DNA of 64,000 bases from Corynebacterium afermentans subsp. afermentans (GTDB lineage Bacteria > Actinomycetota > Actinomycetes > Mycobacteriales > Mycobacteriaceae), in assembly GCF_030408355.1 (NCBI RefSeq), contig NZ_CP046606.1:1922001-1986000 (forward strand), read 5' to 3'. The position numbers and the translations under genes are program-made. Positions 1-64,000 of the stretch are shown here, piece after piece (position 1 is the first letter of the stretch; each line of letters begins with the position of its first letter). The notes beneath the pieces are model-generated. The model was not told the origin of the DNA. It saw only the letters and a list, made by a program, of their open reading frames with translations, and made no database searches.

Positions 1-17
1 GTTACACAACGGAGCTT

Positions 18-1049
18 TTGACACGTCCCGGCGCACAGGAGCTGCGCGGCCCTTCGCTTCTCGACGCCAAGGGTGTCCCCTGGCACTACGGCAACCCCCT
101 CGTGGAGCAGCGTATTACCGAGCCGACGCTGGTGGACCGCTCCCACCGCGCCGTCGTTGCCGTCTCCGGGCCGGACGCGCCGGCGTTTTTGGACAACCTG
201 CTGTCGCAGAAGTTGGACGATGTGGCCGACGGCTTCGCCGCCTCCGCCCTGGACTTGGACACGCAGGGGCGGATCCTGCACCACGCGGACGTGGCAGTGG
301 CAGACGGTGTCTACTACTTCGATCTGCCCTCCTACGAGCGCGAATCCTTCGTGGACTTCCTGCGCAAGATGGTGTTCTGGTCCGAGGTGACCATTGAGGA
401 ACCGGACCTGGGCGTGCTGACCATCCTGGGGCCGGTGGCGGAGCCGGACCTGGGCCAAGTGGTCACCCGCCGCCTCGACGGCTGGGGCGGGATCGGCCGT
501 ACCGACATCGCGGTGCCGAAGCAGCAGATTGGCCAGGTCGCCGACCAGTTCCCGCTCGCGGGCCTGATGGCGTTTACCGCCTACCGCGTTGCCGCAGGCG
601 AGCCGGAAACGCGCGCGGACCTAGACGAAAAGTCCATCCCGCACGAGGCCCCGAGCCTGATCAACCGCGGCGAGGCCATCCGCGCCGTGCACCTAGAAAA
701 GGGGTGCTACCGCGGACAGGAAACCGTCGCCCGCGTGGAGAATCTGGGCCGCTCCCCGCGCCTGCTGGTCAAGCTGCAGCTGGACGGCTCCTCGCCGAAC
801 GAGCCCGAAATCGGCGCGGAGATCACCGCCGGTGGGCGCAAGGTGGGCAGGCTCGGCACCGTGGTGCACGATGCCGACGAGGGACCGGTCGCGCTCGCGC
901 TGGTGAAGCGTTCTGCGTTGCAGGCCCCGCTGGACATCGACGGCACGGCGGCGTCGGTGGACCAGTCGTCGTTCCCGGAGGATGAGGGTGAGCATGCGGG
1001 GCGCCGTGCCGTCGATAGGCTCAGGCGCGGACCTGAGAGCCAGCTATAA
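18..1049 (+). CDS. ygfZ: Folate-binding YgfZ/GcvT-like protein
   Basis: A 343-residue member of the aminomethyltransferase-like family that binds folate and supports iron-sulfur cluster enzyme repair or maturation in other bacteria. The family signature K-G-C-Y-x-G-Q-E is intact at residues 228-235, with Cys230. Length is near the usual 320-370. The TTG at 18 has a GGAG only 3 nt upstream, and the frame stays open to the window edge, so the true start may lie before base 1. It is followed by about 130 nt without a gene and then a DUF3073 gene. Family call is firm; start is not. Confidence 0.85.
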   Translation: MTRPGAQELRGPSLLDAKGVPWHYGNPLVEQRITEPTLVDRSHRAVVAVSGPDAPAFLDNLLSQKLDDVADGFAASALDLDTQGRILHHADVAVADGVYYFDLPSYERESFVDFLRKMVFWSEVTIEEPDLGVLTILGPVAEPDLGQVVTRRLDGWGGIGRTDIAVPKQQIGQVADQFPLAGLMAFTAYRVAAGEPETRADLDEKSIPHEAPSLINRGEAIRAVHLEKGCYRGQETVARVENLGRSPRLLVKLQLDGSSPNEPEIGAEITAGGRKVGRLGTVVHDADEGPVALALVKRSALQAPLDIDGTAASVDQSSFPEDEGEHAGRRAVDRLRRGPESQL

Positions 1050-1092
1050 GTGCTGTTCAGCCCCCCGAAGCGCATTTTTCCTGAGAGCAGGC

Positions 1093-1098
1093 TATAGT
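1093..1098 (+). promoter_or_regulatory. Possible -10 for the DUF3073 gene
   Basis: TATAGT stands about 80 nt before the ATG at 1181, which would give a short 5' leader. No convincing -35 is visible. The gap 1050-1180 holds nothing else I can support. Confidence 0.3.
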
Positions 1099-1180
1099 GT
1101 CCTACAGGAAAATATCGTAAATAAGTATGAGGCCGCCTCTTAAGAAGGCCGCCCAAGAACCACCTCAAGGGGGTCACGCC

Positions 1181-1381
1181 ATGGGCCGCGGACGCGCAAA
1201 AGCCAAGCAGACCAAGGTTGCTCGCCAGCTGAAGTACAACACTCCTGAAATGGACCTGGATTCCCTGCAGCGAGAGCTTGTAGGCCAGGCCCCGCGACGC
1301 AGCTGGGACGACGACGAGGCTGAGGTGGACGACCAGTACGCGGAGTACGCGGACTGGGACGACGAGGACGACGACCGCTAA
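1181..1381 (+). CDS. DUF3073 family protein
   Basis: A 66-residue protein starting M-G-R-G-R-A-K-A-K-Q-T-K-V-A-R, the conserved opening of the actinobacterial DUF3073 family, and ending in a strongly acidic Asp/Glu tail. The basic head and acidic tail suggest nucleic-acid or ribosome contact, but no function is established. The ATG at 1181 was chosen over an upstream start at 1127 because AAGGGGG lies 7 nt before it and because family members begin there. It converges on purM across a bidirectional terminator. Confidence 0.85.
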   Translation: MGRGRAKAKQTKVARQLKYNTPEMDLDSLQRELVGQAPRRSWDDDEAEVDDQYAEYADWDDEDDDR

Positions 1382-1399
1382 CGTCCACAGCCTCGATGT

Positions 1400-1425
1400 A
1401 AAAGCACCCCTCGCGGGGTGCTTTT
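1400..1425. terminator. Bidirectional intrinsic terminator
   Basis: An 11-bp stem (AAAAGCACCCC paired with GGGGTGCTTTT) around a TCGC loop, with A-tract and T-tract on either side. It can serve both the DUF3073 gene (+) and purM (-), whose 3' ends face each other here. Confidence 0.85.
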
Positions 1426-1433
1426 CCTTTTGC

Positions 1434-2501
1434 CTAGTACTGCGGGTGCGAACCGGTCAGCACGGCCCGGGCAGTGTCGCCCTCGTCCGCGGCACGGACC
1501 TCGCCTAGGTCCCACGCGTCGATGTGGCGCGCGGCCAGGATCGCCAGGGCGCGGTCCCGGTCCTCCGGGCTGACCACGGCGACCATGCCGACGCCCATGT
1601 TGAACGTCTTTTCCATCTCCTCGTCCGGCACCTGGCCGACTGATTTGATGGTGCGGAAGATCGGGCCCGGAGTCCAGGTGGTGCGGCGCATGTCCGCCAC
1701 CAGGCCCTCGGGGATGATGCGCTCCATGTTGCCGGCCAGGCCGCCGCCGGTGACGTGGCAGAAGGTGCGTACGTCGCACTCCGCGGCCAGTGCCAGGCAG
1801 TCCAGGGCGTAGATGCGGGTCGGCTCCAAAAGCTCCTCGCCGAGGGTGCGGTCCAGCTCCTCTATCTCCGCGTCCAGCGGCAGCCCGGCGCGCTCCAGCA
1901 GCACGTGGCGGGCCAGGGAGTAGCCGTTGGAGTGCAGGCCGGAGGACGCCATCGCGATGATGGCGTCGCCCTCGCGGACCTTGTCCGGGCCGAGCAGCTC
2001 GGAAGCCTCGACGACGCCGACGGCGGTTGCGGAGACGTCGTACTCGTCCGGGTCCATCACGCCCGGGTGCTCAGCGGTCTCGCCGCCGAGCAGGGCGCAG
2101 CCGGCCTGGACGCAGCCCTCGGCGATGCCGGAGACGATCTCGGCGACCTTCTCGGGCACGACCTTGCCGATGGCGATGTAGTCCTGCAGAAACAGCGGCT
2201 CGGCGCCGCAGACGACCAGGTCGTCCACGCACATGGCCACCAGGTCGATGCCGATGGTGTCGTGCTTGTCCATCGCCTGCGCCACAGCGAGCTTTGTGCC
2301 CACGCCGTCGGAGCCTGCCGCCAGCAGCGGCTCTTTGTACTTGCCCAGCGCGAACAGGCCGGCGAACCCGCCCAGGCCGCCGCGGACCTCCGGGCGGGTG
2401 GCGCGCTTGGCGTGCGGGGCGAAAAGCTCCACGGCCTTGTCGCCGGCCTCGATGGACACGCCGGCGGCTTCGTAGGACACGGGTTGCTGTTCAGTACTCA
2501 T
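1434..2501 (-). CDS. purM: Phosphoribosylformylglycinamidine cyclo-ligase (AIR synthetase)
   Basis: A 355-residue enzyme that closes FGAM to AIR with ATP, step five of purine synthesis. The N-terminal A-G-V-S-I-E-A-G-D-K segment and the G-V-G-T-K ATP-site region around residues 65-70 are typical, as is the length. The ATG abuts the stop codon of purF with no spacing, so the two are cotranscribed and probably translationally coupled. It ends at the bidirectional terminator at 1400-1425. Confidence 0.96.
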   Translation of the reverse strand: MSTEQQPVSYEAAGVSIEAGDKAVELFAPHAKRATRPEVRGGLGGFAGLFALGKYKEPLLAAGSDGVGTKLAVAQAMDKHDTIGIDLVAMCVDDLVVCGAEPLFLQDYIAIGKVVPEKVAEIVSGIAEGCVQAGCALLGGETAEHPGVMDPDEYDVSATAVGVVEASELLGPDKVREGDAIIAMASSGLHSNGYSLARHVLLERAGLPLDAEIEELDRTLGEELLEPTRIYALDCLALAAECDVRTFCHVTGGGLAGNMERIIPEGLVADMRRTTWTPGPIFRTIKSVGQVPDEEMEKTFNMGVGMVAVVSPEDRDRALAILAARHIDAWDLGEVRAADEGDTARAVLTGSHPQY

Positions 2502-4019
2502 TTAGGCTTCTGCACCTTTCTGGATGCGTCGGACAAGGTCGGCGTTGGGGTTGCCCTCCGGCAGACCCAGCGGGTAGTGGCCGGTGAAGCAGGCCGCGCA
2601 GAGGTTTTCCTTGGGCTGGTTCGAGGCGGCGATCATGTCGTCGATAGGCACGAATGCTAGTGAATCCGCCCCCACCATCGTGCGGATGGACTCGGCGATC
2701 GCCTCCTCCGAATCCGTGCGGCCGTGGTTGGCAATCAGCTCGCCGGGGCTGGCGAAGTCGATGCCGTAGAAGCACGGCCACTTCACCGGCGGCGAGGCGA
2801 TGCGCACGTGCACCTCCGCCGCGCCCGCCTCCCGCAGCATGCGGATGAGTTTGCGCTGCGTGTTGCCGCGCACGATGGAATCGTCCACCACCACGAGCTT
2901 TTTGCCCTCGATGACTTCGCGCACCGGGTTGAGCTTCAAACGCAGGCCCAGCTGGCGCAGGGTGTCGGAGGGCTGGATGAACGTGCGGCCCACGTAGGCG
3001 TTTTTCATCATGCCCTGTTTGAACGGGATGCCGGATGCCTCCGCGTAGCCGATCGCCGCAGGGGTGCCGGATTCCGGCACGGGCATGACCAGGTCCGCCT
3101 CCACGGGGCTGACCTTGGACAGGCGGCGGCCGATCTCGATGCGGGACGCGTTGACGGACTGGCCGTCGATGACGGAATCGGGGCGCGCCACGTAGACGTA
3201 CTCGAACACACAGTGCGCCTTCGGAGTTTCGGCGAAGCGCTCGGAGTGCACGCCGGTCTCGTCGATGGCGACCATCTCGCCCGGCTCAATGTCGCGGACG
3301 AAGGAGGCGCCGACGATGTCCAACGCGCAGGTCTCGGAGGCAACCACCCAGCCGCCGTCGAGGCGGCCCAGCGACAGCGGTCGGACGCCGTGCGGGTCGC
3401 GCGCGGCGTAAAGCGTGTGGCCGTCTGTGACCATGAAACAGAATGCACCCTTGACGCGGGGCAGGAGTTCACGTGCGGCGTCGAGAAGCGTCTTGCCCTC
3501 GGTGACCAGATCGGCCAGCAACGCCGAAACCACCGCGGTGTCCGAGGACGAGCCCTGGCCATTTACCCCGGTAGGAGAAATGAGCTTCTTCTCAATCGCC
3601 TCGTTCTGCAGCTCCAGGTAGTTGACCAAGTTGCCGTTGTGCGCCAGCGCGATGTCCGTGCCGTTGGGCGAGGTGCGGAACATCGGCTGGACGTTCTCCC
3701 ACGAGTTGCCCCCGGCCGTGGAGTAGCGGGTGTGACCGATGGCCACGTCGCCCTGCAGTGCTTCCAGCGCGGGTTCGTCGAAGACCTGGCTGACCAGACC
3801 GGTGTCCTTGAACACGACCAGCTTGTCCGGGTCTCCCACCGCGATGCCGGCGCCTTCCTGGCCGCGGTGCTGCAACGCGAACAAGCCGAAGTAGCTCAGC
3901 TTGGCCACGTCCTCGCCCGGCGCCCAGACGCCGAACACGCCGCACTCGTCGCGCGGGGTGTCGCTGTCGATATCGAAGTCCTGACTTGGTTTAGGGCTCT
4001 CCGTAAACACGCCCCTCAC
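2502..4019 (-). CDS. purF: Amidophosphoribosyltransferase
   Basis: A 505-residue enzyme for the first committed step of purine synthesis (PRPP + glutamine to phosphoribosylamine). A 25-residue propeptide precedes the nucleophile Cys26 in D-E-C-G-V-F-G, so N-terminal processing is expected. The PRPP loop reads V-V-V-D-D-S-I-V-R-G. Cysteines in KAHC-VFE, WPC-FYG and LCAAC match the four 4Fe-4S ligands of the Bacillus-type enzyme, so this should be an oxygen-sensitive iron-sulfur form. It lies between the SCP-like gene (15-nt gap) and purM (no gap). Confidence 0.97.
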   Translation of the reverse strand: MRGVFTESPKPSQDFDIDSDTPRDECGVFGVWAPGEDVAKLSYFGLFALQHRGQEGAGIAVGDPDKLVVFKDTGLVSQVFDEPALEALQGDVAIGHTRYSTAGGNSWENVQPMFRTSPNGTDIALAHNGNLVNYLELQNEAIEKKLISPTGVNGQGSSSDTAVVSALLADLVTEGKTLLDAARELLPRVKGAFCFMVTDGHTLYAARDPHGVRPLSLGRLDGGWVVASETCALDIVGASFVRDIEPGEMVAIDETGVHSERFAETPKAHCVFEYVYVARPDSVIDGQSVNASRIEIGRRLSKVSPVEADLVMPVPESGTPAAIGYAEASGIPFKQGMMKNAYVGRTFIQPSDTLRQLGLRLKLNPVREVIEGKKLVVVDDSIVRGNTQRKLIRMLREAGAAEVHVRIASPPVKWPCFYGIDFASPGELIANHGRTDSEEAIAESIRTMVGADSLAFVPIDDMIAASNQPKENLCAACFTGHYPLGLPEGNPNADLVRRIQKGAEA

Positions 4020-4034
4020 TGTATCCGAGTCCGC

Positions 4035-4415
4035 CTAGCGCAGCGCAATCACGGGAAGGCCGGCGGCGATTTCTGCGGCGCGGGAACCGGAGGCGTCGAT
4101 AGTCCCCCGCTCGAGCTCCTCGCCGAAGGTGGTCAGCCCAGTAGCCAGCCGCAGCCACGTCTCCGGTTTCATCTCCACCACGTTCGGCGGGGTGCCGCGC
4201 GTGTGCCGCGGCCCCTCGACGCACTGCACCGCCACAAACGGCGGCACGCGCAACTCCACCGAGTGGCCCGGGAGCTCCTCGGCGAGGGTACGCGCGGTGC
4301 GCCGGCAAGCATTCGCAAGCTCGCTTCTCGACGGCTCCGCTTCCCCACCTTCCAACCACTCAGCCACCTGCTGGATCGCCTCACGTGTCAGCGCCGGGTC
4401 TTGTTTCTGCACCAT
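4035..4415 (-). CDS. SCP-2-like (sterol carrier family) protein upstream of purF
   Basis: A 126-residue protein ending in the P-P-N-V-V-E-M ... T-W-L-R-L-A-T-G segment of the bacterial sterol-carrier-like family. M. tuberculosis has a similar small conserved gene (Rv0807) next to purF, so the neighbourhood is conserved. Role is unknown; the family resembles lipid or thiol-binding SCP folds. I chose the ATG at 4415 because a -10 hexamer sits 8 nt upstream and no Shine-Dalgarno is present; an upstream extension to 4532 would run through that promoter and into the divergent gene. Confidence 0.75.
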   Translation of the reverse strand: MVQKQDPALTREAIQQVAEWLEGGEAEPSRSELANACRRTARTLAEELPGHSVELRVPPFVAVQCVEGPRHTRGTPPNVVEMKPETWLRLATGLTTFGEELERGTIDASGSRAAEIAAGLPVIALR

Positions 4416-4423
4416 GACACACC

Positions 4424-4429
4424 ATATTA
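4424..4429 (-). promoter_or_regulatory. -10 box, leaderless start of the SCP-like gene-purF-purM operon
   Basis: TAATAT on the minus strand ends 8 nt before the ATG at 4415, which would make transcription start at or next to the start codon. Confidence 0.45.
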
Positions 4430-4439
4430 AGGTGGCCCC

Positions 4440-5447
4440 ATGTCGAATACCCGCGTCGCCGCCGAGCGCTCCCCGTCCGTGACCCTGCGATTCATGGCCT
4501 CCCCCACCGACGTGCTGCACCACGGCGCCCAAGGTGTCTCCGGCGGCCGCGTGCTGGAGTGGATCGATAAGGCCGCCTACGCCTGCGCCGCACAGTGGTC
4601 AGCCACTTACTGCGTCACCGCATACGTGGGGCACATCCACTTCACCCGCCCGATCCCCTCGGGCCACATCGTGGAGGTGCGCTCCCGCATCGCCATGACC
4701 GGGCGGTCATCCATGCACATTGTCAACGAGGTGCTCTCCGCCGACCCCCGCGAGGGCGTGTTCACCCGCGCCTGCGACTGCCTCGTGGTCTTCGTGGCCA
4801 AGGACCCCGGCACCGGCAAGTCCATGGCGGTGCCCACTTTCGTGCCCACCAACGACGAGGAGCGCCGCGTCGCCGATGCCGCGAAGTCCCGCATCGGGCT
4901 GCGCCAGGCCATCGAGTCGGAGATGGAGGCGCAGACCTACACCGACGACTCCACCGCCCCGCGCATCGTGCACCGCTTCATGGCCAAACCCACCGACGTG
5001 AACTGGGGCGGCAACGTCCACGGCGGCACCGCCATGGAATGGATCGACGAGGCCGGCCTGGCCTGCACCATGGAGTGGTCCGGCGAGCGCACCGTGGCGG
5101 TCTACGCCGGCGGCATCCGCTTCTACCACCCCGTGCACATCGGCGACCTGATCGAGGTGGATGCACGCATAACCCGCACCGACTCGCGCTCCATCCACAC
5201 CTCGGTGCACCTGCGCGCCGGCGACCCGCGCGGCGGGCGCGAAAACCTGAAGGACGCCATCCACGCCACGTTCACCTACATCGGCATCGACATCGACGGC
5301 AACCCCCTGCCGGCGCGCCACTTCACGCCGGTGACCGAGGAGGACAAGCGGCTGTGGGAGCACACGCAGACGCTCAAGGATCTGCGCGGGCAGTACGAGC
5401 CGGTACCGCTGGTCAAGCCGCTGCCGCCGGCGCAGCGCACGTCCTAA
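4440..5447 (+). CDS. Double-hotdog acyl-CoA thioesterase
   Basis: A 335-residue protein with two tandem hotdog domains (roughly residues 15-140 and 175-300). Each has the G-G-x-x-x-E-W-I-D helix typical of acyl-CoA hydrolases, with the acidic residue of W-I-D as likely catalytic. It should cleave acyl-CoA to free acid and CoA; chain-length preference cannot be read from sequence. AAGGTGG 4-5 nt before the ATG is a good ribosome site. It is divergent from the SCP-like/purF operon and convergent with purL across a long inverted repeat. Confidence 0.85.
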   Translation: MSNTRVAAERSPSVTLRFMASPTDVLHHGAQGVSGGRVLEWIDKAAYACAAQWSATYCVTAYVGHIHFTRPIPSGHIVEVRSRIAMTGRSSMHIVNEVLSADPREGVFTRACDCLVVFVAKDPGTGKSMAVPTFVPTNDEERRVADAAKSRIGLRQAIESEMEAQTYTDDSTAPRIVHRFMAKPTDVNWGGNVHGGTAMEWIDEAGLACTMEWSGERTVAVYAGGIRFYHPVHIGDLIEVDARITRTDSRSIHTSVHLRAGDPRGGRENLKDAIHATFTYIGIDIDGNPLPARHFTPVTEEDKRLWEHTQTLKDLRGQYEPVPLVKPLPPAQRTS

Positions 5448-5466
5448 GTTTTCCGCACCCGTATAA

Positions 5467-5510
5467 GCGTTTGGGGAATGTGGCAAATAATTGCCACATT
5501 CCCCAAACGC
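5467..5510. terminator. Perfect 20-bp inverted repeat between convergent genes
   Basis: Arms 5467-5486 and 5491-5510 are perfectly complementary around an ATAA loop. It separates the thioesterase (+) and purL (-), so a two-way terminator or RNA-processing stem is likely. There is no T-tract on either side, unlike the terminator at 1400-1425. Confidence 0.6.
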
Positions 5511-5534
5511 GTTATTGGTGGTCGCGCTGAACCG

Positions 5535-7811
5535 TTAGACCGCCGCGTTCGGCGCCGTTGCGGCCGCGAAGTGCGACGGCATGGTCGCAGCCCACGCACC
5601 GGCGAGCTCCAGCATCTGGACCTCCTCGCCAGCGACGCGCAGCACGCCGTCGTTGGTGGTCTCGCCCAGCACAGCGACCGGTATGCCCGCCGACGTCGCG
5701 CGCTCCACGGCGGCCTCTGCACGGTCGCTGGTCACGGCGACCAGGACGCGGGAGGCGGACTCGGAGAACAGCGCGGTGAACGCGTCCGCGTGCACGCCCT
5801 CCAGGTTCACCTCCGCGCCCTTGTCGGAGCCGAGCAGCAGCTCGAACACCGCCTGGGACAGGCCGCCCTCGGACAGGTCGTGCGCGGCCGCGATGCCGGC
5901 GGCGTTACCGGCGAAGAACTCCGCCAGGCGCGCCTCGTTAGCCAGGTCCACCTGCGGCGGCAGGCCGGCCAGGCCCGCGCCGGAGATGTCCTGCCACACG
6001 GAGCCGCCGAACTCGTCCTTGGTCTCGCCCAGCAGAATCAGGGTGTACTGCTCGTCCGCGGACGGCAGCGCGTGCGGGATGGCCTTCTCCACGTCCTCCA
6101 TCACGCCGAGCACGCCGACCACGGGGGTGGGCAGGATCGGCGTCTCGCCGGTCTGGTTGTAGAAGGACACGTTGCCGCCGGAGACTGGGATGGCCAGCTC
6201 AGCGGAGCCGTCGGCAAGCCCGTGCACCGCCTCGCGGAACTGCCACATCACATCGGGGTTCTCCGGGGAGCCGAAGTTGAGGCAGTTGGTCACCGCAACC
6301 GGTGTGGCGCCGGTGACCGCGACGTTGCGGTACGCCTCCGCCAGCGCGAGGCGCGCGCCCATGTTCGGGTCGAGGTAGGTGTAGCGGCCGGACGCATCAG
6401 CGGAGACGGCAACGCCGCGGTTGGTTTCCTCGTTGATGCGCAGCACGCCGGAGTTGGCGTACTTGGCCTGCACGGTGTTGCCGCGCACGTAGCGGTCGTA
6501 CTGCTCCGTGATGAAGTCGCGCGAGCACAGCGCGGGCGATGCGACCATCTTCAGCCATGCGTCCTTGATGTCGCTTTGCTTCTCGACGTCCGCTGCGGCC
6601 TGCACACCGTCCTGCCAGTCCGGGCGCGCGTAGGGGCGCTCGTAGACCGGCCCCTCGTCGATGGTTGACGGCGGGGCGTCCACCACGAGCTCGCCGTTGT
6701 GGAACACCTGGAGGCGATCCTCGTCCGAGGTGACCTCGCCGATGACGGATGCGAGCACGTCCCACTTGGCGCAGATCTCCATGAACTTATCGACGTCCTC
6801 CGGCGCCACAACCGCACACATGCGCTCCTGCGACTCGGAGGCGAGAATCTCCGCGGCGGACATGTTCTCCGCGCGCAACGGGACATTGTCCAGGTTGACC
6901 GTCATGCCGCCGTCGCCGGACGCCGCGAGCTCGGAGGTGGCGCAGGACAGGCCGCCGCCGCCTAGGTCCTGGATGCCCTCGACCACGTCGGCGGCGTAGA
7001 GCTCGAGGCAGCACTCGATGAGGACCTTCTCCGCGAACGGGTCGCCTACCTGCACTGCCGGCAACTTGCGCTCCTCGCCCTCCTCGAAGGTGGCGGAGCC
7101 CAGCACGGACACGCCGCCGATACCGTCGAGGCCGGTGCGGGAGCCGAACAGGATGACCTTGTTGCCGGTGCCGGAGGCGAACGCCAGGTGGAGGTCATCC
7201 ACCTTCAGCGTGCCCACGCACAGCGCGTTGACCAGTGTGTTGCCGGCGTACGCCGGGTCAAAGACGGTCTCGCCTCCGATGTTGGGCAGGCCCAGGCAGT
7301 TGCCGTAGCCGCCGATGCCGTGGACCACACCCGGCAGGACGCGCTTGGTGTCGTCGGCGTCGATGGCGCCGAAGCGCAGCTGGTCCATCACTGCGATCGG
7401 GCGGGCACCCATGGCCATGATGTCGCGGACGATGCCGCCGACGCCGGTGGCCGCGCCCTGGTACGGCTCCACGAAGGAGGGGTGGTTGTGGCTTTCCACG
7501 CGGAAGGTCACCGCGTCGCCGCCGCCGATGTCCACCACGCCGGCGTTCTCGCCGATACCGGCGAGGATCTTCGAAGCCATCTCCTCGGTCATGGTCTGGC
7601 CGAAGTAGCGCAGGTGCGTCTTGGAGGACTTGTAGGAGCAGTGCTCGGACCACATCACGGAGTACAGCGTCAGCTCCGCGTCGGTAGGCCTGCGGCCCAG
7701 AATCGCCTTGATCTTTTCGTACTCGTCGTCCTTCAGGCCCAGCTCGGCGTACGGCTGCTCAAGCTCCGGGGTGTCGAAGGCGTTGTCGACGGTGTCGTTG
7801 TGCACGGTCAT
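5535..7811 (-). CDS. purL: Phosphoribosylformylglycinamidine synthase subunit PurL
   Basis: A 758-residue small-type PurL that turns FGAR into FGAM with ATP. This type works with separate PurQ (glutaminase) and PurS (bridging) subunits, both encoded immediately upstream, so the three form one complex. The early [10 protein letters not shown] and D-I-G-G-G-D-A motifs and the G-G-G-G-L-S-C-A segment are typical. It starts 7 nt after purQ and is last in the purS-purQ-purL operon. Confidence 0.97.
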
Positions 7812-7818
7812 TTCGGGT

Positions 7819-8493
7819 CTACGCTCCGATCTTCGAAATCGCGTCGATGGCGGAAGTGAACAGGCCGAGACCGTCCGTGGACGGGCCGGTCAGCGTCTCA
7901 ATGGCGTGCTCCGGGTGCGGCATGAGACCCACCACGCGGCCGGTCTCGTTGGTCACGCCGGCGATGCCGTTGATGGAGCCGTTGAAGTTGTCCGAGTAGC
8001 GGAACACCACACGGCCCTCCTTCTCCAGCGCCTCAATGGTCTCCGGAGCGGCCTGAAAACGGCCCTCGCCGTGCTTGGCGGGGACGTAGATACGCTCGCC
8101 CAGCTGGCTGGTCCAGGCGGTTTCGGTGTTTTCCACCTCGAGGTAGGTGTCCACGCAGTGGAAGTTCAGGCCCTGGTTGCGGGTCAGCGCGCCCGGCAGC
8201 AGGCCAGTCTCGGTGAGGATCTGGAAGCCGTTGCAAATGCCGAGCACAGGCATCCCCTTCTTCGCAGCCTCCACGACGGCGCCCATCATCGGCGCCTGCG
8301 CGGCGATCGCGCCCGAACGCAAGTAATCGCCGTAGGAGAAGCCACCCGGGACAACAACCGCATCCACGCCGGTGAGGTCATTGTCCGCGTGCCACAGCTG
8401 GCGCGGTTCGGCACCGGCGAGGCGGACGGCGCGCAGCGCGTCAACGTCGTCAAGCGTGCCTGGGAAAGTAATGACTCCGATAGTTGCGCTCAT
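7819..8493 (-). CDS. purQ: FGAM synthase glutaminase subunit PurQ
   Basis: A 224-residue class I glutamine amidotransferase that supplies ammonia to PurL. The nucleophile lies in L-G-I-C-N-G-F-Q, and M-P-H-P-E-H near the C-terminus holds the His and Glu of the triad. The ATG overlaps the purS stop (ATGA), so translation is coupled. Length is normal. Confidence 0.97.
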
Positions 8494-8720
8494 CGCACAA
8501 CCTCGAAGTCCTCGATAACGGTGTTAGTCAGCAGCGTTTCAGCCATGCGCTGCAGCTCGGCGTCGGAGACGGAATCATCCACCTCAATTTCAAAGCGCTT
8601 GCCCTGGCGGACGTCGGTCACCCCCTCGACTCCGATCCGGCCCAGTGCGCGGAGCACCGCCTGACCCTGCGGATCAAGAATTTCGGCCTTGGGCATGACA
8701 TTAACGACGACTCGTGCCAT
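8490..8720 (-). CDS. purS: FGAM synthase subunit PurS
   Basis: A 76-residue protein opening [19 protein letters not shown], the PurS signature. PurS bridges PurL and PurQ in the ammonia-channelling complex. It is first in the operon and overlaps purQ by 4 nt. AAGGA lies about 7 nt before the ATG. Confidence 0.95.
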
Positions 8721-8771
8721 GAGAATCCTTCACGTTTCGGGAGGTTGATCGACCTTTGCGGTACGCGCGTC

Positions 8772-8777
8772 AGTATA
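8772..8777 (-). promoter_or_regulatory. -10 box of the purS-purQ-purL operon
   Basis: TATACT on the minus strand lies about 50 nt before the purS ATG, giving a leadered mRNA with its own ribosome site. No clear -35 is visible. The rest of 8721-8937 shows no gene. Confidence 0.45.
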
Positions 8778-8937
8778 TCGGACGCCCCGACACGGCCCGA
8801 AACCCTAGCTGACCGGCACAAAATGAACGACCGGTAAATTCTTAGAAAATCCTGCCATCTCGCCGAGCGCAATCTGAGAAGGACAGTTAGTTTGTTTTTG
8901 CTATCAACCGTCTTTCTTCAGTTCCCGAGAGGTTTCC

Positions 8938-11900
8938 ATGTCCACTTACCGCAAGAGCCTCGGTGCCGCGTTGGCAATCGCGTTGGCCGCAGGCACCGTT
9001 TCAGTCGTCGCCCCGACTGCATCTGCAGCCACCGACGGTTCCAATGTCGTCATCAACGAGGTCTACGGCGGTGGCGGTAACAAGGGCGCCGCCTTCGATA
9101 AAGACTTCGTCGAGCTTTACAACCCAACCGACCAGCCCATCGACGTCACGGGCTGGACGATCGAGCAGCGCTCCACCGGCGACAACGTCGGCAATACGCA
9201 CACACTCAGCGGCGTTGTCCCCGCGAAGAGCACGTTCCTGATCACAAGCACACCCGGCTCCAACGGTGACGCGATCACCGACGCTGACGACACGACCGCC
9301 AAGTTCAACTTCAGTGGCAAGGGCGCGATCGCCGTCCTGCTCGACGCAGACAACAACGAAGTGGACCTCGTCGGCTGGGGCGACGCCTCGCGCGCGGAAG
9401 GCGCGCCTGCCAACGGCACCGCGAACGCGACCTCGATCCAGCGTGTGACCCTCGGGATCGACACCGACAACAACGCCGCAGACTTTGTGGTTGCTACCCC
9501 GACCCCGAGCGGCTCTGGCCAGGCTCCTGCCGACCCCGTCCCGGAGGATCCGACAGATCCGGCGCCTCAGCCCGAGCAGCCGCAGCCGGGTGAGATCACC
9601 CCGATCGCTGAGATCCAGGGCCCCGGCGCCACCTCCCCGCTGGACGGCCAGACCGTCACCACCGAAGGCGTCGTCACGGCGGTGTACGACGAAGGTGGCA
9701 AGAACGGCTTCTTCCTCCAGACCGCAGGTACCGGCACTGAGAAGAACCCGGGCGACGCATCTGACGGCATCTTCATCTACATGGGTGACAACCAGAACTA
9801 CCCGAAGCGCGGGGATTCTCTGCAGGTCACTGGTTCAGTTGGCGAATACTACAACCAGACACAGATCACCGCGTCGGCTATTGCACAGCTTGACGAAGCG
9901 CTTGAAGCTCCCAAGGCCATCGAAATCGACACCCTTCCAGCTGGCGACGAGGCTCGCGAGCCCTATGAGGGCATGCTCGTGCGACCGAAGAGCTACACGG
10001 TGACCAACAACTACACCCTGAACAACACCGGCGATCTCGGCTTGGCGCCGGGCGATAAGGCGTTCCGCAATCCGACCGACGTGATCGTTCCCGACAAGGC
10101 CAAGGTTGCCGAGATCAACGCGCAGCAGGCATCCGAGGTTGTGTATCTCGACGACGGTCGCACCCGCAACTACTTCCGCACCGACAAAGAAACTCCGCTT
10201 CCGTACCTGGTCACTTCCGACAACGGCGTGAAGTCGATCCGCACCGGCGACCAGGTGACCTTCCAGACCGATGTCGTGGTCGACTACTCCTTCGACCAGT
10301 GGCGCTTCCAGCCGCTGCAGCCGATCACCGGCAAGAATGCAGCCGAGGAACTGCCGATCACCTGGGAAGATTCCCGCGCAACGTCGTACAACGTGCCGGA
10401 CACCGTCGAAGGTGACAACACCATCGGCTTTTTCAACGTGCTGAACTACTTCACCTCCTTGGGCAAGGACGAGTCGGGCTGCAAGTCGTACACCGATATG
10501 AACGGCACCCCGGTTGGCACCAACTACTGCGACGTCCGCGGCGCGTACTCCCAGGATGCGTTCCGGGATCAGCAGGCGAAGATTGTTACCGCAATCAACA
10601 AGCTCGACGCGGACGTGCTCGGCCTGTCCGAGATTGAAAACGGTGCCCGCGTCACCGGCGATGTTGCGCAGCGCGACAACGCATTGTCCAACCTGGTCAG
10701 CGAGCTCAACGAAGCCGCCGGCGAGAACAAGTGGGACTACGTGAAGTCCCCGAGCGAACTCGGCACCGCCGAAGACTTCATCCGCGTCGGCTTCATCTAC
10801 CAGCCCGCACAGGTCGAGCCGGTCGGCGAGTCCCGCATCTTCGACGACGAGGCGTTCACCCGCATGGCACGCCAGCCGCTCGCGCAGGAATTCAACACCA
10901 TCAACCGTGACGACGACGAAAACTTCGTCGCCGTGGTCAACCACTTCAAGTCCAAGGGATCCGTAGCCAATGGCGACGAAGCCACCGGCGACGGCCAGGG
11001 CAACAACGCCAATGTTCGCGTTGCGCAGGCGCAGGCACTGCTCGACCACATGGACAAGCAGGACGACTGGCAGGAGCTGCCGACTTTCCTCGTTGGTGAC
11101 TTCAACGCCTACACCATGGAAAACGCGCTGAACACGCTGCGCGGTGGCGGCTACTCGCTGGTCCACCACGAGAAGGACTTCCCGCAGGAGTCCTACCAGT
11201 TCGACGGCCAGCTCGGCTCCCTGGACCACGTCTTCGCCAACGAAGCTGCGATGGCTCTCGTGCAAGATTCGGCTGTCTGGAACATCAACGGCGACGAGTC
11301 TGTCGCGTTCGAGTACTCCCGTCGCAACTACAACGTCCAGGACTTCTTCGGCGACGGCGACGACCCGCTCTACGGCTACGGTAACCCGTTCCGCTCCTCC
11401 GACCACGATCCGGTCAAGGTTGGTTTCGGCACCAAGCTCGCTGAGAAGGATGCGGACAAGTTTGCTCCGGAGGCAAGCGAGGCCGTCACTGTCACCCAGG
11501 GCGATGCTCTACCAGATGCAAAGACCACGGTGAAGGACGCTGATCAGCTGCCGGAAGGCACGAAGTTCGAGTGGACCAAGCCTGCGAACACCGACACTGT
11601 CGGCGACGACCAGGACGGTGAGATCACCGTCACCTACCCGGACGAGTCCGTGGATCATGTGAAAGTCGCTGTGAACGTGAAGCCGAAGGCTGAAGAGGAG
11701 AAGCCGCGCTACATCGTCAAGGCCGAAATCAACGACGCCGGTGAACTCGTCGTCACCTACGACAACGGTGACACTGAGAACCTCGGCAAGGTCGAGGGTG
11801 CCGATGGCAAGGACGGCGATCAGGGCCCGAAGGGCGACAAGGGCGACACCGGCGACGCAGGCAAGGACGGCGCTGACGGCGTCGACGGTAAGGACGGCAA

Positions 11901-13419
11901 GGACGGCAAGGACGGCGAGAACGGCCGCGGCATCGCGAACCTGGAGGTCAACGAGGACGGCGAGCTGATGGTCACCTACACCGACGGCGAGACCCAGAAC
12001 CTCGGCCGCGTCGCAGGCGCTGACGGCCAGGACGGAACCGACGGCGTCGACGGTAAAGACGGCGCTGACGGCAAGGACGGCGAGAACGGCCGCGGCATCG
12101 CGAACCTGGAGGTCAACGAGGACGGCGAGCTGACGGTCACCTACTCCGACGGCGAGACCCAGAACCTCGGCCGCGTCGCAGGCGCTGACGGCAAGGACGG
12201 CGCTGACGGCGTCGACGGTAAGGACGGCAAGGACGGCGCTGACGGCAAGGACGGTGAGAACGGCCGCGGCATCGCGAACCTGGAGGTCAACGAGGACGGC
12301 GAGCTAATCGCCACCTACACCGACGGCGAGACCCAGAACCTCGGCCGCGTCGCAGGCGCTGACGGTCAGGACGGAACCGACGGCGTCGACGGTAAAGACG
12401 GCGCTGACGGCAAGGACGGCGAGAACGGCCGCGGCATCGCGAACCTGGAGGTCAACGAGGACGGCGAGCTGATGGTCACCTACACCGACGGCGAGACCCA
12501 GAACCTCGGCCGCGTCGCAGGCGCTGACGGTCAGGACGGAACCGACGGCGTCAACGGTAAGGACGGCAAGGACGGCGCTGACGGCAAGGACGGCGAGCAG
12601 GGCCCGAAGGGCGACAAGGGCGACACCGGCGCCGCAGGCAAGAACGGCACTGACGGCAAGGACGGCAAGGACGGCGCTGACGGCAAGGACGGCGAGCAGG
12701 GCCCGAAGGGCGACAAGGGCGACACCGGCGCCGCAGGCAAGAACGGCGTCGATGGCCAGGATGGCAAGGACGGCCGTGGCGTGAAGTCCTTCGAGGTCAA
12801 CGACGAAGGCCACCTGATGGTCACCTACTCCGACGGCGAGACTGTGGACCTGGGCAAGGTCACCGCTGACGCACCCGACGGCAAGGACGGCGCTCCGGGC
12901 ACCAATGGTCGTGGCATCGCAGAGGCTGTCGTTAACGAAGACGGCGAGCTCGTCCTCACCTACACCGACGGTGAGACCCAGAATCTGGGCCGCGTTGTGG
13001 GTGCTGACGGCGCTGACGGCGAGAAAGGCGCTGACGGCAAGGACGGCCAAGACGGCAAGCCGGGCAAGGACGGCGAGAAGGGTGCAGACGGTGCCGATGG
13101 CCGCGATGGCAAGGACGGTGCCAACGCTCCGGCCGGCGAGGGCTCCAGCGTGAGCGACCGCTGCCTGCCGTCCGCGGGCATCATGGCGCTGCCGCTGTTG
13201 GCGCTGATCCCGCTCGGCCTGGCTGCAACCATGGACGTCCCGGCGCTGGCTCCGGTGAAGGAGCAGGTCGATGCGGTTGGCGCATCGGTGCAGAACCAGC
13301 TGCCGATCTCCCCGGAGATGCAGCAGGCTGCTGGCACGGCTGCGGGTGTGGCGCTGGCCGTCGCGGCGATCGCCACGCTGGCCACGCTGTGCTCCACCGA
13401 GGGTGGCTCCTCCAAGTAA
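8938..13419 (+). CDS. Secreted ExeM/NucH-type nuclease with collagen-like stalk
   Basis: A 1493-residue exported protein. Residues 1-30 are a signal peptide cut after A-S-A. A lamin-tail domain spans about 36-165, an OB-fold-like segment about 220-330, and an endonuclease/exonuclease/phosphatase domain about 495-830. Catalytic motifs are present: E565 and E567 in L-S-E-I-E-N, G-D-F-N-A at 720-724, L-D-H at 762-764 and S-D-H-D-P from 821. From about 954 to 1400 come Gly-X-Y runs alternating with seven roughly 32-residue modules (consensus N-G-R-G-I-x-x-L-E-V-N-E-D-G-E-L). Two hydrophobic segments near 1413-1431 and 1464-1486 may anchor it; there is no LPxTG. GAGAGG lies 5 nt before the ATG. 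It probably degrades extracellular DNA at the cell surface. Confidence 0.88.
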   Translation: MSTYRKSLGAALAIALAAGTVSVVAPTASAATDGSNVVINEVYGGGGNKGAAFDKDFVELYNPTDQPIDVTGWTIEQRSTGDNVGNTHTLSGVVPAKSTFLITSTPGSNGDAITDADDTTAKFNFSGKGAIAVLLDADNNEVDLVGWGDASRAEGAPANGTANATSIQRVTLGIDTDNNAADFVVATPTPSGSGQAPADPVPEDPTDPAPQPEQPQPGEITPIAEIQGPGATSPLDGQTVTTEGVVTAVYDEGGKNGFFLQTAGTGTEKNPGDASDGIFIYMGDNQNYPKRGDSLQVTGSVGEYYNQTQITASAIAQLDEALEAPKAIEIDTLPAGDEAREPYEGMLVRPKSYTVTNNYTLNNTGDLGLAPGDKAFRNPTDVIVPDKAKVAEINAQQASEVVYLDDGRTRNYFRTDKETPLPYLVTSDNGVKSIRTGDQVTFQTDVVVDYSFDQWRFQPLQPITGKNAAEELPITWEDSRATSYNVPDTVEGDNTIGFFNVLNYFTSLGKDESGCKSYTDMNGTPVGTNYCDVRGAYSQDAFRDQQAKIVTAINKLDADVLGLSEIENGARVTGDVAQRDNALSNLVSELNEAAGENKWDYVKSPSELGTAEDFIRVGFIYQPAQVEPVGESRIFDDEAFTRMARQPLAQEFNTINRDDDENFVAVVNHFKSKGSVANGDEATGDGQGNNANVRVAQAQALLDHMDKQDDWQELPTFLVGDFNAYTMENALNTLRGGGYSLVHHEKDFPQESYQFDGQLGSLDHVFANEAAMALVQDSAVWNINGDESVAFEYSRRNYNVQDFFGDGDDPLYGYGNPFRSSDHDPVKVGFGTKLAEKDADKFAPEASEAVTVTQGDALPDAKTTVKDADQLPEGTKFEWTKPANTDTVGDDQDGEITVTYPDESVDHVKVAVNVKPKAEEEKPRYIVKAEINDAGELVVTYDNGDTENLGKVEGADGKDGDQGPKGDKGDTGDAGKDGADGVDGKDGKDGKDGENGRGIANLEVNEDGELMVTYTDGETQNLGRVAGADGQDGTDGVDGKDGADGKDGENGRGIANLEVNEDGELTVTYSDGETQNLGRVAGADGKDGADGVDGKDGKDGADGKDGENGRGIANLEVNEDGELIATYTDGETQNLGRVAGADGQDGTDGVDGKDGADGKDGENGRGIANLEVNEDGELMVTYTDGETQNLGRVAGADGQDGTDGVNGKDGKDGADGKDGEQGPKGDKGDTGAAGKNGTDGKDGKDGADGKDGEQGPKGDKGDTGAAGKNGVDGQDGKDGRGVKSFEVNDEGHLMVTYSDGETVDLGKVTADAPDGKDGAPGTNGRGIAEAVVNEDGELVLTYTDGETQNLGRVVGADGADGEKGADGKDGQDGKPGKDGEKGADGADGRDGKDGANAPAGEGSSVSDRCLPSAGIMALPLLALIPLGLAATMDVPALAPVKEQVDAVGASVQNQLPISPEMQQAAGTAAGVALAVAAIATLATLCSTEGGSSK
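11794..13137 (+). repeat. Collagen-like and beta-module repeat region inside the nuclease gene
   Basis: Gly-X-Y triplets (mainly G-K-D, G-A-D, G-P-K) alternate with modules beginning near 11926, 12088, 12262 and 12428 that are almost identical in DNA. Older, diverged copies lie near 11707, 12773 and 12907. Such long near-identical repeats can expand or contract by recombination. Confidence 0.9.
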
Positions 13420-13439
13420 GCGCGTAGGCTCGCGCAGCT

Positions 13440-13470
13440 AGCCCCGTCCCGGTCGATCCGGGCCGGGGCT
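13440..13470 (+). terminator. Terminator after the nuclease gene
   Basis: GC-rich stem AGCCCCG-CCCGG paired with CCGGG-CGGGGCT around TCGAT, followed by a short pyrimidine/T run. It lies between the nuclease stop and the zinc transporter promoter. Confidence 0.7.
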
Positions 13471-13477
13471 TCCTGTT

Positions 13478-13533
13478 TTGAAAACGATTTCCAGTAGTGG
13501 TTTAATCTCCCTTATGCGTAATCATTTTCAATA
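13478..13533 (+). promoter_or_regulatory. Zur/Fur-like operator pair and leaderless promoter of the zinc transporter
   Basis: Two imperfect palindromes of Fur-superfamily type flank a TTTAAT hexamer (13501-13506): TGAAAACGATTTCCA at 13479-13493 and, on the minus strand, TATTGAAAATGATTAC at 13518-13533. The hexamer ends 7 nt before the ATG at 13514, so the second site overlaps the start codon region. Zinc-responsive repression by Zur is the likely meaning. Confidence 0.5.
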
Positions 13534-14440
13534 CAGTGTTGGTGTGGTGGCTGCGGTGGTGGCCGTAGGGGCGTCGATAAGCAGTTGCTCCACTGAGACC
13601 GCGGATAATGCGGAGATTGTCGCCACCACCGGTGTGTGGGCGGACGTGGCCTCGGCGGTCACGGGCAACGACGTGGACGCGATCATCACCGGTGACGCGG
13701 TGGACCCCCACCACTTCGAGCCGTCGGCGAAGGACCTCGCGCGTATCAAGGGCGCAAACACCGTCGTGGCCAACGGGGGCGCGTACGACGCGGCGCTCTA
13801 CACCGCCGCCGAGCAGGACCGCATCGTCTACGCCATCCCGCTTCTCGACGCTGAAGAGGCCCACGACCACGACCATTCCCACGATGATCACGAGCACGGG
13901 GACCACGACCATCACCACCATGACATCGGCTCCCTCGACGACATCGAGCACGCCTGGTTCGCGCCCGCGAAGGTGCTGCAGGTCGCGGAGGATGTCGCGG
14001 AATGCACCGGCGGGGACGCGTCAGACGTCAAGCAGCGCATCGGCGAAATCCAATCCAAGCTCAACGCGGTGCCGCACGTGCACATCGGCATGACTGAGAC
14101 GATCGCGGCCGGCTTGGTGTGGGGCACGGAGCTGCACGACATCACGCCCGAGGAATACGTCAAGGCCAGCCTGAACCACCAGGAGCCGTCCGCATCTGCA
14201 GTGGCGGCGTTCCTGGAGCAGATCGAGCGCGGCGAGCTGGACATGCTGTTTGCCAACCCGCAGAGCACCAACAGCGCCACCCAGCGGTTGGCGGATGCGG
14301 CGAAGGCGCATAATGTTCCCGTTGTTGAAATTCGGGAGACGCCCCCGGCCGGCCAGAACTTCCTGGACTACTTCGAGGAGATCGTGGGGCAGATCACCGA
14401 CATCGCAGCCCACGCCGAGCCGACCGACCACCACCACTAG
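13514..14440 (+). CDS. znuA: Zinc ABC transporter substrate-binding lipoprotein
   Basis: A 308-residue cluster A-I metal-binding protein. Residues 1-25 are a lipoprotein signal with lipobox I-S-S-C (Cys25), so it is anchored outside the membrane. A dense His/Asp stretch at about 117-139 is the zinc-collecting loop of Zn-specific members. An upstream start at 13478 is possible, but the ATG at 13514 places the lipobox correctly and lies 7 nt after a -10 hexamer. Genes for the ATPase and permease follow, so import into the cell is the role. Zn rather than Mn is inferred from the His loop and the Zur-like sites. Confidence 0.88.
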   Translation: MRNHFQYSVGVVAAVVAVGASISSCSTETADNAEIVATTGVWADVASAVTGNDVDAIITGDAVDPHHFEPSAKDLARIKGANTVVANGGAYDAALYTAAEQDRIVYAIPLLDAEEAHDHDHSHDDHEHGDHDHHHHDIGSLDDIEHAWFAPAKVLQVAEDVAECTGGDASDVKQRIGEIQSKLNAVPHVHIGMTETIAAGLVWGTELHDITPEEYVKASLNHQEPSASAVAAFLEQIERGELDMLFANPQSTNSATQRLADAAKAHNVPVVEIRETPPAGQNFLDYFEEIVGQITDIAAHAEPTDHHH

Positions 14441-14451
14441 GAATTGCCAAT

Positions 14452-15123
14452 TTGATCGCTGAGCTTCGCAGCGCCGCCGTCGAACCACTCTGGCGCGACC
14501 TCACCCTCACCGTCGAGCCCGGCGAATTCATCGCGGTGCTCGGCCCAAACGGCGTGGGCAAATCCACCCTGCTGGGCACGCTGATGGGCACGCGCAAGCT
14601 CACTACCGGCACGGCCGCGGTCCACGGGCAGGTCGGTTTTATCCCGCAGCAGCACATGTTCCCGAAGGACTTGCCGGTGCGCGGGCGCGACCTTGTTGCG
14701 TTGGCGATGGGAAAGCGGGCGAGACCGGAGGACGTCGATAGGCAATTGGCTTCTGTGGGGGCGCAATCCTTTTCCGAGCGGCGCGTGGGGGTACTCTCCG
14801 GCGGCCAGCAACAGCTGATCCGCCAGGCGCAGGCATTCTCGCAGAACCCAGAGCTTTTGCTTTGCGACGAGCCCCTGCTCTCCCTCGACCCCGCCCGCGC
14901 ACGCGACACCGTGCAACGCCTCGCCGAGCACCCCGCGGCCGTGGTGTGCGTGACGCACTCGATCAACCCGGTGATGGGCGTTGTGGACCGAGTACTCTAC
15001 CTCGGCCCGGAAGGCCACGTGGTGGGCAGCGTTGCCGAAGTTATGCGCTCCGAGGTGCTCAGCGAGCTCTACGGCACCCGCGTGGGCGTCGTGGAGGTTG
15101 ACGGACGGATGGTGGTCCTGTGA
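14452..15123 (+). CDS. znuC: Zinc ABC transporter ATP-binding protein
   Basis: A 223-residue ABC ATPase that powers the zinc importer. The Walker A is G-P-N-G-V-G-K-S-T, the signature L-S-G-G-Q-Q-Q and the Walker B L-L-L-C-D-E-P. The TTG start has AGGAA 8 nt upstream. It begins 11 nt after znuA and overlaps znuB by GTGA. The nucleotide domain is close to minimal length. Confidence 0.9.
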   Translation: MIAELRSAAVEPLWRDLTLTVEPGEFIAVLGPNGVGKSTLLGTLMGTRKLTTGTAAVHGQVGFIPQQHMFPKDLPVRGRDLVALAMGKRARPEDVDRQLASVGAQSFSERRVGVLSGGQQQLIRQAQAFSQNPELLLCDEPLLSLDPARARDTVQRLAEHPAAVVCVTHSINPVMGVVDRVLYLGPEGHVVGSVAEVMRSEVLSELYGTRVGVVEVDGRMVVL

Positions 15124-15938
15124 GTGCGTTTTTAGCAGACACTTCGTATCTACTCAGCCAGGACTTCGTGCAGACGACGCTTGTGGCGTGCGCGCTTCTG
15201 GGAGTGTTGTCCGGGGTGATGGCACCGCTGATCGTGCTGCGCCAGATGTCGTTTTCGGTGCACGCGACCTCGGAGCTCGCGCTCATGGGTGCCTCCGCGG
15301 CGCTGCTGTTCGGGCTCAACGTCGGTTTCGGCGCCGTGGCGGGTGCGGTGGTCGCTGCCCTGGTGCTGGCGGCGCTGGGGCTGAAGGGCCAGCAGGATTC
15401 CGCGGTAGGTGTAGCCATGAGCTTCGGCATGGCCTTGTCCGTGCTGTTCATCCACCTGTATCCAGGAAACTCGAACCGGGCGCTAGCGCTGCTGACTGGC
15501 CAGATTGTTGGCGTGTCGGCGCAAAACGTGATGCTGCTGGCAGGCACAACGGTGCTGGTTGCCGTCGCCTTGCTGGTCCTGTGGCGGCCGCTGCTGTTCT
15601 CCTCCGCGGACCCCGTGATGGCCGCCGCGTGCGGCGTTCCCGTGCGCACGATGGCACTGGTGTTCGCGGTACTCGTGGGCATCGCGTCGGCCCAGTCCGT
15701 GCAGATCGTCGGCGCGTTGCTAGTGATGTCGCTGCTGATCACCCCGGGGGCGTCAGCCGCTCAGGTGACGGCGAACCCGAAGCTTGCGGTGGTGCTGTCC
15801 ATCGTGTTCGCGGAAGTCGCGGCCGTAGGCGGGATGGTGCTTTCGCTCGCCCCAGGTATGCCGGTGAGCGTGTTTGTGGCCTTTATCTCGTTCGGGATCT
15901 ACCTGGTGTGCCGAGTGATCGGCCGGGTACGCGGCTAG
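15120..15938 (+). CDS. znuB: Zinc ABC transporter permease
   Basis: A 272-residue very hydrophobic protein of the ABC-3 family with about eight membrane segments; it forms the channel of the zinc importer. The GTG start overlaps the znuC stop (GTGA), so synthesis is coupled to the ATPase. Its stop overlaps the end of the convergent DUF2334 gene by 4 nt. Confidence 0.92.
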   Translation: MSAFLADTSYLLSQDFVQTTLVACALLGVLSGVMAPLIVLRQMSFSVHATSELALMGASAALLFGLNVGFGAVAGAVVAALVLAALGLKGQQDSAVGVAMSFGMALSVLFIHLYPGNSNRALALLTGQIVGVSAQNVMLLAGTTVLVAVALLVLWRPLLFSSADPVMAAACGVPVRTMALVFAVLVGIASAQSVQIVGALLVMSLLITPGASAAQVTANPKLAVVLSIVFAEVAAVGGMVLSLAPGMPVSVFVAFISFGIYLVCRVIGRVRG

Positions 15939-16609
15939 CGGTACTCCCGGTAGTCCGCCGGTGTCGCGCCCTTGTCTACCGCTGCCGCGGCGGCTGCGAG
16001 GAAGTCGCGGCGCACCTTCTTCTGCCCCAGCTCGCGCCCGGAGACCGACAAACGGATCGTGTTGCCCTTCTCCGCGCCGCGCTCGGCGGCCTTGATCACG
16101 TTGCGGCGCCACCACTTCGCCGCACCATAGCCCTCACCCACCGACAGGTTGCGGGCCTGGGAAAACTCCCCCCGCTTGATGCGGTAGATGCCCTTGGTGG
16201 AGGCAGCGACGGTAAAGCCGAACTCGTCGAGCACCTTCAACGTGCCGTCTGACATGCGCCAGCGCGGCGGCGCGAACATATCCAAGTCGAAACCGAGCGC
16301 CGACATCTGACGCGTGGCGCCTTTGAGACGAAGCCTCGCCTCGTGCTCGCCCAAACTGGCAAACTCGCTGCGCCTTCCCTGCACCGGCTGGTCGAAGCCG
16401 TTGAGCATGAGCGCGCGGGTGCCGAGCTGCTCGGCGAGCCAGGCGCGGGTGCCGTCGTCCTTGGCAAGGTGCCACTTTTTGTCAATGTGGGGCGCAACCA
16501 GCAGTGAAACGGGCATCCCCTCGCGGTCCAGGTCGCGCACCATGCTGGTGACATCCTCCAACGTCGTGTCGAAGATGGAAGAAATGGAGACAAGCACGCG
16601 CCCAGGCAT
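15935..16609 (-). CDS. DUF2334 (polysaccharide-deacetylase-like) protein
   Basis: A 224-residue protein with an early S-I-S-S-I-F-D strand end and V-A-P-H-I-D-K-K-W, the arrangement of DUF2334 proteins, which resemble NodB-type metal-dependent deacetylases. F-A-P-P-R-W in the middle fits a later barrel strand. No signal peptide is seen, so it is probably cytoplasmic. The substrate is unknown. It converges on znuB with a 4-nt overlap. Confidence 0.65.
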   Translation of the reverse strand: MPGRVLVSISSIFDTTLEDVTSMVRDLDREGMPVSLLVAPHIDKKWHLAKDDGTRAWLAEQLGTRALMLNGFDQPVQGRRSEFASLGEHEARLRLKGATRQMSALGFDLDMFAPPRWRMSDGTLKVLDEFGFTVAASTKGIYRIKRGEFSQARNLSVGEGYGAAKWWRRNVIKAAERGAEKGNTIRLSVSGRELGQKKVRRDFLAAAAAAVDKGATPADYREYR

Positions 16610-16666
16610 AGGGGAGATTATCGCACATCAAAACACTCTGCGCCGGGTGAAGTTTTTCGACACCAT

Positions 16667-16682
16667 TCGAACGGGTGTTCTA
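16667..16682 (+). promoter_or_regulatory. LexA (SOS) box-like palindrome upstream of the DUF222-HNH gene
   Basis: TCGAACGGGTGTTCTA matches 12 of the 14 defined positions of the corynebacterial SOS box TCGAAMANNTGTTCGA as I remember it. It lies 70-85 nt before the HNH start and overlaps a possible promoter (TTCGAC at 16656, TATATC at 16681). Confidence 0.55.
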
Positions 16683-16751
16683 TATCGGCAGGGTCGTGTC
16701 GTAGGGGGTCCTACTATGCGTAGTCAAGTGGAATGAAAGGAGGTGCTCCAG

Positions 16752-18227
16752 ATGAGCGCAGTGCTCGACCAAGCAGTCAACCAAATCGTCGCCGGGCTGC
16801 GGTCGCTTGCCAACGTAATGCGCGACCCCGACACTCTCCACCTCGTCTCCACCCACGTGGCCATGGAGCGCCTCCACGCCTGCCTGCCGCTGTTGTCCAA
16901 CGCGGACGCGGCGTTCGCGTTCCTCTGCGACCGGGACGGCGCGGGCGCCCTTGTCGGCGCGAACCACGCGGTGGAGTATCTGACCCGGAGCTTGGGCTTG
17001 TCTCGTCGAGAAGCGTTTGCGCTCCTGGAGCAGGGCAGGAAGCTCTACGGCGAACCCGAGGTGCCTGAGCCGGAAGTGAGCGACGACGAAGAAGACCGCG
17101 AGCGCAAAGAGCAGGAGGCACAAGCGCGACGCAAGAAGGCGCGCGAGGCACAGGAGCGAGCGCGCCGTGCAGCCGAAAAAGCCAACGCAGAGAAGAAGCG
17201 CATTATCACTGACGCGCTCAAAGACCTCAACGCGCACGCAGACCCCGGCTACGAAGAAATCCTCGCCGAAGCGATGGAGGCGGCCGAATCCCACACCGCC
17301 GAAGAGCTGCGGAAGTTCGTCCGCGACCTGGTCAAGCGCGCCAACAAGCGCGGGCGCGACTACGACGGAAAGAAGGACCCCCTCGCCGCGTGGAAGAAGC
17401 GCGGCATCTGGCTCGGGGAACCGGACGCAGACGGTGGCTCGTATTTCAACGGCTACCTCGACGCAGCATCACGGGCGAAGCTGGAGGCATGCCTCGCCGC
17501 CGGCGACCACATGGGATCCAACATGGAAGGCGAGGACGCCGCGAAGCGGGACAGCCGCCGCAAGCACCAGCGCCGCTTGGACCAACTTATGAGCGTGCTC
17601 GATCGTTACTGCGACGCCGCCGCAAAATCCCGCGGAGGGGTGGGCACCGTGGTAGTCACGCTCACCCTTGAGGACCTCATGGGTGCGGATGCCTTCACCG
17701 AGTTCACGACCAACACTTCGGTGTCAGTCACTCCGCTCGATATTGTCCGCCTGGGCCTTGCAGGAGATAGCTTCATCCTCCAACTCGACTCCGCCACCGG
17801 TGTCCCGCTCTCTCTCGGACGCACCCGACTGGCCTCCGTGGAGCAAAAACTCGTGCTGCTGGCGATGCAGAGCGTGTGCGCATGGAACGGCTGCACCAAG
17901 CCGGGCGTCGAACTCGAGGCCCACCACCTGGACTCCTACCTCAGCGGCGGGCTGACCAGCATCGACAACCTGGTCCTACTGTGCCGCGAGCACCACATGT
18001 GCAACAACGACAACAAAGACGGCGCCGGCAACAAGGGCCACTTCGGCCGCGACCCCGACACCGGCGACGTGCACTACCACCCCGCCAACGGCGACCCACC
18101 CAGGCACACCAGCACCTACCAGTACCGCAATTCACCTGGTCAGAGACTCACGAAGAAAGTGAGGGCGCGGCACGGCGGCAACCCAAAACGCCCGCCGGAC
18201 CCTGCCTTATTCGAACCGGACGGTTAA
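16752..18227 (+). CDS. DUF222 / HNH endonuclease (13E12-type) protein
   Basis: A 491-residue protein. A DUF222 helical region fills the first two thirds, with a very charged, probably coiled-coil stretch near 100-145 (many K/E/R/A). A C-terminal HNH domain follows: C-A-W-N-G-C, E-A-H-H-L-D, D-N-L-V-L-L-C-R-E-H-H. The zinc-type cysteines and histidines are intact, so nuclease activity is plausible. ATG 16752 is preferred to GTG 16743 because AAAGGAGGTG lies 6-7 nt before it. Such proteins (13E12 family) are SOS-induced in mycobacteria, and a LexA-like box lies upstream here. Its 3' end overlaps ptrB by 4 nt. Confidence 0.85.
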   Translation: MSAVLDQAVNQIVAGLRSLANVMRDPDTLHLVSTHVAMERLHACLPLLSNADAAFAFLCDRDGAGALVGANHAVEYLTRSLGLSRREAFALLEQGRKLYGEPEVPEPEVSDDEEDRERKEQEAQARRKKAREAQERARRAAEKANAEKKRIITDALKDLNAHADPGYEEILAEAMEAAESHTAEELRKFVRDLVKRANKRGRDYDGKKDPLAAWKKRGIWLGEPDADGGSYFNGYLDAASRAKLEACLAAGDHMGSNMEGEDAAKRDSRRKHQRRLDQLMSVLDRYCDAAAKSRGGVGTVVVTLTLEDLMGADAFTEFTTNTSVSVTPLDIVRLGLAGDSFILQLDSATGVPLSLGRTRLASVEQKLVLLAMQSVCAWNGCTKPGVELEAHHLDSYLSGGLTSIDNLVLLCREHHMCNNDNKDGAGNKGHFGRDPDTGDVHYHPANGDPPRHTSTYQYRNSPGQRLTKKVRARHGGNPKRPPDPALFEPDG

Positions 18228-20305
18228 ACCGCCCCGGCTTTCACCAGCGTCCACGCGTACTCGAACGCGGTCTGCTTCCACTTTGCGTAACGGCCGGACA
18301 CACCACCGTGGCCTGCGGACATCTCCGTCTTCAGCAGGATCTCGCCTGCGGTGCCCACCTCACGCAGCTTGGCCACCCACTTCGCGGGCTCGACGTAGAG
18401 CACGCGGGTGTCGTTCAAGCTTGTCACCGCAAGAATGTCCGGGTAGTCCTGCGCGACGATGTTCTCGTACGGGGCGTACCTCGCCATGTAGTCGTACACC
18501 TCGGGATCGTGGAACGGGTCGCCCCACTCCTCCCACTCGCCCACCGTCAGCGGCAGCTCCGGCTTCAGAATGGAGGTCAGCGGGTCCACGAACGGCACGA
18601 TCGCGAGAATGCCGGCGAACTTCTCTGGCGCCATGTTCGCCACCGCGCCCATGAGTAGGCCGCCTGCGGAGCCACCCTCGGCTACCAGCTGCTCGTGGGT
18701 GGTCAGGCCCAGCTCCACGACGCGGTCCGCACACGCGATGAAGTCCGTGAACGTGTTTGCCTTGTGCAGCATCTTGCCGTTGTCGTACCACGCGCGGCCC
18801 ATCTCGCCGCCGCCGCGCACGTGGGCGCACACCCACACCATGCCGCGGTCGAGCAGACTCAGCCGCGCCACCGAAAACCCGGGGTCCGTGGATGCCTCAT
18901 ACGAGCCGTAGCCGTACAGCAGCGTAGGCGCGGGGCCTTCGACGCCCTTGCGGCGCACCACCGAAATCGGCACCTGCTCCCCGTCCGCGGCGGTTGCCCA
19001 CTCGCGGTAAGCCTCGTACTCGTCCGGGTTGTAACCGCCCTCGATCTCTTTTTCCTTCAGCAGGGTCAGCTCTCCGGTCGCGACCGTGTAATCCAACACC
19101 TGCGAGGGCTGGGTGTACGAGGAGTAGCCAATGCGCACCACCGGGGCGTCCCACTCCGGGTTGCCGCCGAGGCCCACGGTGTAGAGCTCTTCGGAGAACT
19201 CCAACTCCTTGAACTCGCCGAAGCCGCCGTCGAGCGTTGCCACGGCCAGCCGCGGGATCCCGCCGCGCCTGTAGGCCATGAACAAAAAGTCGCGGTAAGT
19301 GTCGATCGCTTCGATGCGCACGGTCTCGGAGTGCTCCACCAGCACGGGCAGCTCCCGCAGGGGCGCCACGGCGCCGACAGGTGTCGTCGCGACGCAGAAG
19401 TTCGCCCCGTGAGCGTTGTGCGTGACCACCCACTGCTCTTTACCGTCGACGACGCAGAAGTCCGGGTGGTACTCGATGCCCGCTTCGCGCTCCCACAGCA
19501 CCTCAAACTCGCCGGTAGGGTCAGTCAGGTCGAGCACGCGGTACTCGGAGGTCAACGACGATGACGCGATGATCATGAGGAAGCGTTCCGCGCGGTCCGC
19601 GCCCACGCCGACGCCGAACTTCTCGTCGGTTTCCTCGTACACCAGCATGTCTTCGGCAGCGGGTGTGCCCAGCTTGTGGCGCCAGATCTGGTGGGGGCGC
19701 CAGGCGTCGTCGCAGCGGACGTAGAACAGATAGTCTTCGCCCGCCCAGGTCGCGCCGTAGAAGAGACCCTGAAGTTCGTCGTCGAGCAGTTCGCCGGTGT
19801 CCAGGTTTTTGAACCGCATGGTGAAGCGCTCGTCGCCTTCGGTGTCGAAGGAGTACGCGAGCAGGCGCCCGGATGTGGACACGGACGATGCCCCGAGTGC
19901 GAAGAACTCGTGCCCGGCGGCGAGCTCGTTGACGTCGAGAAGCACCTGCTCCCCCGGCATGTCCTCGGTGACCTCAGGCGGGGTCCACGGGTCATCGCCG
20001 GTCGGGACGCGGCACGAGATGCCGTAGTCCTTGCCCTCGATGGTGCGGCCGTAGTACCACCAGTCGCCCTGGCGCTGCGGCACGGACATATCGGTCTCTT
20101 TGATGCGGGATTTGATCTCGCCGTAGACGTCGTCCACCAGCCCAGACCAGGCGGACGTTTTCTCCTCCGTATAGGCGTTTTCGGCCTCGAGGTGTGCGAT
20201 GACCTCGGGGTTGTCCTTGTCGCGCAGCCACTCGTAGTTGTCCACGAACTCGCGGCCGTGAAACTTGCGGACAATCGGGCGCATCGAAGCTACGGGTGGG
20301 ATCAT
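18224..20305 (-). CDS. ptrB: Oligopeptidase B / prolyl oligopeptidase family protease
   Basis: A 693-residue S9 serine peptidase: an N-terminal propeller, then an alpha/beta hydrolase domain. The triad is visible as Ser546 in G-G-S-A-G-G, Asp632 in L-N-D-T-R and His666 in G-H-G-G. The N-terminal [10 protein letters not shown] is typical of the oligopeptidase B group, which cuts short peptides after basic residues. I chose ATG 20305 because it overlaps the purC stop (ATGA) with GGGGGAG upstream. No signal peptide; cytoplasmic. Confidence 0.9.
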
Positions 20306-21198
20306 GCGTGCTCCCCCGGCCATTCGGAGAAGCGGCGGCCAGAAAGGCGCTCGTACGCCTCGATGTAGCGGTCGCGGGTGGCCTCCACGACGGAGCCGGG
20401 CAGCTCCGGCGGCGTGGTGCCTTCCTCCTGGTCCCAGCCGGACTTCGGGCCGGTGAGCCAGTTACGCACGTATTGCTTGTCAAAGCTGGGCTGGCTGCGT
20501 CCTTCTTCGTAGTTGTCGGCGGGCCAGTAGCGGGAAGAATCGGGCGTGAGCACTTCGTCGGCGAGCACGAGCTCGCCGTTTTCGTCCAGACCGAACTCGA
20601 GCTTGGTGTCGGCGAGGATGATGCCCTTGGTCTCCGCGTAGTCGGCGGCACGGCGGTATACCTCGAGCGTGGCATCCCGCAGGCGCGTAGCAAGGTCCGC
20701 GCCGAGTTTTCCTGCCATGTGCTCGAAGGTGACGTTGATGTCGTGGTCGCCCTGCTCAGCCTTGGTGGCGGGGGTGAAAATCGGCTCGTCCAGCTTGGAC
20801 GCCTCGGTCAGCCCCTCGGGCAGCTTCACGCCGCAAACACGGCCGGTGGCGTCGTATTCCTTCTTGCCGGAGCCGGTGAGGTAGCCGCGGGCCACACATT
20901 CGAACGGCACCATGTCCAGCTTCTTCACCACCATGGCGCGGCCGAGGACGTCTTCGGGGATACGTTCGTCGTCGATCGGGCCGGCCAGGTGGTTCGGCAC
21001 GTCGGAAAGCAGGTCGAAGAAGAACATGGAGGTAGCGGTGAGGATCCGCCCCTTGTCCGGGATCGCCGGTTCGAGGGAGAAGTCGAAGGCGGAGATGCGG
21101 TCTGTCGCGACCATGAGCAGGGTCTGCTCATCCACCTCGTAGATCTCGCGAACCTTGCCGCCGGAGATGTGTGAGTAATCTGAAAGCTCTGGACGCAT
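20302..21198 (-). CDS. purC: SAICAR synthetase
   Basis: A 298-residue enzyme that joins aspartate to CAIR. The opening [13 protein letters not shown] and T-D-R-I-S-A-F-D are family hallmarks. The ATG at 21198 was chosen because M-R-P-E-L-S-D fits the family start and a TATACT hexamer ends 7 nt before it. An upstream start at 21270 would lie inside the divergent gene. It is followed by ptrB with a 4-nt overlap. Confidence 0.95.
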
Positions 21199-21204
21199 GC
21201 GCGC

Positions 21205-21211
21205 TAGTATA
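21205..21211. promoter_or_regulatory. Overlapping divergent -10 boxes, leaderless purC and lipoprotein gene
   Basis: The same 7 bp give TATACT on the minus strand (21206-21211, 7 nt before the purC ATG) and TAGTAT on the plus strand (21205-21210, 7 nt before the GTG at 21218). Both genes lack ribosome sites. Confidence 0.55.
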
Positions 21212-21217
21212 TGCGCC

Positions 21218-21745
21218 GTGAAAAACCGCGCTACCGTTGTCCTCCTCCCGCTTATCCTCGCAGCGTGCACCGCACCTTCGGAGTTCAGCGGAGAGATGCC
21301 GGATTTCTATCCTTCGCGCGATGGCGCCACATTCCGTTTCGGCCAGACCGGCAAAATCCTCACCGAGGATGTTCGTTACCACGTGCCGGTGCAGTGGGAG
21401 GTCACGGTGGACGAGCCGACCACCACCCGCGCGCCCCGCAGCGCCGAGCACGCCCGCTCCATCGTGTGCTTCCCCGTCAGCTTCACGCCGGTTGCCATCG
21501 GCGAGTTTCCCATGGATGTCACGGTTGCGTTGCCGGAGCTTTTGCCTATCGACGGCGACCTCGCCGCCAACGTGGCCGACCCCAGCTACTGCGGCGACTG
21601 GGACATCACCGGCTACACCGGCGAACTCGAAGCAAACGAAACCTACACCGGCTTCGTGGCCTCCTGGGAGGGCAGTGCCGACCCAGGAATCATCGGCCGG
21701 GGCGTCGAGCTCAAATCCCGCGACGCCACCCTGACCTGGCAGTAA
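21218..21745 (+). CDS. Hypothetical lipoprotein
   Basis: A 175-residue protein with a short signal and lipobox L-A-A-C (Cys17). The rest looks like a compact beta-rich domain with a few cysteines (including C-F-P and Y-C-G-D-W). I do not recognise a family. The GTG at 21218 fits the signal length and the leaderless promoter. It converges on purB with only 3 nt between stops. Confidence 0.7.
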
Positions 21746-21748
21746 GCG

Positions 21749-23185
21749 CTACAGGATGTCGCCCGGGGTGTAGGCGGCGGCCTGCGGATGCGCGTCGACA
21801 AGCTTTTGCACCCTCGCGAGCACCCGGTCAACCTGGGACTCGGCCGCGCCGATGAAGGCGTGCTTGTCCTCCAACGCCGCGTCCAGCTGAGCCTGATCCA
21901 ACGGCAGGCGCTCGTCGGTGGCCAAACGCTCCACCAAGTTCTGCTCCGCGCCGCGCTCGCGCATGTCCAGCGCCATGGCGACCGCGTTTTCCTTGATCAC
22001 CTCGTGCGCCGTCTCGCGCCCGACGCCTGCGCGAACGCTTGCCATGAGGATGCGGGTGGTGGCCAAAAACGGCAGGTAGCGGTCCAGCTCACGGTTGATC
22101 ATGGCCGGGAACGCCCCGAACTCGTCGAGCACGGTGAGCATGGTCTCCAGCTGGCCGTCGATGGCAAAGAACGCGTCCGGCAGTGCGACGCGGCGCACCA
22201 CGGAGCAGAACACGTCGCCTTCGTTCCACTGCTGCCCGGCGAGGTCCCCCACCATGGTGAGGTAGCCACGCAGGATGACCTGGAAGCCGCCGACGCGCTC
22301 GCAGGAACGCGCGTTCATCTTGTGCGGCATGGCGGATGAACCGACCTGGCCTTCCTTGAAGCCTTCGGTGACGGTTTCGTTGCCGGCCATGAGGCGGATC
22401 GTGGTGGCCAGCGAGGACGGTCCCGCACCCAGCTGCACCAGCGAGGACACGACGTCGAAGTCGAGGGAGCGCGGGTAAACCTGCCCCACCGAATCAAACA
22501 CGCGGTCAAAGCCGAGACCTTCTGCGATGCCCTGCTCGAGGCGGGAAAGCTTGTCCTCGTCGCCCCCCATGAGGTCCAGCATGTCCTGCGCGGTACCCAT
22601 CGGCCCCTTGATGCCGCGGAGGGGATACCGAGACAACAGCTCCTCGACGCGCTCCACCGCGACCAGGATTTCATCGGCTGCCGACGCGAAACGCTTGCCC
22701 AGGGTGGTCGCCTGCGCCGCCACATTGTGGGAGCGGCCGGCCATGACCAGGGACTTGTACTCGCCGGCACGGTTGCCGACGGCTTTGAGCAGCGCGATCG
22801 CCTTGTCGCGGGTGAGCTCGAGCGCGCGGCGCACCTGCAGCTGCTCCACGTTTTCGGTCAGGTCGCGCGAGGTCATGCCCTTGTGGATTTCTTCGTGGCC
22901 AGCCAGCGCGTTGAACTCCTCGATGCGCGCCTTCACGTCGTGGCGGGTGACCCGCTCGCGCTCTGCGATCGAGTCCAGGTCCACCTGGTCGATGACTTTC
23001 TCGTAGTCTTCGATCGCGCCCGGTTCGACGGAAACACCGAGCTCTTGCTGCGCTTTTAGCACCGCGATCCAGAGCTGGCGCTCCAGGATGATCTTGTGCT
23101 CCGGGGCCCACAGGGTGGCCATCTCCGGGGAGGCGTAACGGTTACTTAGAACATTCGCGTTATTCGGCTTCACGGCATTCATCAT
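21749..23185 (-). CDS. purB: Adenylosuccinate lyase
   Basis: A 478-residue fumarase-superfamily lyase acting twice in purine synthesis (SAICAR to AICAR, adenylosuccinate to AMP). The signature loop [10 protein letters not shown] is present. Two adjacent ATGs are possible; the first (23185) overlaps the purD stop as ATGA and is preferred. Confidence 0.96.
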
Positions 23186-24429
23186 AGGGAGATGGCACCC
23201 TCAATCGCGGGGCGGGCGATGTCCTTGCGGTAGAACGCCCCGGGAAGTTCGATACCTTCGATGATCTGGTACGCCTGCGCAACGGCGTCCTCGAGCGTCG
23301 CGCCTTGGCCCACCACGCCAAGCACGCGGCCGCCTGCCGCGACGTACTCACCGTTTTCTTCCTTGGTGCCGGCGTGCAGCACCCGCGAGGGATCGTTCAA
23401 CGCTTCGCCGCTCACAACACCACCGGTCTTGGCAGCCTGCGGGTAGCCCTCGGCCGCCAGCACCACCATTGCGGCGAACCCGTCGCGCCACTGCAGTTCC
23501 CCGACCTCGTCCAAGCGCCCCTGGGCCACTGCGAGGAGCACGTCCGCCAGCGGGGTCTGCAAAAGCGACAGCACCGCCTGGGTCTCCGGGTCGCCGAAAC
23601 GGGCGTTGAACTCCACCACTGCCGGGCCCTGCGGACCCCAAGCGGCGCCGATGTACAAAAGGCCCTGGTACGGGGTCCCGCGGCGCACCATTTCTTCCGC
23701 CACCGGGCGCGCGATGGTGTCCACGATTGTCTGCACGCCATCCTCCGGCAGCCACGGCAGCGGCGCGTACGCACCCATGCCACCGGTGTTGGGGCCCTCG
23801 TCGTTGTCGTAGGCGCGCTTGTGGTCCTGCGCGGGCAGCAACGGCACCACCGTCTCGCCGTCCACGAGGCAGAATAGCGAGACCTCGGGGCCTTCCAGGA
23901 AGGATTCGAACAGTACCGGGTTGCCGGTCGCCAGCACCGCTTCCGCGTGCGCTTTCGCCTCGGCGCGGTCCTCGGTGACCACCACGCCTTTGCCGCCTGC
24001 CAGGCCGTCGTCCTTGACCACGTAGCGCGGGCCGTACTCGTCCAGCGCGGCCTCAACGTCCGACGTCGTCTCGACGCGGGTCGCCGACGCGGTGAGCACC
24101 CCCGCCGCGGCCATGACGTCCTTGGCAAAGGCCTTGGACCCCTCGAGCTGCGCCGCGGCCTTCGTCGGGCCGAACACCGGCACGCCGGCTTCGATCAGCG
24201 CGTCGGCCGCGCCCGCAACCAGGGGCACCTCCGGGCCGATCACCACAAGCTCCGCGTCGATGTCGCGGGCCAGCGCCACAATCTCGTCCGGGGAGGCGAC
24301 GTCGACGGACCGTACCGTCGCTAAGCGGGACATGCCCGCGTTACCCGGTGCGACGGTAAGTTCGTGGCCGTGCATTGCGTTGAGTAGGGCGTGTTCGCGG
24401 CCGCCCGAACCGATGACAAGGATGCGCAT
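23182..24429 (-). CDS. purD: Phosphoribosylamine-glycine ligase (GAR synthetase)
   Basis: A 415-residue ATP-grasp ligase. It opens [14 protein letters not shown], the family N-terminus, which fixes the start at 24429 rather than at the longer frame to 24546. [10 protein letters not shown] is the ATP loop. A TAAATT hexamer ends 7 nt before the ATG, suggesting a leaderless mRNA. purB follows with an overlapping stop/start. Confidence 0.96.
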
Positions 24430-24436
24430 GCGCCCC

Positions 24437-24442
24437 AATTTA
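24437..24442 (-). promoter_or_regulatory. -10 box of leaderless purD-purB
   Basis: TAAATT on the minus strand, 7 nt before the purD ATG; no ribosome site is visible. Confidence 0.45.
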
Positions 24443-24446
24443 CCGG

Positions 24447-24452
24447 TAGCGT
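24447..24452 (+). promoter_or_regulatory. -10 box of leaderless HIT gene
   Basis: TAGCGT ends 8 nt before the HIT ATG at 24461. It overlaps one copy of the dispersed 11-mer (24450-24460), which ends exactly at the start codon. Confidence 0.4.
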
Positions 24453-24460
24453 CGATAAGC

Positions 24461-24877
24461 ATGAGCACCGTATTCAGCAAGATCATCGCCGGCGAGATCC
24501 CGGGCCGCATCGTGTACCAGGACGACACCGTCGCAGCCTTCCTCACAATCGAACCCGTCGCCTACGGCCACACGCTGGTCGTGCCGGTGGAAGAGATCGA
24601 CAAGTGGACCGACATCCCAGCGGAGCTGTGGTCGCACATGAACGAGGTCGCCCAAAACATTGGCGCGGTCATCGTGGAGAAGTTCAACGCAGAGCGCGCC
24701 GGCTACCTCATCGCCGGCTTCGAGGTGCCGCACGCCCACATCCACGTGTTCCCCGCCAACGACATGTCGGGCTACACGCTGTCTACCGCGATGCGCCACG
24801 ATGAAACCGACGCGGAGAAGATGGACGCCGCCGCGGACACCATCAGAGAAGCTCTTAGAGCGCAGGAAGCGAAATAG
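24461..24877 (+). CDS. HIT family nucleotide hydrolase
   Basis: A 138-residue histidine-triad protein with the catalytic H-A-H-I-H-V-F near residue 90. Family members hydrolyse or transfer nucleotidyl groups from purine mononucleotide derivatives. The start M-S-T-V-F-S-K-I-I is the usual one. It is divergent from purD. Its last 23 nt overlap the 3' end of phoS on the other strand. Confidence 0.92.
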
Positions 24878-26231
24878 TAAACGTCGAGCCCTCCCCCGGC
24901 GCGGTGGTCACTTTCACGGTGCCGTGGTGCGCCTCAATGAGGGACTTGGTGATGGCCAGGCCCAGCCCCGAACCGCCGGTGGCGCGGTTGCGGGAGGTGT
25001 CGGCGCGGTAGAAGCGCTCGAAGATGTGCTCCGCGTCCTTGGCCTCCATGCCGCGGCCGTTGTCGGCGACGTCGATGACAACGCGGTCGAGGTTCTTGCG
25101 GATAGTCACGGTGACTTCCGCGTCCGGGCCGGCGTGCTTGTAGGCGTTGGTGATCAGGTTCACCAGCACCTGGTGCAGGCGGTCGGGATCGCCGTTGACC
25201 TGGGCGACATCCGGGGTGTCCGTGACGACTTCCACGGTGCGGTCCGGGAAAGCGGCATCGACGGTGCTCTTCGCGGACAGCACCCACTCCAGCACGTCCA
25301 TCGGTTTCTTCTCTAGGCGCGCGCCCTCGGCGCGGGTGAGCGCCAGCAGGTCCTCCACCAAAAGCTGCATGCGGGCGGACTCTTCGTCGATTTTGCCCAG
25401 GACCATGTCCGGGTCGTTCGCCATCCCCTTCCGGTACAGCTCCGTGTACCCTCGCACGCTGGTTAGAGGTGTGCGCAGCTCGTGCGAGGCGTCCCCGACA
25501 AAGCGGCGCATCTGTTCCTCTTGGGTGCGGGCGTTATCCAGGGAGTCCTGCAACTTCGACACCATGGTGTTCATGGCGAAGGACAAACTGCCCACTTCAG
25601 TCTCACGCGGCCAGGCGGGCACACGGCTGTCCGTCTCGCCGTTCGCAATAGCCAACGCCGTGTTCTCCACGATCTTCAGCGGCGCGAGCGCACGGGCCAC
25701 CATGTAGTTCGCGGCCACGCCGATGCCGAACAGCGCCAGCACACCGACCCCGGCTTCCACCCAGGCGAGCGCGCGAAGCATCTTCGCCTCGGTTTCCAGC
25801 GACTTAGCCACGTACTGCACAGTGCCGTCGGACTGCTGGTGCGCCATCGCCCGCCACTTCACACCTTGGACTTTGTCGTCGACGGAGGGAATGGTGGTGG
25901 GGTGGTCGAGGCGCTCCACCTTTGAGTAGTCCGGCGGGTTCACCGATCCCCTGCGCGGCACCAGCTGGTCGTGACCGGGGTACAGGGTGGCTTGGTTGAA
26001 CTCGCTGGGCAGGCTGAGGATGTTGAACTGCCAGGCGGGTGTTTGCTGCGCCCACGTTGCCATGCCTTCGCGCAGTTGGTCGTCTGCGCGGTCGACCAGA
26101 AAGTAGCGCATGACAAAGTAGATCAGCACCGAGCTCAGCGCGATGCCGATCGTCGATGCGGCCATCACCACCGCGACAAGCTGCCGCTTGAGCGGCTTTT
26201 TCGACGGCGCCGTTAACACCGAATAGGACAT
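24855..26231 (-). CDS. phoS: Sensor histidine kinase PhoS-type
   Basis: A 458-residue membrane kinase. A first membrane segment lies around 15-37, an extracytoplasmic sensor domain at about 40-150, a second membrane segment at about 155-180, then HAMP. The dimerisation helix carries the phospho-His in D-A-S-H-E-L-R-T-P-L-T-S. N-L-I-T-N-A-Y, D-N-G-R-G-M and G-S-G-L-G-L-A-I are the ATP boxes. It starts 4 nt after the response regulator gene. By regulator identity and position it corresponds to PhoS of C. glutamicum (PhoR in mycobacteria), the phosphate-starvation sensor. Confidence 0.88.
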   Translation of the reverse strand: MSYSVLTAPSKKPLKRQLVAVVMAASTIGIALSSVLIYFVMRYFLVDRADDQLREGMATWAQQTPAWQFNILSLPSEFNQATLYPGHDQLVPRRGSVNPPDYSKVERLDHPTTIPSVDDKVQGVKWRAMAHQQSDGTVQYVAKSLETEAKMLRALAWVEAGVGVLALFGIGVAANYMVARALAPLKIVENTALAIANGETDSRVPAWPRETEVGSLSFAMNTMVSKLQDSLDNARTQEEQMRRFVGDASHELRTPLTSVRGYTELYRKGMANDPDMVLGKIDEESARMQLLVEDLLALTRAEGARLEKKPMDVLEWVLSAKSTVDAAFPDRTVEVVTDTPDVAQVNGDPDRLHQVLVNLITNAYKHAGPDAEVTVTIRKNLDRVVIDVADNGRGMEAKDAEHIFERFYRADTSRNRATGGSGLGLAITKSLIEAHHGTVKVTTAPGEGSTFTISLPAL

Positions 26232-26235
26232 TGCA

Positions 26236-26943
26236 CTACTGACGCGGGGTGCGCAGCACGTAGCCGACACCGCGGACGGTGTGGATCAGCTGCACGTCGC
26301 CGGTGTCGACCTTGCGGCGCAGATACGAGATGTAGGACTCGACCACGTTGCCGTCGCCGCCGAAGTCGTAGTGCCACACGTTGTCCAGGATCTTCGCCTT
26401 GGACACCACCACCTCGGCGTTGAGCATAAGGTAGCGCAGCAGGTTGAACTCGGTGGGCGACAGTTCCACGATCTCGCCGGCCTTGGTCACCTCGTGGGTA
26501 TCGTCGTTGAGCGTGAGATCCGCGTAGCGCAGGGTGCTGTCTTCGTTGGAATCTTCGCTGACGTTGCCGCGGCGCAGGATCACGCGCAGGCGCGTGATCA
26601 CCTCTTCAAGAGAAAACGGCTTGGTCACGTAGTCGTCCGCGCCGATGGTGAGGCCGTGGATGCGGTCTTCCACTGCGTCCTTCGCGGTGAGGAAGAGCAC
26701 CGGCGCGTCCAGGCCTTCGGCACGCAGCTTGCTTAGCAGCTCGAAGCCGTCCATCTCCGGCATCATCACGTCGAGGATGTAGGCGTCCGGCTTCCAAGAG
26801 TGGGCGAGCTCGATGGCTGCGGGACCGGAGTTTGCGGTCTCCACCTCGAACCCTTGGAACTTCAGGGAAACAGTTAACAGTTCCACGATGTTCGGCTCAT
26901 CGTCGACGACGAGCACCTTCAGGTTCTGCGAGTTCTCTGCCAT
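26236..26943 (-). CDS. phoR: Response regulator, PhoP/PhoR type (OmpR family)
   Basis: A 235-residue regulator: receiver domain with phospho-acceptor Asp58 and D-D-Y-V-T-K-P-F-S-L-E-E, then a winged helix with S-P-T-E-F-N-L-L-R-Y and V-R-G-V-G-Y-V-L-R. It is strikingly similar throughout to M. tuberculosis PhoP; the C. glutamicum name is PhoR. It should control phosphate-starvation genes. ATG 26943 is preferred to GTG 26952, which sits too close to the GGAAAG ribosome site. The kinase gene follows. Confidence 0.9.
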   Translation of the reverse strand: MAENSQNLKVLVVDDEPNIVELLTVSLKFQGFEVETANSGPAAIELAHSWKPDAYILDVMMPEMDGFELLSKLRAEGLDAPVLFLTAKDAVEDRIHGLTIGADDYVTKPFSLEEVITRLRVILRRGNVSEDSNEDSTLRYADLTLNDDTHEVTKAGEIVELSPTEFNLLRYLMLNAEVVVSKAKILDNVWHYDFGGDGNVVESYISYLRRKVDTGDVQLIHTVRGVGYVLRTPRQ

Positions 26944-27110
26944 GACAATCACTTTCCGTTTCGTTGCAAAATTCTGCGTTGCAAATTCCGTATTGCTAAC
27001 AAGATAGAGCGATTAAACCGCACAAGTCTGCACGTTTCCTGTACGTCCACTGAATAGCCCTAGCGGACTTCCCCCGAAATGTCTCCCCGCACGACAAGCC
27101 CCACAAAAGA

Positions 27111-27127
27111 ATTGGAGCTGGAGACGG
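27111..27127. repeat. Duplicated 3' end of tRNA-Thr (att-like, left copy)
   Basis: A 17-bp direct repeat identical to 27651-27667, which is the CCA end, acceptor stem and part of the T-stem of the tRNA-Thr gene. The two copies bracket the IS remnant, as attL/attR or target duplications do. Confidence 0.6.
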
Positions 27128-27134
27128 TGTCTGA

Positions 27135-27644
27135 AGTCACGACATATTTGACGGGGTGTGCCTGCGGAAGGCGTTGTGATCCTTGACAGGTCAGTCGCGT
27201 CATTGTTGACACTTAGGGTTACTTCAGTCGTGTCGGTGATGTTTGACTGGTGAGTCGGGACATGTTTGACACTATGAACAGTCCTAACCGCAACATCGCC
27301 ATCGTCAGAGCCGTCAGAGATCAAGGCGGCACACCCACCAGCGTCGCCAAACGCTTCGGCATCTCACGGCAACGCGTCCACCAGATCCTCAACGCCTACG
27401 ACGCAGGCGGCGCCGAAGCAATCGCACCGAAATCACGCGCCCCTCACACCCACCCGCACGCCGTGCCGGAAGCACTACGCAACGACATCATCACCGCCCG
27501 CGACTACCAAAAGGCCTACTGGAAACACGGCGACCCACCACTGCCCCCCCCCCGAATGAACAAAACCGGCACCCCAGAACAAAAACAACTGGGATGCCGG
27601 TCCGTCCAGCATGTCGCGACTCATGCGTCAAGCATGACGCGACT
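27135..27644. mobile_element. IS481-type element remnant with clustered 18-bp end repeats
   Basis: A truncated transposase is flanked by five copies of an 18-bp sequence, consensus AGTCRCGWCATNNTTGAC. Three are direct on the left (27135-27152, 27193-27210, 27253-27270) and two inverted on the right (27604-27621, 27627-27644). The core of the element is lost. The stretch 26944-27134 holds no other gene. Confidence 0.7.
27274..27540 (+). pseudogene. Truncated IS481-family transposase
   Basis: From the ATG at 27274 the frame encodes the helix-turn-helix N-terminus of an IS481 transposase (R-F-G-I-S-R-Q-R-V-H-Q-I-L-N, then P-K-S-R-A-P-H-T-H-P). It breaks off after about 85 residues, just before a run of ten C (27544-27553). 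The frame beyond runs through the right-end repeats and into the tRNA antisense, so nothing of the DDE catalytic domain remains. The fragment is not functional. Confidence 0.8.
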
Positions 27645-27650
27645 CATGAC

Positions 27651-27667
27651 ATTGGAGCTGGAGACGG
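27651..27667. repeat. tRNA-Thr 3' end, right copy of the att-like repeat
   Basis: Identical over 17 bp to 27111-27127. This copy is part of the intact tRNA gene. Confidence 0.6.
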
Positions 27668-27728
27668 GACTTGAACCCGCAACCTACGGTTTACAAGACC
27701 GTTGCGCTACCAATTGCGCCACTCCAGC
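27653..27728 (-). tRNA. tRNA-Thr (anticodon TGT)
   Basis: 76 nt with encoded CCA. Acceptor stem GCTGGAG/CTCCAGC, anticodon loop CTTGTAA with anticodon TGT, and T-loop TTCAAGT are all paired or placed normally. Its 3' end is duplicated at 27111-27127 beyond the IS remnant. Confidence 0.95.
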
Positions 27729-27782
27729 AGTGCAGCAAGATCTTACACACGCCCCGCACCTGCGACATAACTGGCCAACGGA

Positions 27783-27788
27783 TAGTGT
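27783..27788 (+). promoter_or_regulatory. -10 box of leaderless thrE
   Basis: TAGTGT ends 6 nt before the GTG at 27795, with no ribosome site between. Confidence 0.4.
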
Positions 27789-27794
27789 GAACGT

Positions 27795-29249
27795 GTGGCA
27801 GAAGGTAGCTCATTGTGGGAGAGGATCTCCGGCTCGCGGCAGCGTGTGGCAACGATTGACGAGGCCCGCACGTCCCCGCCGCCGTCCGTCCTCGCGCCCA
27901 TTAACCTGGCGGATCCCGCCGAGGTCGCGGCGGTGATGAACATCGCCGCGCGCATCGGGGAGATCCTCATTGCGAACGCGACGACGTCTGCGGATGCGGC
28001 GAAGCAGATCCACACGGTGTGTTCCTCCTATGGCCTGCACTACGTGCACGTGTCGATCACCGTGAACACGATCACGCTCAACACGATCATCGGCGTGAAT
28101 CAGCGCACCCCGGTGAACGTCTTCCGCGTGGTCACGATGATCAGCGAGAACTACCACAAACTGCAGGAAGTGGACCGCCTGATCCGCTCGATCCGTTCCG
28201 GCGCGACCCCGCCGGAAATGGCGGAGCGGATCCTCAATGACATCGACACCTCGCCGATCCCCCACCGCAACACCCGCAACCTCGCCGGCTGGACGGTGAT
28301 GGGTTTCTTCGTGGCGATGCTGCTCGGCGGCGACCTACTGATGATGACCGTCGGCGGCCTGACCGCGTTTCTCATCATGGGCTTCAACAAGCTGCTTTCC
28401 CGCGGCGGCCTGCCTGCGTTTTTCCACAACGTCATCGGCGGCTTCCTCGCCACGGTGCCAGCGGCAATCACGTACGACTTCTCCGCGTCGATCGGCCGCA
28501 CAATTGTGCCCAGCCAGCTGATTGCGACGGGCATCATCGTCCTTCTCGCGGGTCTGACGCTTGTGCAATCGCTTCTCGACGGCGTGACCGGCTCCCCCCT
28601 CAACGCTTCCGCACGCTTCTTCTCCGCCATGCTGAACACCGGCGGCATCGTGGCCGGCGTGGCCGGCGGCGTGGCGGTTTCAGAGATGGTGGGAATGCCC
28701 CTGCCGCCGATTGAGCTTCTCCCCGGCAGCGCCGCGTATTCGAATGCGCTGCTCACCGTGGTCGGCGGCGGCATGGCTGCAGCCGCTTTTGCCGTGTGCT
28801 GTTTCGCGGAGCGCGCCGCGATCATGCTTTCCATTGTCACCGCCGCGCTCGGCTCCGCCTGCTACTACATCCTCCTCGCGCCATTCGGCCTGGGCAGGCT
28901 GTCGGCGACCGCAGCCTGCGCCATTGTGGTGGGACTTGTCGGCGGCCTGGTTTCCCGCCGGTTTTTGATCAACCCGGTGATCACGGCCGTGGCGGGCGTG
29001 ACCCCGTTTTTGCCCGGCTCGTGGATTTACCGCGGCATGTACGCGTTGATGAACGAGCAGATGCTGCTGGGCATGATGAATTTGTTCAACGCCATTGGCA
29101 CCTGTATGGCCCTGGCCGCCGGTGTGGTTTTCGGCGAGTGGGTTGCGCGCCGCATCCGCCGGCCGCAACTGTATGTGCCGTACCAAGCGTTCAAGCGCGC
29201 CGGCCGCTTCACGTTCGAGCAGCTGCTCAGGGTGCGGCGACGCAGATAA
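27795..29249 (+). CDS. thrE: Threonine/serine exporter ThrE
   Basis: A 484-residue exporter with a soluble N-terminal domain (about 1-160) and around ten membrane segments. It matches C. glutamicum ThrE in many stretches I remember, such as I-V-L-L-A-G-L-T-L-V-Q-S-L, L-P-G-S-W-I-Y-R-G-M-Y-A and V-N-V-F, and length agrees (489 there). It exports threonine and serine using the proton gradient. The GTG start fits a leaderless promoter. The lysine-tailed gene and otsA follow, as in C. glutamicum. Confidence 0.93.
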   Translation: MAEGSSLWERISGSRQRVATIDEARTSPPPSVLAPINLADPAEVAAVMNIAARIGEILIANATTSADAAKQIHTVCSSYGLHYVHVSITVNTITLNTIIGVNQRTPVNVFRVVTMISENYHKLQEVDRLIRSIRSGATPPEMAERILNDIDTSPIPHRNTRNLAGWTVMGFFVAMLLGGDLLMMTVGGLTAFLIMGFNKLLSRGGLPAFFHNVIGGFLATVPAAITYDFSASIGRTIVPSQLIATGIIVLLAGLTLVQSLLDGVTGSPLNASARFFSAMLNTGGIVAGVAGGVAVSEMVGMPLPPIELLPGSAAYSNALLTVVGGGMAAAAFAVCCFAERAAIMLSIVTAALGSACYYILLAPFGLGRLSATAACAIVVGLVGGLVSRRFLINPVITAVAGVTPFLPGSWIYRGMYALMNEQMLLGMMNLFNAIGTCMALAAGVVFGEWVARRIRRPQLYVPYQAFKRAGRFTFEQLLRVRRRR

Positions 29250-29302
29250 GTTCATCGCGTAGGATGAAAGCCCTTGACGCCTGATGGAAGAAGGAGAACG
29301 TA

Positions 29303-29662
29303 GTGCCACCTAAGATCACCGATTCGCGCCCTACCGCCGAGGCGATGCACGCTGTTGAGGAGCAGACGGCTTCGGGTGCCCGTCGGATCGTGGCAACGTA
29401 CGCCGAGGATTTCCTGGACGGCGTAACCCTGATGTCCATGTTGGGGGTTGCCCCGAAGGGCTTCGTGTACAAGCGCTACGTGGAGGACCTGGAGCAGGAG
29501 GCCGAGGAGGAAGCTCCGAAGAAGGCCACCAAAAAGAAGGCCACGAAGAAGAAGGCCACGAAGAAGAAGGCAAGCAAGAAGGCCACCAAGAAAAAGACCA
29601 CGAAGAAGGCAAGCAAGAAGGCCACCAAAAAGTCGACGAAGAAGACTGCCAAGAAGGCATAA
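29303..29662 (+). CDS. Small protein with histone-like lysine tail
   Basis: A 119-residue protein. Residues 1-68 form an uncharacterised, slightly acidic domain (A-T-Y-A-E-D-F-L-D-G within it). After an E-E-E-A junction, about 48 residues are made almost only of K, A, T and S in K-K-A-T repeats, like the tails of HupB or histone H1. Non-specific DNA binding is inferred from the tail. AAGGAG lies 6 nt before the GTG. The stop abuts the otsA ATG, so the two are cotranscribed. Confidence 0.75.
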   Translation: MPPKITDSRPTAEAMHAVEEQTASGARRIVATYAEDFLDGVTLMSMLGVAPKGFVYKRYVEDLEQEAEEEAPKKATKKKATKKKATKKKASKKATKKKTTKKASKKATKKSTKKTAKKA

Positions 29663-30940
29663 ATGGGGGACAACGAGTTCGTCGTTGTGGCGAACCGCCT
29701 GCCGGTGGACAAGGTGGGAGACCACTACGAGGTCTCCCCGGGCGGCCTCGTCGCCGCCCTTGCCCCGGTTTTGCGCGCCCGGGAGGGCTGCTGGGTGGGT
29801 TGGCCCGGCACCATCGGGGAAACGCTTGAGCCGTTCGAGTTCGGTGGCATTTCGCTGTTGCCAGTCGGGCTCGACAAGGATGATTTTGAAGGCTTCTACG
29901 AGGGCTTTTCCAACTCCGCGCTGTGGCCGCTTTACCACGATCTGATTGTCCAGCCGGAGTACAACCAAGCTTGGTGGGACCGCTACGTCGCAGTCAACCG
30001 CAAGTTCGCGGAGGCGACCGCGAAAGCTGCGGCGAAAGACGCCACCGTGTGGGTGCAGGACTACCAACTGCAGCTCGTCCCGGGGATGCTCAAAGCACTC
30101 CGTCCCGACGTGACCATCGGCTTTTTCCTGCACATCCCCTTCCCCGCCCCGGCGTTGTTCCAGCAGTTGCCGTGGCGCGACGAGATTCTCGAGGGGCTGA
30201 AAGGCTGCGATCTGATCGGCTTTCAGCGCCACACGGACGAGGACAACTTCCGCCTGCTCACGGAGGAGATCCGCTCCGGCACTTTCCCCATTTCCATCGA
30301 TTCGGGGGAGATCGCTGCCGCCACAAACGAGCAGGTCGAGGCGCTGCGAAGCGCCGTCGGCAGCCCGAAGCACCTCCTTCTTGGCGTGGACCGCCTGGAT
30401 TACACGAAGGGCATCCTGCAGCGCCTGCTGGCCATCGAGTCGCTGCTGGAGGAGGGCAAGCTCTCCGACATCGCCTTTGTCCAGATCGCCACCCCGTCGC
30501 GTGAGCGCATCGAGCATTACCGCACCACCCGCAAGCAGGTCGAAGAGGCCATCGGCCGCATCAACGGCCGCTTCGGCGAGGTGGGCCGGCCTATCGTCCA
30601 CTACGTTCACCGCAGCGTGCCGAAGGAGCACCTGGGCACCTTTTATGCCGCCGCGGACATCATGCTGGTCACCCCGTTCAAGGACGGTATGAATCTGGTG
30701 GCCAAGGAGTATGTGGCGGCCCACCCGGACGCGGACGGCGCGCTGGTGCTCTCCGAGTTCGCGGGTGCCGCCGTGGAGCTCGACCAGGCGTACCTGTGCA
30801 ACCCGTTTGACCTGGAGTCCGTCAAGGAGGCGATCCTCGAGGCGACCGACCCGGACCCTGCGCGCATGCGCCACATGCATGATTGGGTGATGGAGCACGA
30901 TGTGGCCGCGTGGGCGAAATCTTTCTTGGAGGAGCTGTGA
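29663..30940 (+). CDS. otsA: Trehalose-6-phosphate synthase
   Basis: A 425-residue GT20 glycosyltransferase joining glucose from UDP- or ADP-glucose to glucose-6-phosphate. V-V-A-N-R-L-P-V, W-V-Q-D-Y-Q-L-Q-L-V-P, L-L-G-V-D-R-L-D-Y-T-K-G and D-G-M-N-L-V-A-K-E-Y are all intact. It is about 50 residues shorter than usual. Most of the loss is between G-F-Q-R-H-T-D and F-P-I-S-I-D-S, a surface segment that is about 30 residues longer in M. tuberculosis. otsB follows after a small lipoprotein gene. Confidence 0.93.
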   Translation: MGDNEFVVVANRLPVDKVGDHYEVSPGGLVAALAPVLRAREGCWVGWPGTIGETLEPFEFGGISLLPVGLDKDDFEGFYEGFSNSALWPLYHDLIVQPEYNQAWWDRYVAVNRKFAEATAKAAAKDATVWVQDYQLQLVPGMLKALRPDVTIGFFLHIPFPAPALFQQLPWRDEILEGLKGCDLIGFQRHTDEDNFRLLTEEIRSGTFPISIDSGEIAAATNEQVEALRSAVGSPKHLLLGVDRLDYTKGILQRLLAIESLLEEGKLSDIAFVQIATPSRERIEHYRTTRKQVEEAIGRINGRFGEVGRPIVHYVHRSVPKEHLGTFYAAADIMLVTPFKDGMNLVAKEYVAAHPDADGALVLSEFAGAAVELDQAYLCNPFDLESVKEAILEATDPDPARMRHMHDWVMEHDVAAWAKSFLEEL

Positions 30941-31320
30941 AGCGCGCCGTAGCTATCGCGCCGTTGCTCGCCTTGGCCGCCTGCGCGCCCGCTCCCACGT
31001 GGCAGGTTGTCTCGCTGCGCACCAGCGAGGACCAGCCCGCCACTGAGGCGTCGATCGCGCGCGTGCGTATCGACGACCAAAGGTTCTCCGGCACCACCGG
31101 CTGCGCCGACGTGTCCGGCTCGTTCGAGGGCGAAGACACCATCACGCTGGAAAACATCGCACTCGGCGACCCGGGCGATTGCTCCGGCTGGGCCCGCCAC
31201 ACCCACGATCAACTGGAACATTTCCTCACCGATAACCGCACCTTCCAGGTGTCCCACCCCGCCGATTTTGAGATGATCCTCGTGGCCGACAGTGGCGAAA
31301 CCCTGAGGCTGATGCGATGA
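30937..31320 (+). CDS. META/HslJ-like lipoprotein between otsA and otsB
   Basis: A 127-residue protein with lipobox L-A-A-C (Cys16). The mature part has R-F-S-G-T-T-G-C-A-D-V-S-G-S-F, the G-C-N-x-x-x-G-x-Y-like turn of META/HslJ domains, and paired cysteines. It overlaps the otsA stop (GTGA) and the otsB start (ATGA), so all three are tightly coupled. Its link to trehalose metabolism is positional only; C. glutamicum has an unknown gene at this place too. Confidence 0.72.
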   Translation: MKRAVAIAPLLALAACAPAPTWQVVSLRTSEDQPATEASIARVRIDDQRFSGTTGCADVSGSFEGEDTITLENIALGDPGDCSGWARHTHDQLEHFLTDNRTFQVSHPADFEMILVADSGETLRLMR

Positions 31321-32012
31321 GGCTCCTCGTTTGCCTGGATTTCGACGGCACGCTCGCAGAACTCAACCCGGACCCGTACGCGGTCCGCATTCACCCGGCC
31401 GCGGAGGCAGCCATCCGTCGATTGGCTGCGCTGCCCGACACCGAGGTGGCCATCCTCACCGGCCGCCACGTCGAGGGCATCAAGAAGGTCCTCCCGCAAA
31501 ACCTACCCGTCACCCTGATCGGCTCCCACGGCGCGGAGCCGGGGCCAAAACTTGCAGGGGAAGACCGCGCCTACCTGGACAGCATCGAGGGTCAGCTCGA
31601 CACCCTCGCCACCGACGGCGCCTACGTGGAGGTCAAGCCGTACCAGCGCGTCCTCCACGTGGCACAAGTTCACGACCGCGACGTCGCGGCAACCATCCTC
31701 GCCGCCGCGAACGCCATCGACACCCATGGCCGCCCGAAGACTCAGGGCCACAACGTGGTGGAGTTTTCTGCGGTGTCGATTACCAAAGGCACCTGGCTAA
31801 ACGATTACAAGCAGGACTTCGACAGGACGATTTTCGCCGGCGACGACGACACCGACGAGCACGCCATGGCGGTGCTCGATGACACCGACCTCGGCATCAA
31901 AGTCGGCACAAAACCGTCGCGGGCCACCCGCCGGGTACCCGACGTCGACGCCATGGCACAATTGCTCACCCAACTCGCCGACGAAAGGGAAGCATGGAGC
32001 GCCACGCGCTAG
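31317..32012 (+). CDS. otsB: Trehalose-6-phosphate phosphatase
   Basis: A 231-residue HAD phosphatase completing trehalose synthesis. D-F-D-G-T-L-A holds the nucleophile, L-T-G-R-H motif II, and A-G-D-D-D-T-D-E the last acidic motif. The ATG overlaps the preceding stop, and the esterase gene starts 19 nt before its end. Confidence 0.93.
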   Translation: MRLLVCLDFDGTLAELNPDPYAVRIHPAAEAAIRRLAALPDTEVAILTGRHVEGIKKVLPQNLPVTLIGSHGAEPGPKLAGEDRAYLDSIEGQLDTLATDGAYVEVKPYQRVLHVAQVHDRDVAATILAAANAIDTHGRPKTQGHNVVEFSAVSITKGTWLNDYKQDFDRTIFAGDDDTDEHAMAVLDDTDLGIKVGTKPSRATRRVPDVDAMAQLLTQLADEREAWSATR

Positions 32013-32764
32013 TCCACCAGGGCCACGAGCGTCGCTGGATCGAGATCGAAGGCACGACCAACGCCCTCCTTCTGGTCCTGCACGGCTCGCTGCAGTCCGG
32101 CAACGTGCTGCGCAACTTCACCGACCGCACCTTCGAGGGCCTCGGTCCCACCGTGGTCTACCCGGACGGCATCAAGCACCACTTCAACGACCTGCGCGCG
32201 GGCTTCAACGAGGATGCGCGCCGCATGCGCATCGATGACGTCGGCTTCCTCACGAAACTCGTCGAACACTACAGCGCCGACACGGTGATCGGCTGCGGTT
32301 TCTCCAACGGCGGGCAGATGGTCATGCGCTTGCTTTTCGACGCCCCAGGGCTGCTCACCGGCGCCGCCACCTTCGGCGCGTCGATGCCAACCGCGGACAA
32401 CACGCTGACCACCACCGACAACTACCAACCGACGAAGCTTCTGGCCGTCCAGGGCACAAAAGACAAGCTGGTGCCTTACAAAGGCGGCGTGGCCGGCATC
32501 GGCGGCAACAACCGGGGAGAAACCCGGTCCGCCCTCAACTCCGCCGAGTTCTTTGCGAACTTAAACGGCTGCACCGACCACGTAACGTCGACAAGCGAAA
32601 AGCTCCGCGTCGACGATTGGACCGGCGAGCACCCAGTCCGCCTCGTCTCCCTCGAGGGCGCCGGGCACATGGTGCCGGTGGACAAGGACCTCGACCCGCG
32701 GCTGGGCCACAACCCGAAGTCCCCTACCGGCGGGGAGCTTATCCGGCAGTTCTTCTTTGCCTAG
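31994..32764 (+). CDS. Alpha/beta-hydrolase (PHB-depolymerase/LpqC-like esterase)
   Basis: A 256-residue serine hydrolase resembling polyhydroxybutyrate depolymerase and feruloyl esterase-type proteins. It shows the oxyanion stretch L-H-G-S, the nucleophile elbow G-F-S-N-G-G, an acid near G-T-K-D-K-L-V-P and the His in G-A-G-H-M-V-P. No signal peptide is visible, unlike many relatives. It overlaps otsB by 19 nt and the convergent rlmB by 26 nt. Confidence 0.75.
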
Positions 32765-33671
32765 CAAACTCGCTTAGCACCACGCCTGCCGCGACGGAGG
32801 CGTTGAGGGATTCCACCCAGTCCTCCATGGGCACGGACATGATCACGTCGCAGTTTTCGCGCACCAGGCGCGAGATGCCCTTGCCCTCGGAGCCGACGAC
32901 GATGACCACGTTGTCGGTGGCCTGGTCGAAGGTGTCCAGAGTGTGCTCGCCGCCCGCATCGAGGCCGACCACGGTGTAGCCGTTGTCCTTGAACTGCTTG
33001 ACGGTACGGGTCACGTTGGTCACGCGCGCCACAGGCAGCCGCGCCGCGGTGCCGGCCGATGTCCTCCAGGCCACGCCGGTGACCTGCGCCGAGCGGCGCT
33101 CCGGGATGATCACGCCGTTGCCGCCGAACGCCGCGGTCGAGCGGATCACCGCACCCAAATTTCGCGGGTCGGTGATGTTGTCCAGCACCACGAACATGCC
33201 GGGCCCGTCCACGGACTCGAGCAAATCGCCAAAGTCGGCGTACTTGTACGGCTGGATTTTCAGCCCGAGGCCTTGGTGCATGCCGTTGCCGGTCATCGCG
33301 TCGAGCTGCTGGCGGGGCACCTCGTGCACCGGGATGCCCTTGGAGTTGGCCATGCCGACCGCCTCGCTCAGCCGTTGGTCGTGGCCGGTACCAGCGACCA
33401 CGTACAGCGCTTCCGCCGGCACCTTCGCCTTGAGGCATTCCACTACCGGGTTGCGGCCGACCACCATGTCGGCGACCTCTCGGTCGTGGCGCCCCTGTGC
33501 GCGGCGCTGCCGATCCAGCTTGCGCTTGTGGGCGGCGTGGTAGACACGGTCCTCCGCCTTCGGGGTCGCGCCCTTGCCGCGCAGGCCGCGGCGACGCTGC
33601 CCGCCGGAGCCCTTCGTGGGGCCCTTCTTGTTCTTCTTTTGCTTGTCAGGCCGCTCGTACGGTTTCGCCAT
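32739..33671 (-). CDS. rlmB: TrmH-family rRNA 2'-O-methyltransferase (RlmB type)
   Basis: A 310-residue SPOUT enzyme. A basic, disordered N-terminal 60 residues precede the ribose-binding domain and the knotted domain with [21 protein letters not shown] and S-L-N-A-S-V-A-A-G. It should methylate guanosine in 23S rRNA. The start lies 3 nt after the cysS stop, whose last codons supply the AAGGAG site. Confidence 0.9.
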
Positions 33672-33674
33672 GAT

Positions 33675-35000
33675 CTACTCCTTCACCTGCCACTGCGGCC
33701 CATCGGCCGTGTCGGTCACCTCGATGCCGGCCGCGGCCAGCCTGTCGCGCACCTCGTCGGCGGTCGCCCAATCCTTCTCCGCGCGGGCGGTCGCCCTGCG
33801 CTCCAGCTCCGCGCGCACCAGCACATCCAGCGCGTTGCTATTGCTTGTCGACGACGGCCACGCCCCCGGATCCACACCCAACACCGCCGCCATCGCACGC
33901 ACCTGCGCAGCGATAGGAGCGGGGTCCTTCGCCTTGTTGCCCTCGCGGACGAGGTTGTGGATCTCGGCGAGCGCCTTGGGCACGGAGAAGTCGTCGTTGA
34001 GCGCGTCGGCGAACCCGTCGGTCCAGGTGGTGGGCTCGGGCATGCCGGCGCGCTTCACAAATTCCTCGATGCGCCGGTAGCCGGCCGCCGCCTCCTGCAG
34101 GGCCTCGGGCGAGTACTCCAGGACGCTGCGGTAGTGCGCGGAGCCGAGGTAGTAGCGCAGCTCCACGGGGCGAACCTGCTCGAGCATCGCGTCGATGGAC
34201 AGCACGTTGCCGAGCGACTTCGACATCTTCTCGCCCGCCATGGTCACCCAGTGGTTGTGCATCCAGAAGTGGGCAAACCCATCACCGGCGGCGTGCGACT
34301 GGGCCTGTTCGTTCTCGTGGTGCGGGAACTGCAGGTCCAGTCCGCCACCGTGGATGTCGAATTCGGAGCCGAGGTACCAGGTGGACATTGCCGAGCACTC
34401 GAGGTGCCAGCCGGGCCGCCCCGGCCCCCACGGGGTGGGCCAGCTCGGCTCGCCGGGCTTGGCGGCCTTCCACAGCGCGAAGTCCGGGTCGTCGCCTGTC
34501 ATATCTTCCAGCTTGTTGCCGGAGATCGAGCCGTAGTCCCCGCCGGCCTTAACCCAGGCGTTGACGTCGAAGTAGACGGAGCCGTCGCGGGGGTAAGCGA
34601 AGCCTGCGTCGATAAGCCGCTGCATGTAGTCGACCATCTGGGTCACATGCCCGGTCGCGTGCGGCTCCACGGAAGGCGGCAGCACGCCGAGGGTGTCGTA
34701 CGCGCGGGTGAACTCGCGCTCGTAGGTAGAGACCCACTCCCACCAGGGGCGATTGTGCTCGCGCGCCTTGGTCAGGATCTTGTCGTCGATGTCGGTGACG
34801 TTGCGCGCGAACGCGACGTCGTAGTCGTTGGCCAGGAACCAGCGCCGGACGATGTCGAACGCGACACCCGAGCGCAGGTGCCCGATGTGGGGCTTGGCCT
34901 GCGGGGTGGCACCGCACAGGTAAATTGAGACATGCCCGGGCCGGATCGGCTCGAAGTCGCGCAGCGTGCGGGTTTTGGTGTCGAAAATGCGTTGCTTCAC
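33675..35000 (-). CDS. cysS: Cysteinyl-tRNA synthetase
   Basis: A 441-residue class I synthetase with P-H-I-G-H-L-R-S (HIGH), zinc ligands in L-C-G-A-T and the W-H-L-E-C-S region, and K-M-S-K-S. It is slightly short at the C-terminus. The GTG at 35000 follows a TAGACT hexamer by 8 nt, so it is probably leaderless. Confidence 0.96.
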
Positions 35001-35008
35001 AACACCGC

Positions 35009-35014
35009 AGTCTA
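35009..35014 (-). promoter_or_regulatory. -10 box of leaderless cysS-rlmB
   Basis: TAGACT on the minus strand, 8 nt before the cysS GTG. It overlaps the stop codon of the upstream gene fragment. Confidence 0.4.
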
Positions 35015-35262
35015 CAGCGCCGACTCGTCCACCTTGAGCTCCGAGTAGCGAGCCTCAGGAACGGCACGTCGATCGGCTCCCCGACCTGGCCCGCGCTGCA
35101 CTTCACGTCCTGTGCGTCGCCGTCGAGCATGGTGAAGGCACCGGAAACCTCGAGGGTCTCGACCCACTTTTCCTTTACGGTTTGCTCCACCGTGGCCGTG
35201 TAGGGCACGGTGCGGTTGGTGAACTGGAGGGTGCCGTCCGCCAGGTAGCGGCGGGGCCACTA
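35012..35262 (-). pseudogene. Frameshifted gene fragment between ispF and cysS
   Basis: Two minus-strand frames join into one coherent peptide: about 65 residues running from W-P-R-R-Y-L-A-D-G-T-L to G-E-P-I-D-V-P-F-L, then, after a one-base shift near 35055-35060, [15 protein letters not shown] and a stop. The 5' end is cut by an in-frame stop near 35265. The protein family is not recognised. It is either the decayed tail of a secreted or binding protein, or a sequencing error would be needed to restore it. Confidence 0.5.
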
Positions 35263-35267
35263 TGTAG

Positions 35268-35753
35268 TTACGGAGTACGGAACTTTCGTTCCACCAACGC
35301 CGTCGCTATGGCCGCGCGGCCCTCGCCACTTCCGGTGAATCCCATGTGGTCCGTGGTCGTCGCCGACACAGACACAGGGGCGCCGAGCGCCTCCGAGAGG
35401 ACCCGCTCCGCTTCCTCGCGCACCGGCGACATCTTCGGGGTTTGGCCGATCAGTTGGGCGGAGACGTTGACGACGGTGTGACCGTGGGCGTCGAGAAGCT
35501 CTTTCAGCTCTTGCAAGAGCTGGGCGCCGCGTACCCCGTCGTATTCCGGGCGGCCGACGCCGACGAAGGAGCCGAGGTCGCCGAGGCCGGAGGCGGACAA
35601 TACGGCGTCGACGATGACGTGGCTGACCACGTCGCCGTCCGAATGCCCCTCGCAGCCGTCCTGGTCTTCGTGGAGGATGCCGGCGATCCAGCATTCTTTC
35701 CCGGGTTGGATCTGGTGGGCGTCGAACGCCGTACCTACTCGGAGATTTGTCAT
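35268..35753 (-). CDS. ispF: 2-C-methyl-D-erythritol 2,4-cyclodiphosphate synthase
   Basis: A 161-residue MEP-pathway enzyme. G-T-A-F-D-A-H-Q-I holds two metal ligands (Asp11, His13), with H-S-D-G-D-V-V-S-H and the late [12 protein letters not shown] segment also present. It overlaps the stop of the HNH gene (ATGA) rather than ispD, its usual neighbour. Confidence 0.94.
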
Positions 35754-37222
35754 AAGTACGACGCTACTTCAGCGTCGCTGAAGTCGTAGTCGGAGTAGTA
35801 CTCCTGCATCTCCTCGAGCTCAATCTCCTTCCATTGTTTTTCCAGCGCGGCGAGGATATCCGGGGTGTCTTCCGGCTTCTTTTCCGGCGGATACTCGAAT
35901 GTCATGCCGAACCTGTCCTCCATCGCGCGGATCGTGGCCATGCATGCGTCGTAGTCGAAGTCGTTTTCGTACTTCTCTACCGCAGAGTGGCAGCGGTTGT
36001 AAAACTCGGCACGGTCCTTGCGTTTCTGCCGCCGTTTCGCCAGCGTTGTCTGCCACCTCGGGTTCGTCGGCTGCAGATAGTCGGTGATGAACCCTTCCGG
36101 GGCCGAGACTTGGAAGGTGCCGTCCGAGTGCAGCCACACTATTTCGCCGGTAACCGGATCGGGCACGTAGTAGACGCGGCGATCGGTCTTTAGGTTGTGG
36201 TGGTGCGCACAGAGGCTGAACAGGTTTGAGGCGGTGGTTTTGCCGCCTTCGTTGAATGGGATGCGGTGGTCCAGCTGGCAGTTTTCGGCCTTCACGTTGC
36301 AGCCGGGCCAGAGGCACACCCCGTCGCGGGCCTGCACCAGCGCACGGATGGCGGCGGTGGGCACGTACGCCTCAGTTTCGGCGCACTCCGCTTCGTCCAG
36401 GTCCACGACGTGGGGCGGGTTGTCCTCCAGCATCTGTTCCACTGCGGCGGTACCGTCCGCGTCGGTCCATCCGAAATTCGGGATGTAGTACGAGCTGCCC
36501 GGTGTCTTCGACGTGAACATGTAGAGCACGACCTTCGGCGTCGCACGAATCTCGCCGGTGAGGATGGCCTTGATCGCGTCGTCCCTTGAGAGCTTGTGCT
36601 CGCGCGCCACCTGTTCGGTGAAACGCTCCATTCGGCCGAGCGTGACGGGGTCGCCCTCCACATTCAGCCCGGCATCGCCGTCGTCCTGGCCGTAGAAGAG
36701 GCTCCGGCAGGTGCCTAACGGCAGGTCCTTCTCTTTCTTCCGCTCCTTGATTTTCTTTTGGTTCGGCGCGAGGTCGGAATCGATGCGCTGGATCCGCTCG
36801 CGCAGACGGCGACGCAGCGAGCTTGGCGACGGCAACTCCGCCCCCACCCGCCTCGGCGTGAATACCTTGACCAGATACTCGTCCATGTCCGCGAGAATGT
36901 CTGGCGTGGCCAGATCGTTGAGGCGGTTCAGCGTGGACTCGATGGCCGACAGACGTCGCACGTCCAACCGGCGGGTCTCTTCCTGCAGCGCCCGCAGCTT
37001 CGGTAGATCAGCGAGCACCGAATACCCAAGAATCCCACTTTCAGCCCAACTCTGGCTTTCCCCTACTGCCATCGCAATCGAATAGGCCTCTAGTTCGAAG
37101 TCCTCCACTTCTACCAACGGCTTGGCGTAGCGGTGGAAAATCTGGAACTCTGCCTCCCGCATCGCCTGGCCTGCGGCGGTGATCGGACAGCCTTCTCTCT
37201 CCGTTGCAAAAGTTCCGTTCAT
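35750..37222 (-). CDS. DUF222-type HNH endonuclease within the isp cluster
   Basis: A 490-residue protein with a DUF222-like helical body and a C-terminal HNH domain: [26 protein letters not shown]. The HNH residues are intact. GGAGG lies about 11 nt before the ATG. It lies between ispD and ispF, which are neighbours in C. glutamicum and M. tuberculosis, and has its own promoter. Its stop is coupled to the ispF start (ATGA), so ispF may now be read from this gene's transcript. It shares architecture but little sequence with the gene at 16752. Confidence 0.83.
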
Positions 37223-37248
37223 GTCTCACCCTCCTCCCGGAACTAATG

Positions 37249-37281
37249 TCGAACATAATGCCGACACATGTTCCACGTCAA
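37249..37281 (-). promoter_or_regulatory. Promoter and LexA-like box of the isp-cluster HNH gene
   Basis: TTGACG (37276-37281), 18 nt spacer, TATGTT (37252-37257) is a near-consensus promoter on the minus strand. TCGGCATTATGTTCGA (37249-37264) over the -10 matches 11 of 14 positions of the SOS box, with a perfect TGTTCGA half. Confidence 0.45.
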
Positions 37282-37375
37282 GGGTTTTTCAAAACTTTTT
37301 TCGGATACGTTTTCGAACCCCTGATAAGGCGAGACCTCCCCACGCTACCTATAGCAAACGACCCCGACACGGGCC

Positions 37376-38053
37376 TTAGAGCGCGCCGACCACGCTTTCC
37401 GCCAACCGCAAATCCAGCGGGGTGGTGATTTTGAACGCCATGGGATCCCCCTCCACGGAAACGACCGGCACACCGAACCACTCCATCAAAGACGCGTCGT
37501 CGGTGGCGACAAACGCCGGTTTCTCAGCGAGGTACTTTTCGTTCGCCTTGCGCAGCATCCGCAGGTCAAACCCTTGCGGCGTCTGGGCAGCGCGCAACGT
37601 AGACCGGTCCAGGGTCTCTTCGACAATCTCCCCCGAAACCCGCTTCACAGTGTCCGCCACCGGCACCACGGGCACCACCGCAGGGGCGTCGCAAAGCACC
37701 GCGTCAACCACGCGCGAAACCATCGCCGCGGGGGTTAACGCGCGGGCAGCGTCGTGGACGACCACGCAGGCGTCGTCAAGCGAAATCGCTTTGAGCGCCG
37801 CGAAGATGGAGTCCGCGCGCTCCGCACCCCCATGCACGAACTGGACCTCGTAGCCGGCCAGGAGCCCGCGGGCGCGCGTTTCCATCGACGGGCTGACCAC
37901 TACGACAACGTGGTCGACAACCTCGGACATCGTCGCCACGGAGCGCTCGAGCAGCGTCCGGCCACCAAGTTCCACATATGCCTTGGGCACTTCGGCGCCC
38001 AGGCGGGTCCCCTGCCCGGCGGCGGCGACGACCGCCACGGTTTCGAGGCGCAA
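37376..38053 (-). CDS. ispD: 2-C-methyl-D-erythritol 4-phosphate cytidylyltransferase
   Basis: A 225-residue enzyme of the MEP pathway. A-A-A-G-Q-G-T-R-L-G ... P-K-A-Y is the CTP loop, and V-H-D-A-A-R and A-Q-T-P-Q-G-F are also typical. The frame is open far upstream through carD, but the homology begins at a TTG (38053) just after the carD stop. The ribosome site is weak, so coupling to carD translation is likely. Confidence 0.92.
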   Translation of the reverse strand: MRLETVAVVAAAGQGTRLGAEVPKAYVELGGRTLLERSVATMSEVVDHVVVVVSPSMETRARGLLAGYEVQFVHGGAERADSIFAALKAISLDDACVVVHDAARALTPAAMVSRVVDAVLCDAPAVVPVVPVADTVKRVSGEIVEETLDRSTLRAAQTPQGFDLRMLRKANEKYLAEKPAFVATDDASLMEWFGVPVVSVEGDPMAFKITTPLDLRLAESVVGAL

Positions 38054-38054
38054 T

Positions 38055-38645
38055 TTACTTGCCGTCGTCCTCGTCGTCGAAGGAGAGGTCGTCCAGATCC
38101 ACCTCGTCATCGTCTTCGACCTGGCCCGGGTCCACGGAAATTCCGGCCTTGACCTGCTCGTCGATGATGGCCTGGATCTGCTTGTCCATCTCCTCGACCT
38201 TCTTCTCGTCCACCGGCTCCGCCAATGCGAGCTCGCCGACGAGAATCTGGCGCGCCTTACCCAGCATGCGCTTTTCACCTGCGGAAAGGCCTTTGCCCTG
38301 GTCGCGGCGCCAGAGGTCGCGGACAACCTCCGCGACCTTGTTGATGTCGCCGGACGCGAGGCGCTCCTGATTGGCCTTGTAGCGGCGGGACCAGTTGCCC
38401 GCCTCCTCCACGTCGGTCTCGCGCAGCACGGAGAACACCTTCTGCAGGCCTTCCTCGTTGACCACGTCGCGCACACCGACTAGCTCGGAGTTCTTCACCG
38501 GAACGCGCACTTCAAGGTCCGAGTGGAGAATCTGCAGCACCAGGTAATCGAGGGTCTCTCCGCGCATCTCGCGCTGCTCGATATCGGCGATGCGGGCCGC
38601 TCCGTGGTGCGGGTACACAACCACTTCTCCGACCTTGAATTCCAT
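38055..38645 (-). CDS. carD: CarD-type RNA polymerase-binding regulator
   Basis: A 196-residue protein. The N-terminal RNA-polymerase-interaction domain opens [16 protein letters not shown], followed by the helical DNA-binding part with N-W-S-R-R-Y and N-Q-E-R-L, then an acidic tail. CarD stabilises open complexes at rRNA and other promoters. AAGGAG lies 7 nt before the ATG. ispD follows 1 nt after its stop. Confidence 0.95.
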
Positions 38646-38825
38646 TGCGGCTCCTTGCGTCGTTAGGCGAAGTTCAGACCCCAACACCCTACCACCCCGC
38701 ATTTCGCTTATCGACGACCAAAGGTCGGCTCGCCCAATAGGGGGAGCAAGTGGGAAAACTGCTGTGCAGACGCTAGAGTATTGCGGAGGAAACCCTCGAA
38801 TGAGTTTGATGATGGAGGACACCCC

Positions 38826-39356
38826 GTGAAGTCCCTGAAGCGCGTCGCTGCCGCCGCCGTCGCTGGCTGCGCCACCCTGGCCCTCGTTGGCTGCTCCGCC
38901 GGCCAGATCACCCAAACCTCGAACCAGGTTGCGGCCGTTGACGGCGCTAGCGCCTCCACCGAGGACGGTTCCGTCGCCGTGCAGGACGTGACCGTGGTGC
39001 TCGCTGAGGACGGCCAGGCCGCCCTGAAGTTCACCGCCACCAACCAGGACACCGCGATGAAGGACCACACCCTGAAGTCCGTCGACGTGGACGGCCAGAA
39101 CGTGACCATCTCCGGCAACTCCTCCATCGCCTACAACTGCGCGCTGGTTGCGGATTCCAAGGACGGCCTGGAGCGCATGCCGCAGGACAAGAACGACAAC
39201 TGCATCGAGTACACCGCGACCACGCTGGCGAACGACGACTTCGCCTACGGCGGCAACGTGCCGGTGACCTTCAACTTCGACACCGGCTCCCTGGATGTCG
39301 TGGCAACCGTGTCCGCCCCGACCCTGGCTTCCGGCCAGGTGGACCGCGAGGTCTAA
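38826..39356 (+). CDS. lpqE: LpqE-like lipoprotein
   Basis: A 176-residue lipoprotein, lipobox L-V-G-C (Cys23), with a beta-rich mature part. Its place between carD and radA is that of LpqE (Rv3584) in M. tuberculosis, which supports the name. GGAGG lies 7 nt before the GTG. Function is unknown. A strong terminator follows. The divergent gap 38646-38825 to carD holds only regulatory sequence. Confidence 0.75.
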
Positions 39357-39372
39357 GCTCCCCCTTCTTGCG

Positions 39373-39400
39373 AAACCGCTGGTTTAACCAGCGGTTTTTT
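39373..39400 (+). terminator. Intrinsic terminator after lpqE
   Basis: 12-bp stem AAACCGCTGGTT / AACCAGCGGTTT around a single T, followed by a T run. Confidence 0.9.
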
Positions 39401-39431
39401 CGTGTTCGAACACCGTGTCGGGGCCGTGTTA

Positions 39432-39437
39432 TACGGT
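39432..39437 (+). promoter_or_regulatory. -10 box of leaderless radA
   Basis: TACGGT ends 7 nt before the radA ATG at 39445; there is no ribosome site. Confidence 0.45.
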
Positions 39438-39444
39438 GTGGCGC

Positions 39445-40797
39445 ATGGCAAAGAAACCCCGTGTGATCCACACCTGCACCGAGTGCGGCTACTCATCCCC
39501 CAAGTGGCTCGGCCGCTGCCCCGAGTGCGGGTCTTGGGGCACGCTCCAAGAGGAAGCGCCGGCTGCTTCAGGCCCGGTGAAGAAGTCCTCGCTGACACCG
39601 TCAGCTCCCGCGAGCCCGATCACGAAGGTCGAGGCTGCGGCGACGAAGACTGTCAAGTCCGGCATCCGGGAGCTGGACCGCGTGCTCGGCTCCGGCGTGG
39701 TGCCCGGCTCTGTGGTGCTGATGGCGGGCGAGCCCGGTGTGGGTAAGTCCACGCTTTTGCTGGAGGTGGCGTCGCGCTGGGCAAAGCAGGGGCGCAAGGC
39801 GCTCTACGTCACGGCGGAGGAATCTGCGGGCCAGGTCCGGGCCCGCGCCGAGCGCACGGAGGCGCTGGTGGACACGCTGTATCTCGCCGCCGAGTCCAAC
39901 CTGGACGTGGTGTTTGGGCACGTGGAGCAGCTGAAACCTTCGTTGCTGATTGTGGATTCGGTGCAGACCATGCACGCCGCCGGCGTCGAAGGCGTCGCCG
40001 GTGGCGTGGCGCAGTCTCGCGCGGTCACTGCGGCGCTGACCACGCTGGCCAAGACCACGAACATCCCGGTGCTGCTGGTGGGGCACGTGACCAAGGACGG
40101 CAACGTCGCTGGCCCGCGCGTGCTGGAACACCTGGTGGACGTGGTGTTGAACTTTGAGGGGGACAGGCAGTCGTCGCTAAGAATGCTCCGGGGCATTAAG
40201 AACCGCTTCGGCGCCACGGACGAGGTCGGCTGCTTCGAGCAGACCTCCGGCGGCATCCGGGAGGTGCCGGACCCGTCGGGGCTGTTCCTGTCTCACCGCG
40301 GAAAAACGCCGGACGGATCCGCGGTGACGGTGGCGATGGACGGCGTGCGCCCTATCCTCGCTGAGGTGCAGGCGCTGACCGTGGATCCGGTGAACAAGAG
40401 CCCGCGGCGCGTGGTCACCGGCCTCGATTTCAACCGGGTGCCCATGGTGCTGGCGGTGCTGCAGGCTCGCTGCGGGGAACGCACGAACGACAAGGACGCC
40501 TATGTGGCCACCGTCGGCGGGGTGAAGATCACGGAAACGGCCACGGACCTCGCGGTCGCGTTAGCAACGTGGTCGAGCCTGCACGAGAAGCCGCTGCCTG
40601 CGAAAACGGTGGTTGTGGGTGAGGTGGGGCTGGCGGGAGAAATCAGGCGGGTGCCAAACCTCGGCCGCCGTCTCCAGGAGGCGGCCCGCATGGGTTACAC
40701 CAGCGCGATCGTGCCCGCCGGAGAGAAGCTGTCTATCGACGGCCTGACGGTCCGCCCCGTCTCCACCCTCGCGGAGGCGCTGTCCTTGCTACAGTAG
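39445..40797 (+). CDS. radA: DNA repair protein RadA
   Basis: A 450-residue RecA-like branch-migration ATPase. A C4 zinc finger (C-T-E-C-G-Y ... C-P-E-C-G) opens the protein, then Walker A G-E-P-G-V-G-K-S-T, the K-N-R-F-G RadA motif and a Lon-like C-terminal domain. ATG 39445 was chosen over 39415 because M-A-K-K-P-R-V directly precedes the finger and a -10 hexamer lies 7 nt before it. Confidence 0.95.
   Translation: MAKKPRVIHTCTECGYSSPKWLGRCPECGSWGTLQEEAPAASGPVKKSSLTPSAPASPITKVEAAATKTVKSGIRELDRVLGSGVVPGSVVLMAGEPGVGKSTLLLEVASRWAKQGRKALYVTAEESAGQVRARAERTEALVDTLYLAAESNLDVVFGHVEQLKPSLLIVDSVQTMHAAGVEGVAGGVAQSRAVTAALTTLAKTTNIPVLLVGHVTKDGNVAGPRVLEHLVDVVLNFEGDRQSSLRMLRGIKNRFGATDEVGCFEQTSGGIREVPDPSGLFLSHRGKTPDGSAVTVAMDGVRPILAEVQALTVDPVNKSPRRVVTGLDFNRVPMVLAVLQARCGERTNDKDAYVATVGGVKITETATDLAVALATWSSLHEKPLPAKTVVVGEVGLAGEIRRVPNLGRRLQEAARMGYTSAIVPAGEKLSIDGLTVRPVSTLAEALSLLQ
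40790..40795 (+). promoter_or_regulatory. -10 box of the gene after radA
   Basis: TACAGT, inside the last radA codons, ends 7 nt before the ATG at 40803; leaderless start likely. Confidence 0.4.
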
Positions 40798-40802
40798 GCG
40801 CG

Positions 40803-42143
40803 ATGAATGAGGGGGAAATTCAGCGGGCTATTCACGTGCTCCGCGAACACACGGCAGATTCAGACCATGTAGTTGCAGTAATTGAGACGGCGACGTTTCT
40901 TTTGCGGGGAGGGTTGCACGACCAGGCGTTGGGGCTGGTGTCCGGCACGGAGCCGTTCATTGAGCATCCGGCGGAGGCAATGGGCGCCCTCGGGGAGTTC
41001 TTCGCGGCCGCGACGGAGGCTGGGCTGGGGCAACGTTTCCTCGTGCGGTTCACGTCGCCGCGGTGGCCTGGCAGGGACCCGCAGGTGGCGTCGCTGGCGA
41101 GGGCGTTCTGGGGAAGGTCACGGGAGGTGGACGTGCCACCGCTCGACCTGGCGGATTTTGCGGACACGGTGGTGTTTTCGTTGTCGTCCCCCGTCGGGGT
41201 GCACCTGCCGGAGCCGAACCAGCTGGTGGAGCAGGTGATGGTGCTGCAGGAGCTGGACCTGGGCTCAGAGCTGGCCCGCCAGATTTTCGATGCAGCCGGC
41301 GCGGTGGCGTTCCACCCGTCGCTGGATTACGTAGTGGTGTTCCAGCTCGCGCTGCTGGCGGACGAAGCGCGGCGGCCCCTGGACACCTTGGCGTTTCTGG
41401 ATGCGCTGTCGAGGTTGCCGGAGCGAATCTGCCCGGGCATGGAAGAGATCGACCTGGCGCTGGTCAAGGCCGCGAATTACATGGACTTGGGCGCGATGCG
41501 CGACGCCGCGGCGTGCCTGCTGCTGGACACCGCTGGTGCGGACGCGGACACCGCGCTGCGCCGGTACTCGCAGGTGTTGCGCAGGCTGCTTCGCTCCGAC
41601 GAGTTCGACGCCGCACTATATCTGGTCTCCCCCACCCAGGAGATTGTGGACGCTGGCGAAGGATCGCCGTGGTGGCGCCTGCAAGGGGCGTCGGCGGTGG
41701 CGCAGTGGGTCGCCTCCGCGGCCGACCCGGGGTTCGGCGAGCTGTGGCCGTCCGCGCGGGGCCGGCTGAAAAACGCGTTCACCGAGTACGTGGACAGCGG
41801 GGCAGCGGACGGTCTGGGTTCTCAGTACGTCGGCAACGTGGTTACCGCGCTGCAAAAAACACAGCGCGCAGCAGAAGCGGTGGACCTGTCGTCGTGGGCG
41901 CTGCCGGTCGCCGCGAAAACACAGAACCCGCGGGAAACCCTGTTTACGCTCTGCGACAACGCGGTGTCGCTGTTTTGCTGCGAGCGCTTCGAAGAATCCG
42001 CGCTGGTGCTGGAGTCCGTGCACCAGCGGGCGCGCGAGGCGGGCGACGCGGAGGCCATGGGTTGGGCCGTCAACTACCTGCGCGACTTCGGGGTGTTCTC
42101 GGGCTTGCCCGCGTACGCGCAGGCGCTCGAGCGGCTTAGGTGA
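40803..42143 (+). CDS. Unknown helical (TPR-like) protein in the disA position
   Basis: A 446-residue cytoplasmic protein with no signal or membrane segment. It is Leu/Ala-rich and looks like a continuous helical solenoid: repeated pairs of about 34-40 residues, for example the R-R-Y-S-Q-V-L-R-R-L-L and F-E-E-S-A-L-V-L-E-S-V regions. I recognise no family and no catalytic motif. Directly after radA, other Corynebacteriales carry disA (c-di-AMP synthase); this protein lacks the DisA D-G-A and R-H-R motifs. It overlaps the convergent membrane-protein gene by 8 nt. Confidence 0.75.
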   Translation: MNEGEIQRAIHVLREHTADSDHVVAVIETATFLLRGGLHDQALGLVSGTEPFIEHPAEAMGALGEFFAAATEAGLGQRFLVRFTSPRWPGRDPQVASLARAFWGRSREVDVPPLDLADFADTVVFSLSSPVGVHLPEPNQLVEQVMVLQELDLGSELARQIFDAAGAVAFHPSLDYVVVFQLALLADEARRPLDTLAFLDALSRLPERICPGMEEIDLALVKAANYMDLGAMRDAAACLLLDTAGADADTALRRYSQVLRRLLRSDEFDAALYLVSPTQEIVDAGEGSPWWRLQGASAVAQWVASAADPGFGELWPSARGRLKNAFTEYVDSGAADGLGSQYVGNVVTALQKTQRAAEAVDLSSWALPVAAKTQNPRETLFTLCDNAVSLFCCERFEESALVLESVHQRAREAGDAEAMGWAVNYLRDFGVFSGLPAYAQALERLR

Positions 42144-42801
42144 TGTTGAAGGGGCTGGCGTCGGAGGCGTTGCCCCCGATCACGCCGTGCAGGAAGTAGG
42201 AGCCGGCCTTCACTTCCGGGCGGTTGTCGCACTGTCCCGGCTGCGATGCGGTGACGGACCAGCGGGCCTCCCAACGTCGCTTCTCGCCCGGCGCGAACTC
42301 GACGTTGCCTGCCGCCACCGGCGGGTAGCAGTCGGTGTCGGACCAGATGCGGTCGTTGGTGGCCATGTCGTAGACCTCAAAACGCAGCAGGTTGTCATCC
42401 AGGTTGATCACGCAGTCGGTGTCCGTGGGGTTTTTCACCTCCATGTAAAACACCGGCTGCACCCCAATGGCGTACGAAGGCTGGTTGCTGGAGGCGTGGA
42501 TCTCCAAGTCCGCCAGCTCGCAGCTGCCCTTCTTCACAGGAGCGGCGACGGTTTCCTCACTCGGCTGGGTGGAGCTGGGCGTGCTCTCCTCGGAAAGCTG
42601 CACCGTCGGCTCGGTGGCCAGGGTGGTGGACGGTGCTTCTGACACGGTCTCGGGGGTGTTTTCCGTCTCGTCGGTCTTGCCGCTGCGGGCGAACGCGGAC
42701 AGGCCCCACACCAAAAGCGCCACAATCACCAGCAGGATGACGAGGGCCGCCACGCGGCGGCGCATGTAGATCTCCGGAGGCAGTGGGCGCTGGTTCGACA
42801 T
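42136..42801 (-). CDS. Membrane-anchored protein (Rv3587c-like position)
   Basis: A 221-residue protein with a short basic N-terminus, one membrane helix (about 16-36), a Thr/Ser/Glu-rich linker (about 40-90) and an extracytoplasmic beta-rich domain with several cysteines (C-E-L-A-D, D-C-V-I-N, C-Y-P-P-V, Q-C-D-N). A similar membrane protein sits beside the carbonic anhydrase in M. tuberculosis. Function is unknown. Its start is 9 nt after the canB stop, so the two are cotranscribed. Confidence 0.75.
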   Translation of the reverse strand: MSNQRPLPPEIYMRRRVAALVILLVIVALLVWGLSAFARSGKTDETENTPETVSEAPSTTLATEPTVQLSEESTPSSTQPSEETVAAPVKKGSCELADLEIHASSNQPSYAIGVQPVFYMEVKNPTDTDCVINLDDNLLRFEVYDMATNDRIWSDTDCYPPVAAGNVEFAPGEKRRWEARWSVTASQPGQCDNRPEVKAGSYFLHGVIGGNASDASPFNIT

Positions 42802-42810
42802 GCCTATAAC

Positions 42811-43431
42811 TTAATCGCCGAAGTTTTCGTAGGTGGTCTCGACACGGCCGTCGGACAGGCGGTAGCGCGCACCCACCACGCCCACGGTCTTGTGCGTCAG
42901 CCCGGAAATGACGGACGGGATGCGGGCCACCAGGTGCTCTGCGCCGTTGCGTGCGTGCGCCTGCTCCACCTGCTCGCCGCGGGTTTTCGCCTCGGCGACG
43001 GCCGGCGAGATCTTCTCCACGAATACGCGCGTCAAGCCGGGCGGGATGTCGCCGGAGCTGAGTGCTTCCACGGCTGCCCCCACGGCGCCGCACTTCTCGT
43101 GGGCGAGGAAGAGCACGAGGTCGACACCGAGGCCGTCCACCGCAAACTCGACGGACGCCGACACCGCGGAGTCCACGCAGCCGCCGGCAGTGCGGATGAC
43201 GAAGATGTCGCCGAAGCCGGCGTCGAAAAGCAGCTCAATTGGCACGCGGGAGTCGGAGCAGCCCACCACGACGACTGCCGGGTTCTGGCCGGAGGTGAGC
43301 TGCTGGCGGGTTGCGGGGTCGCGGCGCGGGTCCGCGGTGTTGCCGGTGGCGAAACGCTCGTTGCCTGCTTTCAGCAGCTCCCACACTTCGCGGGGTGTGG
43401 TGGCGGCCTGGAGATCGGTCACATTAGTCAT
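42811..43431 (-). CDS. canB: Beta-carbonic anhydrase
   Basis: A 206-residue zinc enzyme interconverting CO2 and bicarbonate. V-G-C-S-D-S-R-V-P supplies the Cys and Asp-Arg pair, and H-E-K-C-G-A-V the His and second Cys. M-T-N-V-T-D is taken as the start; an ATG at 43452 is an in-frame alternative. The start region faces mutY head to head with very little space. Confidence 0.9.
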   Translation of the reverse strand: MTNVTDLQAATTPREVWELLKAGNERFATGNTADPRRDPATRQQLTSGQNPAVVVVGCSDSRVPIELLFDAGFGDIFVIRTAGGCVDSAVSASVEFAVDGLGVDLVLFLAHEKCGAVGAAVEALSSGDIPPGLTRVFVEKISPAVAEAKTRGEQVEQAHARNGAEHLVARIPSVISGLTHKTVGVVGARYRLSDGRVETTYENFGD

Positions 43432-43453
43432 GACCGCTATTGTTGCACGCATT

Positions 43454-44311
43454 GTGACGAAACTGCGCCTAAACAAGATTATTTCCTGGTACCGAGCCAA
43501 CGCTCGCCAACTGCCCTGGCGAAACTCGTCAACGTCTCCGTGGGGCGTGCTGCTTAGCGAGGTGATGAGCCATCAAACCCAGGTCGAGCGCGTCGCACCT
43601 ATCTGGCAGGAATGGATGCAGCGCTGGCCCACCCCGGCGGCGTTCGCGCAGGCTGGCACGGACGAGATCCTGCGCGCCTGGGGCAGCCTGGGCTACCCGC
43701 GCCGGGCTCTGCGTCTGAAGGAGTGCGCGCAGGTGATTGTGGATGAGCATGGCGGGGAGGTACCGGAGGACGTCGATAAGCTGCTGGCGCTCCCCGGGAT
43801 CGGCGACTACACCGCGCGGGCGGTGGCGTGCTTCGCGTACGGGAAAAACGTGCCAGTTGTGGACACGAATGTGCGGCGCGTGGTGGCCCGCGTGGAGCGC
43901 GGCGAGGCGCTCGGGGCGCCCGGCAAGAAGGAAATCGAGCAGGTTGCGGCGCTCTTGCCGGAGCAGAATGGCCCCGAGTTTTCTGTCGGGCTGATGGAGC
44001 TCGGAGCACTCGTGTGCACCGCGCGGGCGCCGAAGTGCGAGGAATGCCCGGTGCGCGCTGAGTGTGCGTGGCTCGCGGCCGGCAAACCGGAAGCCGAAGT
44101 GAAGAAGCGCTCGCAGCGCTTTGTTGGCACCGACCGTCAGGTGCGCGGCAAGATCATGCGGTTGTTGCGGGAGTCCGACAGCCCAGTGGAGCAAAAGCTT
44201 ATCGACGACCTCTGGCACGACCCCGCACAGCTTTCCCGCGCGCTATTTTCACTGCTCGAAGACGGTCTGGCCGAGCAGGACGAGAAGGGTTACTTCCACC
44301 TGCCGCGGTAG
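43454..44311 (+). CDS. mutY: A/G-specific adenine DNA glycosylase
   Basis: A 285-residue glycosylase that removes adenine opposite 8-oxoguanine. S-E-V-M-S-H-Q-T-Q-V, the helix-hairpin-helix L-P-G-I-G-D-Y-T-A-R-A and catalytic Asp in V-V-D-T-N-V-R-R are present. The 4Fe-4S ligands are C-T-A-R-A-P-K-C-E-E-C-P-V-R-A-E-C. GTG 43454 is the best start; ATG 43430 would overlap the canB start codon. Usual members have M-L-Q-Q-T-Q; here M-S-H-Q-T-Q. Its end overlaps the DUF4236 gene by 22 nt. Confidence 0.92.
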   Translation: MTKLRLNKIISWYRANARQLPWRNSSTSPWGVLLSEVMSHQTQVERVAPIWQEWMQRWPTPAAFAQAGTDEILRAWGSLGYPRRALRLKECAQVIVDEHGGEVPEDVDKLLALPGIGDYTARAVACFAYGKNVPVVDTNVRRVVARVERGEALGAPGKKEIEQVAALLPEQNGPEFSVGLMELGALVCTARAPKCEECPVRAECAWLAAGKPEAEVKKRSQRFVGTDRQVRGKIMRLLRESDSPVEQKLIDDLWHDPAQLSRALFSLLEDGLAEQDEKGYFHLPR

Positions 44312-44460
44312 TGCAGCCCGCCGGGTAGCTTCACGTACACGCCGCCACGGGAGTTGAAGGTGACCGGCCCGATCTTCTTCGACGCGGACACGCCGGACTT
44401 GGAGTAGTTGAGCCAGCTGCCGTCGCTGATCTTTTGGCGCTTGCGGTACTGAATTCCCAT
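44290..44460 (-). CDS. Small DUF4236 protein
   Basis: A 56-residue protein. M-G-I-Q-Y-R-K-R-Q-K-I ... L-N-Y-S-K-S-G-V-S-A-S is the DUF4236 pattern. The ATG at 44460 was chosen because the family starts at this Met; the frame is open upstream to 44541 but would cross the lipase start. Function is unknown. It overlaps mutY by 22 nt, tail to tail. Confidence 0.68.
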   Translation of the reverse strand: MGIQYRKRQKISDGSWLNYSKSGVSASKKIGPVTFNSRGGVYVKLPGGLHYRGRWK

Positions 44461-44471
44461 GGACGGGAGCT

Positions 44472-44477
44472 TACACT
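44472..44477 (+). promoter_or_regulatory. -10 box of leaderless lipase gene
   Basis: TACACT ends 7 nt before the ATG at 44485; no ribosome site is seen. Confidence 0.45.
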
Positions 44478-44484
44478 GCTTCCC

Positions 44485-45966
44485 ATGCGTAAACGGTGGT
44501 GTCTTTTTGCTGTCCCGCTCCTGATTTGTCCCTCTGCGCACGCTGAGGATTTGAGCGCGGAATCGCTTTCTTCCCTGTCTTCGGTAGGTTCGTCGACCTT
44601 CGAGGTGATCGGTGACGCGTCGTCGCTCTCGTCTGTCCCAGAGATGTCTTCGCAGTCGCTTGACGGCGCGGCAGGTAACACTCCTGGAAAGCTCGACGCG
44701 AAAAAGTGGGTGCTGGGCACCAATGGCAAGCGCATCCGCTACACCTCCGTCAACGAGCGCGGCGAGAAGGTGCCGGTCACCGGCGCGCTATACGACCGTC
44801 CGTTTGCAAAGGGCCTGATCGTTCTCGCCCCCGGCACGCGCGGCCTGGGCGACCAGTGCGCGCCGTCGGCGGCGTCGTCGATGTTGTCCTCCCTCGGCCC
44901 GGGCGGCACGGTGAACATCAACTACGAGGTGCCAATGGTGCAGATGCTTCTCGACGACGGCTACCGCGTGGTAGTCACGGACTACATGGGCCTAGGCACC
45001 GACGGCCTGCACACCTACCTCAACCGCGTCGACCAGGGCCGGGCGGTGATTGACGCCGCCCGGGCCGTAGCCAAACGCGGCGAGAAGGTGGCGTTCTGGG
45101 GCTACTCGCAGGGCGGCGGCGCAGCTGCGGCGGCCGCGGAGCTGGTCGGCGACTACGCCCCGGAGCTCAACGTGGTTGGTACTTTCTCTGGAGCTCCCCC
45201 GGCCGACCCCCTGGGCGTGCTGCAGCAGGCGTCCGCACCGATGCTCACCGCAGTGGCGGGTTTCGCCGCCGCCAGCTACTCGGAGACCTACCCCGAGTTC
45301 CACGAGGCGATCCAGGAACACCTCACCGACGACGGCAAGGCCCTGCTGGAGGATCTGAAAACGTCGTGCGTTATCGATGCGTCGATGAACGCCCCGAAGA
45401 TCACCGACGACATGTTCGTCGACGGAAAGACGTTCGCAGACATCGCGGAAGAAGACGAGCGCATCGGCAAATACCTCGAGCACAACAAGCTTGGCAAGGT
45501 GAAGCCGAACGCGCCGATGATGGTGCTGACCAACCCGGACGACGACCTCGTCCCGGAGCCGCAAGCCACCCAGCTGGCTGAGGACTACTGCGCACTCGGC
45601 GCCGAGGTGGAGTACCGCCGCGTGGTTGTACCGGGCTCGCCCACGCAGCCCTTGTCGTCTGGCCGCCGCGAGCTCACTCCGCGCGCCCCGGGTTCCGGTC
45701 ACGCGCTGCCGCTGCTGCTGCAGACCGACAACGTTGCGGACTGGCTGTCCGACCGTTTCAAAGGCAAGCCCATGAAACAGGTCTGCCCCTCCGACCACCC
45801 CGAGTACAAGGTGGTGGAGGGGCTCAACGCCGTGGAGATCACCGCTATCGTGTTCTCCGTGCTGGGCACTCTCGGCGCCCTGGGCTTGTGGGCTTACGCT
45901 TACACCGGCTCGGGGCCGTTGCCCTCGTTACCGTCGCCGCCTTCCTTGCCGTCGCTGCCCTTCTGA
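44485..45966 (+). CDS. Secreted lipase (secretory LIP family)
   Basis: A 493-residue exported hydrolase. Residues 1-20 are a signal peptide ending A-H-A. A Ser-rich linker (about 22-60) precedes an alpha/beta hydrolase with nucleophile elbow G-Y-S-Q-G-G, an acid in N-P-D-D-D-L-V-P and a His in G-S-G-H-A-L-P. A hydrophobic helix near 455-478 and a P-S-L-P repeat tail end the protein, so it may stay membrane-attached. Related corynebacterial enzymes release fatty acids from host lipids. The last 67 nt are antisense to the clpC 3' end. Confidence 0.85.
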   Translation: MRKRWCLFAVPLLICPSAHAEDLSAESLSSLSSVGSSTFEVIGDASSLSSVPEMSSQSLDGAAGNTPGKLDAKKWVLGTNGKRIRYTSVNERGEKVPVTGALYDRPFAKGLIVLAPGTRGLGDQCAPSAASSMLSSLGPGGTVNINYEVPMVQMLLDDGYRVVVTDYMGLGTDGLHTYLNRVDQGRAVIDAARAVAKRGEKVAFWGYSQGGGAAAAAAELVGDYAPELNVVGTFSGAPPADPLGVLQQASAPMLTAVAGFAAASYSETYPEFHEAIQEHLTDDGKALLEDLKTSCVIDASMNAPKITDDMFVDGKTFADIAEEDERIGKYLEHNKLGKVKPNAPMMVLTNPDDDLVPEPQATQLAEDYCALGAEVEYRRVVVPGSPTQPLSSGRRELTPRAPGSGHALPLLLQTDNVADWLSDRFKGKPMKQVCPSDHPEYKVVEGLNAVEITAIVFSVLGTLGALGLWAYAYTGSGPLPSLPSPPSLPSLPF

Positions 45967-48638
45967 TCTTCGCGCTCATCCGGGAACTCTGATGCCTCGG
46001 ACTCCGGCTGGGTGCGCTCCGGCTCGATGTCGCGGACTTCGTCCTCCGGCTCCACGTCGAAGGCCTCTGCAGGCAGCGGGCGCGGGCGCGGGGTAAAGGT
46101 GAACTTCGCGTCCGGCGCGGCCTTGCCGCGTTCCTTGCGTGCAGCCTCGACGTCGCCGTCCCAGCCCTCGACGTCCGCGGTGATGATCTCGCCGGCGCCG
46201 ATTTCGCCGAACAGGATCTTCTCCGACAGGATGTCCTCGATCTCGCGCTGAATCGTGCGGCGCAGCGGGCGCGCACCCAGCACCGGGTCGAAGCCACGGA
46301 CCGCGAGCAGGCTCTTCGCGTTCTCGGTCAGCTCGATACCCATGTCCTGCGCGGCCAGGTTCTTGTCCACACGGCCGATGAGCAGGTCCACCATCTGGAC
46401 AATCTCGTCCTGATTGAGCTGCTTGAACACCACGATGTCGTCGATGCGGTTCAGGAACTCCGGACGGAAGTGCTTCTTCAGCTCGTCGTTAACCTTGCCC
46501 TTCATGCGCTCGTACTGCGCCTCGGCATCCGTGGCGGTGTCACCCGTGAAGCCTAGGCCGACCGGCTTGGAAATGTCGGCGGTGCCCAGGTTCGAGGTGA
46601 AGATCAGCACGGTGTTCTTGAAGTCCACGTTGCGACCCTGGCCGTCGGTGACGTGGCCCTCTTCGAGCACCTGGAGAAGCGTGTTGTAGATCTCCTTGTG
46701 CGCCTTCTCGATCTCGTCGAAAAGCACCACGCTAAACGGCTTGCGGCGTACCTTCTCGGTGAGCTGGCCGCCTTCTTCGTAGCCGACGTATCCCGGAGGT
46801 GCGCCGAAGAGGCGCGAGGCAGTGAAGCGGTCGTGGAACTCGCCCATGTCCACCTGGATCAGCGAGTCGTCGTCGCCGAAGAGGAACTCCGCGAGCGCCT
46901 TGGACAGCTCCGTCTTACCCACACCGGACGGGCCGGCGAAGATGAAGGAGCCGGACGGACGGTTCGGGTCCTTCAGGCCGGCACGGGTGCGGCGGATGGA
47001 GCGGGAGACAGCCTTGACTGCTTCGTCCTGGCCGATGATGCGTTTGTGCAGCTCATCTTCCATGTTGAGCAGACGGTTCGACTCGCTCTCGGTGAGCTTG
47101 AACACCGGGATGCCGGTCCAGTTGGCCAGCACGTCCGCGATCTGGTCCTCGCCGACCTCGGCAATCTCCTCCAGGTCGTCGGAGCGCCACTTCTTCTCCT
47201 TGGCGGAGCGCTCCTCCCCCAGCTTGCGCTCGGTGTCGCGCAGGCCGGCGGCCTTTTCGAAGTCCTGGGCGTCGATCGCCGCTTCCTTTTCCTTGCGCAC
47301 CTCGGAGATGCGATCGTCAACCTCGCGGAGGTCCTCCGGGGCGGTCATGCGCTTGATGCGCATGCGGGCACCGGCCTCGTCGAGAAGATCGACGGCCTTG
47401 TCCGGCAGGAAACGGTCGTTGATGTAGCGGTCCGACAGCGTCGCTGCCGCCTTGAGGGCGTCGTCGGTGTAGGACACGCGGTGGTGCGCCTCGTAGCGGT
47501 CGCGCAGGCCCTTGAGGATCTGCACGGTGTCTTCCAGGCTCGGCTCGTCCACCTGCACCGGCTGGAAGCGGCGCTCGAGGGCCGCGTCCTTTTCAATGTG
47601 CTTGCGGTACTCGTCCAGCGTGGTCGCGCCGATGGTCTGGAGCTCACCGCGCGCCAGCTTCGGCTTCAGCAGCGAAGCCGCGTCGATGGCACCCTCCGCG
47701 GCACCCGCGCCGACGAGGGTGTGAATCTCGTCGATGAACAGGATGATGTCGCCGCGCTGGTTGATCTCCTTGAGCACCTTCTTCAGGCGCTCCTCAAAGT
47801 CGCCGCGGTAACGGGAACCCGCCACCAGGGAACCCAGGTCCAGGGAGTAGACCTGCTTCTCCTTCAGCGTCTCCGGGACCTTGCCGTTGGCGATGTCCAG
47901 GGCAAGGCCCTCAACCACGGCGGTCTTACCCACACCGGGCTCGCCGATGAGCACCGGGTTGTTCTTGGTGCGGCGCGACAGCACCTGCATGACGCGCTCG
48001 ATCTCCTTGTCGCGGCCGACAACCGGGTCGAGCTTGCCTTCCTTCGCGGCCGCGGTGAGGTTGCGGCCGAACTGGTCCAGCACCAACGAGTTGGAGCGCT
48101 CGCCGCCCTGCGGGCCACCACCAGCGCGCGGACCCGCACCGGCACCTGCGAAGCCCGGCTGGCCCTGCTGCGGGGACTCCGGGTTCTGGCCCTCGCCGCC
48201 CTCGTAGCCGGACAGCAGCTGGATAACCTGCTGGCGCACGCGCGGCAGGTCCGCGCCGAGCTTGATCAGCACCTGGGCCGCCACACCGTCGCCCTCACGG
48301 ATGAGGCCGAGCAGCAAGAACTCGGTGCCAATGTACTTGTGGCCCATCTGCAGGCCCTCACGCAGGGAAAGCTCCAGCACCTTCTTCGCGCGCGGGGTGA
48401 ACGGGATGTGGCCGGTCACCGGCTGGGTGCCGTGGCCGATAATGTCGATGACCTCGCGACGCACGTCGTCGAGGTTGATGCCCATGGACTCGAGCGCCTT
48501 CGCTGCGACGCCCTCGCCCTCCTTGATCAGGCCGAGCAGGATGTGCTCGGTGCCCATGTAATTGTGGTTGAGCTCGCGCGCCTCCTCCTGTGCAAGGACG
48601 ATGACGCGACGGGCCCGGTCGGTAAACCGCTCGAACAT
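45900..48638 (-). CDS. clpC: ClpC ATP-dependent protease ATPase
   Basis: A 912-residue class I Clp ATPase feeding ClpP. It has two N-terminal Clp repeats (about 1-150), AAA domain 1 with G-E-P-G-V-G-K-T, a UVR-type middle segment, AAA domain 2 with G-P-S-G-V-G-K-T-E, and a long Asp/Glu/Gly-rich tail. [11 protein letters not shown] is the standard start. A ClgR-like operator lies 124 nt upstream. Confidence 0.97.
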
Positions 48639-48761
48639 GTGGCTGACCCCTTCTTTCCTAAATCAGTTGTCCACCACCATAACGCCGGGGTCCGACATCA
48701 CTTCCCTGGTTTGTTCGCGCATACCCGCATGGTCGTCGATAATCGCAGGTGAGAGGCGATG

Positions 48762-48776
48762 TTCACCCTTAGCGAA
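48762..48776 (-). promoter_or_regulatory. ClgR-like operator upstream of clpC
   Basis: On the minus strand TTCGCTAAGGGTGAA, an imperfect palindrome that matches the ClgR core CGCYNANRGCG with one mismatch. It overlaps the end of the CHY-finger gene. ClgR activates clp genes in C. glutamicum. The rest of 48639-48768 shows no gene. Confidence 0.4.
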
Positions 48777-49068
48777 CAGGCCGGAAATACACATCCTCGT
48801 GGGCCTTGCAGCCGGGATTGAAAGGGTGCCCGCACGAGGGGCAGGACGCGCCGTATTCGGCATGCGTCATCATGCGCCCGCACGCGCCGCACATCACGGA
48901 GGGCAGTTGCCTATCGACGGGCACGAAACCGTGATCAGCCAACTCGTCGTGGCATAGCGAGCAGGCCCACAGTTTCTCGCAGGCCCCGCACGTGTTGGCA
49001 ACGACGTCGCGCTCAGAGTGCCAGTGAGCGCAACGCCCTTGCCCATCGACGGCGATTCCGTGGATCAG
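48769..49068 (-). CDS. CHY zinc-finger protein with apparent CTG start
   Basis: A 99-residue cysteine-rich protein: R-C-A-H-W-H, N-T-C-G-A-C, W-A-C-S-L-C-H-D-E-L-A-D-H, then C-G-A-C and C-P-S-C. This is the CHY zinc-finger family. No ATG, GTG or TTG exists in frame between the preceding stop and the first conserved residues. A CTG at 49068 overlaps the ptsI stop as CTGA, copying the ATGA/GTGA couplings elsewhere in the window, with AGGA 8 nt upstream. Residues fit the family from the first codon onward. Role is unknown; redox or zinc binding is inferred. Confidence 0.7.
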   Translation of the reverse strand: MIHGIAVDGQGRCAHWHSERDVVANTCGACEKLWACSLCHDELADHGFVPVDRQLPSVMCGACGRMMTHAEYGASCPSCGHPFNPGCKAHEDVYFRPVR

Positions 49069-50756
49069 AGCAGATCCTGCAGCACCGGATCGGCGAGGTT
49101 CAGCACGGCCTCGCGTGCGCTCTTCGCTGTTCGGGCATCAACGGCGAAGTTGGCCATCTGACGGCAGGTGTCAAAGTCGTGCAGGCGCAACGCGGCGCGC
49201 ACGGCGTTGACCTTGCCCGGGGCCATCGACAGGGACTTCACACCGAGGCCCACCAACACGAGCGCCATGAGCGGGTCGCCGCCTGCCTCGCCGCACACGC
49301 CGACCGGTTTCCCTGTGGCCTCGCCGCCACGGCAAGTCTCGCGGATCATGGACAGCACCGCGGGCTGCCACGGCGAGAGCAGCTCCGCCAGCTCGCCCTG
49401 CATGCGGTCGGCGGCCATCGTGTACTGCGACAGGTCGTTGGTGCCGATGGAGGCGAAGTCCACCTCCTCCAGCACTTGCCCTGAGCGGATGGCGGCCGCT
49501 GGGGTTTCCACCATCACGCCGATCTTTGCCAGGCCAGCACCGCGGGCGCGCTCGGCGAACCACCTGGCTTCCTCAACGGTTGCGACCATCGGTGCCATCA
49601 CCCACAGCTCAGCGTCGGGGACGTTTTCTCCTGCTTCGGCAAGCGCCTCCAGCTGCGTGTCCAAGAGGTCCTCGCGTGCCTGCGAGAGGCGCAGGCCGCG
49701 ACGGCCCAGCGCCGGGTTTTCCTCCTCACCAAGATCCGCGAACGACAGCGGCTTGTCTGCGCCCGCGTCCAGGGTGCGCACCACCACGCGGCGGCTGCCG
49801 AAGGCTTCGAGCACCTTCGTGTAGGTCTCGGTCTGCTCTTCCAGGCTGGGCGCAGAGTCGCGGTCGAGGAAGAGGAACTCGGAGCGGAACAGGCCGGAGC
49901 CTTCGAGGTCGTAGCCCGCTGCCTTTGCGGCGTCCTCTGCGGTGCCGGTGTTGGCCAGCAGCTTGACCTTGTGCCCGTCGCGGGTCGCGCCCTCACCGGA
50001 GGAGCCGGCCAGGGCTGCCGCGCGGCGGCGGGAGCGCTCCTCGAGTTCCTCCACGTCCGATGCGTTCGGTGCGACGATGACCTCGCCGACGCCGCCGTCG
50101 AGGGCGACCAGCGGAGCGTCCAAAACTGCTTCCGCAATACCTTTGACCTGCACCGCGCACGGAATACCCAGCTGAGCGGCCAGGATGGCGGTGTGTGAGG
50201 TCGCGCCGCCAGCCTCGGTGACGATGCCGAGGACGAGGTTTTTATCCAGCGTTGCGGTCTCCGCCGGCGCCAGGTCGTGCGCGATCAGGATGGACGGCTC
50301 GGTCAGGTCCGGAATTCCCGGCTCCGGCAGTCCCCGCAGGCGAGCTGTGGCGCGGTCGCGGATGTCGTAGAGGTCGGTGACGCGCTCGGCCATGTATCCG
50401 CCAATCTTGCGCAGTTTGTTGGCGTAGAGCTCCACCGCGTCGTGGATCGCCTTCGTCGGGCCGGTGCCCTTCTTCAGCTCTTTGTCGATGCCGCGGATGA
50501 GGCCCTTGTCGGTTGCCAGCCCCGCGGTCGCCTCCAGCACGGCCTTCGCCGAGTCCGAGTTGGCGTGCTCGGCGCGGGCGGTGAGCGACGCTGCGACGTC
50601 GTCAAGCACCTTGCGAATTCGCTCGCTGTCGGCTGTCGGATCCGTGGAGGCGGGCTCGTGCTCGTCGATACCCACTGCGGGCGTGACCACGGCGATCGGG
50701 CCAGACGCGGTGCCGGCCGATACGCCAATGCCGTGCAGGACGGTGCGGTTAGACAT
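49065..50756 (-). CDS. ptsI: PTS enzyme I (phosphoenolpyruvate-protein phosphotransferase)
   Basis: A 563-residue enzyme that takes phosphate from PEP and passes it to HPr. The phospho-His is His188 in G-G-A-T-S-H-T-A. The C-terminal PEP domain keeps F-R-S-E-F-L-F-L-D-R and the active Cys in G-V-C-G-E-A-G-G. It overlaps the ptsG end by 8 nt. In C. glutamicum ptsI and ptsG are far apart; here they form one operon. Confidence 0.95.
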   Translation of the reverse strand: MSNRTVLHGIGVSAGTASGPIAVVTPAVGIDEHEPASTDPTADSERIRKVLDDVAASLTARAEHANSDSAKAVLEATAGLATDKGLIRGIDKELKKGTGPTKAIHDAVELYANKLRKIGGYMAERVTDLYDIRDRATARLRGLPEPGIPDLTEPSILIAHDLAPAETATLDKNLVLGIVTEAGGATSHTAILAAQLGIPCAVQVKGIAEAVLDAPLVALDGGVGEVIVAPNASDVEELEERSRRRAAALAGSSGEGATRDGHKVKLLANTGTAEDAAKAAGYDLEGSGLFRSEFLFLDRDSAPSLEEQTETYTKVLEAFGSRRVVVRTLDAGADKPLSFADLGEEENPALGRRGLRLSQAREDLLDTQLEALAEAGENVPDAELWVMAPMVATVEEARWFAERARGAGLAKIGVMVETPAAAIRSGQVLEEVDFASIGTNDLSQYTMAADRMQGELAELLSPWQPAVLSMIRETCRGGEATGKPVGVCGEAGGDPLMALVLVGLGVKSLSMAPGKVNAVRAALRLHDFDTCRQMANFAVDARTAKSAREAVLNLADPVLQDLL

Positions 50757-52818
50757 TCGTGTTCACCTCAGTTGTGACCTCGAGAATCGGATCGCCAGCG
50801 ACGACCGTGCCGTCTGCAACGTCACCCACGCCGCCGAGCTTCTTCGAGTTCACCACTGTAGTGATAACCGTCGTGTCCACGCCGTGACCGGCGATTGCGG
50901 CGAAGTCCACCTCCGCCAGCGGATCACCCGCCTCCACCAGCTGCTTCTTTTCTGCCAGCGGGGTGAAACCCTCACCGCTGAGCTTGACGGTGTCCACGCC
51001 GATGTGGACCAGAAGCTCCACACCATCGTCGGTTTTGATGCCGTAGGCGTGGCCCGTCTTCGCCACGGAAATGACCTTGCCGGCCGCCGGGGCGACCACG
51101 GTGAGCGTGGTGTTTTCGGGGGTAACGCCGACCGCCTGGCCGAGGGCGCCGGAGGCGAATGCTGCATCCGACAGCGCTTCCATCGCGACAACCTCACCGG
51201 CGATGGGCGCGAGCACAATCGCATCCGCATCGCTTGCCGACGTCAGCCCCGCCCGCTCCTTCGCCGGATCATCAACTGCCGTGACCTCGTCTTCAACCAT
51301 CTCGGCTTCCTCGTCCTCATCGGCGTTCCGGGCCGCGGCAGCGCGGGCAAGCGCGTCGGCCTTCTCTTCCGGGGTGCGGTAGTCGGTGACCAGGATGATG
51401 AAGAAGGAGGTGAAGAACGCCACGGCGATGGCGAGCATGTACACCCACATCGGGTCGAACACGAACATGGTTGGCAGCGAGGTGAACACGAACGCGTTCG
51501 TCTTCACGCCGCCAAACGGGGTGCCCAGGATGGCGATGGTGAGGCCACCGGCGAAGCAACCCACCAGCATGCGCGGGTAGATCTTCTTAAAGCGCAGGTG
51601 GATGCCGTAGAGCGACGGCTCGGAGATGCCGCCAAGCAGGCCGGCCGCGAGCGCGGAACCGGAGGTCTGGCGCATGAGCGGGTCGTGGTCGCGGATGGAC
51701 AGCGCGAGTACAGCGGCGGTGGCGCCGAAGCAGGCGAAGTTCCACGCACCCATCGGGCCCTGGATGAAGTCGTAGCCCAGGGTGTCAATGTTGACCAGCA
51801 TCAGGGCATTGAGTGGCCAGTGCAGGCCAAGCGGCACCAGGAACGGGTACAGCATCGGGATCAGCAGGGCGAAGATGAACGGCGCATTGCCGTTCATCCA
51901 GGCCAGGCCGGTGCCGATCCACGCGCCGAGCAGGTAGCCGAACGGGCCGATGAGAAACGCGGTCACCGGGATCATGATCAGCATGGTCAAAAACGGCACG
52001 AAGACCATGTGCACCGTGGACGGGATGATCTTTTGCAGGCCTTTGTAGAGCAATGCGGCGACCGCGGCCATGATCAGCGGCACGAACACGTTGCCGTTGT
52101 AGCCGTTGAGGATCATGGGCAGGCCGAACACGTCAACGACGTCGGTCGGCGCACCGAAGAGATCAATAACCCGCGCGTCGGGGTGCTCCTTTAGGTCGAT
52201 GAAATCCGGGGTGAACAGCGCCAACATGATGGCGGCAGGCACCCACGGGTCAATGTCCAGCTTCTTGCCCGCGTTGTACGCCACCGCGACCGGCAGGAAG
52301 AAGAACACGGAGTTCCACATGGCGTCCACGAACTGCCAACCCGGGGTCTTTACCTCCGCGCGGAAGTCGACGATGCTGAACGCGTCCAGGAATGCCGCGA
52401 AGGCGATGATCAGCGACGCACCGAGCAGCACACCCAAAATGGGCCGGAAGGAGTCGGAGAGGTACTCGAAGAACGCGTCCAGCCACGGGACCTTGCCCTT
52501 GGCCTTGTCGCGCTGTTGGGCTTTGAGGTCCTCGTTGGACACGTCGCGGTTCGCTAGCTCCGGCAGCTTGTTCATCGCGTTGTACACGGTGGCCACATCG
52601 CCGCCCACAATCACCTGGTAGTGGCTGCCACCTTGCGGGACAGCCCCCATGACCTTGGGGTTAGCCTCCAAGCGGTCCTTGTCTGCCAGGGAGGTGTCGT
52701 GAAGCTCGAAGCGCAAACGGGTCGCGCAGTGCGTCATAGACGCGATGTTGTCCGCCCCGCCGATGCCGGCGAGGATGTCGGCGGCCTGATCCTGCAGGCT
52801 CGCCTTGGTGGTTGCCAT
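50749..52818 (-). CDS. ptsG: PTS glucose-type EIIBCA permease
   Basis: A 689-residue permease in B-C-A order, as in C. glutamicum PtsG. The EIIB phospho-Cys is Cys31 in T-H-C-A-T-R-L-R-F. EIIC has about ten membrane segments, with G-L-H-W-P-L-N-A and G-G-I-S-E-P-S-L-Y-G. EIIA has the His in L-L-V-H-I-G-V-D-T. Long identical stretches with PtsG favour glucose as substrate; trehalose or sucrose types are less similar. ATG 52818 is preferred because AAAGGAG lies 7 nt upstream. ptsI follows with an 8-nt overlap. Confidence 0.88.
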   Translation of the reverse strand: MATTKASLQDQAADILAGIGGADNIASMTHCATRLRFELHDTSLADKDRLEANPKVMGAVPQGGSHYQVIVGGDVATVYNAMNKLPELANRDVSNEDLKAQQRDKAKGKVPWLDAFFEYLSDSFRPILGVLLGASLIIAFAAFLDAFSIVDFRAEVKTPGWQFVDAMWNSVFFFLPVAVAYNAGKKLDIDPWVPAAIMLALFTPDFIDLKEHPDARVIDLFGAPTDVVDVFGLPMILNGYNGNVFVPLIMAAVAALLYKGLQKIIPSTVHMVFVPFLTMLIMIPVTAFLIGPFGYLLGAWIGTGLAWMNGNAPFIFALLIPMLYPFLVPLGLHWPLNALMLVNIDTLGYDFIQGPMGAWNFACFGATAAVLALSIRDHDPLMRQTSGSALAAGLLGGISEPSLYGIHLRFKKIYPRMLVGCFAGGLTIAILGTPFGGVKTNAFVFTSLPTMFVFDPMWVYMLAIAVAFFTSFFIILVTDYRTPEEKADALARAAAARNADEDEEAEMVEDEVTAVDDPAKERAGLTSASDADAIVLAPIAGEVVAMEALSDAAFASGALGQAVGVTPENTTLTVVAPAAGKVISVAKTGHAYGIKTDDGVELLVHIGVDTVKLSGEGFTPLAEKKQLVEAGDPLAEVDFAAIAGHGVDTTVITTVVNSKKLGGVGDVADGTVVAGDPILEVTTEVNTNV

Positions 52819-52844
52819 GGTGATGCTCCTTTCAACCACGAGGA

Positions 52845-52877
52845 TTGATCGCATCAAACTTTAGTTGGTTATAACCA
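52845..52877 (-). promoter_or_regulatory. Palindromic operator candidates upstream of ptsG
   Basis: Two perfect palindromes sit 27-60 nt before the ptsG start: TTGAT-CGC-ATCAA (52845-52857) and TGGTTATAACCA (52866-52877). The second contains a TATAAC that could be part of the promoter. A sugar-responsive repressor is a reasonable inference; no regulator gene is nearby. Confidence 0.45.
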
Positions 52878-52890
52878 CCAGTAACAACTG

Positions 52891-53301
52891 CTAGCTCAGC
52901 GGGACACCACGAGCATCGCGATCGTAGCCGCCGGAGCCGGTGAGCACCATGATGAATTCGACAAATGCCCACAGGGCGAGAGCAGCCCAAATCATTTCGC
53001 CGATCAGGAAGAATGCGAGCGGAACCGCCAGCAGGAACAGGCCTAGCTTGATGAAGCCCCGGGAATTTTGGTTGAGGTAGAAGTTACCTGCCCCCATCGC
53101 ACCGAGGAAAAAGAACAACAACGCTGCGACAACCTTGCTCTTTGGCTTCACGTTTATCTGCTGGGAATACATATTCACCGGCATGCCGTTCTGGTCGTAC
53201 TGCTGCTGCATCTGCATCGGCTGTTGACCCCACGCCGGTTGGCCGGCCGGGTTGTTTTGCTGCGGGTTGCCGTTGTCGTTGGGGCTCCAAGCGGTGCTCA
53301 C
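52891..53301 (-). CDS. TM2 domain membrane protein
   Basis: A 136-residue protein. A Gln/Asn/Pro/Met-rich cytoplasmic head (about 1-50) precedes a TM2 domain: K-S-K-V-V-A-A-L-L-F-F-F-L-G, then G-A-G-N-F-Y-L, and two or three membrane helices. The family is defined only by topology. The GTG has AAAGG about 8 nt upstream. It stands alone between ptsG and a lipoprotein gene. Confidence 0.82.
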   Translation of the reverse strand: MSTAWSPNDNGNPQQNNPAGQPAWGQQPMQMQQQYDQNGMPVNMYSQQINVKPKSKVVAALLFFFLGAMGAGNFYLNQNSRGFIKLGLFLLAVPLAFFLIGEMIWAALALWAFVEFIMVLTGSGGYDRDARGVPLS

Positions 53302-53374
53302 TGTAAAACCTTTCAGGGAGTGGGAAACAATACCCTTGAAATATATACCAATGCCAGCAATCCCACCCGATTAA

Positions 53375-54265
53375 CTAACAGGGGTCGACGTACTCCCCAC
53401 TGTTATTCAGCAACCGCGCGTTGCCGCCGTAATTCGCCTTCGCCGCGCACAGCGCTGTCGTGTCGTGGCCAAAGTCCATGTAAATCGGATAAATGTTTTG
53501 ACCGTCAACCTGCTTGCGCAATGATGCGCACTGTCCGGGGTAGGTGAATTCCGCATTGCCGTCCCCCAAGTAGGCAACGCCGAAAGCGATTTGCGAATGC
53601 GTGTGCCCGACATCCCCCTCATCAATGACGGAATCGAGGATAAGGATCCCTCGACCATCGCACGACGGAGCTGAAATTTGTCGCGTAAACCCTTCAAGAT
53701 TGGCTTCAACAATGACACCGTCGCTATCACGCTTGACTCCCCAGTTCGGGTCTTTCGTCTTCGTCGTGGACGGTGCAGCCTGAGTCGACTGCATGTGATA
53801 CGGCTCCTCGCCAGGCCCGTACACCCCGCAGCGCGGTTCCTTCTCCGCTAACCGCTTCGGCACACCCATTTCTTCGAGGCGCCCCGGGTTAAAGCACGGA
53901 CGCGCCATACCCATTCCGTCCCAGACGCCGTCTGCATCAACCTCGGTCCAGTGCTTCCCGTCCCATTGCGCCAGCAAAATGAGGCCGGATTGTGGCACAC
54001 CCGGTCGCGCAAAACCCCCTTCGCACTCGCCGAAAAATTGGAAATCCTCGAACCCCGGTGAGGCCTGCAGCGCCTCGTCGGAGCAGTCCGGCGGCGAGTC
54101 CTTGCGCTTGGTGGAGCTGGTGCTTGACGACGACTCCGTGGTCGGCTTCGTAGTCGTGGTCGGGGCGAGGCTCACGGTCGGTTCGGCGAGGTCCTCTTCG
54201 GTCTCGGTGGAACACCCCGCGAGGGACGTGGCGAGTAACGCCGCCACTAGGAGCCAACGTCGCAT
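53375..54265 (-). CDS. Hypothetical lipoprotein downstream of lysS
   Basis: A 296-residue lipoprotein, lipobox L-A-G-C (Cys18), with a Thr/Ser-rich linker (about 30-55) and a mature domain containing about eight cysteines, probably paired in disulfides. I recognise no family. It follows lysS by 6 nt and is probably the last gene of the long folate-panC-lysS operon. Confidence 0.7.
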   Translation of the reverse strand: MRRWLLVAALLATSLAGCSTETEEDLAEPTVSLAPTTTTKPTTESSSSTSSTKRKDSPPDCSDEALQASPGFEDFQFFGECEGGFARPGVPQSGLILLAQWDGKHWTEVDADGVWDGMGMARPCFNPGRLEEMGVPKRLAEKEPRCGVYGPGEEPYHMQSTQAAPSTTKTKDPNWGVKRDSDGVIVEANLEGFTRQISAPSCDGRGILILDSVIDEGDVGHTHSQIAFGVAYLGDGNAEFTYPGQCASLRKQVDGQNIYPIYMDFGHDTTALCAAKANYGGNARLLNNSGEYVDPC

Positions 54266-54271
54266 CGTCGC

Positions 54272-55783
54272 TTACGCCTCCGGCTTCACCATCGGGAAGA
54301 GGACGGTCTCGCGAATGCCCAGGCCGGTCAGGGCCATCAGCAGGCGGTCCACGCCCATGCCGCAGCCGGCTGTCGGGGGCATGCCCTGCTCCATCGCGGC
54401 GAGGAAGTCCTCGTCGAGCTGCATCGCTTCGTCGTCGCCGGCGCTGGCAAGGCGGGCCTGGTCCTCGAAACGCTCGCGCTGGATCACCGGGTCAACCAGC
54501 TCGGAGTAGCCGGTGGCCAGCTCGAAGCCGCGGACATACAGGTCGAACTTCTCGGTCACGCCGGGTTTGTCGCGGTGGTCGCGGGTCAGCGGGGAGGTCT
54601 CCACCGGGAAGTTGACCACGAAGGTCGGCTCGTAGAGCTGGTCGGAGCACAGCTCCTCCCAGATCTCCTCCACAAGCTTGCCGTGCAGCCAGCCGGCGTT
54701 TTCCGGCACCTTCAGGCCGATGGTTTCCGCGATGCCCTTGAGCGTGTCCACGTCGGTGTCGATGGTCACTTCCGGCTGTCCCGGGAACTTGCGCTGCAGC
54801 GCCTCGTTCAAGCTCGGGTACATCTCCAGGACCTTCCACTCGCCACCGAGGTCGTACTCCGTGCCGTCCGCAAGCGTGACCTTCTGGGAGCCGAAGACTT
54901 CCTCGGCACAGAACTGCACAAGCCCCTTCATAGTGGCCGCGCCGTCCTTGTAAGTGCCCCACGCCTGGTAGGTCTCCAGCATGGTGAACTCCGGGGAGTG
55001 GGAGGAATCCACGCCCTCGTTGCGGAAGTTCCTGTTGATCTCGAAGACGCGCTCGATGCCGCCGACCACAGCACGCTTGAGGAAGAGCTCCGGCGCGATG
55101 CGCAGGTACAGGTCGATGTCCAGCGCGTTGGAGCGGGTGACAAACGGACGTGCCGCGGCACCACCGTGCAGCGTCTGCAGCATCGGCGTCTCAATCTCGA
55201 CAAAGTCCAGACCCGTGAGGTACTTGCGCACAGCAGCGATGACCTTGATGCGGGTCATGGCGTTGGTGCGCGCGTCCTCGCGCATGATCAGGTCGGTGTA
55301 GCGGCGGCGCACCCGCTGCTCCTCGTTCATGTCCGCGAACGCCACCGGCAGCGGGTTGAGCGACTTCGAGGCCATGTGCCAGGACTTCGCCATCACGGAC
55401 AGCTCGCCGCGACGCGACGAGATGACCCGGCCACGCACGGAGACGATGTCGCCCAAGTCCGTGTCGGCCTTCCACTGGCCCAGCGCCTCTTCGCCGACCT
55501 CAGCCAGAGAAAGCATGACCTGCAGTTGGGTGCCGTCGCCCTCCTGCAGAGTGGCGAAGCACAGCTTGCCGGTGTTGCGCTGGAACATAATGCGGCCGGC
55601 AACGGCGACCTCGTCCTGCGTCTCCTCGCCCGCATCCAGCGTGCCGTCGTACTTGGCGCGAAGGTCCTTCAGAGACGTAGTGCGATCGACTTCGACGGGG
55701 TAGGCGTCCCGCCTTTCGTCGATAAGCCTCTGCCTCTTCTCCCGGCGGATTTGCTGCTGCTCTGAAAAGTCCTGCGTAGTCAC
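54272..55783 (-). CDS. lysS: Lysyl-tRNA synthetase (class II)
   Basis: A 503-residue class II synthetase with an N-terminal OB fold (around 60-165), motif 2 [11 protein letters not shown] and motif 3 G-M-G-V-D-R-L-L-M. The GTG at 55783 gives V-T-T-Q-D-F-S; the longer frame to 55849 reads into the neighbour. A TACGAT hexamer 8 nt upstream suggests an internal leaderless promoter. Confidence 0.96.
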
Positions 55784-55791
55784 GGCGAATA

Positions 55792-55797
55792 ATCGTA
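55792..55797 (-). promoter_or_regulatory. -10 box of leaderless lysS
   Basis: TACGAT on the minus strand, 8 nt before the lysS GTG, in the 16-nt gap after the upstream gene. Confidence 0.35.
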
Positions 55798-55799
55798 GC

Positions 55800-57059
55800 T
55801 TATTCGCACACCGGGAGGTCCAGTCGCTGGTTCTCCGCGTCGAAACCATTGACGATGAACAGGTACTCCGGCTTGTCCTGCGGTGTCATCACGTACGCCG
55901 GCGGGTTTGCCTCCGGCAGCTCGTGAGAGTAAATCGTGCACTCGCCGGCGCCCAGGACCACGGCCTCACTCGGGTCCGGCACCGCATCGTCGCGGTCAGA
56001 CACGGAAGCGTACTGCGCGACTGAAACACCCAGCTCATCATTTGCGCAACGGATCTTGCCCACCTGGTCGGTGTCCAGCGAGCCCGGCTCGCAGGCAAGG
56101 TCCTTCCAGCCCTTCTGGCCTGCGCGCTCAGAGACAACCTTCGGGTAATCTTCCGCGATCTGTGCCTCCGCGCCGGACCACTCTTCCCCGCGGTGGGTGC
56201 TCCAGTACCACAGCGCCGCCAGCGCGATCAGCAGCAGCGCGAGGATGGCGATGATCCACGGCCACGGCGCAGTCTTCTGCTTCTGCTTCGTCGGCACCGT
56301 GCGCACGTAGTTGCCGTCCGTGCCGTAGGCGTAGGGCTCCGGCGGCTTGCGGTAGCCGTCCTGCGGACGCGGCGCAACGGACTGGTCGGGCGTTGCAATG
56401 GCCACGTGCTCGGCCGGGGCGGTCTCCAGTACGCCGGCGCAGGTGCGCGCCCCGGCGCGCGGTTCGTCGCCGGTCATCAGCGCAACCACGTTGGCAAACT
56501 TGTCCACGTTGCCCTTCGCTGCCGCCTCGTCGCTTTGCGCCGGGTCGGTGCTCGGCCCCACAAGGGTGAGCTTGACCGGGGTGGTGGACCACTGCGGCTG
56601 CACCAGGAGGCGCTCCGGGGTGATGGAGCGCGAGACGAAGCCGGACAGGCCCTTCAAGTCGTAGTCGTCGATCGCCTCGGCCACCGGGGCGAGCAGGTCG
56701 CGCACCTCCTGCGGGGTGAACGTGGCGCCCTTCTTCGCAATCAACTCCGACAGTGGGGTACCGGTGGGCGCCTCACGCAGGACAAACAGTTTGCCGTCCT
56801 CGGTGGTGCCCACGCTGCGCGGCTGGAAGGCGCCCGGGTGGGCCGCCAGTGCGAGGCGGGAGTTCAGGGTGTTGACTTCGTCGCCGATCGCGGAATCCAC
56901 GGGGGCGCTGAAGACCTCCACTTCAACACCGTGGTCTGTGTCGTCGGTGGCGGTGTAGAGCGTGGACGTCTCGGTGCTTCCGGTTTGCGCAACCTGCTCA
57001 GGGGTGAAGGTGAACCCGAAGCGTTCTGCGAGCATTCCGGCGATGGTGGCGTTGGACAT
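55800..57059 (-). CDS. Single-pass membrane protein with pseudokinase-like N-terminus
   Basis: A 419-residue protein. Residues 1-160 resemble the N-lobe and hinge of Ser/Thr kinases: [11 protein letters not shown], then [15 protein letters not shown]. No catalytic H-R-D or D-F-G is present. A membrane helix lies near 262-285, then an extracytoplasmic domain with four or more cysteines. ATG 57059 follows a TAGACT hexamer by 7 nt; an ATG at 57083 overlapping the panC stop is the alternative. Function is unknown; a cell-envelope signalling or scaffold role is inferred only from the layout. Confidence 0.65.
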
Positions 57060-57066
57060 GCGCGAG

Positions 57067-57072
57067 AGTCTA
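57067..57072 (-). promoter_or_regulatory. -10 box before the pseudokinase-like gene
   Basis: TAGACT on the minus strand, 7 nt before the ATG at 57059; possible internal leaderless promoter. Confidence 0.35.
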
Positions 57073-57079
57073 CCGGGTG

Positions 57080-57871
57080 TCATGCTTCAACGTGTTTGAA
57101 GCCGACCCCCAGCGGCAGACCCACGTTGTCCATCAGGTGCACCCCGCCCAGATCCACCGCTCCGAGCAGGCGCGCGTCGCCTTCTGCGGGTGCCTCGCGC
57201 ATCGCTAGATCGCGCAGCTCCAGGTACGTCGGGGTGACGCCTGCGGCCTCCAGGACACCGCGGGCGGTTTCGAGGACTTTCGCTTTTCCGTGCTCCGCGG
57301 CGTGCGCCCCAGCTGTCAGCGCGGCCGAGAGCGCAAGCGCAGCTTCCCGCTTATCTACGGCGACAAGCGCGTTCCTGTTCGACAGCGCCAACCCATCCGG
57401 GGTTCGCACCGTGGGCACGCTGTGGAGCTTGCACTCCATGCGAAGCCCGGACACCGCGTACTGGGTTGCCACCAGCACCTCGAAGTCCTTCTCCCCCAGC
57501 ACCACATCCGTGGCGTGGGTCGCGTTGATCGCGGCGAGGATCCGCGCAACCTCTTTCTGGGTGAGTTGCGGGTCTTCCAGCGGTTCCACGCCGGAATCCA
57601 CCCGCACGGTCGTGGCCAGCTCGCCGTGGAAGACCACGTCCACCTGCTCCCGGGCGAATACCTCAGGCACCTCATCGCCTGAGAACGTGACCACCACGTA
57701 GGAGCCGAGCAGCGACTTCGCCGCTCGGATGAGCTCCACGTGCCCGCCGTGGATGTCCGCGCCCAGCGGCACCACAACCACCGATTTGCCAATCTTGCGA
57801 AACGCCCGGCCGTAGGTGGCCAAGAGCTTCTCGTCGGTGACCACCACTGCCTGGCCTGGTTCGAAAGCCAT
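57080..57871 (-). CDS. panC: Divergent PanC-like protein (pantoate-beta-alanine ligase position)
   Basis: A 263-residue nucleotidyltransferase-fold protein in the panC position. ATP-side residues are kept: H-G-G-H (His41, His44), G-E-K-D (126-129) and L-S-N-R-N (163-167). But the usual P-T-M-G-A-L-H is P-L-G-A-D-I-H, the F-V-N-P-x-Q-F pantoate segment is replaced around 62-68, and the Q-Q after G-E-K-D is lost. Pantoate-binding Asn69, Gln72 and Gln164 of the M. tuberculosis enzyme therefore have no counterpart. It may use another acid, or be impaired. The upstream DUF2520-like gene ends right before it. Confidence 0.7.
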   Translation of the reverse strand: MAFEPGQAVVVTDEKLLATYGRAFRKIGKSVVVVPLGADIHGGHVELIRAAKSLLGSYVVVTFSGDEVPEVFAREQVDVVFHGELATTVRVDSGVEPLEDPQLTQKEVARILAAINATHATDVVLGEKDFEVLVATQYAVSGLRMECKLHSVPTVRTPDGLALSNRNALVAVDKREAALALSAALTAGAHAAEHGKAKVLETARGVLEAAGVTPTYLELRDLAMREAPAEGDARLLGAVDLGGVHLMDNVGLPLGVGFKHVEA

Positions 57872-58573
57872 TTATCCTCCCTCGTATTTCTGAATCACCC
57901 ATAGCTCGGTGTCGGTGTCCTGGTCCACCTCACCACGCCTGCGCACAAGATCGACAAACAGGCGGCGAACGCCCGGATCCGGCAAGGCGTGGACGAGCTG
58001 GTCCAGCTGCTGCGTGTCGTGGGCATGTCGTGGCGCCGGCGGGGCTTGGAAGAACTGCTGCGCCACCGCGTCGAACCCCGGCACTGCCTCAGCGAGGATC
58101 GCCTGCGCGTCGTCGCGGATGACGGATTCCATTGCCCGCAGCTCCTGGGCGGCGGCGATCGCGGGGCGGGCGTCGTCGTTAATGCGCAAGCTCACCCCGC
58201 CAATTTCCGTGATGAGCAACCCCACCACCGTCTCTCCGAGCTCGTCGGCGGCCGAGGTCACCCACACGTTGTCGAAGATGTTGTGGGCGCACATAGTGAT
58301 CGCCTGGGCGGTCTCCACGTCGTCGAGCAGCTGCTGGCCCTCGTCCAGCGCGGTGTGCAGAAACATCTGCCGCGGCCGGGCGTGGTCGGCGAGGGTTTCG
58401 CAGGCGGTGCGGATGTCGGCCGAAGGTGCGTCGAGAAGCACAAGGTCCACGTGCGCGATTGCGCCGGGATCATTGTCGATGTCCAGCGCACGCACCGTGT
58501 GGCCGGCGCGCTCGAAGCGCTCCGCAAGCGGCGAGACGCCGAACACCGCCCCCACCAACAGGCGAGGCGGCAT
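57872..58573 (-). CDS. Rossmann / DUF2520-like protein
   Basis: A 233-residue protein with a Rossmann-like start (L-L-V-G-A-V-F-G-V-S-P-L-A-E-R-F-E-R-A-G-H-T-V) and a C-terminal helical half, the layout of DUF2520 proteins that precede panC in M. tuberculosis (Rv3603c). The usual G-x-G-x-x-G is not intact, so NAD(P) binding is doubtful. It starts immediately after its upstream neighbour's stop. Confidence 0.65.
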   Translation of the reverse strand: MPPRLLVGAVFGVSPLAERFERAGHTVRALDIDNDPGAIAHVDLVLLDAPSADIRTACETLADHARPRQMFLHTALDEGQQLLDDVETAQAITMCAHNIFDNVWVTSAADELGETVVGLLITEIGGVSLRINDDARPAIAAAQELRAMESVIRDDAQAILAEAVPGFDAVAQQFFQAPPAPRHAHDTQQLDQLVHALPDPGVRRLFVDLVRRRGEVDQDTDTELWVIQKYEGG

Positions 58574-59383
58574 CTACTTCCCCTGGCGAGCGAGCAGCTC
58601 GGCGACGGAAACCGAGCCCTCTCCCCGCTCATCGGCGCGACGGCGGCCAGAACGACGCTCACGCTTCGGCTCGGGCGCCGGTTCCGGGGTGGGTTCTGGG
58701 GTTGGTTCCGGGGCGGGTTCTGCCTTCGCCTTCTCCGCTTCTCGCTCGTTGATCAAGTCGGACAGCGGGTTGCGCGCCGGGCGCGCGGACGGCTGGGTGC
58801 CGATGCGGCCCGCGATCGCGTCCGAGCTCGGCGCGCCAGTCGGACGGGAGGGGCGCACGCGACTGATCACAACGGTGTCGTCCGTGGACGGGCTGTGCGC
58901 CGGCTGCGGCTGCGGTTCTGGGGTTGGTTCCGGTTCTGGAGTTGGCTCTGGCTTCGACTCCAACTCGCTGATGCGGCGCGCGCGAGCCTGCACCGCGGCG
59001 GGCTCGTACTCGAAGACGCGGCCGTTGAGCTCCTCCAGCTGGGCGCGCAGCGCCTGGATCTGCTCCTGCAGCTCGCGCAGCGTCTCCACGTCCACGGAAG
59101 ACCCACTCGGCCGGGCCTCGAGCTCTTCCCGGTGGCGCTGCTCCTGCTCCTGGATGCGCTGCTCAGCGGCCGCGGCCTCAGACGTAGCGGCGTCGCGGTC
59201 ACGGCGCACCTTGGAGTTGATCAGGATCCCGGCGGCACCAGCCCACAGCGCGAAGATCAGCGCGACCTTCAACGCGTTGGCGGAGTTGGTGAACAGCATG
59301 ACCACGGTGCCGATGACAGCGACCACAAAAGGCACGATGACCCACAGGCTCGCGCGGTCTGGGGACGCATTCTGGGCACTCAT
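58574..59383 (-). CDS. Membrane protein with coiled coil and Pro-Glu repeats (Rv3604c position)
   Basis: A 269-residue protein: two adjacent membrane helices (about 15-55), a coiled coil (about 60-135, many E/Q/R/A), then two low-complexity P-E-P-T-P-E stretches and a basic tail. The layout and place match an actinobacterial membrane protein of unknown function between folK and panC. M-S-A-Q-N-A is taken as the start. It begins 10 nt after the DUF3180 stop. Confidence 0.75.
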   Translation of the reverse strand: MSAQNASPDRASLWVIVPFVVAVIGTVVMLFTNSANALKVALIFALWAGAAGILINSKVRRDRDAATSEAAAAEQRIQEQEQRHREELEARPSGSSVDVETLRELQEQIQALRAQLEELNGRVFEYEPAAVQARARRISELESKPEPTPEPEPTPEPQPQPAHSPSTDDTVVISRVRPSRPTGAPSSDAIAGRIGTQPSARPARNPLSDLINEREAEKAKAEPAPEPTPEPTPEPAPEPKRERRSGRRRADERGEGSVSVAELLARQGK

Positions 59384-59393
59384 GCCCAACACT

Positions 59394-59861
59394 CTAGCTA
59401 ACGCCTTGGCCCTCGTTGGGCGGCGACACCTCGCAGTTTTTCTCTAACCAGATGCCAGCCACGCACAGAGCGATTCCGCCCAGGGTGCCGGCGGTCAGCG
59501 GCGGGACATCGCCGGGCGCCGCTTCGAGCACGCCGAGTTTTGTCACCACGAAGCTCAGGGTGCCGCCGTACAGGCCGCCGAAGACCGCGCCGGCCCAGGC
59601 GCACGCCTTGCCGAAGACCATGAAATTCGCCGCCTGCATGGGGTTGAGCTGGCTGCGGTCCAGCCCGACCTTGCCCTCCTTGCGGCGCTTGCGCACCACC
59701 AGCGCGAGCCAGGTGGCGATGACTGCCATCACCCACAGCGACAGCGGCACCACCATGCTGAGCGATTCCAGCAGGTTATAGAACCGGCGAACAAGGATCA
59801 CCGCCGCAGCCGCGCAGAATCCGGCGACGGCGATCAGCCCCTCGTACGGCGTGCGCTTCAT
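59394..59861 (-). CDS. DUF3180 membrane protein
   Basis: A 155-residue protein with four membrane segments and the conserved N-P-M-Q-A-A-N-F-M-V-F-G-K-A motif of DUF3180, found next to folK across Actinobacteria. Function is unknown. The ATG overlaps the folK stop as ATGA. Confidence 0.85.
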   Translation of the reverse strand: MKRTPYEGLIAVAGFCAAAAVILVRRFYNLLESLSMVVPLSLWVMAVIATWLALVVRKRRKEGKVGLDRSQLNPMQAANFMVFGKACAWAGAVFGGLYGGTLSFVVTKLGVLEAAPGDVPPLTAGTLGGIALCVAGIWLEKNCEVSPPNEGQGVS

Positions 59862-60316
59862 AGCTTGCGCACCCCCTGGTCCTCGAGGTTGTCAAGCAGC
59901 TCGCTTATCGACGCTCCGTGCATCTCCGCCCCCGGATCCATCTCGAGCCAGGGCTCGAGCACAAACTGGCGCAAGTGCGCGCGCGGATGTGGAACGGTCA
60001 GCTCCGGGTCATCGCTGGTGTAGCCCTCGATCCAGACGATGTCCACGTCCAACGTGCGCGGACCCCAGCGCTGATCGCGGACGCGGTTGGCACGCTGCTC
60101 CAGCTTTTGGCAGCGGGCCAGAAGTTCGTGCGGGGTGTCGCCCACGTCCACCAGCAGGGACTGGTTGAGAAAATCCGGCTGGTCTGTGTTTCCCCACGGC
60201 GCGGTGGCGTAGATGGAGCTCGCGGCGAGGGTCTCGCCAGCGAACTCGTCGGCCACCGTCTGCAGGTGGGCGCGCGCGTCGCCCATGTTGGACCCGGAAG
60301 ACAGCACGGCACGCAT
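59858..60316 (-). CDS. folK: HPPK, 6-hydroxymethyl-dihydropterin pyrophosphokinase
   Basis: A 152-residue enzyme activating hydroxymethyl-dihydropterin with ATP. L-S-S-G-S-N-M-G-D opens it, and W-G-P-R-T-L-D-V-D-I-V-W holds the metal-binding Asp pair. It lies 3 nt after folB. Confidence 0.94.
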   Translation of the reverse strand: MRAVLSSGSNMGDARAHLQTVADEFAGETLAASSIYATAPWGNTDQPDFLNQSLLVDVGDTPHELLARCQKLEQRANRVRDQRWGPRTLDVDIVWIEGYTSDDPELTVPHPRAHLRQFVLEPWLEMDPGAEMHGASISELLDNLEDQGVRKL

Positions 60317-60319
60317 CGG

Positions 60320-60691
60320 CTACATCCGCTTCCGGGAACGGCGGGCAACCACCGCGACGTCGTCGAACACCGCCGGGATCGGCGCGTGCGGCTTGTGCAG
60401 AGTGACTTCCACGGCGTGCAGCGCGTCGTAGCTGCGCATAGCGGTCTCTGCGATCTCCACCGCCACCGTCTCAATCAGCTGGCGCGGGGTGCCGCCGGCG
60501 ATGCGCAACGCTGTTTCCGCCAGCTCCGCGTAGTTGACGGTCTGAGTCAGGTCGTCGTCCTTAGCCGCGCCCGCGAAGTCGAGCCAGCACGTGATGTCCA
60601 GAGAAAACGCCTGCCCGAACTCCGTTTCGTGGTCGAGCACGCCGTGGTTGGCGTGGAACGCGAGGCCTTTGAGCTCAATCCGGTCAGCCAT
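60320..60691 (-). CDS. folB: Dihydroneopterin aldolase
   Basis: A 123-residue enzyme of the tunnelling fold. It opens A-D-R-I-E-L-K-G-L-A-F-H-A-N-H-G-V and keeps V-N-Y-A-E-L and the H-K-P-H-A-P-I-P end. It makes hydroxymethyl-dihydropterin, the substrate of FolK. The start overlaps folP by 8 nt. Confidence 0.94.
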   Translation of the reverse strand: MADRIELKGLAFHANHGVLDHETEFGQAFSLDITCWLDFAGAAKDDDLTQTVNYAELAETALRIAGGTPRQLIETVAVEIAETAMRSYDALHAVEVTLHKPHAPIPAVFDDVAVVARRSRKRM

Positions 60692-61526
60692 TTTTCCACC
60701 TTTCTGCCACGTCTACCGCGTCGCGCGAGACCGCCACCTCGTGCACCCGCACGCACCAGGCACCAGCCTGGGCGGCAAGGGCGGTGACTGCCGCGGTGGC
60801 CGGGTCGGCGTCGATAGGCGAATGCTCGAGACCACGCTGCTGCCGCACCTCCATGAGGAAGCGCTTGCGCGACGCACCCACGAGGATGGGAAACCCGCTC
60901 GCGATGAACTCCGGCAGCGAGTTGAGCAGCGCCCAGTTATCCGCGGCCGTCTTGGCAAAGCCCAGGCCCGGGTCCAGGGTGATCTGGCTTTCGTCCACGC
61001 CTGCAGCGGTCGCCTTATCGACGAGCTCCGCCAGCACCACGTGCACATCCCCCACCACGTCCCCGCCGTGGTCAGCCGCGCCGGAAGCGTTGACGAAGGC
61101 GTCCGCGCGCCAGTGCATCAGGCACACCGGCAGCTGCATCTCAGCCATCACCCGGTACATGTCGGCGTCCGCCAGGCCGCCGGAGACATCGTTGATCAGG
61201 TCCACGCCCTCCTCGGCCGCTGCCAGGGCGGTGGCGGCGCGCATGGTGTCCACGGAGGTGCGGATCCCGTCGGCGTGGAGCGCACGAATCACGGGGCGGA
61301 TGCGCGCCGCCTCCACCTCCGCGGGGACACGGGTGGCGCCGGGGCGGGTCGATTCCGCGCCGACATCGATGATGTCCGCGCCCAGGCGCACCAGCTCGTG
61401 GGCGTGTGCGATGGCGTCGTCCGTTGCGAGCCACCTGCCGCCGTCGGAAAACGAATCCTCCGTGACATTGACAATGCCCATCACACTCGTGCGCCCCGGC
61501 ACGGTCAGATCGGCAACGGTAGTCAT
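60684..61526 (-). CDS. folP: Dihydropteroate synthase
   Basis: A 280-residue TIM barrel joining the pterin to p-aminobenzoate; the target of sulfonamides. M-G-I-V-N-V-T-E-D-S-F-S-D-G-G, D-V-G-A-E-S-T-R-P-G and L-D-P-G-L-G-F-A-K-T are the three signature segments. It starts 3 nt after folE. Confidence 0.95.
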   Translation of the reverse strand: MTTVADLTVPGRTSVMGIVNVTEDSFSDGGRWLATDDAIAHAHELVRLGADIIDVGAESTRPGATRVPAEVEAARIRPVIRALHADGIRTSVDTMRAATALAAAEEGVDLINDVSGGLADADMYRVMAEMQLPVCLMHWRADAFVNASGAADHGGDVVGDVHVVLAELVDKATAAGVDESQITLDPGLGFAKTAADNWALLNSLPEFIASGFPILVGASRKRFLMEVRQQRGLEHSPIDADPATAAVTALAAQAGAWCVRVHEVAVSRDAVDVAERWKNG

Positions 61527-61529
61527 CTT

Positions 61530-62105
61530 CTATCCCCTAATCAGGCTCAGCACTTCCGCGCGGGAGGCGGCGTTGTTCTGAAAGCCGCCGCGCACCGCCG
61601 AGGTGGTGGTGGTCGCGCCCGGCTTGCGGATCCCGCGCATGGCCATGCACAGGTGCTCGCACTCGATGACCACGATAACCGCAGAAGCATTGAGCTTCTC
61701 GACGATCGCGTCCGCAATCTGCGCCGTCAACCGCTCCTGCACCTGCGGACGCTTCGCGTACATGTCCGCCACCCGCGCCAGCTTGGACAGGCCGGTGACC
61801 TTGCCCTCCGGGCCGGGGATGTATCCGATGTGTGCCTCGCCGTAAAACGGCACCAGGTGGTGCTCGCAGGTGGAGTAGATCGGGATGTCGCGCACGAGCA
61901 CCAGCTCGCGGTGGTTCTCGGAGAACGACTTCTCCAGGTGCACCTTCGGATCCTCGTGCAGGCCCGCAAAGACCTCCTCGTAGGCGCGCGCGACGCGGGC
62001 CGGGGTTTCTACCAGGCCCTCGCGGTCCGGGTCTTCGCCGACCGCAATGAGCAGCTCGCGCACGGCGGCCTCGGCGCGTTCTCGGTCGAAGTTCGCGTTA
62101 GTCAT
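61530..62105 (-). CDS. folE: GTP cyclohydrolase I
   Basis: A 191-residue enzyme making dihydroneopterin triphosphate from GTP. The zinc and catalytic stretch [10 protein letters not shown] and the later E-H-L-C-M are intact. The ATG at 62105 lies inside the ftsH end (8-nt overlap), so folE is coupled to ftsH. Confidence 0.95.
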
Positions 62106-64000
62106 CGTCCCTCCTGTGCTTCGGCGCGCGCTCCTCGCGCGGCAACTGGGCGGTCTCCGCATCCGGCCGCTCGTTCTCCGGCAGGCGAAAGCCGATCTGT
62201 TCGGTCTTTTCCGTCGGGTAGTTGCGGGTGCCCGGGTGCTGCTGGGGCTGGTCCTGCTTCGGCGCTCCCTTGTACGTCCAGCCCTCCGGCGGCTTCGGGC
62301 CGCCGTACTGCGGCTCGTTGGGTTTCGGCTGCTGCCAGCGGGTGGAGCCCTTCTTCGGCTCCGGGTTTTGCTCAGCCTCGCGTTCCTTGCGGCGGCGCTC
62401 GCGGGTGGCCTTGGATGCCTCCAGGATGGAGAAGCGCTTCGGCGGCTCCTCGCCGCGCTCCTTGGCAATCTCCACCGGGGTCTTCACCGGCTCGCGGTCC
62501 GACTGGCGCCCGAAGCGCGCGTCGTGCGCCGGCAGCGGCGGCCGGACCGGCTCGACAGTATCGAAGATGGCCTCCAGATCGCCGCGGCGCAGCGTTTCCT
62601 TCTCCAGGAGCTTCGAGGCCAGGTTGTCCAGCTCGTCGCGGTAGCGCTCGAGGGTGGTGTAGGCGACCTTGTGCGCTTCGTGGAGAAGCATTTGCATCTC
62701 CTCGTCGATCTTGGCCGCCACCGCCGGCGAGTACTCCAGGGAGCCGCCAGAGCCCCGGCCGGAGAAGGGATCGCCCTGCTCCTGGCCGTATTTCACCGGG
62801 CCGAGCGTGGAGGTCATGCCGTACTCGGTGACCATCGCGCGGGCGATCTTCGTCGCCTGCTCGATGTCGTTGGACGCGCCCGTGGTCGGCGCGCCGAAGA
62901 CCAGCTCCTCGGCGGAGCGCCCGCCCATGGCAAACACCATGCGGGCGAACAGCTCGTCGCGGGTGTACATGCCCTTGTCGTCCTCGTCGGCGGTCATGGC
63001 GAAGCCGCCGGTGCGGCCGCGGGCGAGGATGGTCACCTTGTACACGCGCTCAATGTCTTTCAGCGCCCACGCGGCGAGGGTGTGTCCGCCCTCGTGGTAG
63101 GCGGTGACCTTCTTCTCGTGTTCGGAGATGACCTTGCTGGAGCGGCGCGGGCCGCCGATGACGCGGTCCGTGGCCTCCTCCAGGGCGTCCGCGGTGATCA
63201 CGTTGCCGCCGATGCGGGCGGTCAGCAGCGCGGCCTCGTTGAGCACGTTGGCCAGATCAGCGCCGGACATGCCGGCGGTGCGCTTGGCCAGGGCGTCGAG
63301 CGAGACGTCGTCTGCAAGCGGCTTGTTCTTGGCGTGCACCTTGAGGATCTGGGCGCGGCCTGCGATGTCCGGGTTGGTCACCGGGATCTGGCGGTCGAAA
63401 CGGCCGGGGCGCAGCAGCGCCGGGTCCAGGATGTCCGGGCGGTTCGTCGCCGCAATGAGGATGACGCCTTCGCGGCCGGAGAAGCCGTCCATTTCCACCA
63501 GCAGCTGGTTGAGGGTCTGTTCGCGCTCGTCGTGGCCTCCGCCCATGCCGGAGCCGCGCTGGCGTCCCACCGCGTCGATCTCGTCGACGAAGATGATGCA
63601 CGGGCTGTTCTCGCGGGCCTGCTTGAACAGGTCGCGCACACGGGAGGCACCCACGCCGACGAACATCTCCACGAAGTCGGAGCCGGAGATGGTGTAGAAC
63701 GGCACACCCGCTTCGCCTGCCACGGCGCGTGCTAGCAGCGTCTTACCGGTGCCGGGCGGGCCGTATAGCAACACGCCGCGTGGGATCTTCGCGCCGAGCT
63801 CCTCGTACACGGTCGGGTCGGTGAGGAAGTCCACCACCTCGTGCAGCTCGTCCACCGCCTCGTCGGCGCCGGCGACGTCCGCGAACGTGTTGGTCGGGTT
63901 GTCCTTGGTCAGCTGCTTCGCCTTCGAGCCGCCAATACCGAACGGCCCGCCGCCGCCCGCCTGCATGCGGTACATGAAGTAGAAGATCAAGCCGAAGACC
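62098..64000 (-). CDS. ftsH: FtsH membrane ATP-dependent zinc metalloprotease (5' end outside window)
   Basis: The last 630 or more residues of FtsH; the coding frame runs past base 64000, so the first membrane segment and periplasmic loop are missing here. G-P-P-G-T-G-K-T is Walker A, I-I-F-V-D-E-I-D Walker B, and H-E-G-G-H the zinc site (usually H-E-A-G-H). A long Pro/Gln/Glu/Lys-rich tail of about 150 residues follows the protease domain, as in other corynebacteria and mycobacteria. It heads the operon with folE. Confidence 0.96.

Follow-up and report, generated by a model that had tools for sequence, protein, structure and literature searches.

A short genus-specific DNA word with one-letter dialects in Corynebacterium, probably a self-tag resembling uptake sequences

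Why does one 11-base word, CGTCGATARGC, recur along a 64,000-nucleotide stretch of the Corynebacterium afermentans subsp. afermentans chromosome (hereafter the window), and what might read it? A preliminary description of the window had listed 14 exact copies, nine on the plus and five on the minus strand, as far more than base composition predicts. All 14 were recovered at their positions (100 dinucleotide shuffles average 0.09 copies and never exceed 1), and the genome-wide count that had been recommended returned 439 copies (237 + 202) in 2.38 Mb, compared with 1 + 0 for the reversed-pattern control. The word is a sub-pattern of GCNTNTCGACG (reverse complement CGTCGANANGC), which occurs 1022 times in the same genome (reversed pattern, 60); the copies first described are real, and the true unit is wider. 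Read on the opposite strand, this unit is GC[T>C>G]T-N-TCGACG. Its commonest variants in 464 kb are GCTTATCGACG (58 copies), GCTTCTCGACG (46), GCCTATCGACG (28), GCTTTTCGACG (22), GCTTGTCGACG (21) and GCGTATCGACG (14), while the remaining single-base variants of GCTTATCGACG have 0–9 copies each. The unit had also been called sharply bounded, which holds at the CGTCG end; the opposite end extends weakly (approximately AANTGC after ...AGC), and codon phase may be partly responsible for this extension. Copies within the window are collected in Table 1.

Table 1. Copies of the motif and its weaker forms in the window; strands refer to the form named first in each row.
Feature	Position	Strand	Context
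Motif GCTTCTCGACG	56..66	+	sense in predicted gene 3-1049
Motif GCCTATCGACG, CGTCGATARGC copy	1010..1020	-	
Motif GCCTATCGACG, CGTCGATARGC copy	2639..2649	-	
Motif GCTTCTCGACG	3479..3489	-	
Motif GCTTCTCGACG	4323..4333	+	
Weaker form GCTTGCCGACG	6209..6219	-	
Motif GCTTCTCGACG	6578..6588	+	
Weaker form GCCTACCGACG	7679..7689	-	
Motif GCTTATCGACG, CGTCGATARGC copy	13572..13582	-	
Motif GCTTCTCGACG	13840..13850	+	
Motif GCCTATCGACG, CGTCGATARGC copy	14733..14743	-	
Motif GCTTCTCGACG	17004..17014	-	
Motif GCTTCTCGACG	19933..19943	-	
Weaker form GCTTTCCGACG	21000..21010	-	
Motif GCCTATCGACG, CGTCGATARGC copy	21544..21554	+	
Motif GCTTGTCGACG	21793..21803	-	
Motif GCTTATCGACG, CGTCGATARGC copy	24450..24460	-	
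Motif GCTTCTCGACG	28571..28581	+	
Motif GCGTATCGACG	31065..31075	+	
Motif GCTTTTCGACG	32332..32342	+	
Motif GCTTGTCGACG	32586..32596	-	
Motif GCTTGTCGACG	33843..33853	+	
Motif GCTTATCGACG, CGTCGATARGC copy	34607..34617	-	
Motif GCTTCTCGACG	35489..35499	-	
Motif GCTTATCGACG, CGTCGATARGC copy	38706..38716	+	intergenic (own gene calls)
Motif GCTTTTCGACG	43221..43231	-	
Motif GCTTATCGACG, CGTCGATARGC copy	43771..43781	-	
Motif GCTTATCGACG, CGTCGATARGC copy	44197..44207	+	
Motif GCTTCTCGACG	44946..44956	+	intergenic (own gene calls)
Motif GCTTTTCGACG	46715..46725	-	
Motif GCCTATCGACG, CGTCGATARGC copy	48909..48919	+	intergenic (own gene calls)
Weaker form GCTTGCCGACG	51232..51242	+	
Motif GCTTATCGACG, CGTCGATARGC copy	55717..55727	-	
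Motif GCTTCTCGACG	58429..58439	-	
Motif GCTTATCGACG, CGTCGATARGC copy	59903..59913	+	
Motif GCCTATCGACG, CGTCGATARGC copy	60809..60819	-	
Motif GCTTCTCGACG	61694..61704	+	

The preliminary description favoured selection on DNA over selection on protein and named codon-pair usage as an explanation that could undo the enrichment. Within genes the enrichment survives when codon usage is modelled: GCYTNTCGACG occurs 150 times in coding DNA compared with 12.1 after synonymous codon shuffling (maximum 21 in 100 shuffles), and we therefore conclude that selection acts on the DNA, a view also backed by the one-base dialects at orthologous sites described below. A repeat in genome G019 with GCNTNTCGACG gave 208 coding copies against 36 (maximum 49 in 40 shuffles). 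More than one reading frame is occupied, as had been stated, yet a single frame, xxG|CTT|NTC|GAC|G, accounts for 99 of the 150 coding sites, with 48 antisense and 3 in the remaining two sense frames. The use of rare codons is borne out (CTT is 8% of Leu, CCT 5% of Pro, ATA 1% of Ile and AGG 3% of Arg codons), and motif density is similar in intergenic (0.36/kb) and coding DNA (0.40/kb).

Both strands are used (100 plus and 109 minus sites at 21 sampled places) and, with origin and terminus set by GC skew, there was no replication bias (leading 101, lagging 108, p 0.68). A search for clustering or regular spacing returned Poisson-like variance/mean ratios of 0.87–0.95, and none of the 21 places showed a marked concentration. 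Inverted motif pairs of the kind that form terminators were not in excess (gaps of ≤50 bp, 0.021 observed and 0.022 expected). Neighbouring sites less than 1 kb apart are mostly oppositely oriented (49/70 in G000 and 92/159 in G019, the latter p 0.057 alone; p 6e-4 for the two together; 21/31 in the close relative G049 by itself). The motif is scarcer in accessory DNA, at 0.64/kb where the sequence aligns to G049 and 0.19/kb in unaligned runs of the same blocks, a comparison of a single genome pair with 153 aligned and 6 unaligned sites. Eight Corynebacterium plasmids totalling 324 kb hold 7 sites (0.02/kb; reversed control 4), which is near background for the C form that was counted whatever the dialect of the plasmid's host. 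In a comparison at 85.5% identity, all 11 bases are intact in 47% of 125 sites and in 29% of anagram 11-mers (p 3e-5). The motif is thus a DNA-level, chromosome-wide, non-polar signal that is kept more than matched words.

The word is genus-specific: 48 genomes of other genera contain 0–12 copies of CGTCGATARGC each. It also has dialects, one with GACG (the C form) and one with GATG in its place (the T form). The T form, GCTTNYCGATG, reaches 796 (in G006), 611, 889, 765, 757 and 566 copies in six genomes, and 10–97 in the other 74 examined. Across 62 kb aligned between two close species, with G006 as the T-form genome, 24 orthologous C sites correspond to 17 T, no C and 7 other sequences, whereas background CGACG in the same comparison gives 58 C, 40 T and 132 other (T versus C, p 2e-6). 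The dialect base lies at the C position of a CpG dinucleotide, and G006 has T at 17/17 of the aligned sites that still read CGA-C/T-G. A reader protein with changed specificity is the simplest cause of such a switch, and from its occurrence at orthologous sites we infer a sequence-specific reader. Weak or odd motif forms were seen in G013, G032, G041, G048 and G062, and the C-form sister species of G006 carry 76–87 T-form copies, above most genomes.

DNA uptake best fits these properties among the roles that the preliminary description had listed, whereas segregation or recombination signals of the KOPS or Chi type are opposed because there is no replication-strand bias. We consider it probable, from genome sequences, that GCNTNTCGACG is a genus-specific DNA self-tag, similar to the DNA uptake sequences (DUS) of Neisseriaceae and to those of Pasteurellaceae, which is read by a transformation system comprising a Tad/Flp pilus and ComEA/ComEC. 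The DNA-level, dialect-switching signal points to a reader that would recognise the tag and, one step further, may belong to a natural-transformation apparatus made up of the Tad/Flp pilus (Ssd, TadA-C, Flp, TadE and TadF) with ComEA and ComEC. This apparatus would favour tag-bearing DNA, the tag would be kept and spread by recombination of imported tagged fragments (molecular drive), and the dialects could act as exchange barriers between sister species. The fuller proposal, in which we place about even confidence, is that Corynebacterium evolved uptake sequences on its own, as the first Gram-positive lineage to do so and with the first such system linked to a Tad/Flp pilus. Its reader would alternate between C and T at a single position, the full complement of chromosomal tags would follow in place, and the one-letter dialect would isolate sister species genetically.

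The genus encodes this whole gene set. ComEC is present in 73/73 genomes, as is a short ComEA-type HHH_3 match adjoining comEC, and TadA exceeds the cut-off in 71/73; these genes occur in motif-bearing and motif-less genomes alike, and their presence therefore does not discriminate between the two. Motif-less G014 and G039 carry an ordinary TadA, and G021 has 1002 motif copies without a good TadA match. TadA is divergent or missing in 12/14 motif-less genomes versus 2/59 others at a cut of 159 bits, but this cut was picked post hoc and the three of these genomes that are on the tree form one clade, so we give the association little weight. Reader candidates were sought in one clade, represented by four T-form and six C-form genomes, as alignment columns strictly separating the dialects, which number one in Ssd, two each in TadA, TadE and TadF, and none in TadB, TadC and Flp; within that clade, dialect-tracking columns amount to 4/213 in TadE/TadF (TadE without G002 and G049, whose matches are ComEC) versus 3/1387 in Ssd, TadA, TadB, TadC and Flp. 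Two candidate reader residues follow the dialect within that clade and break down elsewhere in the genus: TadE Arg/Lys versus Ser/Gln, since Ser is found in TadE of the C-form C. urinipleomorphum and C. alimapuense, and TadF Arg versus Gln, since further C-form species have Ala or other residues. Loosely separating columns are frequent in all of these proteins but Flp, and the strict test of ComEA and ComEC had a single T genome each and was uninformative.

Much of this pattern would look alike if the word were the binding site of an intracellular chromosome protein acting in nucleoid organisation, segregation, replication or repair, with dialects tracking changes in the protein. Even genome-wide spread, conservation and dialect switching would be shared, the scarcity of the word in accessory and plasmid DNA fits, and the idea is independent of the com and tad genes that do not discriminate. 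We nevertheless regard it as rather unlikely: the sites show neither polarity nor marked concentration at the 21 sampled places, and the finding that a sister species has the T form almost throughout where its relative has the C form, seen in whole-genome counts and at 17/24 sites in 62 kb, requires strong selection at each site or a drive that the protein alone does not supply. We know of no chromosome-protein binding system with dialects.

If the word were a recombination hotspot of the Chi type, modulating a helicase-nuclease, the core-genome bias would fit, and the copy density is of the order of that of Chi in E. coli; this is very unlikely, however, since Chi is strand-polar, which this word is not, and 9–11 specified bases are long for Chi. 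Also very unlikely is a methyltransferase target in which GACG became GATG by deamination of 5-methylcytosine in the motif CpG. The CpG position of the dialect base and the uniform T in G006 suit this idea, but methylation leaves the enrichment unexplained, restriction targets are usually avoided in genomes, and T-form genomes hold no fewer sites than a C-form relative (796 in G006; 313 GCNTNTCGACG and 297 GCTTGCCGACG in G004), so that the T form is maintained and is not a product of decay. An explanation from protein sequence, codon-pair preference or mutational bias could draw on the dominant frame, which encodes Leu-[Ile/Leu/Phe/Val]-Asp, and is largely refuted, to the point of being barely worth entertaining, by the 92% of coding copies lost on synonymous shuffling, the similar intergenic density, and the near-background counts in plasmids and in close relatives of the other dialect.

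The preliminary description knew of no such corynebacterial motif, and none appears among the open-literature matches listed; nor do these matches include a report of natural transformation or an uptake sequence in Corynebacterium. For three Corynebacterium genomes, a 2017 motif survey reports CRISPR patterns. A self-tag read by a transformation system would, if true, make Corynebacterium the third lineage with uptake sequences and the first Gram-positive one, and its occurrence in Actinobacteria would demonstrate that bacteria evolve self-tagging for DNA exchange time and again. Such a tag would also point to natural transformation in an industrially and medically important genus and help to explain gene movement among its members. 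Sister-species pairs of opposite dialect are a natural experiment for identifying the reader protein, and bear on the old question of what makes a thousand sites shift in concert, selection or uptake-borne molecular drive.

Other short words over-represented genome-wide are HIP1 of cyanobacteria, a palindrome, and Chi and KOPS, which are polar along the chromosome; the Corynebacterium word is neither palindromic nor polar. Inverted pairs serving as terminators, for which it shows no excess, are common for DUS and for the uptake signal sequences (USS) of Pasteurellaceae, typical rather than defining. Its density (0.45/kb) is below that in Neisseria or Haemophilus. What defines DUS and USS is that the word raises the uptake or transformation of DNA bearing it, with a sequence-specific receptor that is ComP-like or another minor pilin; the Corynebacterium word is proposed to act in the same manner. 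Neisseriaceae DUS lie on both strands in coding and intergenic DNA, and so does the asymmetric Corynebacterium word, which is likewise rarer in accessory or mobile DNA, as for DUS and USS, and accompanied by encoded transformation machinery, though equally so in motif-less genomes. In Micrococcus luteus, tad genes are described as required for transformation, which deletion of tadB lowers >100-fold, and TadE/TadF pilins as needed for Flp at the cell surface (PMC4322843); Corynebacterium similarly has actinobacterial tad genes with ComEA and ComEC. The terms 'uptake sequence', 'sequence-specific' and 'Corynebacterium' are absent from the main text of that paper. Pasteurellaceae USS are described as two main subclade-specific types, Hin and Apl, with a common core (PMC1626085, PMC12616744), while in Corynebacterium a single base separates the dialects, and the dialect changes from one sister group to the next on the TadA tree. 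The Neisseriaceae system is unrelated in sequence and belongs to another phylum, and the filament machinery found in Corynebacterium, whose uptake system is a putative one, is Tad/Flp; DUS are described as a short over-represented word with clade-specific dialects and an invariant core (Frye 2013, PMC3630211), and the Corynebacterium word is likewise short, enriched and divided into dialects around a shared core.

All 14 copies of CGTCGATARGC that a preliminary description had located in the window were found where it placed them, far above chance (14 vs 0.09 in shuffles), and a check run over the whole of the window's genome (G000, one contig of 2,375,453 bases) returned 439 copies against 1 for the reversed pattern. 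On that contig the window spans positions 1,922,001-1,986,000. This 11-mer is enriched but is not itself the unit, being a mere subset (A at the free position, T/C at position 3) of a wider word. The latter, derived from 464 kb of G000 (the window plus 20 stretches), reads GC[T>C>G]T-N-TCGACG on the other strand; its leading GC and CGACG are almost invariant and a T preceding CGACG is strongly favoured. Genome-wide, G000 contains 484 + 538 copies of GCNTNTCGACG (reversed control 60), and the window holds 33 such sites together with four of a weaker form with CCGACG. The over-representation first noticed was real, and understated.

The word is a DNA-level signal, and the earlier proposal of selection on DNA rather than protein is borne out by synonymous codon shuffling within 366 predicted genes (simple gene finder, ~80% of the 464 kb sample). 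GCYTNTCGACG occurs 150 times in these genes, compared with a mean of 12.1 and a maximum of 21 in 100 shuffles. In a second genome, G019, the same procedure gave 208 real copies of GCNTNTCGACG vs 36 shuffled. The density of GCYTNTCGACG is 0.36/kb in intergenic DNA, near the 0.40/kb of coding DNA, where copies favour one frame, CTT-NTC-GAC, despite CTT providing only 8% of leucine codons. When G000 was aligned to its relative G049 (85.5% identity) in a check run, all 11 bases were kept at 47% of 125 sites vs 29% for anagrams. Sites are conserved yet also turn over, since 75 remain a motif, 50 are private to G000 and 15 to G049.

Within the G000 sample, sites are divided between strands (100 forward, 109 reverse), their counts per window are near Poisson, and the leading and lagging strands carry 101 and 108, respectively, when the origin is put near base 1 and the terminus around mid-contig, a placement suggested by GC skew. 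Neighbouring copies less than 1 kb apart are mostly oppositely oriented (49 of 70 in G000, stretches L039-L058 and the window; 92 of 159 in G019, stretches L273-L290, L131 and L132). For the single genome pair G000/G049, density is 0.64/kb (153 sites) in shared DNA vs 0.19/kb (six sites) in unaligned stretches of 500 bp or more inside the same blocks. Eight Corynebacterium plasmids (324 kb), whose hosts' dialects may differ, carry seven sites ending CGACG (C form) and three ending CGATG (T form), with four for the reversed control. Individual features are collected in the table; the 1493-aa protein looks, from its predicted domains, like a nuclease that is secreted or wall-bound and carries a collagen-like stalk. 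The TTGTTCGGATC cluster is a repetitive protein. Runs of 10-11 also occur in L046 and L047, and these C runs, with that of the window, are possible phase-variable tracts.

Features of the window, of sampled stretches (L) and of the same-genus genome G001
Location	Position	Strand	Feature
Window	7,689-13,572		Zero motif sites; span mostly one long surface/secreted-protein gene
Window	8938-13419	+	1493-aa protein (domains: lamin-tail, endonuclease/exonuclease/phosphatase, Rib, collagen-repeat); gene within the window's longest motif-free gap
Window	27544		Ten-C run, ~100 bp from tRNA-Thr gene; precedes ThrE-type exporter gene by 300 bp
Window	27653-27728	minus	tRNA-Thr gene
L055 (G000:C1:2040001-2060000)	8201-15058		TTGTTCGGATC 13 times in 7 kb, every copy in the same frame and antisense to predicted coding DNA
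L114 (window's genome)	238-8982	+	2914-aa predicted open frame beside comEC and convergent with it
G001:C4	524862-525658		ComEC match split over two open frames, in G001 alone among 73 genomes

Copies of CGTCGATARGC range from 0 to 701 in 73 same-genus genomes and from 0 to 12 in 48 of other genera. The count of GCTTNYCGACG in 22 named Corynebacterium genomes peaks at 1289 in C. pilosum, with 1043 in C. bouchesdurhonense and 922 in C. haemomassiliense; the last is, by TadA and among the matches listed, the closest named relative of the window's genome (98% identity). Outside the genus, 88-156 copies were counted in single genomes of Nocardia, Rhodococcus, Skermania, Mycolicibacterium, Prescottella and Williamsia (controls 59-133).

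GCNTNTCGACG falls below twice its reversed control in 16 of the 73 genomes. Some of these apparent losers of the motif carry an altered word instead: two (G006 and G053) bear the T form. In the 14 others the T form numbers 16-46, roughly the density of other genera. GCTTNYCGATG was counted in 80 genomes, including 62 of the 73, and is abundant in C. sp. J010B-136 (889), G006 (796), C. sp. KPL1814 (765), the uncultured Corynebacterium G135 (757), G053 (611) and C. phoceense (566). The remaining 74 have 10-97 copies; the reversed control is low throughout (0-33) and the base level is better taken from other genera, at 50-81 per 5-7 Mb. In T-form genomes the C form is near background (KPL1814 64, control 37; J010B-136 57, control 41; G135 43, control 30; C. 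phoceense 40, control 25), and GCNTNTCGACG numbers 29 in G006 and nine in G053. A further variant, GCTTGCCGACG, shifted at the free and sixth positions, exceeds GCNTNTCGACG in G001 (603 vs 375) and G056 (551 vs 321) and is on par with it in G031 (495 vs 502). On a tree of the single gene TadA, several forks of which are weak, the T form occurs at more than one position, one of them a well-supported group that is sister to C-form species.

Other words were seen in individual genomes. TCGCCGAGG / CTCGCCGAGGC in G039 (76% G+C; L123, L124, L233-L235), present beyond codon shuffling (longer form 10 vs 1.8), is perhaps the same word in a G+C-rich dialect, and TTA[AT]CGACG in G013 (L228-L229; 15 in coding DNA vs 1.9 shuffled) is possibly another. 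G032 (L225-L227) has a different over-represented word, TGTTCATGAGGGG, mostly outside predicted genes, with TGTTCATGAGG at 10 copies in 60 kb (two in coding DNA) and CCCCTCATG at 29 (11 in coding DNA). A AAACATCGGATAG-like word found 6-7 times in 21 kb of C. sp. HMSC29G08 (L136) is probably a local repeat, because it leaves the top list once copies within 300 bp count once.

Dialects can be compared site by site. Over 62 kb aligned at 79.1% identity, the 24 C-form sites of G004 appear in T-form G006 as CGATG in 17 cases, CGACG in none and otherwise changed in seven, compared with 58 C, 40 T and 132 other for background CGACG outside the motif (T vs C, Fisher p 2e-6). KPL1814 against C. sp. ACRPO gave seven T, no C and two other (background 13, 19 and 33), and G135 against G004, a comparison partly overlapping the G006/G004 region, seven T, no C and three other (background 8, 12 and 37). 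Between the C-form relatives ACRPO and G004 (95.9% identity), 10 of 10 sites are kept. The same base is changed at the same places in the aligned part, and whole-genome counts point the same way for the rest. Deamination of methylated CpG may have contributed but leaves the number of T sites in these genomes unexplained; from the sequences we infer a reader with specificity altered at that base.

By analogy, the most likely function of the word is as a putative uptake-sequence-like self tag, a reading we favour with some reserve. Its main rival, a binding site for an intracellular chromosome protein, we consider rather unlikely, and conversion of dialect at orthologous sites holds under either. 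For the putative self tag, a Tad/Flp and Com transformation route is a plausible basis, because Corynebacterium has the genes and transformation of Micrococcus luteus is described as requiring tad genes (PMC4322843). Ssd, TadA, TadB, TadC, Flp, TadE and TadF were all matched in 15 genomes with a complete tad region (TadC of C. phoceense in pieces). In a further genome, G071, a contig end falls inside the locus. The last small protein of the locus matches TIGR03816, an Rv3654c family TadE-like protein, and a helicase gene comes next in G000. ComEA and ComEC were matched in 10 of 10 genomes of this comparison looked at for both; ComEC is present in 73 of 73 same-genus genomes, each with, by inspection, an adjoining ComEA-type HHH_3 match. 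G001, with its split ComEC match, is still rich in the motif. TadA exceeds the cut-off in 71 of 73, all but G024, which is motif-less, and G021, which has 1002 motif copies and where an assembly gap is possibly responsible. Gene presence is no proof, since motif-less species also have these genes. Residues of TadE/TadF that track dialect were considered as a source of reader specificity; they were seen within one clade and fail across the genus.

The uptake sequences of Neisseriaceae (DUS) are described as eight dialects with a fixed core (PMC3630211), and those of Pasteurellaceae (USS) as two types, also with a fixed core (PMC1626085). The Corynebacterium word departs from DUS and USS in terminator pairing but resembles them in the sequence features tested.
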